From contig CAIMCI010000119.1 in assembly GCA_903839465.1 (NCBI GenBank), positions 1 to 40,125 of the forward strand: a stretch of 40,125 bases of DNA, given 5' to 3'. A model generated the notes under the pieces. It saw nothing but the letters and a program-made list of their open reading frames with translations, ran no database searches and had not been told where the DNA came from. Below, one piece after another: positions 1-40,125 of the stretch. The translations under genes were made by a program, and so were the position numbers. Within the stretch, counting starts at the first letter, position 1. Every line of letters starts with the position of its first letter. This DNA is from an uncultured Pseudomonadota bacterium (GTDB lineage: Bacteria; Pseudomonadota; Gammaproteobacteria; Steroidobacterales; Steroidobacteraceae).

Positions 1-84
1 CTCGGTCGTCGTCGTCTTGCCGGCGTCGACGTGGGCGATGATTCCGATATTGCGGATATCGGCAAGCGGGGTAGTGCGGGGCAT
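1..84 (-). CDS. fusA: Elongation factor G, N-terminal 28 codons (cut by window edge)
   Basis: The reverse complement of the first 84 bases begins ATG CCC CGC and reads through [17 protein letters not shown]. That is the G1/P-loop start of translational GTPase EF-G, which drives ribosomal translocation. The P-loop AHVDAGKTT is intact, and the conserved RTTP lead and RNIGI stretch are the EF-G type rather than EF-Tu or LepA. Only this piece is visible, so domains II-V cannot be checked. In most proteobacteria fusA follows rpsG in the str operon. Here the next gene upstream is a fatty-acid transporter, so this may be a second, stand-alone EF-G copy. RF3 (prfC) is a less likely alternative, because its N-terminus differs. 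Confidence 0.9.
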
Positions 85-556
85 AGCTGAAGTTCCGTGA
101 CAGTTTCTGGTGCGATCAAATTCGATCGGGGATTGCGGCAGTGAGGGGCAGCGCCGGCGACGAGCACGACCTCTCCCGACCGTACCCCCATCGGCCAATG
201 GGCGCGGATTTTGACACGGCGCCGGGGGTCGTGACAAAAGGTCCGGTTGCGGGAGACTTCCGCAAGAAATCGTAAAACGGGATGCGACCCGGCTTCGGGA
301 ACGGCGAAACCCGTGCCGCACCGGTTCGCAGCCACGACCGCCGCCGCGCGGCCCGTCACGCGGCCGTGCCTTTACGGTACCGCGAAAAGGTTTCTAATTA
401 ATTGAAAATATTGATAAATAAGACAATTCTGTTGCGGCTTGCGGTGGCCCTCACCGCTCGAGTTCACGGCTGTTCGCCGGCGTGAACCGGTGTCATCTGC
501 GCGTCATGTAGGCGCCCGGCGCGCTGCCCCGGTTGTCCTGAGGCCGGTTTGCCCGT
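85..556. other. Gene-free stretch upstream of fusA with one AT-rich island
   Basis: This 472-base stretch lies between the fusA start and the end of the AtoE-like gene. I see no convincing coding frame: the short open frames are arginine-rich readings of GC-rich DNA. The notable content is a sharply AT-rich island at about 391-428 in an otherwise GC-rich background. On the minus strand it reads TTGTCT, then TTATTTATCAATATTTTC, then AATTAATTAG, and it could hold the fusA promoter or an UP-type element about 310 bases before the start codon. No clear hairpin followed by a T-run was found. Confidence 0.4.
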
Positions 557-1981
557 TCAGCCAGGGATGGCCGGCGGGTGATAGGCGAGGGTCGTGCCGA
601 GTGCCCACAGGAGCAGGATGACAACAGGCAGGCAGATCAGGAATTGCACGACCGTGAAGCCTATGAGGTCGCGCGCCCGCAGGCCGAGCATGCCCAGCAC
701 CGGCAGCATCCAGAACGGGTTGATCAGGTTCGGCAGAGCTTCCGCGGCGTTGTAGATCTGTACTGCCCAGCCGAGGTGGTAGCGAAGCTCGATCGCCGCC
801 TGCATGACGTAGGGCGCTTCGATGATCCACTTACCGCCCCCTGACGGCATGAAGAGCCCCAAGATCGCCGAATACGCGCCCACGACCGGCGCGAAGGTGT
901 CGTGGCTGCACCAGGTGGCAAAGGCGTGGCCGAGGTGTCCAGCGATCGTGTGCCCGTCGGCAGTGGTCGCCGTCGTCATGATCGCGGCGATCGACCCGAG
1001 CAGGGGAAACTGGACCAGGATACCGGTGACTCCGGGGACGCTGTCGGCAACCGCGCGCAGGAATCGTCGAGGCCGCCACTGCAGCAGCAGGCCTGCCGCG
1101 AGAAAGAGCAGGTTGTAGTTGTTCAGGCTGGAGATGGTCGCGCCAAGTCCGCGTGCTGCCGCCTCATGCGCGAGGTAGACCACGATCATCAGCGCCAGGA
1201 ACACGTTGCCCAGCGGGCTGTATTCCAGAAATTCACCCGGCCGCGAAGGTGGCGGCAGCGAGGAGTCCCGAGCGCGAAGGGTGATGCCGAGCTGCGCGGC
1301 GGTGACTGTCCGTCCGGCATCCGGCGCTGTACGCCAGGCAATCCAGACGTTGACGCTCGCGAGGATCGCCGCCAGGAACAGGGACTGCCACAGGAATATC
1401 GTTTCGGTGAACGGGATGACCCCCGTCACCCTGAGCAGCGCCGGTGGCATGCTGCCGGCATTCGCCTGGAGTTGCGCGGCGGACGATGAAAGTCCAAGCG
1501 CCCAGACCGAGCCGGTGCCCAGGCAGCAGGCGGCGCCGGCGGCGCGGTAGTCCACCCTGAGCGGCTCGCGGCGCGCAAGCGCGCGTGCAAGCAGGCTGCC
1601 GAGGACCAGGCTCAGACCCCAATGCACGAGTGATACCAGCAGGCTCGTGGTTGCTACCAGGGCCACCGCACCACGCGGCGAACGCGGCAACCGTGCCAGG
1701 GCATCGACGAGGCGCGCCAGCGGCGGTGAATCCGCGACCACGTAGCCGCCGATGACGATGAAGGCCATCTGCATCGTGAACGGGATCAGACTCCAGAAAC
1801 CGGTTCCGAATTGCACGGCGACCTGCTGGGCCGGCACACCGATCGCGATGGCTGCCAGGGCGACCACCGCGACGGCGACGATGGCAAATCCGAAGGCATC
1901 GGGGAACCAGCGCTCCGCCCACGCGCAGGCGCGCAGGGCAAATCTCGCCAGCGCGGACTCCTGGGCTGCGGGTTCGGTCAT
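557..1981 (-). CDS. Short-chain fatty acid transporter, AtoE family
   Basis: This is a 474-residue polytopic inner-membrane protein of the AtoE/TIGR00366 family, which imports short-chain fatty acids such as butyrate or acetoacetate. Visible family features are the entry ERWFPDAFGFAIV, the early helix GTGFWSLIPFTMQMAFIVIG, VHWGLSLVLG, VIPFTETIF, NNYNLLFL and, near the end, PSGGGKWIIEAPYV followed by NLINPFWMLPVLG. There are roughly ten to twelve hydrophobic segments. I chose the ATG at 1981 because GGAGAG lies seven bases upstream. An in-frame ATG at 2053 would add 24 charged residues, overlap the preceding gene and has a poor ribosome site. It is last in a minus-strand run after the sensor kinase and PhzF-like gene, with about 50 bases to the PhzF stop, and is probably co-transcribed. 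Confidence 0.88.
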   Translation of the reverse strand: MTEPAAQESALARFALRACAWAERWFPDAFGFAIVAVAVVALAAIAIGVPAQQVAVQFGTGFWSLIPFTMQMAFIVIGGYVVADSPPLARLVDALARLPRSPRGAVALVATTSLLVSLVHWGLSLVLGSLLARALARREPLRVDYRAAGAACCLGTGSVWALGLSSSAAQLQANAGSMPPALLRVTGVIPFTETIFLWQSLFLAAILASVNVWIAWRTAPDAGRTVTAAQLGITLRARDSSLPPPSRPGEFLEYSPLGNVFLALMIVVYLAHEAAARGLGATISSLNNYNLLFLAAGLLLQWRPRRFLRAVADSVPGVTGILVQFPLLGSIAAIMTTATTADGHTIAGHLGHAFATWCSHDTFAPVVGAYSAILGLFMPSGGGKWIIEAPYVMQAAIELRYHLGWAVQIYNAAEALPNLINPFWMLPVLGMLGLRARDLIGFTVVQFLICLPVVILLLWALGTTLAYHPPAIPG

Positions 1982-2033
1982 CTCGGCGCTCTCCGGGGTT
2001 CGAGCGGCCTGGTTCCAGAGCTGCCGGCGCCGT

Positions 2034-2900
2034 TCAGGCCGGGCCGCCGACATGCTCGCCGCTAAACAGCGTACGGCTGCTCCCGCCGATCCAGACGGTG
2101 CCGGCGTCGTCGACGCTCACGTGCACGCGCCCGGTTCGCCCGAGGCGCGTGCCCTGGGCCGCGACGTAGGGCGCGCGCACCCTTCCCGTGCGGAGCAGCC
2201 ACTGCGCGACGGAGGCATTCAGGCTGCCGGTGACCGGATCTTCGCGAACGGCTCCGGTATGGTCGCTGAACACGGCGCGGACCTCGATGGCACAGGCCGA
2301 TCCGGCCGGATGCGGGCCGACGATACCAAGGTCGATGCGCCGCCCGTAGCTCGCCGCCGGTTCAAGCGACAGGACACGCTCGGCGGACTCGAGCAGGACG
2401 ATAACCCAGCCGGGACCGTTGTCGCCCCATTGGGCGTCCACTATCGCGTCACGCTCGATGCGCAGGTATACGGCGATTTCGCTGATCAGGGCCTCGTCCA
2501 CCGGGCCGCCGCGTACTAGCGGTGGGGCGGCGAAAGCAAGCCGGTCGGCATCGCGGCGGATCGGCACGAGACCGGCACCGCATTCCTGCACGACCGTTCC
2601 TTCGTTGCGCGGCCGGCCACCCGCCGTCAGCCAGGCGTGGCAGGTCCCGAGGGTCGGATGACCGGCGAAGGGCATCTCGCGGTCAAGCGTGAAGATTCGC
2701 ACCCGGTAGTCCGCGTCGGCCGAGCGCGGCCGCAGCACAAAGGTGGACTCGGACAGGTTGAGCCAACGCGTGATGGCAAGCATCTGTTCGGTCGACAACT
2801 CGTCGGCATCGAGAATGACCGCGAGCGGATTGCCTGTGTAGGCGTCGGCGCCGAACACGTCGACCAGCTGGAAGCGGCGCAGGGTGGATCTTGAATCCAT
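2034..2900 (-). CDS. PhzF-family isomerase/epimerase
   Basis: A 288-residue protein with the PhzF (diaminopimelate epimerase-like) fold. The opening FQLVDVFGADAYTGNPLAVI, the segment NLSESTFVL and the motif IFTLDREMPFAGHPTLGT are family signatures. E51 in NLSES corresponds to the catalytic glutamate of PhzF. Near the C-terminus, EDPVTGSLNASVAQWL matches the conserved DPVTGSA-type loop. Family members are cytosolic dimers catalysing proton shifts on small acids. There is no phenazine gene set nearby, so phenazine synthesis is not implied and the substrate is unknown. The ATG at 2900 lies 5 bases after the kinase stop. Co-transcription of the kinase, PhzF-like and AtoE-like genes is likely. Confidence 0.9.
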   Translation of the reverse strand: MDSRSTLRRFQLVDVFGADAYTGNPLAVILDADELSTEQMLAITRWLNLSESTFVLRPRSADADYRVRIFTLDREMPFAGHPTLGTCHAWLTAGGRPRNEGTVVQECGAGLVPIRRDADRLAFAAPPLVRGGPVDEALISEIAVYLRIERDAIVDAQWGDNGPGWVIVLLESAERVLSLEPAASYGRRIDLGIVGPHPAGSACAIEVRAVFSDHTGAVREDPVTGSLNASVAQWLLRTGRVRAPYVAAQGTRLGRTGRVHVSVDDAGTVWIGGSSRTLFSGEHVGGPA

Positions 2901-2905
2901 GACGC

Positions 2906-5596
2906 TCAGCCCGGTCTCGTGCGTCGCGCGGGCTCGATCGGCCCGCGACGAAACGTGCAGCTAAGGCGCACGCCCGACGGTTCGACGCTGTGGATGCTCA
3001 GGGTCCCGCCAATGAGGCGGGCGCGGTGCGCCATGATCCGCAAACCGAGGCCCTGCGACGGACCGGCTGCGCCGGGCAATCCGCGGCCGTCGTCGGTAAC
3101 CAACAGCAGGCCCTGTCCGTCCTGCAGGCGGATGCGCACCCGGATGGTCGTGGCGCTGCCGTGCCTCGCGGCATTGTTGATGGCCTCCTGCACGATTCGG
3201 TAGAGATGATTGGCGACGCCGTGGTCGAGTCCCTGGTCTGCGCCGTCATCCACCGCGACCTCGACCGCTACGGCGCCCATGCGCATCATCCGTTGGGCCA
3301 GCGTGCGCAGCGCGGTTGCAAAGCCGCCCTGCTCGGAAGCGAACGGAGAAAGGCCGTGGGCAATCTGCCGGGCGTTCGTAACGGCATCGCCTACGGCGCC
3401 CAGCACCCGGTCGAAGTCCGCGATGTCCACTTCGCTGTTCGCGACCACCCGGCGCTTGAGGGCCGCGATCATCAGGCCGATGCCCGTCAGCTCCTGGCCA
3501 AGTCCGTCGTGCAGGTCGTAGCTCAGGCGCTCCTGCTCGCGGTGAGTGGCTTCAAGCAACGCGTGCTCGAGCTCGTGGCGCTCGGTAATGTCCTGCACCA
3601 CGCCGAAGACCGTCAAACCGGCACCGCCCCGCTCGTCGACCTGGCCGGCGACGCGCAGCCAGATGAGTCGCCCCTCGTCGGTATGGGCAGGCACGGACAG
3701 GTCGAACGGCGTGCCGTTCTGGCGGGCGTCGTCGATCGCCTCCAGCACCAGGTCCTGACCGGGATCGGCGAACCGGGCGATGAAGGTCTCGAGCGTCGGA
3801 ACGCTGCGCAACGGATCCACGCCGAATATCCGCAGCGTCTCGGACGTCAGGATCAGGTGGCCCATGCGATCGAGTTCAAAGCCACCGGTCTGGCCGACGC
3901 TCTGGGTCTTTTCGAGCAGCAGGGATTGGCGACGCAGGGTGTGCTCGGCGCGGCGCCGCTCAGTCGTGTCGTGCAATACGCCGAGGTGCACGCCCGGCAG
4001 TACGTTGGCGACGGCACGGATGTCGACGAACAGGCGTCGCCCGTCGCGTCGTGCAACGATGCCCTGCCCGTCGAGTGCGCCGTCAGTGAGCAGTCGTTGC
4101 CACATGGCCGCTGCGGCGGACTGTTCGTCGGCCGGTATCCAGTCCGCGGGTGTCGTCCCCAGCAGCTGCTCGCGGGGAACGTCGAACAACCGGCAGGCAG
4201 CGGGGTTGGCGTCGACGCAGCGGCCCCGATCGTCCGCCAGGATGATCGCGTCGCGGGTGCCGTCGAACAGGGCCTGCAGGCGGCGCTGCTCAGACTCCGC
4301 GCGCAACTCCGCTGCGCGCCGCCGCAACTCGTTGCGACGTGATTCGATGAGCTGGGCACAGGTCGCGAGCAGCGGCGCCAGGAACTGCACGAGTGTCTGA
4401 TCGTAGCCGGACGGGCGATTGGCGACACCGACCATGCCGATGATCCTGCCCTTGTATGCGAACGGCAGGCCGAGGAACTTGTTGAGCGGCGGGTGTCCCG
4501 GTGGCAGACCGCCGCGCCGTGCATCGTTGTACGGGTCGTTGGCGATGACCGGCTGGTGCGTCCTGATGACGTGGCCAAACAGGGAATACAGATTCCGAAA
4601 CTCTACGCCGTTGGCCTCGCTGGCGGCGTAGAGGGCTCGTGTCTCGTCGTTCCAGGCAATGTTCGTCCAGGCATGGACCTTGAGGAATGGCGGGCCGTCG
4701 GAATCGATGATTTCGCCGATGAACCCGTATTCGCTGTCGGTGACCCGAAGCAGTACGCGCAGCAGCTGGTCAAAGGCGACTCGCGAGTCTCCGGTGGTGA
4801 CGTCGTGCAGTTCTGCCTCGAGAATTCCGTGGAGCAGGTGCTCCGAGCGGCGCAGTTGCGCCTCGGTATCCCGTCGCGCCGTGATGTCCCGCAGGATCCA
4901 TACGGCTTCCGGCGGGTCCATGGAGTCCGGCAGCGGCATTACCCGCGCCTCTACCCAGCGCGCGCGCCGTCCGCGGCAGGCGACCGGAAACTCGACCGTG
5001 GCCGGGAGGTTGCCCCAACATTCGCGATCCGCCAGGGGATGACCGGCTCCGTCAGCCGCGGCTGCAGCCAGCGCGCTGGCGGGCTTGCCCAGAAGGTCGT
5101 CGGCGGCAGTGCCGGTCAGTCCCGTGTAGCCGGCGCTGACATAGCGAATGAGGTCGGGTCGCCCGGTGACAGAATCGATCGAGGTGACGACGATCGCTTC
5201 CTGGTCGGCTATTGCTCGGGCGGCCTCTTCCCTGCGCAGGCCGGCGCGCCGTTCGGGTGCGAGTACCTGATCGGCGAGGGCCAGCGACAGCAGGCGGAGC
5301 TTGCCGCCCACGTCATCGATGACGGTCGCCGTGGCGTTGACCGGGAGCAGGCTGCCGTCGCGGTGGCGCGCAAACACGTGCGCGCTGCCGACCAGCTGGG
5401 CGGCGTCAGGAAGTACGCCCGCGAGCGGCGCATCTAACAGGGCGACACGGTCGAACCCCAGTAACGCGAGCGCCGCGTCGTTCACCACGGCAATCCGCCC
5501 GTCGGTCGTCGCTGCCAGCACCGGCGTTGCGAAGGCGTGTACCAGGTCGCTGAGGCCACTCGGCGCACGCCGTGCCGAGTCGTCAGGCTTCGCCAT
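2906..5596 (-). CDS. PAS/GAF sensor histidine kinase, NarL/HisKA_3 type
   Basis: This 896-residue kinase has no obvious membrane segment and is probably cytosolic. The apparent order is PAS (about 15-108), PAS/PAC (about 115-245), GAF (about 265-430, with LGLPFAYKGRIIGMVGVANR), two more PAS domains (about 455-565 and 575-690), HisKA_3 dimerisation domain and HATPase. The phospho-acceptor is H696 in YDLHDGLGQEL. The ATPase shows EAINNAARHG (N box) and DDGRGLPG followed by GLGLRIMAHRARLIGG (G boxes). The ATG at 5596 has GGAGGGG five bases upstream, whereas the open frame extends to an ATG at 5698 with no such site. No response regulator is adjacent, so its partner is elsewhere. It leads the operon with the PhzF-like and AtoE-like genes. 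The signal is unknown; the GAF and multiple PAS domains suggest a small soluble ligand or redox cue. Confidence 0.9.
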   Translation of the reverse strand: MAKPDDSARRAPSGLSDLVHAFATPVLAATTDGRIAVVNDAALALLGFDRVALLDAPLAGVLPDAAQLVGSAHVFARHRDGSLLPVNATATVIDDVGGKLRLLSLALADQVLAPERRAGLRREEAARAIADQEAIVVTSIDSVTGRPDLIRYVSAGYTGLTGTAADDLLGKPASALAAAAADGAGHPLADRECWGNLPATVEFPVACRGRRARWVEARVMPLPDSMDPPEAVWILRDITARRDTEAQLRRSEHLLHGILEAELHDVTTGDSRVAFDQLLRVLLRVTDSEYGFIGEIIDSDGPPFLKVHAWTNIAWNDETRALYAASEANGVEFRNLYSLFGHVIRTHQPVIANDPYNDARRGGLPPGHPPLNKFLGLPFAYKGRIIGMVGVANRPSGYDQTLVQFLAPLLATCAQLIESRRNELRRRAAELRAESEQRRLQALFDGTRDAIILADDRGRCVDANPAACRLFDVPREQLLGTTPADWIPADEQSAAAAMWQRLLTDGALDGQGIVARRDGRRLFVDIRAVANVLPGVHLGVLHDTTERRRAEHTLRRQSLLLEKTQSVGQTGGFELDRMGHLILTSETLRIFGVDPLRSVPTLETFIARFADPGQDLVLEAIDDARQNGTPFDLSVPAHTDEGRLIWLRVAGQVDERGGAGLTVFGVVQDITERHELEHALLEATHREQERLSYDLHDGLGQELTGIGLMIAALKRRVVANSEVDIADFDRVLGAVGDAVTNARQIAHGLSPFASEQGGFATALRTLAQRMMRMGAVAVEVAVDDGADQGLDHGVANHLYRIVQEAINNAARHGSATTIRVRIRLQDGQGLLLVTDDGRGLPGAAGPSQGLGLRIMAHRARLIGGTLSIHSVEPSGVRLSCTFRRGPIEPARRTRPG

Positions 5597-5846
5597 CGCT
5601 GCCCCTCCGATGCCCATGGCCTGATGCGCTGCGACGGGAGTCCCGCTGTCCTGGTGCCCGACTTCCCGTGCCGCTATTGTTTGGCGCGGTGCCAGCATAC
5701 CGCAGAAGCGGGTCGTCGAAACCCGGCGCGCGGGCCGCCAAGTGGCCGGCGCAGTGCCTTCTGGTTATGATCTGTCAGGGAAGGGGGATCGCTGGCGGAG
5801 GGTTCTGCCGGTGGGTCGCCGAGTCCGACTGCCGAACGGGGGAACT

Positions 5847-6272
5847 GTGGCTGCAGAGTCCGCCAGACTGACGCGTTGGATGGCGACGGCCGCTGCCGTC
5901 GCCGCCCTCGCGGCGTGCGTGACCGAACCCGCGCCGCAGCGCATGAACTTTGGCGAACTGGCCCTCGCAGACCGCGTTCGGATCGCCGACCGCGAGGCGG
6001 GCTCTCGCGCGGACATCAGGGACGTGAATGACCCGTCCACGGTTGCCGCTTTCTACCAGGTCGTCGCCACGAGGCCGGACGGCTGGCACCGGCCGTGGAC
6101 CGAGTCGCCAAATCCGCGCTACACCGTGACCTTCAGTCGGAGCGGAAAGGATCTCGGGAGCTACGGCGTCGGCTCCAGTTACCTGGTCGCCGATGGCTAC
6201 GTCCGTAACCTGGCAGGGGCCGACCTGCGAGCCGTGTTATCCCTCGTCCAGGCGGCCGGCCCCCTGCCCTGA
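5847..6272 (+). CDS. Small predicted lipoprotein, function unknown
   Basis: I do not recognise the family. From a GTG at 5847, preceded by CGGGGGAA, the 141-residue product has a charged start, a hydrophobic run MATAAAVAALAAC with a good lipobox (LAAC) and an acidic mature part. The C-terminal half (FYQVVATRPDGW, then PRYTVTFSRSGKDLGSYGVG, then VADGYVRNLAGADLRAVLSL) looks like a compact alpha/beta domain. The open frame begins earlier, at 5742, but the extra residues are arginine-rich and unlike a signal peptide. An alternative start is the ATG at residue 12 of this call. A weak promoter-like TATGAT lies at 5766-5771. It is divergent from the sensor kinase and convergent with the SYLF gene. 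Confidence 0.6.
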   Translation: MAAESARLTRWMATAAAVAALAACVTEPAPQRMNFGELALADRVRIADREAGSRADIRDVNDPSTVAAFYQVVATRPDGWHRPWTESPNPRYTVTFSRSGKDLGSYGVGSSYLVADGYVRNLAGADLRAVLSLVQAAGPLP

Positions 6273-6302
6273 ACGGCACGCTACGGGTCCGCCCGCGCGG
6301 TT

Positions 6303-7142
6303 TCAGCGCGGTGGGTCGAGCGGAAAGGTCGTTGCGCCGCCGGATTCCAGGCCTTTGTCGTCGGGGCGGGGATTGGCCGGAGCGCCACCGTTGGCCGCGT
6401 CTCTCGGCGTTCCGGCCGCCGGCGTCGCAGCCGGCGTCTGGGTCGGCGGCATTCCGCCCCGAACCAGGCGATCGACCGCCCCGACCAGTGCCGTGGCGCT
6501 GGCCGGAGGCCGCGCCTTGCCGGCGAAGATCTCCGACGCGAGCAGGCCATCCTGGCCGTAGTAGCGGGAGTTGGCGCCGTGATCGACGCTCATTGACGTG
6601 CCGTCCACGGCAACGCCCGCGAACAGGCCCTGGGCGCGCGAATAGGAGTAGACCTCGGCGCTGAAGCCGAGATCCGTCGCGCCGGACATGTGCCGGCCTA
6701 CCGGGCCGATGGCGCCGGCAAGGTCGACGCCAATAGTGACCTTGCCGCCACTGAGGCCCTCGATCCCGCGGCGGGTCGTGAACACGAGAATCACGTCCGC
6801 CGCTTCCACCCCGAACTGGAAGCCGACGTTACCTCCGGCAAGGGTGAGAAAGGCGGGGTTCGACCAGTCGCCCTTGGCGTCCCGAACCATGACCACTCCC
6901 CTGCCGAGACGGCCGCCGAAGATGACGGCCCCCTTGATCACGCTGGGGAATATCGCGATGCCCTGGGCACGCTCGAGCAGCCGATCCGGGATCGAAAGGT
7001 CGGGCATCTGCTGCCACTGGTCGAGAATGGCGGTCGCGGCGATGATTCGCGACTCTTCCTTGGTGGGGGCGGCTACGGCCGGAAGCGCTGCGACCGCAAG
7101 CCCCGCAATCACAAGCCAAGTCCTCGCACAGACCGATAGCAT
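6303..7142 (-). CDS. SYLF (Ysc84-type) lipid-binding domain protein, exported
   Basis: A 279-residue protein with a signal peptide (hydrophobic VIAGLAVAALPAVAA) followed by a SYLF/DUF500 domain. Characteristic stretches are LERAQGIAIFPSVIKGAVIF, GGRLGRGVVMVRD, PAFLTLAGGNVGFQFGVEA and, further on, GLSGGKVTIGVDLAGAIGPVG. The SYLF fold binds phosphoinositides in eukaryotes. Bacterial versions are periplasmic or outer-membrane-associated and of unclear role. The last 45 residues are a proline/alanine/glycine-rich tail outside the domain. The ATG at 7142 has GGGAGGAG six bases upstream; the open frame runs back to a GTG at 7262 with no export signal. Only about 155 bases separate it from the divergent apbE start, so the two may share a control region. 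Confidence 0.87.
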   Translation of the reverse strand: MLSVCARTWLVIAGLAVAALPAVAAPTKEESRIIAATAILDQWQQMPDLSIPDRLLERAQGIAIFPSVIKGAVIFGGRLGRGVVMVRDAKGDWSNPAFLTLAGGNVGFQFGVEAADVILVFTTRRGIEGLSGGKVTIGVDLAGAIGPVGRHMSGATDLGFSAEVYSYSRAQGLFAGVAVDGTSMSVDHGANSRYYGQDGLLASEIFAGKARPPASATALVGAVDRLVRGGMPPTQTPAATPAAGTPRDAANGGAPANPRPDDKGLESGGATTFPLDPPR

Positions 7143-7297
7143 CGCGTCTCCTCCCGACGGGTCCGCGCCCGTCCAGTCCCAACCGCCCGGTCGACCTGTA
7201 GACCATTCCTCGGCGCTATTTGTTCCCCGCGCCGCCGAGGTCGATTCCGCGCGGCCTTTCACGTGCGATAATGATACTACGTCCGAGGAGTGAAACC

Positions 7298-8293
7298 GTG
7301 CTGACCCGATCCCTGACCGGCCTTGCCTGCGTGTTCCTGTGCGCCGGAACGGCGCATGCGGATTGGATGTCCCGCGAGGACGCGGTGATGGGCACCCGTG
7401 TCTACGCCGAGGTGTGGGATGACAATCCCGCGCACGGTGCCCAGGCGCTCGATGCGGTCATTGACTTCATGCGCCATGTGAACGAGCTGATGAGTCACTA
7501 CCTTCCGGACAGCCAGCTCAGTCGCATTAACGCGCGGGCCGGCGTCGAGCCGGTGGTCGTTGATCCGGAACTCTTCGATGTCATCCAGAAATCCGTTCAT
7601 TACTCCGAGCTGACCGACGGTGCTTTCGATATCACGTATGCCAGCGTCGGTTATCTGTACGATTACCGCCGACACGTCCATCCGACCGACGCCGCGATCA
7701 AGGCGGCCCTGCCGTCGGTTGACTTCCGCAGCCTATTGCTTGATCCGGTCGCGCATTCGGTGAGATTCGCCAAGCCCGGCATGCGCATCGATCTCGGAGG
7801 TATCGCCAAGGGTTGGGCGGCTGACCGGTGCATCGAGATGCTGCGTGATCGCTTCGGGATCAGGAACGCCATCGTCACGGCCGGCGGCGATTCGCGTCTG
7901 CTCGGAGACCGACGGGGCAAGCCCTGGATCATCGCGATCCGGAATCCTTTCGACCGTGATCATATCGTCACCAAGATTCCACTCGCCGATGTCGGAGTAT
8001 CGACATCCGGTGACTACGAGCATTTCTTCGAAGAGGGCGGTGTTCGGTATCACCACATTCTGGATCCGAAGACCGGCAAAAGCCCGACGGAAATACGCGG
8101 CGTGACGATCATCGGCCCGACGGCGACCGATACGGAAGGATTCTCAAAGGGCGTATTCGTCAAGGGGCCCGTTGAGGGACTCAAGCTGATCGAGCGGAAC
8201 CCAGGCCTCGATGCCGTGGTCATCGACAAGAACGGAAAGGTTACCTACTCGAAGGGACTTGAACCGCCACCGGTCAAGGCGCCTCAGAAGTAG
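7298..8293 (+). CDS. apbE: FAD:protein FMN transferase (ApbE family)
   Basis: ApbE-family enzymes act outside the cytosol, splitting FAD and linking FMN through a phosphoester to a Thr/Ser of target proteins, using Mg2+. The 331-residue product has a signal peptide (LTGLACVFLCAGTAHA, then DWMSRED) and the family motifs AVMGTRVYAEVW, RIDLGGIAKGWAAD, VTAGGDSRLLG, STSGDYEHFF and YHHILDPKTGKSP, followed by TDTEGFSKGVFV. No lipobox is seen. The GTG at 7298 is preceded by GAGGAG; the open frame extends to 7220 without one. It converges on the DUF3570 gene, and their 3' ends overlap by 10 bases. A DUF3570 protein carrying a flavinylation-like motif next door is the obvious candidate substrate (inference). 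Confidence 0.95.
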   Translation: MLTRSLTGLACVFLCAGTAHADWMSREDAVMGTRVYAEVWDDNPAHGAQALDAVIDFMRHVNELMSHYLPDSQLSRINARAGVEPVVVDPELFDVIQKSVHYSELTDGAFDITYASVGYLYDYRRHVHPTDAAIKAALPSVDFRSLLLDPVAHSVRFAKPGMRIDLGGIAKGWAADRCIEMLRDRFGIRNAIVTAGGDSRLLGDRRGKPWIIAIRNPFDRDHIVTKIPLADVGVSTSGDYEHFFEEGGVRYHHILDPKTGKSPTEIRGVTIIGPTATDTEGFSKGVFVKGPVEGLKLIERNPGLDAVVIDKNGKVTYSKGLEPPPVKAPQK

Positions 8294-9456
8294 AAGGTCG
8301 CCAGCAGCATCAGGTTGAGGGCCGAATTGCTGTATCTCGGTTCGGTTCCCGGCGGGACTCCGGTGACCGACGCGTTGAGGAAGTCGCGGTAGCGATACAA
8401 CAGTTCCTCGGCGTGCACGGAGGCCGTGCTGCGCTTGATGGCTTTCCATCGTGCTTTGGGCAGCTCGTACGTCAGAGAGGCGTGCAGGCTCTCTGTGTAC
8501 AGAGAGGAAAGTTCGCGGTCCCGCGCCAGATAATTCTGCGAATTGATGCGTGGAAAAAGGTCGGAATAGAAGCTGGCGTGCCGCTGGGTGTAGTAGCGGA
8601 ATCCGGCGTCCGCAATCAGTCGATCGTGCAGCAGCGGTTGCGTGTATCCGACATCAAAGGTGTGGGCGCGAATCCCCCACGTGTCGGTGTAGTACCGGTA
8701 ACCGCCGCTCACGGCCGCGCGCCAGCGCAGGTAGTACCGCGCCTTGACCGCGAACGCATTCCCCGTGCGGGTCGTCGGGTAGACCTCGGGTGCGAAGCTG
8801 TAACCGGCACCAGCCAGCGGGTCGACGTAGCGATAGGTTCGGTAGGGATTCTGCTCGTAGCCCTGCGAGGTGTTTGCCTCGTAATCAAAGCCCATGATCA
8901 GGTTTCGCGAGAAGATCTGTGACACGCCGACGGACCACTGGCGCCGATCAAGCCGGGCCCTGAACGTCGGGTCGCTTACCGTCTTGCCGGAGCTCGACTT
9001 CACGCGCCGGGTGATGATGTCCCAGCCGCGGCTGGCCGAGAGGGTCACCGTGGTCAGGTCACCGAACATCGACTGACTGATGGTGCCGTTTACCGTGCTC
9101 GAGTCGTAATCGTTCTCGACGCTGGAGATGATGGTGGCGCCATACGTCGTCTTGTCGGCGAGGTACTCGGCGCCCAGGGATTTCTGCTTGCGCTCCTCCC
9201 GAATCGGGCTCGCGCCACTGACCACGGAATCGATGGATGCACCGGTGACCTGGTCCACCTCGTAACTCGCGGTAACCGACGCGTTCTGCGTGACGCTTTT
9301 CCGAACGAGATAGGCAGGACCCTCGGCCTTGATTCCGCCACCCTGATAGTGCTTGTACATGATGTCCGCTTCGTCGGGCGGCAGCACTTCGGCCCGCCCG
9401 ACGTGGGGTCCGAGCAGCGACGCGAGCAGGAAGAGCAGGGCGATCCGGTACAGCAT
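8284..9456 (-). CDS. DUF3570 predicted outer-membrane beta-barrel protein
   Basis: A 390-residue exported protein with a signal peptide (MLYRIALLFLLASLLG, then GRAEV) followed by a DUF3570 domain. Alternating aromatic and polar strands fill the rest (ASVTASYEVDQ, TYGATIISSVENDYD, NPYRTYRYVDPL, AVSGGYRYYTDTWGI), and the chain ends NLMLLATFYF with the terminal Phe usual for barrels. The N-terminal part holds DQVTGAS (68-74) and SGAS (80-83), discussed separately. The ATG at 9456 was chosen because it starts a signal peptide, although its ribosome site is weak and it lies 20 bases after the DUF4266 stop. It is the last gene of the minus-strand operon. The molecular role of DUF3570 is not established to my knowledge. 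Co-location with ApbE, DUF4266 and TlpA suggests a shared exported redox task. Confidence 0.85.
   Translation of the reverse strand: MLYRIALLFLLASLLGPHVGRAEVLPPDEADIMYKHYQGGGIKAEGPAYLVRKSVTQNASVTASYEVDQVTGASIDSVVSGASPIREERKQKSLGAEYLADKTTYGATIISSVENDYDSSTVNGTISQSMFGDLTTVTLSASRGWDIITRRVKSSSGKTVSDPTFRARLDRRQWSVGVSQIFSRNLIMGFDYEANTSQGYEQNPYRTYRYVDPLAGAGYSFAPEVYPTTRTGNAFAVKARYYLRWRAAVSGGYRYYTDTWGIRAHTFDVGYTQPLLHDRLIADAGFRYYTQRHASFYSDLFPRINSQNYLARDRELSSLYTESLHASLTYELPKARWKAIKRSTASVHAEELLYRYRDFLNASVTGVPPGTEPRYSNSALNLMLLATFYF
9208..9255 (-). other. Candidate FMN attachment motif in the DUF3570 protein
   Basis: Codons 68-83 of the DUF3570 protein read DQVTGASIDSVVSGAS. The first seven residues, D68-x-x-T-G-A-S74, fit the ApbE target pattern Dxx(S/T)GA(T/S) known from NqrB/NqrC and RnfG/RnfD subunits, where FMN is attached to the last Thr/Ser. 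The second copy (D76, then SGAS at 80-83) has one extra residue between Asp and Ser. S74, and less likely S83, would be the acceptor. The motif lies close to the mature N-terminus, before the barrel strands. The match is visible; modification is inferred. Confidence 0.55.
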
Positions 9457-9476
9457 CGTGGCGGTTTCGGTTTGTG

Positions 9477-9707
9477 TCAGTTGCAGCCGCAGCCGCCGCC
9501 GGCCGCGCCGTTGCCGCCACGCGCCGCTTCGCGATTCTCGTGGACGTGCAGCGAATAGCCGGTGGCTAGTGGGGCCCGGTCCCAGGCCATGATCGGGTCG
9601 GCGAGCTTTTCCCGCTCGTAGGGCTTCACCCATGGCTCGACGTGGCCGCAGGCGCCGGTGCCGGCGATAAGCAGCGAGCAGACAAGCACTCTTCCGCCGA
9701 AGCTCAC
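9477..9707 (-). CDS. DUF4266 small lipoprotein with GGGCGCN tail
   Basis: A 76-residue lipoprotein. The signal RVLVCSLLIAGTGACGHVEP has a lipobox ending at Cys20. It is followed by the DUF4266 core VKPYEREKLADPIMAWD and YSLHVHENREAARGG, then a glycine-rich C-terminus ending GGGCGCN. The start is the GTG at 9707, one base after the TlpA stop, so translation is probably coupled. The open frame continues further upstream only inside tlpA, so the longer reading is spurious. Function is unknown. DUF4266 and DUF3570 typically occur as neighbours, as they do here. The two C-terminal cysteines and the histidines of HVHE could bind a metal or a cofactor, which is inference. Confidence 0.85.
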   Translation of the reverse strand: MSFGGRVLVCSLLIAGTGACGHVEPWVKPYEREKLADPIMAWDRAPLATGYSLHVHENREAARGGNGAAGGGCGCN

Positions 9708-9708
9708 G

Positions 9709-10227
9709 CTATTTCTCCGCGAGCAGGCTTCTGACCTGGTCCATGTATTCATTTTCGTCCCCGGCATTGTAGGACTTGTGCATCCACCGGACGATCCCCT
9801 TGCGATCGACCAGGGCAACGCTCGGCATTCCGCCGATGCCGTAGCGTTTTGACAGGTCGTCATTCGGGTCGTAGACGATAGGGAACGACACGGGGTTCTG
9901 CTTGAGAAACGCCTCCGCGTCCTTGCTGTCCGGTTCGACGTTGAGGCCGATGACCGTGAAGCCAAGCTTCTTGTACTTCTTATGAATCGTGTCCAGTAAC
10001 GGGAACTCCTGGCGACACGGGCCGCACCAGGAAGCCCAGAAATTGATCAGGACGACCTGGCCCTTCAGACCGGCCATGCTGACCGGCTCGCCATTGCGCG
10101 ACTTCAGGGTGAAGTCCGCCGCCGGGTCGCCGACCTTGAGGCCCGCAGCACCCGCCGTCAGCGGCAGGGCGATCAGCAGGGCGCACGCGAGGTGTGCCAG
10201 CAGGTTGCGACTATGAGGTTTCGCCAT
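9709..10227 (-). CDS. TlpA-family thiol-disulfide oxidoreductase
   Basis: A 172-residue periplasmic thioredoxin-like protein. A signal peptide (CALLIALPLTAGAAG) is followed by a TlpA/AhpC-TSA fold. VGDPAADFTLKSRNGEPVSM is the usual entry, FWASWCGPCRQEFP carries the redox pair CGPC, and YGIGGMPSVALVDRKG holds the cis-proline loop. Relatives reduce apocytochrome cysteines or other exported disulfides. The ATG at 10227 has GAGGAG seven bases upstream, overlapping the gap after the beta-barrel gene's stop. In this operon a reductant for the CxxCH proteins encoded nearby, or for the DUF4266 cysteines, is a sensible role, but the partner is not shown by sequence. Confidence 0.93.
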   Translation of the reverse strand: MAKPHSRNLLAHLACALLIALPLTAGAAGLKVGDPAADFTLKSRNGEPVSMAGLKGQVVLINFWASWCGPCRQEFPLLDTIHKKYKKLGFTVIGLNVEPDSKDAEAFLKQNPVSFPIVYDPNDDLSKRYGIGGMPSVALVDRKGIVRWMHKSYNAGDENEYMDQVRSLLAEK

Positions 10228-10237
10228 CGTCTTCTCC

Positions 10238-10939
10238 TCAGAAATACGTTGTTACGCCCAGCGTGCTTTCGAGGTTGTGCACCGTCTTCTGGTAGCCGAG
10301 CAGGTCGTTCTGAAAAACGTGATCGCGGACGTCCAGGTGCGCCGCGATCTTGTCGGTCAGCAACAGGCGATAACCGGCACCCGCCATTACCGTGAAATGC
10401 GTACCGCCGCCGAACTTCGTCGCGCCAACACCCGCAACGACGTAAACGGCGGAGTTGAACGCCCGATTGCGGCCGATGAACACCTCACCGGGGAACAGGT
10501 TGTAGCCGAATCCCATGTTGTAGTAGGTCAGTTTGCGCTGGCTGTCGGTCAGCAACTGTGATGACCCCGACAACTCTTCATAACTGGTTCGACCGGTCTT
10601 GGACGTGCCGATCAGCCCCTCGGCGAAGAAGTCCTCCGAGATGTGGTACGCGAGACGGGCCCCATAAACCGGGTTGACGCCAAAGTCCTGCGCCGAATAC
10701 GAACCGGCATAGACGCCGAGCTCGAAATCAGACGATTTAATCTTGGGGGTCTTCACCTTGCGGCGCGTCACGGTCGGGTCGACGACGGCAGGCGAAGACC
10801 CGGTGGCGTCGCTCGCCTCCGTGGGGGCCGCTTCCGTCCGATGATGGCGCCCGAACGGCCAGAGCGCGCAACCGGTCGAGGTCACGCTGACGGCCGCGAG
10901 GCTAAGCATCAGAAAAAGAACGCGAATCCTGCTTTCCAT
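10238..10939 (-). CDS. Outer membrane beta-barrel lipoprotein (OMP_myx-type)
   Basis: A 233-residue protein with a lipoprotein signal (LFLMLSLAAVSVTSTGC, lipobox STGC). A low-complexity Ser/Thr/Ala linker and a basic stretch RRKVKTPKIK come next, then an eight-strand-like beta-barrel of about 165 residues. FELGVYAGSYSAQDFG, FFAEGLIGTSK, YYNMGFGYNLFPGE, FTVMAGAGYRLLLTDKIA, LDVRDHVFQNDLLG and a terminal TTYF fit the 'outer membrane beta-barrel domain' family seen in myxobacteria and some gammaproteobacteria. The start overlaps the end of the SH3 gene by 31 bases, with GAAGGGA directly upstream of the ATG. Barrels of this type occur with Agl/Glt-like machines. This one may provide the outer-membrane face of the system encoded further right, which is inference. 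Confidence 0.82.
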   Translation of the reverse strand: MESRIRVLFLMLSLAAVSVTSTGCALWPFGRHHRTEAAPTEASDATGSSPAVVDPTVTRRKVKTPKIKSSDFELGVYAGSYSAQDFGVNPVYGARLAYHISEDFFAEGLIGTSKTGRTSYEELSGSSQLLTDSQRKLTYYNMGFGYNLFPGEVFIGRNRAFNSAVYVVAGVGATKFGGGTHFTVMAGAGYRLLLTDKIAAHLDVRDHVFQNDLLGYQKTVHNLESTLGVTTYF

Positions 10940-11730
10940 TCCCTTCGATCCTCGTTCTGAGCGCTTTGCGTGAAAATAACGTAGCTGCGATAGTCCAGCC
11001 GGAACAGGAAGCGGCGCGAAACATAGGCTTTCGCTCCCAGACCCCAGTACCCAAGTTGTTCCCGGCGGTTCGCCGGTTCGACGATGGTGGTCTTGGGCGA
11101 AATGCGCACGACACCGGTGCCGATGTCGACGAATGGCGCGATCCGCCAGCGGGGGGCGAACAGGTGGGTGAGGCCAATCGTGCCGAGCACGCTGGTGGAC
11201 GACTTGCCGAGGGTCTGCGCCAGTCCGGCTTCGACACTCAGGTTGTCATTGAACGCGTAGCCGGCGTAGGCCGAATTGACGTTTCCGCCGCCGAAATTGC
11301 CGGTCTGGAAGCCGATTTCCCAGGGGCTGCGCTCGTAGTCCCGCCTCGCCGGGTCATCGAGCTTCAGCTTGTCGCCGGTGGCGAGCAGGGTCTGTTCCAT
11401 GTGTTCGCGGTCGACCCAGCCTTCCTTGCCCTGGTCGTCGCGGACCTTGTACCAATCGGTGCGCCGCATCAGGACGTCGACTCGCGCCCCTCGTGGCACG
11501 ACCCGCGTAACCGGATAGCCCCTGCCCGGTCCCGTGCGCATCTCGAGGTACGGATCGGCGACCTTCACCTCGACGTAGTGGCTCGAGTCGAGCGCGCGCG
11601 GCCTCTCGTCGGCGGCCGCCGCAATCGTCGCCGGAGCAATTGCCGGTTCTGAGGGCGTGTCCTGCGCCCCAACGCTTGCGCTGGCGACGGCCAAAGCGAG
11701 CGAGGCCAGAAGGTGGTGGCGACAGGTCAT
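10909..11730 (-). CDS. SH3-domain and beta-barrel exported protein
   Basis: A 273-residue protein in three parts. A signal peptide (HHLLASLALAVASASVGAQ) comes first. A bacterial SH3 domain follows at about 52-112 (VADPYLEMRTGPGRGYPV, RRTDWYKVRDDQGKEGWVD). A C-terminal beta-barrel from about 135 opens with SPWEIGFQTGNF and ends EWKAGFAFFF with terminal Phe. Bacterial SH3 domains commonly bind peptidoglycan peptides, so the protein could tie the cell wall to the outer membrane. The ATG at 11730 lies four bases after the stop of the HzsA-like gene. The longer open frame starts with TTG at 11751, inside that gene. It belongs with the following barrel, TlpA, DUF4266 and DUF3570 in one minus-strand operon. 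Confidence 0.83.
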   Translation of the reverse strand: MTCRHHLLASLALAVASASVGAQDTPSEPAIAPATIAAAADERPRALDSSHYVEVKVADPYLEMRTGPGRGYPVTRVVPRGARVDVLMRRTDWYKVRDDQGKEGWVDREHMEQTLLATGDKLKLDDPARRDYERSPWEIGFQTGNFGGGNVNSAYAGYAFNDNLSVEAGLAQTLGKSSTSVLGTIGLTHLFAPRWRIAPFVDIGTGVVRISPKTTIVEPANRREQLGYWGLGAKAYVSRRFLFRLDYRSYVIFTQSAQNEDRREWKAGFAFFF

Positions 11731-11734
11731 GCGA

Positions 11735-14545
11735 TTACTGGGGAACGGCAAAGGGATCGTTGTAGTACTGGGCGCCGATGTCCAGCCATTCGCTGATCAG
11801 GCGCTGTTCCGCCGGCGACAACGCCTGGAAGTGCGCCGGATCCGCGGGATTCGCGAACAGCGCGAAGAAAGTGGTCGACGCCCGGGCGCTGCCGCCAACC
11901 ATGGGGGCGGGGAGCTGTGGGGCGGGTACCTGGGTCGTTAGGTGGGTAATCGGATCGGTCACGGTGACCAGCAGTGGGGAGATTATGCCCATATTAAGCG
12001 CCAGCGGCGGGCGGGGGAACAGGAGCTCCTCAAACGAAATCAGCCATGCGGCGTTGGCACCGGGCGTCGCGGTCAGTTCGAGCGATGCCGCGGGCAGCTG
12101 CGGCTGGCCCGCGGCGTCCTTCCGGCTGTGGCAGGAGACGCACGTCTGGTCGTTGACCACCGTGCCTCCGGCGTCCTTGGTCTGGCGGATGACGGCCCAC
12201 AGCGGAGCGATATGGGCGGGATAGTGGATGACGATCCGGCACTGAGCGGTCCAGCCGGTCGCGCAGTTCGCCGACGTGGCCGAGAGCGGCGGTGGCGTGA
12301 CGAGGTCGGCGTACTTCAGGGCGACGGGCTTGTCGGTGCCGCGGCCCAGGGCCGGCGCCGTCCAGACGTCGGTGAAAAGAACGTCCACCGACGGCCGGAG
12401 ATAGGCGCAGTCCGCCAGATTCGGTGCCAGCTGGGTCGACGTACAGCCCACGCGTGCCCGCTCCTCGGCCATGGTGCTGCCGAGCTTTTTGGCACCCGGC
12501 GGACCGAGGACCGCGGGGTCCGTGTTCGGGAACGGTTGCCCGACGGTCGGCGCGCCCGGGTTCAGCGCCGGATACAGGTTCGCCCGGCCGTGGGCCGGAT
12601 TGGTGGCGCCGGCGGCGTCCCGCCCGGGAGTGTGGCAGCCATTGCAGGTCTTGACCTCGCCGGCACGCACCTGAAGCCAGTTCCGATGGGTCCCGCCGAT
12701 ACGCCGCCCGTCCGCATCGAGAACCGAAATCATGAAGGCCACGTTGGCCGGGACCTCGATCTGGACCGAGCCATCGGGTTCGATCGGCGCATAGCCGAGT
12801 ATTTCACGCATGAAGCTGCTGGCTCCGAAGGCCGAGCCGGGCAGCTTCTTCAGGGTGTTCTTGTCCGGCAGGCCGACGGCCTTCTCGAGGCGCAGAAACC
12901 GCGCCGGCCGCTGGTCCGCCGTCGTCTGGCCGGGATCCCGCAGCGTGGTGATGCTCACTCCGCCGCCGCTCGGAGACAGCTCCACCTTGCCATCGAAGTC
13001 GTAAACGCTCTTGATATTGAGGATGCCGACGCCGCGCGTCCCGAGCGACTGGTCGTAGTCGACACCGGCAACCGCATCGCGGCTCAGGTTGGGTGGAACC
13101 ACGCGCGGCTGCATGGCCAGGATGTCCGAGTACATGACTCCTTCGGTCGGCGTCACGATCGGCTGCTGGGTGGACTTCGCCGGGTCGTAGACCCAGATCC
13201 CGTAAAGCGGTGGCGCCGTGGTCAGCTTGGCGGCGCCGAGCGCGTCAGTCGTGCAGGGCTGAAAGAGTCCAGCGACCACCAGCCGGCACTGCGTCCAGCT
13301 GACCAGCAGCCGGTTGCTGCCGTCGTTCAGCGGATAGGCGCTGGCGAAGCGCCCGCCGGGCGACGGGCCGGCCGCCGTGTAGACGTTGTTGACGACCAGC
13401 CGAGTCTGGCCGGGTCCAACGGCCGTCGGGTCCGCGGCCGTCGGCTGGAAGTACTCCACGTAGTTCGCCTGGTCGATCAGCGCGAGGTCGCCGCCGAACT
13501 CCGTGTTGCCGTCCGGAGTAATGCCGGCGTACGTCGTGACGTTGGCGGCCGCGGGAAGCGTCGGGAATGGACGCAGGATCGCCACGATCTTGCCGTCCCG
13601 GCGCGCGCGCGGCTGCAGGAACTGCACTGGGCTCGTGGCAGGCGTGCCCGAAAAGTGGCTGTTCCGTCCATAGAGCAGCTGCTCGCCGCTGCCGTCCGCG
13701 GCGATCGTGTAAAGCTGCATGCCAGAGCCGTTGATGGCATCCCATCGGCTGTAGACGATGTGGCCGTCCGGCATTACCGACGGGTCCACGTCATGATCCT
13801 GGCCGAAGTCGATCTGGTGAATGTTGGTGCCATCGGCATCCATCACGTGCAGGACGAATGCCGGCAGGTTCCGTTGCGAATTGGTGCCCGGTCCGCCTTC
13901 AAGGCCAGCCGAGAACTGTGACTTCCCCTCGTCGATCAGCACCGCCTTCGCGCCACGCTGGCGCGAGGACGAGAACAGGATCCGGCCATCCGCCAGGTAA
14001 TGGCCGCCCACGTCGTGGCCTTCGGCGGCAACGATGTCGGAGGCGATCACCCGCCGCAGGGTCTTTGTCGTCGTGTCGTACTCGTACAGGGACCAGACCG
14101 GCTGCACCAGCGGATCGCCCATCGGGTCGATTGGCGGGCGCAGGGAAAACAGCAGCTTCTTGCCGTCGAAGGACACGTCGAGATCGCGGGCGTCCCAGCG
14201 GCCCTGGGTCAGCGTCCCGGTGATATTCGTCTCGGTGGCGCTCGGAGAGGCGCTGAGCCGCATGAAAACGTCGGCCGGTCCGTTCCAGACACGCTGCACC
14301 CGAACGTCGTCGACCAGAGTCGTCGTGGCAGCGCCGGCCACGGACACGGCTGGCAGACGGCGCTTGATGTAGGCGACGGCAAAATCGGGAGACACCGGGT
14401 CATTTTGCGCGGTCTTGCCCAGCGTTGCGCCACTCAGTCCACCGCTGGAACATCCGACGAGGCCAATGGCTGCGACGGCCAGGGCAACGGCGCACCGTCC
14501 GAGCACGCGCACAGCAAAGTCACGGCGTATCTGGGGCTGGGTCAT
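11735..14545 (-). CDS. HzsA-like lipoprotein with TolB-type propeller and two haem-c motifs
   Basis: A 936-residue lipoprotein (CAVALAVAAIGLVGC, lipobox LVGC). The first half holds WD40-like/TolB-type repeats (RWDARDLDVSFDGKKLLFSL, GHYLADGRILFSSSRQRGA, VMDADGTNIHQIDFGQDHD, MPDGHIVYSRWD, TIAADGSGEQLLYGRN). The second half has CNGCH at 634-638 and CVSCH at 802-806. This layout resembles the hydrazine synthase alpha-subunit-like family (HZS_alpha/PD40), most members of which come from non-anammox bacteria and have no known reaction. Hydrazine synthesis is not implied. The ATG at 14545 was chosen because it gives the lipoprotein signal; its ribosome site is weak. It is the first gene of the minus-strand operon and is divergent from the CxxCH protein at 14870. 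The haem motifs suggest electron transfer at the periplasm or outer surface. Confidence 0.78.
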   Translation of the reverse strand: MTQPQIRRDFAVRVLGRCAVALAVAAIGLVGCSSGGLSGATLGKTAQNDPVSPDFAVAYIKRRLPAVSVAGAATTTLVDDVRVQRVWNGPADVFMRLSASPSATETNITGTLTQGRWDARDLDVSFDGKKLLFSLRPPIDPMGDPLVQPVWSLYEYDTTTKTLRRVIASDIVAAEGHDVGGHYLADGRILFSSSRQRGAKAVLIDEGKSQFSAGLEGGPGTNSQRNLPAFVLHVMDADGTNIHQIDFGQDHDVDPSVMPDGHIVYSRWDAINGSGMQLYTIAADGSGEQLLYGRNSHFSGTPATSPVQFLQPRARRDGKIVAILRPFPTLPAAANVTTYAGITPDGNTEFGGDLALIDQANYVEYFQPTAADPTAVGPGQTRLVVNNVYTAAGPSPGGRFASAYPLNDGSNRLLVSWTQCRLVVAGLFQPCTTDALGAAKLTTAPPLYGIWVYDPAKSTQQPIVTPTEGVMYSDILAMQPRVVPPNLSRDAVAGVDYDQSLGTRGVGILNIKSVYDFDGKVELSPSGGGVSITTLRDPGQTTADQRPARFLRLEKAVGLPDKNTLKKLPGSAFGASSFMREILGYAPIEPDGSVQIEVPANVAFMISVLDADGRRIGGTHRNWLQVRAGEVKTCNGCHTPGRDAAGATNPAHGRANLYPALNPGAPTVGQPFPNTDPAVLGPPGAKKLGSTMAEERARVGCTSTQLAPNLADCAYLRPSVDVLFTDVWTAPALGRGTDKPVALKYADLVTPPPLSATSANCATGWTAQCRIVIHYPAHIAPLWAVIRQTKDAGGTVVNDQTCVSCHSRKDAAGQPQLPAASLELTATPGANAAWLISFEELLFPRPPLALNMGIISPLLVTVTDPITHLTTQVPAPQLPAPMVGGSARASTTFFALFANPADPAHFQALSPAEQRLISEWLDIGAQYYNDPFAVPQ

Positions 14546-14676
14546 GGCGGTCGGGCCTCGCGTTCTTTCCCGGGCGATCAGATCCTGGCGGTTCACGCCG
14601 GCCAATCCTGTGCTCGGCCGCGCGCGGTCCGGCTGGGAGATGCGCACGGTATCGGTGAACAGGTTACGGCCGGCCG

Positions 14677-14682
14677 ATTATA
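14677..14682 (-). promoter_or_regulatory. Perfect -10 hexamer (TATAAT) for the HzsA-like operon
   Basis: On the minus strand the sequence CCCCTATAATCGG contains a perfect TATAAT, rare in such GC-rich DNA, about 130 bases before the ATG at 14545. No good -35 hexamer sits at 16-18 bases, so an activator may be required. Confidence 0.4.
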
Positions 14683-14716
14683 GGGGTCCGGCTGCCGGAT
14701 CCCCGCACTTTCGACT

Positions 14717-14732
14717 GTCGCTCAGGAGCGAC
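14717..14732. repeat. Inverted repeat GTCGCTC-AG-GAGCGAC
   Basis: The sequence GTCGCTCAGGAGCGAC has perfect 7-base arms around two central bases, in the middle of the divergent region. It is followed by only three T residues, so it is a poor terminator. A dimeric repressor or activator could bind it; no candidate regulator is encoded in the window. Confidence 0.4.
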
Positions 14733-14800
14733 TTTCCCGGCACGGAGGGATCGTTACGAGACGCAGTTCACGGCTCTGTGTTTGTCGCCGTGTCGAGACA

Positions 14801-14829
14801 TTACGGAACGTGAAGTCGATCCATATAGT
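14801..14829 (+). promoter_or_regulatory. Candidate promoter TTACGG-N17-TATAGT
   Basis: TTACGG at 14801-14806 and TATAGT at 14824-14829 are separated by exactly 17 bases and lie about 40 bases before the ATG at 14870. The -10 matches five of six consensus bases and the -35 three of six. It would drive the long plus-strand operon that begins with the CxxCH protein. Confidence 0.35.
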
Positions 14830-14869
14830 TCCGCGCAGGACGTCCCTTAAGCCACGTGAGCGGTACGCG

Positions 14870-16102
14870 ATGAAAGCTTCGTCATGGATGACCGGAATCG
14901 AATGTCGACGCCATCGCGCCCTGCGTGAAGCGCGGCTGGTCGGCGCCTACGGAGTGCTCGCCCTGCTGCTGACCCTGCTGCCCATGGTCTCGCACGCCGG
15001 GGCGCGCGAACAGGCGGCGCGGATGCACGCACGGTTGGCAGGTGTACCACCGACGGAAGCCGTGCTCACTTCAATGGCGACCGACATAGGCAATGGCCAG
15101 GCCGTCAATGCGGCCATGACCGCGATGCAGAATGACAACTTCTACACGGTCGTCCTGAAGAACTTTGCGATGCCGTGGACCAACCGGGCGCAAACGCAAT
15201 ACGCGCCCCTGAATGACTACGTGGCCACCGTCATTGGCATGGTGCGGGATGACGTGCCGTTCAACACGCTGCTGTCCGCCGACCTGCTCTACGTGGGTGC
15301 CTCCGGGCAGGGCTTGCCTGCCTACTCGAATTCGAACAATGACCATTACGCCCAGCTTGAGAGCAGCGGCGCCCACCTCGGTGACAAGTCCGTACTGGTA
15401 CCCGCCACGCAATCCAGTGTCACCGGCATCCCGGCGGCCGCGACCGCCGGCATCATGACGACCCGAGCCGCCGCACAGGCGTTCTTCGCCCTCGGCACCA
15501 ACCGGGCGATGTTCCGCTTTACCCTGATCAACCATCTCTGCAAGGACGTCACCGACGTCATGGACACCAGCCGGCCGCCCGACCGAATCCGCCAGGACGT
15601 CAGCCGCAGCCCGGGCGGTGACAGTCGCGTGTTCATGAATAACTGCATCGGCTGCCACAGCGGCATGGACCCAATGGCCCAGGCATTCGCGTACTACGAC
15701 TTCGTGTTCGCGACAGACCCAAGCACCGGTTCTATCCAGTACACGCCGGGCAAGGTGGTCGGCAAGTACTTCCATAACAACACGACGTTTCCGACCGGCT
15801 TCGTCACGCCTGACGACAGCTGGACCAACCGCTGGCGCGCCGGCCCGAATTCTCTGCTCGGATGGAGTGCGGCACTGCCGGGGTCCGGCGCCGGAGCAAA
15901 GTCGCTCGGCGCAGAGCTTGGCAACAGCGACCAGTTCGCCCAGTGCCAGGTGCAAAAGGTATTCACAGCGATGTGCCTGCGGCCGCCGTCGAATGATGCC
16001 GATCGCAGTCAGGTCAAGACCATGGTCGGCACGTTCAAGTCGCAGGGCTACAAGCTCAAGCGCGTGTTCGCCGATGCCGCGGCCTACTGCAGCGGCACCT
16101 GA
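14870..16102 (+). CDS. Exported protein with one CxxCH motif (cytochrome-like)
   Basis: A 410-residue protein of unrecognised family. It has a long basic leader, then the hydrophobic run YGVLALLLTLLPMVSHAGA as signal peptide. The mature chain has few charged residues. A single haem-c motif CIGCH occurs at residues 259-263, in NNCIGCHSGMDPMAQAF. The phrase CHSGMDPMAQAFAYYDF resembles the CxxCH-x2-DP region of planctomycete-type DUF1588/DUF1585 cytochromes. Another Cys pair occurs near the end (QCQVQKVFTAMCLRP). The start is the ATG at 14870; a GTG at 14810 is in frame but adds an odd leader. It is the first gene of the plus-strand operon, 12 bases before the LamG lipoprotein gene. An electron-carrying role is inferred from the motif and neighbours only. 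Confidence 0.75.
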   Translation: MKASSWMTGIECRRHRALREARLVGAYGVLALLLTLLPMVSHAGAREQAARMHARLAGVPPTEAVLTSMATDIGNGQAVNAAMTAMQNDNFYTVVLKNFAMPWTNRAQTQYAPLNDYVATVIGMVRDDVPFNTLLSADLLYVGASGQGLPAYSNSNNDHYAQLESSGAHLGDKSVLVPATQSSVTGIPAAATAGIMTTRAAAQAFFALGTNRAMFRFTLINHLCKDVTDVMDTSRPPDRIRQDVSRSPGGDSRVFMNNCIGCHSGMDPMAQAFAYYDFVFATDPSTGSIQYTPGKVVGKYFHNNTTFPTGFVTPDDSWTNRWRAGPNSLLGWSAALPGSGAGAKSLGAELGNSDQFAQCQVQKVFTAMCLRPPSNDADRSQVKTMVGTFKSQGYKLKRVFADAAAYCSGT

Positions 16103-16114
16103 GGGAAGCACAAC

Positions 16115-18640
16115 ATGAAAATCGCCACGACAATGGTTTTGCGGTTCCAGAGTGCCCTGCGCGCCATTCCCCTCGGCGCGCTGCTCGCCCTGACGGCGTG
16201 CGGCGGCGGCAGCAGTGTCCAGACCGTCCAGAATCCGAACACGACGGCGCCGCAGGCGGTGACCTACAGCGGCCCGGCGCCAGCCAGCGCCGACGTGCAG
16301 GCATTCAAGAATTCGCTCTGGATAAACCTGCGATCGATCTCGGGGTGCGGCAGCTGTCACGTGCAGGGAAACCAGTCCCCCAGCTTCGCGCGCAGCGATG
16401 ACATCAACCTTGCCTACCAGGCGGCCAGTGCCGTCGTCGACCTGTCGACGCCGTCGAAGTCGATCATGGTGGCCAAGGTCGGAGGCGGTCACCATTGCTG
16501 GCTGGCGAGCAACTCCGCCTGCGCGGACCAGCTGACTACCTGGATCAACAACTGGGCGGGCGTAACCCACGCCTCGGCCGCCCAGGCGGTCGTGTTGCAG
16601 GTCCCGCCTGTCATTGCCCCGGCCGGTGGCCGCGCGATGCCGACCGATCCCACGGCCTTTGCGACGACGGTGTACCCGCTCCTCAGCCAGTACTGCTCGC
16701 GCTGCCACTCGCCGACTGCGGCGGCACCGCAGTCGCCGTTCTTCGCGACGCAGAAGACCGATCCCAATGATCCGGGGACGGCAAATCCGTCAAAATCAGC
16801 GTCGATCTTGGCGGCCTACGTTGAGGCGCAGCAGAAGATCGATCTGAACAATCCGGCGAACTCGCGCTTTGTCGCCAGGCTCCGCGACGAGGCCCACAAC
16901 TGCTGGGCGCCTGACTGCGCGACCAGCGCGGCCACCATGCTCGCCGCGGTACAGGCGATGGCCGGCAAGATTCCGGTCACTAACGTTGATCCGTCGTGGG
17001 TCCTTTCCAAGGCCCTGAAGCTTTATGACGGCACGGTCGCGAGCGGCACCGGCCGCTACGAGGGCAGCCTGATCGCGAAGTACGAGTTCAAGACCGGCAC
17101 CGGCACCGTGGCCTACGACACGAGCGGTGTCGAGCCTTCCATCGACCTGACGTTCTCCGGCAATGTCCAGTGGGTCGGCGGTTGGGGCGTCAACATTGCG
17201 CCCGGTGGCAAGCTGCAGGGTACCAGTGGAGCGAGTTCCAAGCTCTACAGCCAGATCACGTCGACGGGCGAATTCTCGATCGAGGCTTGGGTGGCGCCGG
17301 CCAACGTGACCCAGGCGAACGCCTACATCGTCGGCTACTCCGGGGGCAAGGCGAACCGGAACTTCACGCTTGGCCAGTCGATGTACAACTATGACTTCCT
17401 GCTGCAGAACTCGCACACGAGCGCGAACGGAATGCCGGCCGTTTCGACGCCCAACGCGAACCAGGTCGCCCAGGCGACGCTGCAGCACGTGGTGCTGACA
17501 TACGACCCCATCAACGGGCGCCAGATCTACGTCAACGGTGCTCTGGTGGCGTCGGGGGATCCCCAGAAGGGAGGCGACTTCTCGGCGTGGGACAACACAT
17601 ACGCGCTCGTCCTCGGCAACGAGGTGTCCAACACCAATCCCTTTGCCGGCGTGCTGCGTCTGGTGGCCGTATACAACCGCGCCCTGACGCCTGCCCAGGT
17701 CGGGCTGAACTACAACGCGGGCGTCGGTGAGCGCTACTACCTGCTGTTCAACATCAGCGCGCAGGTAGGCGTTCCGAATGCCTACGTGATGTTCCTTGTC
17801 AGCCAGTACGACAGCTACTCGTACCTCTTCACTGCGCCGGCGTTCATCGTCCTGAACTCAACCGCCGCACCGCCGAGTTTCGCCCTGAAGGGAATGCGGA
17901 TCGGAATCAACGGCCAGGAGCCTGCGGTCGGTCAGGCCTACGTGCCTCTTGATCTGACCGTAAGTGCTGCTGGGTACAAGGCCGGTGCCGGCTTCCCGCT
18001 CTCCCCGGTAGGCACCATCGTCCCCCTGTCACAGGGTCCGGCATCCGACCTCTTCTTCCTGACCTTCGAGAAGCTCGGCGCGTCCACGAATGTGCGCACG
18101 CCGGGCGTCTACGCGGCGCCGCCGCCGGTCGACCTGCCCCTTCCGTCCGACATCGGCGTGAAGAACTACGGGCGGGTCAACGCCACGCTGTCGACGATGA
18201 CAGGCGTACCGCAGGGAAATGCCAAGGTCAGTGCGCTCTTCGCCAACCTGCAGCAATCCCTGCCGCCGACGGACGACTTTGCGTCCTTCTCCGCCTCGCA
18301 CCAGGTCGCGATTTCCCAGATGGCGATCCAGTACTGCGACTCACTGGTCTCGGACCCTGTGGCGAGCGCGGCGTACTTTCCTGGTTTCGATTTCTCTGCC
18401 GCGCCGTCGGCGGCCTTCGCAGGCAATGGCGCCAATCTGGTGATTTCGCCACTTCTGGCACATGCGCTCAACCAGAATCTCGCGACCAATCCGCTGCCCA
18501 GTGACGTCAGTACGGAACTTGGCAATCTGATCACGAAACTTTCGGCCTGCGGATCCGGCTGCCCGGCCGGGCGAACCGCCGTCATCGTCAAAGCCGTCTG
18601 CGCCGCTGCCATTGGCGGCGCCGCGACGGTAGTGGAGTAA
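16115..18640 (+). CDS. LamG-domain lipoprotein with two CxxCH motifs
   Basis: An 841-residue lipoprotein. Its signal (RAIPLGALLALTACGGGSS) has lipobox LTAC and a GGGSS linker. The N-terminal 270 residues contain CGSCH at 78-82 and CSRCH at 194-198. Each is followed later by a Cys-rich closing segment (HHCWLASNSACADQL and HNCWAPDCATSAA), suggesting a duplicated cytochrome-c-like domain. About 340-490 is a concanavalin/LamG domain (FSIEAWVAPANVTQANAYIV, HVVLTYDPINGRQIYVNG, LRLVAVYNRALTPAQV). The C-terminal 300 residues are unassigned. LamG domains bind carbohydrate or protein, so the protein may join a haem module to an adhesive or ligand-binding surface. The ATG at 16115 follows GAGGGAAG. The stop is four bases before the next gene. 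Confidence 0.8.
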   Translation: MKIATTMVLRFQSALRAIPLGALLALTACGGGSSVQTVQNPNTTAPQAVTYSGPAPASADVQAFKNSLWINLRSISGCGSCHVQGNQSPSFARSDDINLAYQAASAVVDLSTPSKSIMVAKVGGGHHCWLASNSACADQLTTWINNWAGVTHASAAQAVVLQVPPVIAPAGGRAMPTDPTAFATTVYPLLSQYCSRCHSPTAAAPQSPFFATQKTDPNDPGTANPSKSASILAAYVEAQQKIDLNNPANSRFVARLRDEAHNCWAPDCATSAATMLAAVQAMAGKIPVTNVDPSWVLSKALKLYDGTVASGTGRYEGSLIAKYEFKTGTGTVAYDTSGVEPSIDLTFSGNVQWVGGWGVNIAPGGKLQGTSGASSKLYSQITSTGEFSIEAWVAPANVTQANAYIVGYSGGKANRNFTLGQSMYNYDFLLQNSHTSANGMPAVSTPNANQVAQATLQHVVLTYDPINGRQIYVNGALVASGDPQKGGDFSAWDNTYALVLGNEVSNTNPFAGVLRLVAVYNRALTPAQVGLNYNAGVGERYYLLFNISAQVGVPNAYVMFLVSQYDSYSYLFTAPAFIVLNSTAAPPSFALKGMRIGINGQEPAVGQAYVPLDLTVSAAGYKAGAGFPLSPVGTIVPLSQGPASDLFFLTFEKLGASTNVRTPGVYAAPPPVDLPLPSDIGVKNYGRVNATLSTMTGVPQGNAKVSALFANLQQSLPPTDDFASFSASHQVAISQMAIQYCDSLVSDPVASAAYFPGFDFSAAPSAAFAGNGANLVISPLLAHALNQNLATNPLPSDVSTELGNLITKLSACGSGCPAGRTAVIVKAVCAAAIGGAATVVE

Positions 18641-18644
18641 TCGC

Positions 18645-20186
18645 ATGCTCATTCGTCGCAAATCACCGCGAGCACTCAAGCTGCACGAGCCCATCCGGCA
18701 CGAGGGCGTACACAAGCGGCCGGTGTCCCGCCGCGACTTCCTCGCGCAGGGATTCATATCCGGCGGTGCTGCGGTCGTCGGGCCGGGCGTGCTTGGCATG
18801 CTCGCTTCTCGGCCGGCGGGCGCGCTGACGCTTGACACGAGCGGCTGCAACATCTCTCTGGGTGCCGGCAAGATTCCGTTCATCTGCTTTGACCTGAGTG
18901 GCGGCGGGAATCTGGTCGGGTCCGAGGTGCTCGCCGGCGTGGCCGGCAAGCAGACGAACTTCCTGTCGGTCGCCGGCTACGGGCTGCAGGGTCTGCCGCC
19001 CAGCATGGTCCCGAACGGCAATGCGACGGCCAATTTCATCGACTCCAGTCTGGGGCTCCTCTGGCACACCGACGGCGCGATCCTGCGCGGCATCAAGACC
19101 CGTGCCGCTGCTGCGACCCAGGCCGGTGTCAACGGCGCCACCATTCCGGCGGTTTCCCAGAACGACACCGACACGAATCCGCACAATCCGATGTACGGCA
19201 TCGCTATGGCGGGAGCGAACGGGCAGCTGCTGCGGCTGATCGGCACCAACGCGACTCCGTCGGGCGGGAGCTCGATGGCGCCCGCGGATGAAATCATCCC
19301 GGCCTGGACGCCGAGCGTCATTACCAAGGGCAGCGATTCGGCCGGCCTCGTCAATACAGGGCTGCTGACGCAGTTGCTGGCGCCTGCCGATGCCGTGGCG
19401 GTGCTGGAGTCGATCTCGCGAATCTCCAACAAGAAGATCGATCAGGTCAGCACGTTGACGGTTAACGACGCGGCTCTGAAGACCCAGGCCAAGTGCAACT
19501 ACGTGAAGACGGCCTACCTCGCGGAACAGTTCCCCGACTCAACCGTGCTGAACCCCGATGTCGATCCGCAGATCGTCGGCGGCGCAGGTATCTTCACCCA
19601 GGCCGAGTACCAGGCCGATCGCGACCTGCAGAAGACGGCGGCAGTGATGAAGCTCGTCGTGAACGGCTACGCCGGCGCCGGCACCGTACAGATCGGTGGC
19701 TACGACTATCACGGGCAGGGGCGGGCGACCGGCGAACTGCGCAATTTCCACGCCGGCGTCTGCATCGGTGCGTGCCTCGAATACGCGGCTCGGCGCGGTA
19801 AGCCGCTGATGGTCTACGTGTTCACCGATGGCGGCATCAACGCCAACACCACGGTCGACTCGACGGTCGACGGTCGCGGCAAGTTCATGTGGCAGGGCGA
19901 TAATGGTCAGGTTGCAGCGCCGTTCTTCCTTGTCTACAACCCCAAGGGCCGAACGACAGCGATCCGCAATCAAATCGGCAGCATGACCACCGACGGCAAT
20001 GTCGACACGTCGGCAAGTCCGGCCGCGAATTCAGTCAACCTGCTCGTCCAGACCGTCATCCTGAACTACATGGCGCTGCACGGGATGCAGGGGCAGTTTG
20101 CCTCGCTGCTGCAATCGAACGGCGCCTCGCCGGGTTTGCTGGCGTCCCAATACGACAGCCTGATAGCGTTTCCGCAGATCGTGTAG
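18645..20186 (+). CDS. Tat-exported protein, DUF1501/DUF1552-like
   Basis: A 513-residue protein with a twin-arginine signal, S28-R29-R30-D31-F32-L33 (VSRRDFLAQGFISGGAAVVG), and probable cleavage after SRPAGA near residue 60. Tat export implies folding, and often cofactor insertion, before transport. The body is Ala/Gly/Asn-rich, with FICFDLSGGGNLVGSE, DTDTNPHNPMYGIAMAG, QIGGYDYHGQGRATGELRNF and PLMVYVFTDGGINAN. FDLSGGGN and the GGYDYHG and FTDGG pieces resemble the metal-site motifs of DUF1501 (alkaline-phosphatase-like) proteins, but I claim only a distant likeness. Homologues are sometimes labelled 'GspF', which nothing here supports. The ATG at 18645 has GGAG overlapping the preceding stop, so it is coupled to the LamG gene. 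Confidence 0.78.
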   Translation: MLIRRKSPRALKLHEPIRHEGVHKRPVSRRDFLAQGFISGGAAVVGPGVLGMLASRPAGALTLDTSGCNISLGAGKIPFICFDLSGGGNLVGSEVLAGVAGKQTNFLSVAGYGLQGLPPSMVPNGNATANFIDSSLGLLWHTDGAILRGIKTRAAAATQAGVNGATIPAVSQNDTDTNPHNPMYGIAMAGANGQLLRLIGTNATPSGGSSMAPADEIIPAWTPSVITKGSDSAGLVNTGLLTQLLAPADAVAVLESISRISNKKIDQVSTLTVNDAALKTQAKCNYVKTAYLAEQFPDSTVLNPDVDPQIVGGAGIFTQAEYQADRDLQKTAAVMKLVVNGYAGAGTVQIGGYDYHGQGRATGELRNFHAGVCIGACLEYAARRGKPLMVYVFTDGGINANTTVDSTVDGRGKFMWQGDNGQVAAPFFLVYNPKGRTTAIRNQIGSMTTDGNVDTSASPAANSVNLLVQTVILNYMALHGMQGQFASLLQSNGASPGLLASQYDSLIAFPQIV

Positions 20187-20241
20187 CGCCGGTCGCGAGT
20201 TCCTCGTTGCGGGATTGCTTCCCGCGCTGCATCCTCCACGG

Positions 20242-21606
20242 ATGGACGCGAGCGGAATGCACCTGTTGGCCTGTCCCCGTTGCTGTGGCGGGGTCGCCGT
20301 CTCTGGACCACAGGTCATCACCTGTGTCGCTTGCGGGACCCACTATCCGCAACTGGCCGGCATACCCTGGCTGTACCGCGAACCTGCTCTGGTTCTTGGC
20401 GAGTGGCGTAATCGCCTGCGCCTCTACCTCGATGATTTCGCGACCGAAGAGCGCCTGATCGAGCGTGACCTGTCGGCTGCTGCGCCCGCGCCGGCCACGA
20501 GCCGCCGCCTCCGGCGGCTGGCCGCTGCCTACCGCGAGCAACGCGTGGCGATAGCGCAGCTGCTGCAGCCGTTGGACTTCTCGACCCGGGCCACCGATGG
20601 CGCCATGATGAAGGCTTTCGCGGTGACGGTTCCACGGCGCCAGGATCTGCACTCCTACTACACCAATCTCCATCGTGATTGGTGCTGGGGTGATGAGGAA
20701 AACGACCTTGCCCTGACGGCCGTGGCGCGGTGGCTGCCGCGGCAGGACGGTTGTCGGCTGCTGGTTCTCGGCGCCGGTGGCTGTCGGCTGGCCTACGACC
20801 TCCACGAGGCCGGGCTGGCGGCCCAGACCGTGGCGCTCGATATCAACCCGCTGTTGCTGCTGGCCGCCAGACAGGTGATGGACGGCACCGCGGTCGGCCT
20901 CTATGAATTCCCCATAGCACCGCGCCGGCCGGAGGAGTGCGCGGTCCTGCGCAACCTGGCGGCGCCACGCCCGGTGCGGACCGGCTTTTCCTTTGTCTTC
21001 GGCGACGCATTCGACGCGCCGTTCGCAGCAGGATCGTTCGACGCCGTGCTGACGCCATGGCTGCTGGATATCGTCGATCGGGAGGTCGACGATCTCGTCC
21101 GCCAGGTCAATCGGCTCCTGCGCCCGGGGGGCAGCTGGATCAATCACGGATCGGTGACCTTTATCGGCCGGCGCCCTGCGGACCGCTATGGACTTGATGA
21201 GCTACTCGACCGGATACCGGCGCTGGGGTTCTCGCGGCCCGAGCACGACGAGCTCGAGATGCCGTACATGCGTTCCCCGGCGAGTCGCCACGGGCGCGTC
21301 GAGCAGGTCGTGACGTTCGCCTGCCAGAAGCTCACGTCCGCACCTTGCGTGCCGTCGCCACCGCTACCGGCCTGGTTGCTGGACCCGCGCGTAGCCGTGC
21401 CTGCCGGAGCCGGCTTCGAGACGGCCGGCCTCGCGTCCAGAATCCAGGCCTTCGTCCTGGCGCTGATCGACGGGCGTCGGACGGCGGGGGAGCTTGCGGC
21501 GACGCTGGTCGAGCAGCAGTTGCTCGACCCCGAGTCCGCGATGGCGGCCGTGCGTGGCCTGTTGCATCGTCTTTACGATGAACAGCTCCGGCCGCCACCG
21601 TCCTGA
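20242..21606 (+). CDS. SAM methyltransferase with Trm112-like Zn ribbon, N2227-like
   Basis: A 454-residue cytosolic protein in three parts. The N-terminal zinc ribbon is Trm112-like, with C11-x2-C14 and C28-x2-C31 (LLACPRCCGGVAV, CVACGTHYPQLAGIPWLY). The middle is a class I methyltransferase: LLVLGAGGCRLAYDLHEAG is the SAM loop, LDINPLLLLAA the next acidic strand, and LRPGGSWINHGSVTF together with the upstream HRDW recall the N2227/carnosine N-methyltransferase family. The last 60 residues (ASRIQAFVLALIDGRRTAGE, then LLHRLYDEQ) resemble a PqqD-like winged helix. The start is uncertain: the ATG at 20242 lacks a good ribosome site, a TTG at 20215 and an ATG at 20257 are in frame, and I chose 20242 because it keeps the whole ribbon. 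It is the only clearly cytosolic enzyme in the central locus. The substrate is unknown. Confidence 0.83.
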   Translation: MDASGMHLLACPRCCGGVAVSGPQVITCVACGTHYPQLAGIPWLYREPALVLGEWRNRLRLYLDDFATEERLIERDLSAAAPAPATSRRLRRLAAAYREQRVAIAQLLQPLDFSTRATDGAMMKAFAVTVPRRQDLHSYYTNLHRDWCWGDEENDLALTAVARWLPRQDGCRLLVLGAGGCRLAYDLHEAGLAAQTVALDINPLLLLAARQVMDGTAVGLYEFPIAPRRPEECAVLRNLAAPRPVRTGFSFVFGDAFDAPFAAGSFDAVLTPWLLDIVDREVDDLVRQVNRLLRPGGSWINHGSVTFIGRRPADRYGLDELLDRIPALGFSRPEHDELEMPYMRSPASRHGRVEQVVTFACQKLTSAPCVPSPPLPAWLLDPRVAVPAGAGFETAGLASRIQAFVLALIDGRRTAGELAATLVEQQLLDPESAMAAVRGLLHRLYDEQLRPPPS

Positions 21607-21947
21607 AGGGTCTTCCGGTTATCACTGTCGCCAGTTGGCGACGGCCGCGTCGGCGTCGCCGAAACCGTGATGCCATCGACGTCGATGTCGCTTCGATGTG
21701 ACGCGTAACGCGTTGACACTCCAAGGTTGCTATGCGAGTTTTACCGCAACTGTAAAAGGACGCCGTGCCATGGGGCAGGATCTGTATACGTCCTGTTTCA
21801 GGATGGTTGGGAAATTGGTGGCCGGGCGCCTGGACACCTACGAAGTGCCTGATGGCATTCGCAGAGGTCGATGCGGGTCGGAAGCTCCCAACTGCGTGCC
21901 TTCGGCGGTCAGCGAACCGCGGTTCTTGGGCAAGGGGCTCGTCTGCC
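21607..21947. other. Gene-poor stretch before the second tlpA, possible promoter
   Basis: A 341-base gap in an otherwise tightly packed strand. It contains the direct repeat ACGCGTAACGCGT and a perfect TTGACA at 21713-21718, without a good -10 at 16-18 bases. A short open frame from an ATG at 21770 (AAAAGGA upstream) to 21955 would give about 61 residues with several Cys (TSCFR, GRCG, APNCV) and would overlap the tlpA start by 8 bases. I do not recognise it and would not call it a gene without conservation. The gap may carry an internal promoter for the second half of the locus. Confidence 0.4.
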
Positions 21948-22526
21948 ATGCTTGATTTCAGGCGACTGTCGGCGATGCCGGGCGGCTTCGCTCGATGGCG
22001 CGTTGCCGTGCGCCTGTCGGGCGCGACGGCCACTTTGTGCCTCGCGGCGTTAGCCTGTGGTGGAATCGCCCGGGCGCAGACGCCGTCGCGCGGTTCGCCG
22101 CTGATCGGCCAGGCGGCGCCGGACTTCACGCTGCGCGGTCTGGCTGGACGGAACGTCCGCCTGTCCGATCATCGCGGCGACGTAGTCTTGCTCGGCTTCT
22201 GGACCAGCTGGTGCGGAGGCTGCAAGGCGGAGCTTGAGCAGATCGCGCGGCTGCACGACACGTATCGGACGGCGGGTCTCGTTGTCATCGGCATCAGCCT
22301 CGATGACGACCGCGCCAAGGCAGCGGCCTTTGCCACGGCGCACGGTGGAAGTGTTCTGCACGTGTTTGACAGTGCCAAGGCCACCGGTAAGCCATACCAG
22401 ATTGCGGATGTCCCATTGACGATGCTGGTCGATCGCAACGGTGTTGTGCGGTTTGCGCATGGTGAGTATTCGCGGCGTGATGAGCAGGATCTCGTCCAGC
22501 AAGTCCGCCAGCTCCTGGATGAATAG
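21948..22526 (+). CDS. TlpA-family thioredoxin-like protein (CGGC active site)
   Basis: A 192-residue exported thioredoxin-fold protein. A basic leader and the hydrophobic LSGATATLCLAALACGGIARA form the signal peptide. The TlpA fold follows: IGQAAPDFTLRGLAGRNVRL, LLGFWTSWCGGCKAELEQIA, VVIGISLDDDRAKAAAFA, and the cis-Pro segment IADVPLTMLVDRNGVVRF. The redox site is CGGC instead of the usual CGPC, which should alter its potential. The ATG at 21948 follows AAGGGG by ten bases; an ATG at 21975 is a possible shorter start. It is the second TlpA protein of the locus and lies 38 bases before the next gene, in the half that encodes the TPR and TolQ/ExbD parts. It may service the CxxCH proteins or structural disulfides. 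Confidence 0.9.
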   Translation: MLDFRRLSAMPGGFARWRVAVRLSGATATLCLAALACGGIARAQTPSRGSPLIGQAAPDFTLRGLAGRNVRLSDHRGDVVLLGFWTSWCGGCKAELEQIARLHDTYRTAGLVVIGISLDDDRAKAAAFATAHGGSVLHVFDSAKATGKPYQIADVPLTMLVDRNGVVRFAHGEYSRRDEQDLVQQVRQLLDE

Positions 22527-22564
22527 TTTGCTTCGAGCCGCTGGCGGAATCTGAGGATTTAGCG

Positions 22565-23131
22565 ATGAACTTGCAATGGTCTTTGACCCGTCTCCTGACC
22601 CTGGTGCTGGCATTCCTGGTGCTGGGCGGTTCGGTGCTTGCGGCCGACGCGCCGGAGCCGCCGGCGCCGACGGCTCAGGTCGACGGCAAAAGCCTCGACG
22701 GCGACGTTCAATCGCTGAAGAAGGAAGTCATCGACCTCAATAAGGACCTCTTCGTCCTTGAAGAAGAGCTGCTGTTTCCGGCCAATACTCAGGTGGCAGT
22801 ATTCCTTTCGCTGGATGTCGGCACATTCTTCCAGCTCGACTCCGTCCAGCTGAAGGTCGACAACAAGGAAGTGAGCAACTACCTGTATACCGAACGCGAG
22901 GTGGATGCGCTGAATCGTGGCGGCGTGCACCGGCTGTACCTGGGCAACCTCAAGGTTGGCAAGCACGAGCTTGTGGCGTTCTTCACGGGCCAGGGTCCTC
23001 ATGAACGCGATTACAAGCGCGGTGCGCACGTCACGTTCGAGAAGGGTGTAGGCGCCAAGTATCTTGAGCTCAAGATTTCCGACCGTGAAAGCCGCGAGCA
23101 GCCGGAGTTCGCCATCAAGGAGTGGGAGTGA
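22565..23131 (+). CDS. Exported coiled-coil protein, function unknown
   Basis: A 188-residue protein that I cannot place in a named family. It has a signal peptide (LLTLVLAFLVLGGSVLAAD), a short Pro/Ala linker, and a predicted coiled coil at about 40-62 (LDGDVQSLKKEVIDLNKDLF). A beta-rich domain follows (TQVAVFLSLDVGTFFQLDSV, VSNYLYTEREVDALNRGGVH, LGNLKVGKHELVAFFTGQGP, YLELKISDRES) that looks like an immunoglobulin-like sandwich. Nothing suggests DNA binding. The ATG at 22565 has GAGG nine bases upstream. The stop overlaps the GTG of the next gene as GTGA. Being translationally coupled to the TPR proteins, it is likely a periplasmic subunit of the same assembly. Confidence 0.75.
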   Translation: MNLQWSLTRLLTLVLAFLVLGGSVLAADAPEPPAPTAQVDGKSLDGDVQSLKKEVIDLNKDLFVLEEELLFPANTQVAVFLSLDVGTFFQLDSVQLKVDNKEVSNYLYTEREVDALNRGGVHRLYLGNLKVGKHELVAFFTGQGPHERDYKRGAHVTFEKGVGAKYLELKISDRESREQPEFAIKEWE

Positions 23132-25074
23132 GGTCAGACGTTCCGCGGAGCATCCGGCTCGGCGGGAGCCTGTCCTGCCTGCTGTCGGGACTGCTGCTGT
23201 GTTTGGCGTGCCAGGCGAAGGAACCGGTCGACGCCGCCGCCTCGCTTCCGGCCGTGGAGGTCAAGGATCTGGCCTATGGCGACGTGCTGTTCCATTTCTT
23301 CCAGGACGACTATTTCGGCGCGTTGACCCGACTGACGGTTGCCCAGGAGCAGGGGCGCATTGCGCATCATCAGGCCGATGCCGAACTGCTGGCGGGCGGG
23401 CTTTACCTGTCACTTGGCCAGCACCGCGAGGCGGGTGAAATCTTTACCCGTGTTCTCAATCGTCCGGGGGTTCCGCCCGCTGTTCGGGACCGCGCCCGGT
23501 TCTACCTCGGCAAGGTCTGGTACCAGCGCGGCTATTTCGACAAGGCGATAGACGTGCTGGCCCAGACCGGAGCCCGAACGCTGCCCGAAGGCATGGAAGC
23601 GGAGCGTCGGCTTCTCCTGGCCGAAACCTACCTGGCGCAGAAGCGCTACGACGATGCTGTTCGCGTCCTGAACGGCTGGACCGCGCCGCCGGGCTGGGCC
23701 GGGTACGCGGAGTTCAACCGCGGCGTGGCGCTGATCCGGGCCGGCCGCTTCGCGGAAGGCAGTCGGGAACTCGACGCGCTGGGCAGGCGCCCGGCACAGG
23801 GTCGGGAAACCGCGGCCCTCAGGGACAAAGCGAATCTCGCGCTTGGCTACGCGCTATTGCAGGCCGGCCGGCCTGTCGACGCCGAGGATGCACTGCAGCG
23901 GGTACGCCTCGAGGGTCCCCAGTCGACCAAGGCGCTGCTGGGTCTTGGCTGGGCGCAAAGCGCGGCGGGTCACTATGAGGACGCGCTGACACCGTGGCTC
24001 GAGCTGCGCGGGCGCAACGTCCTCGATTCGGCGGTCCAGGAAAGCTATCTCGCGGTTCCGTATGCCTACGCTCAGCTCGGTGCCAACAGCCAGGCAGCCG
24101 AATTCTACGAGACGGCGGTCCGGGAGTTCGAAGCCGAGTCGGCACGGATCGACGAGTCGATCGGGGCTATCCAGGACGGCAAGCTGCTGGCCGCCATCGT
24201 CCGTACGGACGTCAAAGGCGACATGGGCTGGCAGTGGCAGCTGGCGAACCTGCCGGACGCGCCCGAGTCCCGCTACCTGTACCATCTGCTGGCGCGGAAC
24301 GAGTTTCAGGAAGGTCTGAAGAACTACCGCCAGCTGCTCTTCCTGCAGAAGAACCTCGACGTCTGGACCGACAACGTCGAAGCGTTCGACAACATGATAG
24401 AGACGCGCCGGGCGCGCGATGCCACGCAGATTCCCGCGGCCGAGGCGCGGCTTGCCGGCGCGGACCTCGAATCGCTCCGTCGCCGTCATACGGACATCGA
24501 ATCGCGAATTGCTGCCGCCGACGCGTCTGGCGATGTCGTGGCGCTCGGTACGGTGCGAGAGCGAACCACCTATTCGAAAGTGGAACAGCTGGAGGCAATG
24601 GCGGTCGATTCGACCGAGCCCGATGCGGATGAGACCAGGGAAAAAATCAGGCTCGTCAAGGGCGTGCTGTACTGGCAGATGCACTCGGCGTACAAGGCGC
24701 GCGCCTGGGCCGTCCGGAAGAACAACCGCGAGACCCTGACGGCGCTGCACGAGACGGAAGGACGCTGGGCGCAGGTCCACGACGCCATCGGCAGCGTGCC
24801 TGCGCGTGACGAGGGTTTTGCGGAGAGGGTTGCTGCCCTGCGGCCGCGAATGGCTGCGGCCAGGAATGAGATCGAGCGCCTGCGCCAGGCTGAGGGCGGG
24901 TACCTCGCCGATCTCGCGGTCGGTGAACTGACCGCGCAGCGCGAGCGACTGGCCTCCTACCTGCTCCAGGCGCGCTATGCGCTCGCGACGCTTTACGACC
25001 GGGCCGCCAACGGTGAGCCTGTGAAGCCGAAGCCGGCCGCCGAAGCCGCCGAAGCCGCCGGGGAAGCACCATGA
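23128..25074 (+). CDS. TPR-repeat exported protein (GltD/GltE-like scaffold)
   Basis: A 648-residue protein with an export signal (LSCLLSGLLLCLACQAKEP) whose LACQ could be a lipobox. Tandem TPR-like helices cover about residues 45-330: GLYLSLGQHREAGEIFTRVL, RFYLGKVWYQRGYFDKAIDV, LAETYLAQKRYDDAVRVL, ALGYALLQAGRPVDAEDAL, LLGLGWAQSAAGHYEDAL. A long alpha-helical, charged C-terminal half follows, probably coiled coil, and ends in KPKPAAEAAEAAGEAP. The start is the GTG at 23128, with AAGGAG five bases upstream and forming GTGA with the preceding stop. An in-frame GTG at 23122 is less well placed. The 3' end overlaps the next gene as ATGA. Large periplasmic TPR proteins accompany TolQ/ExbD engines in the Myxococcus Agl/Glt machine; the likeness here is architectural. 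Confidence 0.85.
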   Translation: MRSDVPRSIRLGGSLSCLLSGLLLCLACQAKEPVDAAASLPAVEVKDLAYGDVLFHFFQDDYFGALTRLTVAQEQGRIAHHQADAELLAGGLYLSLGQHREAGEIFTRVLNRPGVPPAVRDRARFYLGKVWYQRGYFDKAIDVLAQTGARTLPEGMEAERRLLLAETYLAQKRYDDAVRVLNGWTAPPGWAGYAEFNRGVALIRAGRFAEGSRELDALGRRPAQGRETAALRDKANLALGYALLQAGRPVDAEDALQRVRLEGPQSTKALLGLGWAQSAAGHYEDALTPWLELRGRNVLDSAVQESYLAVPYAYAQLGANSQAAEFYETAVREFEAESARIDESIGAIQDGKLLAAIVRTDVKGDMGWQWQLANLPDAPESRYLYHLLARNEFQEGLKNYRQLLFLQKNLDVWTDNVEAFDNMIETRRARDATQIPAAEARLAGADLESLRRRHTDIESRIAAADASGDVVALGTVRERTTYSKVEQLEAMAVDSTEPDADETREKIRLVKGVLYWQMHSAYKARAWAVRKNNRETLTALHETEGRWAQVHDAIGSVPARDEGFAERVAALRPRMAAARNEIERLRQAEGGYLADLAVGELTAQRERLASYLLQARYALATLYDRAANGEPVKPKPAAEAAEAAGEAP

Positions 25075-28000
25075 CGTTCCAGCGGCGAATCGTTCTTGCG
25101 GTCGGTGCCGCTCTCGTCGTCCTCTCCGGCGCCGTGCACGCCGAAGACCCCAAGGCGCCGACTCTCAAGGATCTGAAGAAGAAGCCCGTCGAGATCCGCC
25201 GTGCGGAGCCCGTCAGTGCGGATTCTGCTCGCGCACGCGACACCTACGAGCAGTTCCTGAACCTGAAATCGGGCGATCCGGAGTTGCGGGCCGAGGCGAC
25301 GCGACGACTGGGTGACCTCAAGCTCGAGGCCGGCGAGTACGAGCGTATCGAAAAGGAGCTGGCCGACGGATCGCCACTGAACACCAAGGACGCCATACTT
25401 CTGTATTCCGGCCTGATGTCGACGTTTCCCGACTATCCCAAGCGGGACGGTGTCCTCTATCAGCTGGCGCGGGCCTACGAGGCCGACCAGCAACGAGAAA
25501 AGGCGCTCGCGACGATGGCGACGCTGGTGCGCGACTACCCGCACAGTCGCTACGTTGACGAGGCGAATTTCCGCTCCGGCGAAATCTACTTCTCCGACAA
25601 GCGGTGGCGCGACGCGCAGGCTTCCTATGGCGCCGTCGTCAAAGCCGGTCCGAAGTCCGAGTTTTACGAACAGAGTCTCTACAAGCACGGCTGGTCTTTG
25701 TTCAAGCAGGGTGAGGGCGAGGCGGCCAACGACTCGTTCGGCATGCTGCTGGACCGGCTGCTCCTCAGCCGCGGCGCCGGCAGCGGCATGGTCGATCTCA
25801 AGAAGTTGTCACGGCCTCAGCATGAACTTCTCGATGACACGCTTCGGGCCATGGTGCTGACGGAGTCCTACGCGGACGGCCCAAAGTCGGTCGATGCGCT
25901 GGTAAAGCGCCACGGATCGCGGCCGTACGACTGGCTGCTCTATTCGAGCCTCGGCGACCTGTACGTCTCGCAGCAGCGCTACACGGATGCCGCCGATTCC
26001 TACCGGGCGTTCGTGCAGCTCGACCCCAATCACGATGAGGCGCCGATCCTGGCCGAGGCTGCCATCGAGGCGTACCGCAAGGGCGGCTTCGCCTCTCTTG
26101 TCCTGGACGGCAAGAGGGAGTTCGTCGAACGTTACAAGCTGCAGGGTCCGTTCTGGACCGGGCGCACGCCGGCCGGGTCGCCCGAGGTCGCAGCGCATCT
26201 GAAGACCCACCTTCAGGATCTGGCAGCCTACTACCACGAGCAGGCCCAGGCGTCGAAGAAGCCCTCCGACTATCAGGAGGCGGCGCGCTGGTACCGCGAG
26301 TTCCTCCGCTCTTTTCCGGAAGACGCGGCGGCACCGAAGACCAACTACCTGCTTGCCGATACGCTCTTCGACAGCAAGCAATTCCACGATGCGGCGCTGG
26401 AATACGAACGGACCGCGTACAGCTATCCGCAGCACGAAAAGTCCGCGGCCGCGGGCTATGCCGCCCTTGTCGCCTACGAAAAGGACGAGGCGGCGCTTGC
26501 CGCCGATTCGCGTGCCGACGTGCACGCAGCCGCGCTCGAGTCGGCGCTGCACTTCGCGACGGCCTTCCCCGGTCATCCGGAGAGCGTGCCGGTGCTCGTG
26601 CGGTGTGCGCGGGAATTCTACGACGTCAAGAACTACGACAAGGCGCTCGCGGCGGCGAATCTGGTGGTCGGCCATGAGCCCCCGGCTTCTGCTGCGCAAC
26701 AGTCAACTGCCTGGACGGTCATCGCGAACAGCCGCTTCGAGCAGTCCGAGTTCAGCGCCGCCGAGGACGGTTACCGGCACGTCCAGGCGGTCCTTCCGGC
26801 GACCGATCCCAGCCGCGCGGCTATCGATGAGAGGCTCGCGGCCTCCGTCTACAAGCAGGCCGAACAGCGGCAGGCGAAGGGCGACACCGCCGGTGCGGTT
26901 GACGACTATCTGCGGGTAGCGACTCTGGCGCCGAACGCAAAGATCCGTGCCAGTGCCGAGTTCGACGCGGCGGCGCTGCTTCTGACGATGAAGGACTGGC
27001 CGCGCGCCATCGACGTCCTCGAGGGCTTCCGGCGTAATTTTCCGCAGAACGAGCTGCAGCCGCAGGTCACCGCCAAGCTCGCCGTCGCGTATGCCGAAAC
27101 GGGTCGCGCGGGTCAGGCGGCCGCCGAGTACGAGCGCATCGCGGCAACGCCGGGCCAGAGCGCGGAGGCGCAGCGTGAAGCCCTCAGCCAGGCGGGATCG
27201 CTGTACGAAAAGGCGGGTGACGGCAACCGGGCGGTCGCAGCCTGGACCGCGTACGTCCAGAAGTTTCCGGAGCCGCTGGCGCCTGCCCTCGAGGCCCGGG
27301 CCAAACTGGCCGAGCTGGCCGCGGCGGCCGGCGACGGCGCGGCGCGTAAACGCCAGCTGGAGGCTATCGTGGCCGCCGACCGTGGCGCCGGTGCCGCGCG
27401 GACCGACCGCAGCCGGTATCTCGCGGCGACCGCCAGCCTCGAACTGGCGGCGCCGGCGCGCGATGCGTTTGACGCCATCAGGCTCGTCGAGCCGCTGAAG
27501 AAGTCACTGGAAGCCAAGAAGGCGGCGATGCAGCAGGCTCTGAAGGCCTACTCGCAGGCAAATGACTACGCAGTGGCCGAAGTCTCGACGGCGGCGACGT
27601 TCGAGACCGCCGAGATCTATCGCCGGCTGGGGCAGGATCTGATCAAGTCGGAGCGACCGGCGAGCCTGAAGACCGCCGAGGAGCGCGAGCAGTACGACAC
27701 GCTGATGGAAGAGCAGGCCTACCCGTTCGAAGAAAAGGCGATCGCAATCCACGAGGTCAACCTGGCCCGGGCCGAGCAGGGTACGGTCGACGAGTCCGTG
27801 CGTCGTTCCATGGCCGCGCTGGCCAAGCTCAACCCCGGCAAGTACGGCAAGGCCGAGGTCGGCGAGGACTATGACATGCGCGCCGACACCCCGGAGCTGA
27901 AGGCACGCCTCGACGAGGCCGTGTCCCTCGCCCGGAGCCGTAAATTCGCCGATGCCGAATCCGCCCTGAAGGCACTCGCGGCGGAGGCGCCGGCGCTTGG

Positions 28001-28379
28001 GGCAGCCCCGCTCGATCTCGGCATCCTCTACGCCCGGCAGGCCCGGTGGGCCGACGCGGAGGGGTCGCTGGTCGAAGCGGCCAAGCGCGACCCGGACAAC
28101 GCCATGGTCCAGGCCGAACTGGGCCTCGTCTACCGATCCCTGGGCCGACTGAATGAGGCCAGCAGCGCCTATCGCGCGGCGCTGGAGATCGACGGCAAAA
28201 ACCCGCGTGTCCACCGTAATCTCGCCATACTGCTCGACACCTACCAGCAGCAGCCGGGCGCAGCCGTGGATCATTACGCGGAGGCGCTGGCGCTCGGTGG
28301 CGGCGAGGACAAGGTGCTGGCCGGGTGGCTGGCCGACGCGAAGAGCCGCGCTGCCGCGGCTCCCCGGGAGGCAAAATGA
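25071..28379 (+). CDS. Very large TPR-repeat exported protein (AgmU/GltD-like)
   Basis: An 1102-residue periplasmic protein. It has a signal peptide (IVLAVGAALVVLSGAVHAED) and then many TPR-like units along nearly the whole length. Early ones are VLYQLARAYEADQQREKALA and FRSGEIYFSDKRWRDAQASY; middle ones DWLLYSSLGDLYVSQQRYTD and TNYLLADTLFDSKQFHDAAL; late ones PLDLGILYARQARWADAEGS and AELGLVYRSLGRLNEASSAY. The conserved small residues and aromatic pairs of TPR helices are easy to see. It resembles BamD/YbgF-type repeats and the giant TPR protein AgmU/GltD of Myxococcus gliding motility. The ATG at 25071 overlaps the previous stop as ATGA, and the 3' end overlaps the next gene the same way. 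Its likely role is a scaffold between the inner-membrane engine and cell-wall or outer-membrane partners. Confidence 0.87.
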   Translation: MTFQRRIVLAVGAALVVLSGAVHAEDPKAPTLKDLKKKPVEIRRAEPVSADSARARDTYEQFLNLKSGDPELRAEATRRLGDLKLEAGEYERIEKELADGSPLNTKDAILLYSGLMSTFPDYPKRDGVLYQLARAYEADQQREKALATMATLVRDYPHSRYVDEANFRSGEIYFSDKRWRDAQASYGAVVKAGPKSEFYEQSLYKHGWSLFKQGEGEAANDSFGMLLDRLLLSRGAGSGMVDLKKLSRPQHELLDDTLRAMVLTESYADGPKSVDALVKRHGSRPYDWLLYSSLGDLYVSQQRYTDAADSYRAFVQLDPNHDEAPILAEAAIEAYRKGGFASLVLDGKREFVERYKLQGPFWTGRTPAGSPEVAAHLKTHLQDLAAYYHEQAQASKKPSDYQEAARWYREFLRSFPEDAAAPKTNYLLADTLFDSKQFHDAALEYERTAYSYPQHEKSAAAGYAALVAYEKDEAALAADSRADVHAAALESALHFATAFPGHPESVPVLVRCAREFYDVKNYDKALAAANLVVGHEPPASAAQQSTAWTVIANSRFEQSEFSAAEDGYRHVQAVLPATDPSRAAIDERLAASVYKQAEQRQAKGDTAGAVDDYLRVATLAPNAKIRASAEFDAAALLLTMKDWPRAIDVLEGFRRNFPQNELQPQVTAKLAVAYAETGRAGQAAAEYERIAATPGQSAEAQREALSQAGSLYEKAGDGNRAVAAWTAYVQKFPEPLAPALEARAKLAELAAAAGDGAARKRQLEAIVAADRGAGAARTDRSRYLAATASLELAAPARDAFDAIRLVEPLKKSLEAKKAAMQQALKAYSQANDYAVAEVSTAATFETAEIYRRLGQDLIKSERPASLKTAEEREQYDTLMEEQAYPFEEKAIAIHEVNLARAEQGTVDESVRRSMAALAKLNPGKYGKAEVGEDYDMRADTPELKARLDEAVSLARSRKFADAESALKALAAEAPALGAAPLDLGILYARQARWADAEGSLVEAAKRDPDNAMVQAELGLVYRSLGRLNEASSAYRAALEIDGKNPRVHRNLAILLDTYQQQPGAAVDHYAEALALGGGEDKVLAGWLADAKSRAAAAPREAK

Positions 28380-28810
28380 GGCGGACTGGATTCCTTCTGC
28401 TCGTCACACTTGTGGTGGCGCAAGGGACGTCCCGGGCCGGGGATCCGCCCGGCGCGGACCCGGCCCTTCCCCAACCCGGCGCCGAGGCGCGCACGGCATC
28501 GCCTGCCGCGGCGACGGCCAAGGGCCGTCGCGCCAAGGACGCTGCCGCCAAGGACGCGGCCGGTCCGGCGCGCGACCGTCTGGAGCTCGATGCGACCGCC
28601 GTCACGGGAAGCCGGGAGCTGCCGAAGGTGCTCGTGATTGTCCCCTGGAAGCGGGCCGATCTGGGCGACCTCGTCGGTAAGCCCTTGAACAGCCTGGTCG
28701 ACGAGGCGCTGCAGCCGCTAGACCGGGAGGTCTTCCGGCGGGAAGTCGACTATCACGCAACTTTGGCTCCGGATCGCGCGACGGCGCCGCCGGCAGCCGC
28801 GGGACGCTGA
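28376..28810 (+). CDS. Small exported protein between the TPR and TolQ genes, unknown
   Basis: A 144-residue protein of no family I recognise. It has a signal peptide (RRTGFLLLVTLVVAQGTSRA). A low-complexity Pro/Ala/Lys part follows, with a near-repeat AKDAAAKDAAG. The ordered core LELDATAVTGSRELPKVLVI, VPWKRADLGDLVGKPLNSLV, then DREVFRREVDYHATL may be the functional piece. The tail is again Ala/Pro-rich. The ATG at 28376 overlaps the preceding stop (ATGA) with GGGAGG upstream, so it is translated with the giant TPR protein. The disordered Lys/Ala region could interact with peptidoglycan or act as a tether (speculative). Confidence 0.72.
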   Translation: MRRTGFLLLVTLVVAQGTSRAGDPPGADPALPQPGAEARTASPAAATAKGRRAKDAAAKDAAGPARDRLELDATAVTGSRELPKVLVIVPWKRADLGDLVGKPLNSLVDEALQPLDREVFRREVDYHATLAPDRATAPPAAAGR

Positions 28811-28902
28811 GTTATGCACCTGCGTCACAGTCTTGCCTTGCCTGTTTTAGTTAAATACGTCCGATCCGCCGGCAGCGGAACTAAAGTTATGGAGATCTGC
28901 CC

Positions 28903-29595
28903 ATGGACATGATCGTCAACTTCTTCCGGCAGGGCGGGATATTCCTCTATCCCATCGCGCTGGTCTGGATCATCGGCCTCGTCATCGCGATCGAGCGCCT
29001 GATCTACCTGACCCGCGAGGGTTTCGGGAACAAGGCCTTCTGGGCCGATCTGAAGCCGCTTTTTGAAGCCGGCAACTACCGTCAGGCCATTGCGATGGCC
29101 AACACGTCGGAGACGGCGCTCGCCCAGGTCATGAAATACGGACTCAGTCGCGTCACCTCGGCACGCCGGCGCGACGATGTCGAGAAGGCCATGGAAGAGA
29201 GCCTCGTCGAGATCATTCCCCGCCTGGAGCGGCGCACGCACCTGCTGTCGGCGCTGGCGAATATCGGCATGCTGATGGGCCTGCTCGGTACCATCGTCGG
29301 TCTGATCCACGCCTTTGCCGCGGTCGCGACCGCGAACCCGGCCGAGAAGGCGAGCCTGCTCGCCGCCTCGATTTCGGTCGCCATGAACAACACGGCGCTC
29401 GGTCTGATCTGCGCGATCACGCTCTTGCTCGCCCACATGTTCCTCGAGACGCAGACGACGAACATCGTCGACAGTCTGGAAGTGGCCAGCATGAAGTTCC
29501 TGAACTCACTCTCCGAGCGACGCCCGGACGTTGATTCACCGGCTGCTTCGCCGCCGGCTGCTCCGCGTGCGGCAGGTCAGGGAGCGCGTGCGTGA
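28903..29595 (+). CDS. MotA/TolQ/ExbB proton-channel protein (AglR-like)
   Basis: A 230-residue inner-membrane protein with three transmembrane segments (about 12-32, 114-138 and 158-182). The cytoplasmic loop contains ERRTHLLSALANIGMLMGLL, and LLGTIVGLIHAF and AMNNTALGLICAITLLLAH are TolQ/ExbB/MotA signatures. With ExbD-type partners it forms a proton-motive-force-driven engine. Mature length matches the family. The C-terminus is a Pro/Ala-rich cytosolic tail. The ATG at 28903 follows GGAG by nine bases. The 92-base gap before it is the only break in this part of the strand. Next are two ExbD genes and a TonB-like gene, the same order of parts as the Agl engine (AglR, AglQ, AglS) of Myxococcus. 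Confidence 0.94.
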   Translation: MDMIVNFFRQGGIFLYPIALVWIIGLVIAIERLIYLTREGFGNKAFWADLKPLFEAGNYRQAIAMANTSETALAQVMKYGLSRVTSARRRDDVEKAMEESLVEIIPRLERRTHLLSALANIGMLMGLLGTIVGLIHAFAAVATANPAEKASLLAASISVAMNNTALGLICAITLLLAHMFLETQTTNIVDSLEVASMKFLNSLSERRPDVDSPAASPPAAPRAAGQGARA

Positions 29596-30104
29596 GCGGA
29601 TCCCGGATCGCCGGTCGCCAGCGCCGCAATCACGGCCGCTACAAGGGTCGGAACGATATCAATATCGTTCCGATGCTTGATGTCATGGTGATTCTCGTAT
29701 TCTTTCTGATCTTCACGGCGGTGTTTTCCAAGACCAACATCCTGGAACTCAACCTGCCGCCCCAGCAGGCGGGTAATCCACCGGATCTGCCGCCGACGCT
29801 CGATCTCGAAGTCATCGTGCACAAGGACAGCCTGGTCGTTGCCGACAAGAACACGGGTCCGCTGTCGACCTTTGCGAATACGAGCGCGGGCTACGACTTT
29901 GCGGCCATGACCGCCTACCTGACGCGCGTGAAGGCCCAGTTCCCGGACAAGCGCGATGCCACGGTCCTGCTCGAGGCGGACGTCCCCTACGACACGATCG
30001 TGCAGGTCATGGATGCGGTCAAGACCTTCGAGGGCACGGCCGAGGGCAAGCCGGCGCGCGGTGAATTGTTCCCTGTGATCTCGCTTGGAGATGCGCCAAC
30101 GTGA
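29592..30104 (+). CDS. ExbD/TolR-family protein 1
   Basis: A 170-residue protein. A basic cytosolic N-terminus is followed by one transmembrane helix, INIVPMLDVMVILVFFLIFT, carrying the conserved proton-relay aspartate D30. A periplasmic ExbD domain follows: ILELNLPPQQAG, LDLEVIVHKDSLVVADKN, ATVLLEADVPYDTIVQVMDA. The start is GTG at 29592, forming GTGA with the TolQ stop. The stop overlaps the next ExbD in the same way. Two ExbD paralogues per TolQ is the arrangement of the Myxococcus AglRQS motor rather than the TonB-ExbBD pair of iron uptake. The proposed partner is the TolQ-type channel upstream. Confidence 0.93.
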   Translation: MSGSRIAGRQRRNHGRYKGRNDINIVPMLDVMVILVFFLIFTAVFSKTNILELNLPPQQAGNPPDLPPTLDLEVIVHKDSLVVADKNTGPLSTFANTSAGYDFAAMTAYLTRVKAQFPDKRDATVLLEADVPYDTIVQVMDAVKTFEGTAEGKPARGELFPVISLGDAPT

Positions 30105-30628
30105 TTCGCTCGCGCAACAGACGTCGTACGGGACGGGGTGGCGGTGGTTCCGGCCACGGCATGCCGGCGCTCGTGCCGATGATCGACATGCTGACGATCC
30201 TCGTCGTGTACCTGCTCGTGCACGCGGCGGACTACGAAATCGTGCCGAACACCAAGAACATCTCCATCCCGCAGTCCATTTCCGACGCCAAGCCGCACGA
30301 GGCGACGACGGTCATGGTGACCCGTGAAGCCATCTTCGTGAACGGTACCGCCGTGGCCCGCACCAGTGACCTGCAGGCAAGCACCGAGCCTGTCATCGAA
30401 CCGCTGAAGGTCGCGCTCCAGGCCGAGGCCGCCAAGGGCTTGGTGGGCGTGCCGGGCGGTGCGGACGATCCGGCGGCCGGGCGGGAGGTGACCGTACTCG
30501 CCGACAAGGGGCTGCCGTACGCCATGCTCAAGAAAATCATGGCCTCCTGCAGCGCCGCCGACTACCGCAAGGTGTCGCTGGCCGTAATTGAAAAGGAGCG
30601 GGCCTACGCGGGCCCGAACCCGGTGTGA
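30101..30628 (+). CDS. ExbD/TolR-family protein 2
   Basis: A 175-residue second ExbD. It has a very basic, glycine-rich N-terminus (SRNRRRTGRGGGGSGHG), a single helix ALVPMIDMLTILVVYLLVHA with D29 in the proton-relay position, and a periplasmic domain ending ADKGLPYAMLKKIMASCSAA. The region ITVTRE-type core reads TTVMVTREAIFVNGTAVART. It has one extra loop compared with ExbD 1 (about 100-125, Gly/Ala/Asp-rich). It starts with GTG at 30101 in a GTGA overlap and ends in a GTGA overlap with the TonB-like gene. Sequence divergence from its neighbour suggests the two do not simply replace each other. Confidence 0.92.
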   Translation: MIRSRNRRRTGRGGGGSGHGMPALVPMIDMLTILVVYLLVHAADYEIVPNTKNISIPQSISDAKPHEATTVMVTREAIFVNGTAVARTSDLQASTEPVIEPLKVALQAEAAKGLVGVPGGADDPAAGREVTVLADKGLPYAMLKKIMASCSAADYRKVSLAVIEKERAYAGPNPV

Positions 30629-31542
30629 CGACCCTAACCGCTGACTATCGCGTCTTTGACCTGCCCTGGACCGCGGCCGCCGGGGAGGAGCGCCGTTTCC
30701 GGCTGCTGCTCGGATTCGGCCTGCTGGTTTTCGTCGTCTTCATGACGGTCATCGCGCTGCTGCCGCCGGTGCCGCGGGTGGCGCCGACGCCCCTGCCCCA
30801 GGAAGTGGTCAAGCTCGTCCTGGCCCCGCCGCCGCCGGTGGTCGAGCCCAAGCCTGAGGAAAAGCCCAAGCCGAAACCCGAGGTCACCGTGCCGAAGGTC
30901 CAGGCTCCGGTGGATCGCACGCAGCAGGCCCGCAAGAAGGCGGAATCGAGCGGTCTGCTCGCCCAGAAGGACCTTCTCAAGGACCTGCGCGACGCGCTTG
31001 ATCCCAACCAGATGGCGCCGACCAAGGATCTGCTCGCCAAGGTCGACGGTCCGTCACGCGCGGATCGGTCGATCATCACCTCGCAGGCGACGGCCACCAG
31101 CGGTGGTATCAATACGGCGAGCCTGTCCCGTGGCTTCGGCGGCGGTTCCGGGTCGCTCAAGGGTCACGAGACCACCCAGTCGGTGGCCTCGTTCGCCGAT
31201 TCGATCGCCAAGGGTCGCCCGGAGGCTGCGCGTACCGGTTCCGGCGGCAAGGCCGCCCGCAGCCGCGAGGAAATCGAGACGGTCTTCGACCGGAACAAAT
31301 CGGCCATCTTCGCGCTCTACAACCGAGCGCTGCGCGACAACCCCGCGCTGCAGGGCAAGGTCGTTGTCGAGTTGACGATCGCGCCGGATGGCGAGGTGAC
31401 AGCCTGCCGGATCGTCTCCTCCGAGCTCAAGGACGAGGACCTGGAGCGCAAGCTGGTCTCGCGGATCAAGCTCTTCCGGTTCGAGGCGAAGGACGTCGCT
31501 CCGATCACGACGACCAAGCCGATCGACTTCTACCCGGCCTGA
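30625..31542 (+). CDS. TonB-like protein with AgmX/PglI C-terminal domain
   Basis: A 305-residue protein in four parts. A short cytosolic start is followed by a transmembrane helix (27-46, LLLGFGLLVFVVFMTVIALL). A Pro/Lys-rich spacer comes next (48-90, VVEPKPEEKPKPKPEVTVPK) that could cross the periplasm. The middle is flexible and Ser/Gly-rich. The C-terminal domain, about 213-305, has EEIETVFDRNKSAIFALYNR, ALRDNPALQGKVVVELTIAP, DGEVTACRIVSSELKDEDLE. That pattern is the AgmX/PglI (myxobacterial) C-terminal domain, a TonB-C-like transducer. In family members the residue before the Tyr is often Cys; here it is Leu. It starts at GTG 30625 in a GTGA overlap with ExbD 2 and ends the plus-strand locus. 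It probably carries force from the TolQ-ExbD engine to outer-membrane partners. Confidence 0.9.
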   Translation: MTTLTADYRVFDLPWTAAAGEERRFRLLLGFGLLVFVVFMTVIALLPPVPRVAPTPLPQEVVKLVLAPPPPVVEPKPEEKPKPKPEVTVPKVQAPVDRTQQARKKAESSGLLAQKDLLKDLRDALDPNQMAPTKDLLAKVDGPSRADRSIITSQATATSGGINTASLSRGFGGGSGSLKGHETTQSVASFADSIAKGRPEAARTGSGGKAARSREEIETVFDRNKSAIFALYNRALRDNPALQGKVVVELTIAPDGEVTACRIVSSELKDEDLERKLVSRIKLFRFEAKDVAPITTTKPIDFYPA

Positions 31543-31590
31543 GGCGGGCCTGAGCCGGGTCGGACGGGCCGCGCGGCGCCGTCTTGGGCT

Positions 31591-31596
31591 TATACT
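31591..31596 (+). promoter_or_regulatory. Candidate -10 element (TATACT) for the aminopeptidase gene
   Basis: TATACT lies 32 bases before the ATG at 31629 in a GC-rich gap. It matches five of six consensus bases. No recognisable -35 lies upstream. Confidence 0.3.
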
Positions 31597-31628
31597 GCCG
31601 GCTTCTCACCGGAGCCGGAGTTGCCGTG

Positions 31629-32948
31629 ATGTCGTACCGCGGGTTTCGCGCCTTGAGCGCCGTGCTGGCCAGCGTCTTCACACTTTTTGCCGAACCGGGC
31701 CGGGCCGCGGACGCGGACCCGGCGCTGCCAGCCCTGGTCGAACCCGGCCAGACCGAGGCTCCGGCGGTTTACGCGGCGCGACGCGCGGCCCTGATGAAGG
31801 AGATGGGCGAGGGCGTCGCCGTCATCTATGCACAGGGCAGCGAGGACGGCGATGGCTACCGGCAGGGCTCGGACTTCTATTACCTGACCGGCGTCCAGGA
31901 AGAGGGCGCGGTGCTGGTGCTCGCGCCCAAGGAACGTACCTACCGAGAGTTCCTGCTGCTGCCGGCGCGCGATGTCGAGGCCGAGCGCTGGACCGGCGCG
32001 CGCGAGTCGATCGGCGGGGCGCTGCGCGCCCGCTACGGCTTCGAGAAGATCTACCGCACGAACCGCCTGCTGGACCTGACCCTGGGCCTTGCCGGGCGTT
32101 CTCCGGTGCTCTGGCAGGTGAGCCGGCCGTCGGCCGATGCCAAGCCGCTCGATATCGAACTCTACGGCCAGGTCGGCGGGCGGCTTCCCGGCGTGTCCGT
32201 GCGCTCGATGGGCTGGACGCTCGACAGGATGCGCTCCAGGCATTCCGCGGCTGAAATCGCCCTCATGCAGAAGGCCGTGCGGATATCCGAAGCCGGTTTC
32301 GTCGCGGCCGCGCCGGAGATCCGTCCCGAGGGCTTCGAGGGGGCTGTCGAGGCGGAGGCCGAGCGTGTCTGGAAGTCGGCCGGTGCGCGCCGGCCGGCAT
32401 ACGCCTCGATCGTCGGCTCCGGACCCAATTCGACGATCCTGCACTACCCGCGCAGCGAGCGAACCATGCACGCCGGGGAACTGTTGGTGATCGACATGGC
32501 GGCCGAATACGCCCATTACGCGGCGGACATCACCCGCACGTTCCCGGTCAGCGGCCATTTCAGCGCCGAGCAGCGCGCCGTCTACGACACCGTGCTCAAG
32601 GCGCAGCAGACGGCGATGGCGCTGGTCAAGCCGGGTGCGTACGTCGAGGATCTCGACAGGGCCGCGCGCAAGGTGATCGAGGATGCCGGTTACGGCGACT
32701 ACTTCATCCACGGCCTCGGCCACTTCGTCGGTCTGGATGTCCACGACGCCGGCGCCTATCACGAACCCCTGCAGGCCGGCATGGTGATCACGCTCGAACC
32801 GGGTATCTACATCCCGGAACGCAACCTGGGCGTCAGGATCGAGGACGACGTCCTGGTGACGCCCGCCGGCGGACGCTACCTGACCGACGGCCTGCCGCGA
32901 GACGCCGAAGCGGTCGAGGCGTGGCTGGCGGCGCACCGCCGTCAGTAA
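31629..32948 (+). CDS. Xaa-Pro aminopeptidase (peptidase M24B), exported form
   Basis: A 439-residue aminopeptidase P relative that removes N-terminal residues preceding proline. It has a signal-like start (LSAVLASVFTLFAEPGRAAD), unlike cytosolic PepP, so it is probably periplasmic. A creatinase-like N-domain follows (MGEGVAVIYAQGSEDGDGYR, GSDFYYLTGVQEEGAVLVLA). The pita-bread domain carries the metal ligands in LLVIDMAAEYAHYAADITRT (two Asp), HGLGHFVGLDVHDAG (His), VITLEPGIYIPERN (Glu) and GVRIEDDVLVT (Glu). All five ligand positions are present. The ATG at 31629 follows GGAG by eight bases; the open frame extends to 31584. It is separate from the upstream operon by 86 bases, with its own TATACT. 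Confidence 0.9.
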   Translation: MSYRGFRALSAVLASVFTLFAEPGRAADADPALPALVEPGQTEAPAVYAARRAALMKEMGEGVAVIYAQGSEDGDGYRQGSDFYYLTGVQEEGAVLVLAPKERTYREFLLLPARDVEAERWTGARESIGGALRARYGFEKIYRTNRLLDLTLGLAGRSPVLWQVSRPSADAKPLDIELYGQVGGRLPGVSVRSMGWTLDRMRSRHSAAEIALMQKAVRISEAGFVAAAPEIRPEGFEGAVEAEAERVWKSAGARRPAYASIVGSGPNSTILHYPRSERTMHAGELLVIDMAAEYAHYAADITRTFPVSGHFSAEQRAVYDTVLKAQQTAMALVKPGAYVEDLDRAARKVIEDAGYGDYFIHGLGHFVGLDVHDAGAYHEPLQAGMVITLEPGIYIPERNLGVRIEDDVLVTPAGGRYLTDGLPRDAEAVEAWLAAHRRQ

Positions 32949-32976
32949 CCGCGCGATGGCCTGTGCGGACTCGCGG

Positions 32977-33903
32977 TCAGTGCCGCGGGGCAGCCGATTT
33001 CTGCGCCGACTCGAGGACGAAGATCCCGAGCGCGATCAGGGCCACGCCGGCTCCCTGGGGGAACGTCAGTGACTCGCCGAGCAGCAGGGCGCCCAGCGCG
33101 ATCGTGACCGGCGGGCCGATGGTCGAAACGACCGCCGCGCGCGGTGCGCCGAGCCTGCGCACGCCCTCCGCGGTCAGCACCATCGGCAGCACCGTCGAGA
33201 GCATCACGAGGCTTGCGATCAGCGCGGCATCGGTCAGGCCTACGGCGGGAAAATGGCGGGCGGAGCCGCTGACGAGATACTGCACGGCGAAGGCTATCGC
33301 CGAGGTGGTCACCGCCGCGAGGGTGAAGCGGATGGCGCCGATGCGTGCCCCCCAGCGGTCGCTGGCCAGGTAATAGAGCGCATAGGTGAACGCACAGGAC
33401 AATACGAGCCCGGCGCCGCCCAGGTTGGCGCGCAGGATCCCAAGGTCGAAACCCGAGACCACCATCAGGATACCGGCGTAGGTGCAGGCGAGCGACGCCA
33501 CCGCACGCGGCGTCGGTCGCTGCCGGTAGATGACGGCGTGCAGGACGACCACCATCGACGGGTAGGCAAACAGCAGGACGCGCTCGACGCTCGCATCGAC
33601 CAGGGTGAGGGCACGGAAATCGAGGTTCGTGCCGATGAAGTAACAGACGAATCCGGCGAGAGCTGCGCCGAGGCGAGCCCGAACCGGGCCGGCATAGACG
33701 CCGCGGACCCCCTCGCGCCACGAGGCCCACGCCCAGATCACCGGCAGTGCGAGCAGGGCGCGAATCGTCACCACCTGTTCGAAATGCCAGCCACGCGCAT
33801 AGAGCAGCTTCGCGAAGATGCCTTTGACGGCGAAGCCGCAGGCGCCGAGCGCCGTCAGGAGCACGCCGACGGCGGCCCTGCGGCGCGCCTCGGCGGAAGT
33901 CAG
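32977..33903 (-). CDS. EamA/DMT-family transporter
   Basis: A 308-residue inner-membrane protein with about ten helices in two EamA repeats. Landmarks are ALGACGFAVKGIFAKLLYAR, VVTIRALLALPVIWAWASWR, then the repeat AGLVLSCAFTYALYYLASDR, with FVCYFIGTNLDFRALTLVDA and STIGPPVTIALGALLLGESL. The substrate cannot be predicted; family members export metabolites or amino acids. The start is unusual: no ATG, GTG or TTG lies in frame near the likely N-terminus. However, a CTG at 33903 forms CTGA with the nitroreductase stop and has a perfect AAGGAGG six bases upstream, giving normal family length. A GTG at 33864 is the alternative, but it would begin inside the first helix and has a poor ribosome site. 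It is co-transcribed with the nitroreductase gene. Confidence 0.87.
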   Translation of the reverse strand: MTSAEARRRAAVGVLLTALGACGFAVKGIFAKLLYARGWHFEQVVTIRALLALPVIWAWASWREGVRGVYAGPVRARLGAALAGFVCYFIGTNLDFRALTLVDASVERVLLFAYPSMVVVLHAVIYRQRPTPRAVASLACTYAGILMVVSGFDLGILRANLGGAGLVLSCAFTYALYYLASDRWGARIGAIRFTLAAVTTSAIAFAVQYLVSGSARHFPAVGLTDAALIASLVMLSTVLPMVLTAEGVRRLGAPRAAVVSTIGPPVTIALGALLLGESLTFPQGAGVALIALGIFVLESAQKSAAPRH

Positions 33904-34583
33904 GACAAGCCTCCTTCGCCGTCGTGCCAGACGGTAAACGACTGCACCGGCAGGCGGTCCGGGCGAAAGCCGTTGACGATCGCCGACGTGTCCCGATAGC
34001 CGACGGCCATGCCGCACACCAGGGTCTGGTCGGCCGGCAGCATCAGCTCGTCGCGGATGATGCTGTGGTAATCGAGCCACGCTGCCTGCGGGCAGGTGGC
34101 GAGGCCGACGCCTTCGGCGGCCAGCATCACCGTCTGGAGGAACATGCCGTAGTCGAGCCAGGCACCCTGCGGCAGATCGTTGTCAATCGTGAAGAAGAGG
34201 CCGACAGGCGCATCGAAGAACTGGAAATTGCGCAGCTGCTGGGCTTGCATCCGCTCGCGATCGGACTTGGCGATGCCGAGTGTCCCGTACAGGCCCCAGC
34301 CGCAGGCGCGGCGCCGGCCGAGGTAGGGCTCGCGCCAGGTCGCCGGGTAGTAGGCGTACGGCGGAGCCTCGCCCGTGCCGGTCCTGGCCGCGGCGACGAC
34401 TCTTGCGCATAGCCGGTCGCGGACGGCACCGGTTACCACGTGTACGCGCCACGGCTGGATGTTGGTGCCGCTCGGCGAGTAGCGCGCGGCGGCAAGCAGC
34501 TGCTGAATCAGTTCGCGGCTGACGGCCTTCGGCAGAAAGGCGCGGGTCGAGCCGCGCTGGCGGATCGCTTCGAGTACGTGCAC
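33900..34583 (-). CDS. Nitroreductase-family FMN oxidoreductase
   Basis: A 227-residue cytosolic flavoenzyme. LEAIRQRGSTRAFLPKAVSR and ARYSPSGTNIQPWRVHVV are the FMN-binding opening of the family. NFQFFDAPVGLFFTIDND, DYGMFLQTVMLAAEGVGLAT and CGMAVGYRD follow in normal order. Such enzymes reduce nitro or quinone compounds with NAD(P)H; the exact substrate is unclear. The GTG at 34583 has GGAGG six bases upstream, whereas the open frame continues 140 codons further back without a matching domain. It is divergent from the phosphoenolpyruvate carboxylase gene across 151 bases that contain a perfect palindrome, and upstream of the EamA gene with a 4-base overlap. Confidence 0.9.
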   Translation of the reverse strand: MHVLEAIRQRGSTRAFLPKAVSRELIQQLLAAARYSPSGTNIQPWRVHVVTGAVRDRLCARVVAAARTGTGEAPPYAYYPATWREPYLGRRRACGWGLYGTLGIAKSDRERMQAQQLRNFQFFDAPVGLFFTIDNDLPQGAWLDYGMFLQTVMLAAEGVGLATCPQAAWLDYHSIIRDELMLPADQTLVCGMAVGYRDTSAIVNGFRPDRLPVQSFTVWHDGEGGLS

Positions 34584-34649
34584 CGGGAGCCTCCGGATCG
34601 GGCGTTTGGCGGACTGCGCCGGTCGCGGTGTCGACCGGTCGGGTCCTCT

Positions 34650-34661
34650 ATTGTATACAAT
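34650..34661. promoter_or_regulatory. Perfect palindrome ATTGTATACAAT (GntR-type operator candidate)
   Basis: A 12-base perfect palindrome lies in the gap between two divergent genes. The core GTATAC with flanking T/A fits the operator style of GntR-family (FadR/FCD) regulators, xGTxxACx. It also contains TACAAT, a -10-like hexamer readable on both strands, so a bound regulator could block both the nitroreductase and the carboxylase promoters. No GntR gene is in the window. Confidence 0.5.
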
Positions 34662-34734
34662 CCCTGCCCGGTGGGTCGGTTCGCGGCCTGCGCTATCATC
34701 ACCGACGGCGTGCCGCTCGCCGACCCGACGCCCT

Positions 34735-37458
34735 ATGAAACGCCAGCAAATCCAGTTTCCCGCGAAGGACGCCCCCCTCAGGGACGACGTGCACGACCTT
34801 GGCGGCCTGGTCGGCGAGGTCGTCGAGGACCAGTGCGGACCGGCGCTGCTGCAGACCGTCGAAGCCGTGCGCCGCGCATCGCTCGCCCTGTATGCCACCG
34901 ACGAGGTGGCGGGCGACGTCGAATCCCTTCGCCAGCGCGTTTCCGGCCGTACACCGGGCGAGGCGCAGCAGCTGGCGCGGGCCTTTTCGACGTGGTTCCA
35001 GGTCGTCAACCTGGCCGAGAAGGTCCATCGCGTGCGCCGCCGGCGCGGCTATCTCAACGGCAAGGAAGCGCAGCGCGACAGCCTGAACTCGGCGGTGGCG
35101 GAGATGCACGCGCGCGGCGTGACGCTCGATCAGGTCTACGCGATGCTGGCCCGTACGTCGATTTACCCGGTCTTCACCGCGCACCCGACCGACGCGACGC
35201 GCCGTACGCTGCTGCGCAAGCAGCAGCGCGTTGCAGACCTCCTGCTGATGCGGTTGGATTCGGGCGCGACGCCCCGCGAGCGGCACGCGGTCTGGGAACA
35301 GGTTCGCACCGAGCTGACGTCGGGCTGGCAGACCGAGGAGCAGCCGCGCGCAAGGCGCACCGTGGGCGACGAGCGCGAACACGTCCTTTTCTATGTCGCC
35401 GAAATCCTCTATCGGATCGTTCCCCGGTTCTACGAGGAGCTGGCGGCCGCGCTGTCGACGAACTACGGGGTGCCGGTGTCCGCTTCCGAACTGCCCCTGA
35501 TGGTGCGCTTCGGCTCCTGGGTAGGCGGGGACATGGACGGTCACCCGGAAGTCCATGGCAAGACGATCAGGGAGACTCTTGCTCGCCAGCACAAGGTCGT
35601 GCTCAACGCGTACTTTCTCGAGGTCCAGCGCCTCGGTGAGCGGCTGTCGCAGAGCGCCTCGCGCGTCCGGCTTTCGCCTGAGCTCGAATCCCGTTCGCGC
35701 GAGTACACCGTGCTGGTGCCGGGAATCGGTGGCGCGTCCTCGCCCCGCTACGAGCGGATGCCGTACCGGATATTCTGTGCCCAGGTTGCCGAGCGGCTGC
35801 GCGCGACGTTCCTCGGCAAGCCAGGACACTACGATAACTTTGCCGAATTCCGTCGCGACATCGAGTTGATGGCACGAAGCCTGGCGAGCTACGGCGGGCG
35901 TAGTGCCGGCCTTTTCTATGTGCAGCGGCTGCAACGACGTGCCGAGACGTTCGGTTTCCACCTCGCGACGCTCGACGTGCGCCAGCACACCGAGATCCAC
36001 CATCGGGTCATCGGCCAGGGGTTCGGCGACCCCGAGTGGGAGTCCCGCCTGCCCGAGGATCGGACCCGGCGACTGGCTGACGCTCTGGCCCGCGACGTCG
36101 GGCCGTCGCATGTCTTTGATGCCGTCGGCAGGCGCTCCCTCGCCGTATTCGATGCCCTGGTGCACTGCCGGCACCGGTATGGCGTTGACGCGATCGGCGA
36201 CTACGTAGTCAGTGGTGCCGGCGATGCCGATGACGTGCTCGCCGTGCTGCTGCTGGCCCGCTGGGCTGAGATGATCGACAAGCATACGGCGCAGGTTCCG
36301 CTCGACGTGGCGCCACTGTTCGAGTCGGTCGAGACCCTCGCCGAGGCGCCGCGCGTGATGCATCAGCTGCTCGAGATGCCCGACTACCGGCGCCACCTGG
36401 CGGCGCGGGGCGACCGGCAGACCGTGATGATCGGGTATTTCGACAGCAACAAGGAAAGCGGCTTCGCCGCAGCGCGCTGGGCGCTGCACCAGGCACAGGA
36501 AGCCCTTGCGACAGAATTGCGCGACAAGGGCGTCGCCCTGACCGTGTTCCACGGCCGTGGCGGCGCGACGAGCCGCGGGGGCGGCCGCCTGGGCGGTCTG
36601 GTGCGCAGCGCGCCGGCCGGGGCGTTCTCCGGTGCCCTGCGCGTCACCGAACAGGGTGAGTCCATCGACCTGGCCTACGGGCTGCGCCCCATCGCACTGC
36701 GCACGCTCGAGCAGGCCTGGTCGGCCATTGCCCTCGCGTTGACGGCAGGCGAGGCGTCGACACCGCCCGACATCCAGGCGCACGGCGCCATGGAGGCGAT
36801 TGCCGTGCGCAGTCGCGCGGTTTACCGCGAGCTTGTGCACAAGGATCGGGATTTCTACGAGTACTTCCGCGCCGCGAGTCCGATCGACGTCATCGAGCGG
36901 ATGAACATAGACACCCTGCCGGCCACCCGGGAGGGTCGCACGGGCCTCGATGCGCTGCGAGCGGTGCCCTGGGGCTTTGCCTGGAGCCAGAACCGGCACC
37001 TGCTGCCGGGCTGGTACGGCATGGGCAGCGGGCTTGATGCCGCCATCGAGCGCTACGGCGAGTCCGCCATTCGGGACCTTCTGGAGTCATCACCGTTATT
37101 CGCGATGCTTGTCGCCGACGTCGAGCTCACGCTCGCCAAGGCAGACATCGAGGTTGGCGCGTGGTACGCGGAACTTGCGGGTCCCGATCATGCGCGGCAT
37201 TTCGAGCAGATCCGCGACGAGTTCACGCTGACCTGCTCGCACGTGCTGCGGTTGCGGGGCGAGACCCGTCTGCTCGACCAGGAACCGACGATGCAGCGCG
37301 CGATCCAGCTGCGCAATCCGTACACGGATCCCCTGCACCTGATGCAGATCGACCTGCTGAAGCGGTGGCGGAGCGGCGGGCGCAACGACAGCGCGCTTTT
37401 TGAAGCACTGCTGGGCAGTGTCAACGGAATCAGTCAGGGGCTGCAGGCGACCGGATAA
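34735..37458 (+). CDS. ppc: Phosphoenolpyruvate carboxylase
   Basis: A 907-residue PEP carboxylase, making oxaloacetate from phosphoenolpyruvate and bicarbonate to refill the TCA cycle. The catalytic His is H150 in VFTAHPTDATRR. Other motifs are GSWVGGDMDGHP, GFHLATLDVRQH, MIGYFDSNKESGFAAARWAL (active-site Lys), TVFHGRGGATSRGGGRLGG (phosphate-binding Arg), LRAVPWGFAWSQNRHLLPGW and LRNPYTDPLHLMQIDLLKRW. It ends NGISQGLQATG, like the usual NTG end. Several motif residues differ from the enterobacterial enzyme (DMDGHP for DRDGNP, FDSNKESG for SDSAKDAG, GGGR for GGGP), so it belongs to a divergent branch. The start is the ATG at 34735, which has a weak ribosome site; the open frame reaches 34606. 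Confidence 0.93.
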   Translation: MKRQQIQFPAKDAPLRDDVHDLGGLVGEVVEDQCGPALLQTVEAVRRASLALYATDEVAGDVESLRQRVSGRTPGEAQQLARAFSTWFQVVNLAEKVHRVRRRRGYLNGKEAQRDSLNSAVAEMHARGVTLDQVYAMLARTSIYPVFTAHPTDATRRTLLRKQQRVADLLLMRLDSGATPRERHAVWEQVRTELTSGWQTEEQPRARRTVGDEREHVLFYVAEILYRIVPRFYEELAAALSTNYGVPVSASELPLMVRFGSWVGGDMDGHPEVHGKTIRETLARQHKVVLNAYFLEVQRLGERLSQSASRVRLSPELESRSREYTVLVPGIGGASSPRYERMPYRIFCAQVAERLRATFLGKPGHYDNFAEFRRDIELMARSLASYGGRSAGLFYVQRLQRRAETFGFHLATLDVRQHTEIHHRVIGQGFGDPEWESRLPEDRTRRLADALARDVGPSHVFDAVGRRSLAVFDALVHCRHRYGVDAIGDYVVSGAGDADDVLAVLLLARWAEMIDKHTAQVPLDVAPLFESVETLAEAPRVMHQLLEMPDYRRHLAARGDRQTVMIGYFDSNKESGFAAARWALHQAQEALATELRDKGVALTVFHGRGGATSRGGGRLGGLVRSAPAGAFSGALRVTEQGESIDLAYGLRPIALRTLEQAWSAIALALTAGEASTPPDIQAHGAMEAIAVRSRAVYRELVHKDRDFYEYFRAASPIDVIERMNIDTLPATREGRTGLDALRAVPWGFAWSQNRHLLPGWYGMGSGLDAAIERYGESAIRDLLESSPLFAMLVADVELTLAKADIEVGAWYAELAGPDHARHFEQIRDEFTLTCSHVLRLRGETRLLDQEPTMQRAIQLRNPYTDPLHLMQIDLLKRWRSGGRNDSALFEALLGSVNGISQGLQATG

Positions 37459-37459
37459 C

Positions 37460-37957
37460 ATGATCGCCACCACCCATTTGCACCCGATCATCGTCCATGC
37501 GCCGCTCGCCCTGTGGGTCACCGTGCCGGTCTTTTACGCACTGGCGCGACGGTCGGCCGGTTCGCCGCGCGCGGGTCTTTACGCAGCGGCCGGAACGCTC
37601 AATCTGCTGCTGGGCACGGTGGCATCCGTGATGGCGGTGCTGTCCGGGCTGCTGGCCGTGTCCGGCCTGAGCGTCGTCGGGATTGCGCAGGGCACGCTGT
37701 CGCGGCACATCGGCTGGGGAGTCGCGACGTCGTTCCTCTACCTGTGCCTGACGTTGGTCCGCGCAGTGGGGCGCCCGCTGGCCGACCTGCCAGGTCGCGG
37801 AATGGTCGTCGCCCTTTGCATCGCCACCGTGCCGGTCATCGTCACCGGCTACTACGGCGGCCAGAACGTCTACCGTTTCGGGCTGGGTGTCGACCTGGTA
37901 ACCGCGACCGAGCGGGCACTGCACCCCCCGTCACCGCCCCGGATCGCTCCGCCCTAG
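37460..37957 (+). CDS. DUF2231-like membrane protein
   Basis: A 165-residue four-helix inner-membrane protein. It begins MIATTHLHPIIVHAPLALWV, the histidine-rich 'HPxxVHxP' opening typical of DUF2231. Helices ALARRSAGSPRAGLYAAAGT, VASVMAVLSGLLAV, GWGVATSFLYLCLTLV and VVALCIATVPVIVTGYYGGQ follow. HLHPIIVH and the later RHIGWG hold histidines that could bind haem, as suspected for related proteins. The ATG is one base after the ppc stop, so the two are probably co-transcribed. Its role is unknown; the link to PEP carboxylase may be only positional. Confidence 0.82.
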   Translation: MIATTHLHPIIVHAPLALWVTVPVFYALARRSAGSPRAGLYAAAGTLNLLLGTVASVMAVLSGLLAVSGLSVVGIAQGTLSRHIGWGVATSFLYLCLTLVRAVGRPLADLPGRGMVVALCIATVPVIVTGYYGGQNVYRFGLGVDLVTATERALHPPSPPRIAPP

Positions 37958-37961
37958 GGCC

Positions 37962-39074
37962 TCAGCGATCGTTTCCGGCATCCGGCGCATGGCGCCGCGC
38001 CAGCAGGCCGGCGATCTCCGGGTCGCTGGCATAGGCCGCGCCGCACGCGTCGAGCAGGTCCTCGCCGAGCTTTGCCCGCCCGGACAGGCGGGCGAGGCCG
38101 ATGAGGCGGCCGAGTTCACGTGCTGTCGCTGCGCGGTAGGCGTCGCCTCCCGCCAGCCAGCGCTCGACCGCGTCGAGCGCCGACGTCGTGTCGCCCAGCC
38201 TCAGGTGGCCGGTAACGATTTCCTGAACGAAGCGGGCGGAAATCCGCCGATCGGTCCAGAGTGCGGTCCGGCTTTGCAGCCACTCGAGATCGTCGACGCG
38301 ATTCCCCCGGTCGCGTGCCCACGCGGACAGTGCTTCCCAGGCCGCGTCGGCCCTTTTCGCCCGCGTCATCCCGTAGGCCTCGTGGAGTATCCGCTCCCTC
38401 TCGCGGCCGTCGGCCTGCTCGGCGCGGGCCTGGTCGTGTTCCGGCGAGGAGTGAACCGCAAGGCCGATCTCCGAACGCTGGTCGTAGAGCAGCCCGCCGA
38501 GGCCCGCCGCGAGCGACAGCAGGGCGGTTTCGGCGAGCAGAACCAGGGAAATGCCCGACAGCGCGCGCGACGCCGCAACCAGCAGGCCCGCATAGAGGCC
38601 GACCACGGCGGCGTATACGGCGTATCCCCTGCCGAGTCGGGCGGCCAGTCTGAAGACATGCCAGGGCGAAAAGGCGGTGATTCGCCGCTCATCGAGGCAC
38701 AGCAGGGCAAGCGAGGCCGGCAGGCTCAGCAGGACAAGGACAATTACCAGGAGCGCCGCGGCGACGGGCAGCGAGCCAAGTGCCGTTTCGCACAGGACGA
38801 GGCTCACGCCGATGAGGACGCCGGCAAGCAGCGGCCGGAAATCGTGCGTCGGGTTCAGGCTCTCTATCGCCAGAACCGGAACCTCCCTGCCGTGAGCCAG
38901 GCAGTCGACGAGCGCTATCGCGTAACCGGAAAAGGCCGCGAGGAACACGAGGGCAAGCGGCAGCGCCATCAGGCCGCCGTGCGCAATCAGCCAGAGAATG
39001 GGTGCACTGCAGGCGATGAACAGGAGCACGGGGCCGGATGCCGGCAACGCGAGGTTGCGCCGGAAAGTGGTCAT
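37962..39074 (-). CDS. Membrane protein with helical cytosolic C-domain, unknown
   Basis: A 370-residue protein that I do not recognise. The first 200 residues contain about six hydrophobic helices (VLLFIACSAPILWLIAHGGL, ALPLALVFLAAFSGYAIALV, LLAGVLIGVSLVLCET, ALLVIVLVLLSLPASLALLC, AVVGLYAGLLVAASRALSGI, SLVLLAETALLSLAAGLGGL). The rest is soluble and helical, with TPR-like pairs (AKRADAAWEALSAWARDRGN, GHLRLGDTTSALDAVERWLA, LGRLIGLARLSGRAKLGEDL). A protein of this layout could sense or assemble something at the inner face of the membrane. It converges on the DUF2231 gene with a 4-base gap and is divergent from the LOG-family gene by 65 bases. Confidence 0.7.
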   Translation of the reverse strand: MTTFRRNLALPASGPVLLFIACSAPILWLIAHGGLMALPLALVFLAAFSGYAIALVDCLAHGREVPVLAIESLNPTHDFRPLLAGVLIGVSLVLCETALGSLPVAAALLVIVLVLLSLPASLALLCLDERRITAFSPWHVFRLAARLGRGYAVYAAVVGLYAGLLVAASRALSGISLVLLAETALLSLAAGLGGLLYDQRSEIGLAVHSSPEHDQARAEQADGRERERILHEAYGMTRAKRADAAWEALSAWARDRGNRVDDLEWLQSRTALWTDRRISARFVQEIVTGHLRLGDTTSALDAVERWLAGGDAYRAATARELGRLIGLARLSGRAKLGEDLLDACGAAYASDPEIAGLLARRHAPDAGNDR

Positions 39075-39139
39075 AATAGGAACCCTGGCCGTGCCACCGC
39101 TACCCCGTCATCGGCGCCCGCACGACGGTATGGAGACTC

Positions 39140-39757
39140 GTGGTGACCGATTCCCGTTCTGTCACGATCGACCGACTGCCCGGCGCGGTGTGCGTGTACT
39201 GCGCATCGAGTCGCGCTGCGGACCCTTCGTATCGCGAACTCGCCCGCGACCTGGGCCAGCGACTCGCCGAGGGAGCGCGGACCCTGGTCTATGGCGGCAG
39301 CCGCGAAGGTTCGATGGGTGCTCTGGCGGACGGGGCGCTCGCGGCCGGCGGCCGAGTCATCGGCGTCATGCCCGGCTTCCTGCAGGCGCTGGAAATCGCG
39401 CATGACCGGCTGAGCGAGCTGCATATTGTCGGTGACCTGCGGGAGCGGAAACAGTGGATGCTCTGCCGCGCCAGTGCGGTCATCGCACTTCCGGGCGGTA
39501 CCGGTACGTTCGAGGAACTCCTCGAGGCACTGACTCTCAAGCGCCTCGGGATTTTCCTCGGCCCGATCGTAATCTGCAATCAACACGATTTTTACGCGCC
39601 GCTACTGGCGCTGCTCGAGGCCGCGATCGCCGAGCGCTTCATGGTCGAGAGACATCGGCAGATGTGGACCGTTGTCCGCACGGCAGCGGAAGCAATCAAG
39701 GCCATTGACGATGCGCCGGACTGGCCGGCGGACGCGCTGAGCTTTGCCGCCCCGTGA
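39140..39757 (+). CDS. LOG-family protein (TIGR00730), nucleotide 5'-monophosphate phosphoribohydrolase-like
   Basis: A 205-residue Rossmann-fold protein. AVCVYCASSRAADPSYRELA opens the domain, LVYGGSREGSMGALADGALA replaces the usual GGGxxGLMG, and ALPGGTGTFEELLEALTLKR carries the PGGxGTxxE signature at 118-126. Characterised members cleave cytokinin or purine nucleoside 5'-monophosphates into base and ribose 5-phosphate; some act in purine turnover. Two consecutive GTG codons (39140 and 39143) are possible starts. GGAG at 39132 is 4 or 7 bases upstream, so the second fits slightly better. It is a single-gene unit, divergent from the unknown membrane protein. Confidence 0.9.
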   Translation: MVTDSRSVTIDRLPGAVCVYCASSRAADPSYRELARDLGQRLAEGARTLVYGGSREGSMGALADGALAAGGRVIGVMPGFLQALEIAHDRLSELHIVGDLRERKQWMLCRASAVIALPGGTGTFEELLEALTLKRLGIFLGPIVICNQHDFYAPLLALLEAAIAERFMVERHRQMWTVVRTAAEAIKAIDDAPDWPADALSFAAP

Positions 39758-39785
39758 CGGTGATTCGGCCGGCTCGGGGAAAAAT

Positions 39786-39817
39786 GTGACGGGCGTCACG
39801 ACGACAGGTGTTACACC
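39786..39817. repeat. Two inverted repeats upstream of the sigma-54 promoter
   Basis: GTGAC-GGGC-GTCAC (39786-39799) and GGTGT-T-ACACC (39807-39817) lie about 55-85 bases before the -24 box, the usual distance of enhancer sites for sigma-54 activators. The arms are only five bases, so chance is possible. Confidence 0.35.
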
Positions 39818-39868
39818 CACACCGCCCTGCTGCCGGTTCGGTCTTTATAAATCAGACAGTTAGATACT

Positions 39869-39884
39869 TGGCACAGGACTTGCT
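39869..39884 (+). promoter_or_regulatory. Sigma-54 (RpoN) promoter TGGCAC-N5-TTGCT
   Basis: TGGCAC at 39869-39874, five bases, then TTGCT at 39880-39884 is a complete match to the -24/-12 consensus (TGGCAC-N5-TTGCW). It lies 56 bases before the ATG at 39941, giving a leader of about 45 bases. Transcription would need RpoN and an AAA+ enhancer-binding protein. Confidence 0.85.
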
Positions 39885-39940
39885 TTGGACTCCGTACAAC
39901 GCGCCGCGCATCGCGGACGACGGGTTCCAAGGAGTCTTGC

Positions 39941-40125
39941 ATGATCCGCCAGGCAATTTTCTCGACCCTGATGGCTGTGGCTGCCGCCGACCTTGCGGGT
40001 GCCTCCCAGATCAGCATCGGCGGCTGCGCCGGTCCTACCGCTGGCTACGGTGCGAAGACCTGCGTCGCGGGGGCCACGACCGCGGACTTCATCCATTCAA
40101 CCGTTCCGTCGAACTTCTCCGGAAC
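39941..40125 (+). CDS. Exported protein, N-terminal 61 codons (cut by window edge)
   Basis: An open frame begins at an ATG with AAGGAG six bases upstream and runs off the window without a stop. The translation has a signal peptide (IFSTLMAVAAADLAGA) and then a Gly/Ala/Thr/Ser-rich mature start, SQISIGGCAGPTAGYGAKTC. It contains two Cys and few charged residues. The family cannot be told from so little. Secreted, low-charge proteins behind sigma-54 promoters are typical of PEP-CTERM/exosortase cargo in proteobacteria, but the sorting tail would lie outside this window. Confidence 0.75.
   Translation, partial: MIRQAIFSTLMAVAAADLAGASQISIGGCAGPTAGYGAKTCVAGATTADFIHSTVPSNFSG

Follow-up and report, generated by a model that had tools for sequence, protein, structure and literature searches.

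An approximately 18-gene set that pairs a proton-driven envelope motor, akin to the gliding motor of Myxococcus, with exported flavin- and haem-carrying proteins recurs in many families of gammaproteobacteria, and this pairing suggests a possible substrate for a widespread motor that has no known function. We describe the set from a 24-kb locus within the window, by which we mean the whole 40,125-nucleotide stretch of DNA that was analysed. Every gene family that the initial annotation had named in this locus was found at or near the position assigned to it, together with two small conserved genes that it had left unnamed, p188 and p161. Our leading reading, whose chances we put at about even, is that these genes specify a single, dedicated system of the cell envelope that belongs to the Agl/Glt/Nfs class and has an outer-membrane flavin/haem relay as its cargo or output. 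Each half has been described on its own in the literature, and we found no paper that joins the motor to the redox half.

The motor genes lie on the plus strand and begin with p188 (22565..23131), which encodes an exported protein and is followed by genes for two exported TPR proteins, TPR650 (23122..25074; TPR_19, 39 bits; conserved in the loci) and the long TPR1102 (25071..28379; TPR_6, 74.7 bits), and by p161 (~28325..28810, probable ATG near 28376), whose small exported product has no known family and whose position between TPR1102 and TolQ is conserved. Three adjacent, overlapping genes then encode a TolQ/ExbB/AglR-like proton channel subunit (28903..29595; PF01618, MotA_ExbB, 89.4 bits) and two ExbD/TolR-type subunits, ExbD1 (29592..30104; PF02472, 64.3 bits) and ExbD2 (30101..30628; PF02472, 52.4 bits), and the block ends with a TonB-like force transducer (30625..31542) that has an AgmX/PglI domain of the GltG/GltJ type at its TonB-like C-terminus (NF033768, 70.1 bits, cut-off 40). 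The proton-site Asp is present in ExbD2 and in the ExbD1 of the window; nearly all ExbD1 relatives have Asn at this site. Compared with GltD/GltE, the two TPR proteins gave generic TPR scores; the GltE model, whose cut-off is 225, yielded 25.8 bits. Profile searches gave no family match for p188 and Foldseek gave none at E <= 0.001; its structure model (pLDDT 87) combines a 30-residue helix with a transthyretin/Ig-like sandwich (VIA-align Z 9.0 over 98 residues). In a tree of TPR1102, redox linkage was clustered (8 changes versus 17.8 when shuffled) but not confined to one clade, and the motor-only rows of this tree include motors whose redox half lies on another contig.

This block resembles the Agl-Glt core complex, a seven-gene core that is conserved in Gammaproteobacteria and whose function was stated as unknown (Luciano et al. 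2011, PMC3169522), in possessing TolQ/AglR, two ExbD proteins (AglQ/S), a TonB-like transducer and TPR proteins. Unlike that core, the locus also encodes p188, p161, a pair of OMP_myx_plus barrels and a dedicated set of flavin/haem proteins; its transducer showed no cytosolic FHA domain of the kind found on GltG, Pfam returning TonB_C alone. The myxobacterial-type outer-membrane barrel of the Agl/Glt/Nfs class is represented by OMB1 (10238..10939, minus strand; TIGR04565, OMP_myx_plus family, 159.6 bits, cut-off 60), a match at the level of the family, and relatives of OMB1 score 168-178 bits with the same model. Overlapping it on the minus strand is OMB2 (10909..11751), which joins an SH3 domain (PF08239, 49 bits) to an outer-membrane barrel (OMP_b-brl, 27.6 bits) and scores 28.5 bits with TIGR04565, under its cut-off. 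Judged by these profiles, the barrels adjoining the redox genes are members of the myxobacterial barrel family.

The flavin set comprises ApbE, an exported FAD:protein FMN transferase (7298..8293, plus strand; PF02424, 262 bits), and three minus-strand genes that encode the barrel-like DUF3570 protein, a predicted flavinylation substrate (8284..9456, start inferred; PF12094, 138 bits), a small DUF4266 lipoprotein with a CGCN end (9477..9704, start inferred; PF14086, 78.5 bits) and the exported thioredoxin-like protein TlpA1 with a CGPC motif (9709..10227; PF08534, 108 bits). The same four families make up published flavinylation clusters (PMC8238504), including a DUF4266 with a C-terminal CxC, which here ends in GCGCN in 30/30 orthologues. 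Unlike those clusters, the motor-linked DUF3570 and motor-linked ApbE are each split from generic copies by a fully supported branch, and the terms ExbD, TolQ and gliding are absent from that paper. Flavinylation by ApbE has been shown for the DUF3570 of C. luteolum (PMC8238504). The DUF3570 of the window has TGAS and SGAS and thus an intact strict [ST]GA[ST] motif; its relatives mostly have [ST]SAS in this place (58 of 62 named loci), so flavinylation of the motor-linked branch is uncertain. The published set was linked to DsbD, although 316 published clusters likewise lack it and DsbD is thus not strictly defining (PMC8238504); in the present genome DsbD is encoded elsewhere, unlinked to the locus, and it is common. 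Both the unlinked, common DsbD and the relaxed motif of the relatives count against a relay.

Upstream of OMB2 on the minus strand is a gene for an HzsA-like lipoprotein (11735..14647, probable start ~14545) that combines a propeller-like N-terminal part with an HZS_alpha middle domain (PF18582, 57.5 bits), matches chain A of 5c2v (E 1.2e-18) and has two CxxCH sites, both invariant in 25 relatives. A hydrazine synthase identity was ruled out, because the residue at H+4 of the CxGCH site, the position of the haem ligand Tyr591 in hydrazine synthase, was never Tyr in the sequences read and the NCBIfam equivalog scored 37.9 bits against a cut-off of 800. A survey of other, non-anammox HZS-alpha homologues, which share the domain and lack a Tyr591 equivalent, likewise concluded that they are not hydrazine synthases; unlike those homologues, the protein described here is a lipoprotein tied to outer-membrane barrels and a motor, and Gammaproteobacteria go unmentioned in that survey (PMC12758564). 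The number of CxxCH sites in a protein of the locus does not exceed two or three; the locus thus differs from an MtrCAB-type multihaem porin-cytochrome conduit in having no many-haem outer-membrane protein, and it encodes no inner-membrane quinol dehydrogenase. Set beside known extracellular electron conduits, these two features count against a relay.

A divergent intergenic region (14648..14809) separates the HzsA-like gene from a plus-strand trio of PSCyt430, LamG841 and Tat513. The first (14810..16102) is an exported mono-haem protein with one CxxCH and remote, below-cut-off similarity to DUF1585/DUF1588 (PF07624, E 4e-4 in the window and 1.5e-5 to 0.006 in five relatives), and the second (16115..18640) is a lipoprotein with a LamG/ConA-like domain (PF13385, 82.9 bits) and two CxxCH, found in 19/21. 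Tat513 (18645..20186), a twin-arginine-exported protein, has its RRxF motif in 73/81 relatives and a model (pLDDT 75) whose top 50 VIA-align rows belong mainly to the alkaline phosphatase/sulfatase superfamily (Z 11.9 over 247 residues), with weak Foldseek similarity (TM 0.26). An assignment to DUF1501 or DUF1552 was rejected, as Pfam matches across 35 members were at most weak and scattered; this and the predicted fold set Tat513 apart from planctomycete-type PSCyt/PSD2 and Tat pairs. Downstream lie MT463, a cytosolic CARME/Methyltransf_11 methyltransferase (20215..21606; PF08241, 42.8 bits) with a weak PqqD-like C-terminus (PF05402, 18.8 bits), and a second exported thioredoxin-like protein, TlpA2, with a CGGC motif (21948..22526, start inferred; PF00578, 82.7 bits). 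The trio, MT463 and TlpA2 are accessory: MT463 occurs in 8/34 full-length related loci, as a minor accessory gene, and the colinear core form of the locus is without the LamG and Tat genes. MT463 is an exception to the near-universal export signals first claimed for the locus. Two further corrections concern the coupling of neighbouring genes: ApbE meets DUF3570 tail to tail with a 10-bp overlap and, being convergent, stands outside the minus-strand operon, and the probable TlpA2 start near 21948 leaves an upstream gap of ~340 bp. The plus strand probably comprises two units, at ~14.8-21.6 kb and ~21.9-31.5 kb. No sigma-70-like promoter was found in 14.4-32 kb and terminators showed no excess there. 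Across 70 divergent HzsA-PSCyt regions we found no FNR or Fur boxes; CRP-like dyads in 4/70, compared to 0.05 in shuffles, are a weak regulatory lead only.

We examined the linkage of the two halves in a class sample of 276 genomes, scoring the redox half as HZS_alpha within 5 kb of DUF4266. This pair occurred in 35 genomes from 22 families, and the AgmX motor was present in 35/35 of these versus 31/241 of the others (p 2e-26), within 22 kb of the redox genes in 17 and on another contig or far off in 18. In a phylum sample, 6/6 genomes with this pair had AgmX, four of them within 15 kb, and all parts fell within ~22 kb in 17 class and 4 phylum-sample genomes. Of the 42 genomes to which related HzsA loci led, 38 were above the AgmX cut-off and 41 had AgmX or a cognate TolQ; G278, G281 and G303 have the latter, and only G298 has neither. 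The initial annotation had read the two halves as a single system, a reading supported by the outcome of the refutation it had proposed, since independent occurrence of the halves was almost never seen for the redox half. The tie is one-sided, as the redox half is nearly never without the motor and the motor is found without the redox half in 26/66 AgmX-positive genomes. Most of the gene set recurs in 30/30 genomes whose genes were read one by one, and also in 80 related loci, limited by contig ends, which places the arrangement far beyond chance. In G109 and G140, a single direction is kept throughout the order ApbE-HzsA-OMB2-OMB1-TlpA-DUF4266-DUF3570-p188-TPR-TPR-p161-TolQ-ExbD-ExbD-AgmX, and G238, G040 and G190 have a near-complete one-direction colinear order. 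At least six redox loci whose motor is located elsewhere have kept p188 and TPR genes, a situation like that of the modular Agl-Nfs system, in which a set of transducer proteins that lacks a motor relies on AglRQS (PMC3858216). Nfs differs in moving a spore-coat glycan, and haem or flavin partners are not described for it. The cultured Aliikangiella coralliicola M105 has redox and trio genes in one locus and AgmX elsewhere in its genome. A plasmid search for HzsA returned two weak Aureibacter matches only, giving no sign of plasmid spread.

From these families, linkages, co-occurrences and dedicated paralogous branches we infer a model in which the products would form one machine. The TolQ-ExbD-ExbD channel, powered by the proton gradient, would drive the AgmX/TonB-like transducer, which would act via the periplasmic TPR proteins and p188 on the OMP_myx_plus outer-membrane barrels. 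The outer-membrane partner or cargo of this variant would be a redox module of DUF3570 (a barrel expected to be flavinylated by ApbE), the CxC lipoprotein DUF4266, TlpA thioredoxins and the HzsA-like di-haem lipoprotein, to which many genomes add the cytochrome, lectin and Tat-exported phosphatase-fold trio. The most likely function would be the motor-driven assembly, placement or transport of an outer-membrane flavin/haem relay. This relay is predicted to carry electrons between thiols of the periplasm, which DsbD probably supplies, and an acceptor on or outside the cell surface.

The strongest competing explanation, which we consider unlikely yet credible, also posits one system but, by analogy with Agl-Nfs on the Myxococcus spore coat, would make the redox proteins assembly tools instead of an electron conduit. 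Their reactions, based on thiols, flavin and haem, would mature or cross-link a polymer or layer of protein that the motor transports at the surface. A glycan polymer is moved across the surface by Agl-Nfs (PMC3858216), TlpA and CxC proteins handle thiols, and the locus encodes exported lectin-like and phosphatase/sulfatase-fold proteins; against this, those LamG and Tat genes are missing from the colinear core form, and the locus has no glycosyltransferase or polysaccharide export gene. It is improbable that the halves are two unrelated systems that happen to be neighbours and to occupy one ecological niche: the 18 of 35 genomes with a distant or off-contig motor and the motors found alone would fit, but all 41 sampled genomes with the redox half, drawn from more than 20 families, had the motor too, several genomes keep the one-direction order, and split loci retain TPR genes beside the redox genes. 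Still less probable is TonB-like uptake, in which the redox proteins would reduce a metal or ligand beyond the inner membrane and the motor would energise uptake; the transducer C-terminus and the iron transporters in some DUF3570 clusters (PMC8238504) point this way, but the barrels are of the small OMP_myx_plus type, none of the window proteins scanned was recognised as a TonB-dependent receptor, and no transporter is among the genes followed across loci. A gliding motility machine is very unlikely, since the motor parts, though homologous to Agl/Glt, come without the GltG FHA domain, and no protein reaches a gliding equivalog cut-off. An enzyme of nitrogen chemistry with kinship to hydrazine synthase can be practically dismissed: the HZS_alpha domain and both haem sites are there, but the Tyr591 position and the equivalog score speak against it.

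The relay model can be taken further, tentatively and at less than even chances: the locus may represent a new class of trans-envelope machine, with a proton-driven motor that acts mechanically on an outer-membrane electron relay of flavin and haem by assembling, gating or moving it. On this view, the 'core complex of unknown function' known from many Gammaproteobacteria would largely be a redox machine. We know of no purpose assigned to DUF3570/DUF4266 flavoprotein sets. The link found in nearly every genome tested gives a partner both to these sets and to the Agl/Glt core motor, and the questions surrounding each could be addressed in a single mutant strain. If the motor drives or positions the redox relay, this would give proton force a new role in the cell envelope.

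Pfam and NCBIfam searches verified the families of the genes in the window, whose source is a draft genome of 3.9 Mb. The redox half lies on the minus strand (14.65 to 8.28 kb) and comprises, in that order, the HzsA-like protein, the outer-membrane barrels OMB2 and OMB1, TlpA1, DUF4266 and DUF3570, with ApbE lying tail to tail with DUF3570 on the plus strand. On the plus strand (14.81 to 31.54 kb) lie an accessory trio (PSCyt430, LamG841 and Tat513), the methyltransferase MT463, TlpA2 and the motor half, made up of p188, TPR650, TPR1102, p161, TolQ, ExbD1, ExbD2 and the TonB-like transducer AgmX. The flanking genes are ordinary: one flank holds a fatty-acid transporter, PhzF, Ysc84 and, near the locus, a PAS/GAF histidine kinase of the NarQ/UhpB-like type (2906-5698, minus strand); the other holds aminopeptidase P, EamA, a nitroreductase and PEP carboxylase.

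The initial annotation proposed that both halves form one trans-envelope machine. We screened one set of 276 genomes of the class and detected DUF4266 in 69, the AgmX domain above cut-off in 66 and HZS_alpha, the middle domain of HzsA, in 43. HZS_alpha and DUF4266 lay within 5 kb of each other in 35 of the 276 genomes, representing 22 families as tallied from our tables. AgmX was present in all 35 linked genomes versus 31 of the 241 others (Fisher p 2e-26), a value that assumes independent genomes, which is untrue, making the spread over 22 families the better guide; it lay within 22 kb in 17 of the 35. A phylum sample added six further linked genomes, all with AgmX (within 15 kb in four), and AgmX was above cut-off in 38 of 42 genomes reached via HzsA loci, although these three samples may partly overlap. 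Three of the four HzsA-locus genomes without AgmX above cut-off encode a TolQ 54-57% identical to that of the window. Co-occurrence held for the redox half, which was accompanied by AgmX in 35/35 and 6/6 cases, but not in the opposite direction, with HZS_alpha absent from 26 of the 66 AgmX genomes.

Gene-by-gene reading of loci in 30 genomes revealed fifteen genes in a single direction, from ApbE and HzsA through to AgmX, in two genomes (G109 and G140) and nearly the same order in three others (G238, G040 and G190). In other genomes the trio is divergent beside HzsA, as in the window; CRP-like dyads (TGTGA-N6-TCACA) occurred in 4 of 70 divergent HzsA-PSCyt regions versus 0.05 expected from shuffling. 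At seven loci on contigs without AgmX above cut-off, the redox genes adjoin p188 and TPR genes and the motor locus lies elsewhere, which resembles the borrowing of the AglRQS motor by Nfs in Myxococcus (PMC3858216). The nearest named relative of the window HzsA is from Steroidobacteraceae (53% identical). Of 572 HzsA relatives in a species-level genome collection, the best 80 keep the same neighbourhood as far as their contigs reach, and every one with an assigned class is gammaproteobacterial; they include Thiodiazotropha, a tube-worm symbiont, Woeseia, Kangiella relatives and Aliikangiella.

Motor-free TlpA-DUF4266-DUF3570-ApbE sets are common. Engine-linked copies of DUF3570 (31 rows) and ApbE (16 rows) are each split from generic ones by a branch with full SH-aLRT support, and some genomes, such as G032, possess both kinds. 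OMB1 is a member of OMP_myx_plus, a myxobacterial barrel family, and the redox half therefore physically holds barrels of a type found with myxobacterial relatives of the motor.

Both flavinylation motifs, TGAS and SGAS, are intact in the window DUF3570. At the first site its engine-linked relatives mostly carry SSAS or TSAS, and most lack the second, the motif glycine being replaced by serine in 58 of 62 named loci with engine-linked DUF3570; generic DUF3570 proteins mostly retain [ST]GA[ST]. Because ApbE is retained in most linked loci, flavinylation of engine-linked DUF3570 by ApbE is plausible but unproven. DUF4266 invariably ends in CGCN, Tat513 adopts an alkaline phosphatase/sulfatase fold and p188 consists of a helix and an Ig/transthyretin-like sandwich. 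DsbD, which is common and unlinked to the locus, was found in 11 of 11 genomes checked. HzsA has two invariant CxxCH sites, and its middle and C-terminal parts match hydrazine synthase alpha; the synthase reaction is unlikely, since the Tyr591 position is not matched. Further long HZS_alpha proteins (about 1000-1800 aa) occur outside the system (G407:C1, G176:C96, G179, G057:C19 and G070:C40), in multiple copies in some genomes.

The proton-site Asp is replaced by Asn in ExbD1 at 49 of 51 loci and is present in ExbD2 at all 51; only the window (both ExbD genes at 29592-30628) and its family relative G015 have Asp in both. This pattern suggests an ExbD1-ExbD2 mixed dimer with one proton arm and a one-armed 5:2 motor. 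According to a review, the proton-site Asp is found in both AglQ and AglS, whose pairing with each other is unknown (PMC9389320).

The core complex in Gammaproteobacteria has been published as 'of unknown function' (PMC3169522), and DUF3570/DUF4266 flavinylation sets separately from the motor, in a paper with no mention of ExbD, TolQ or gliding (PMC8238504). Each half was already known apart. In the open-access main texts searched, no other paper named DUF3570 or DUF4266; given that scope, priority for joining the halves is not certain.

Most loci read among AgmX genomes without HZS_alpha consist of p188-TPR-TPR-p161-TolQ-ExbD-ExbD-AgmX alone. Two intermediates also exist: G015 keeps the barrels, TlpA and DUF3570 and lacks HZS_alpha and DUF4266, and the G032 locus (L198) combines most of the redox genes with the trio and the TPR genes, but no HzsA was detected in G032, including the roughly 1-kb PSCyt-OMB2 gap of this locus (about 6.7-7.8 kb). 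One genome without DUF4266 has a weak HZS_alpha match (G463:C1:2100702-2105450) about 2 kb from its AgmX/TolQ locus, possibly reflecting recruitment of an HzsA-like protein to an engine-only locus. These motor-only and intermediate loci indicate that the motor is the more general part, on which the redox set depends. Alongside the families, linkage, co-occurrence and dedicated branches, which are direct observations, we consider it highly probable that the redox and motor halves constitute one functional system; the fuller proposition, which adds an outer-membrane redox relay, is evenly balanced. The motor would act on the barrels via AgmX, p188 and the TPR proteins, and the flavin, thiol and haem proteins would make up an outer-membrane relay that the motor may assemble, place or move.
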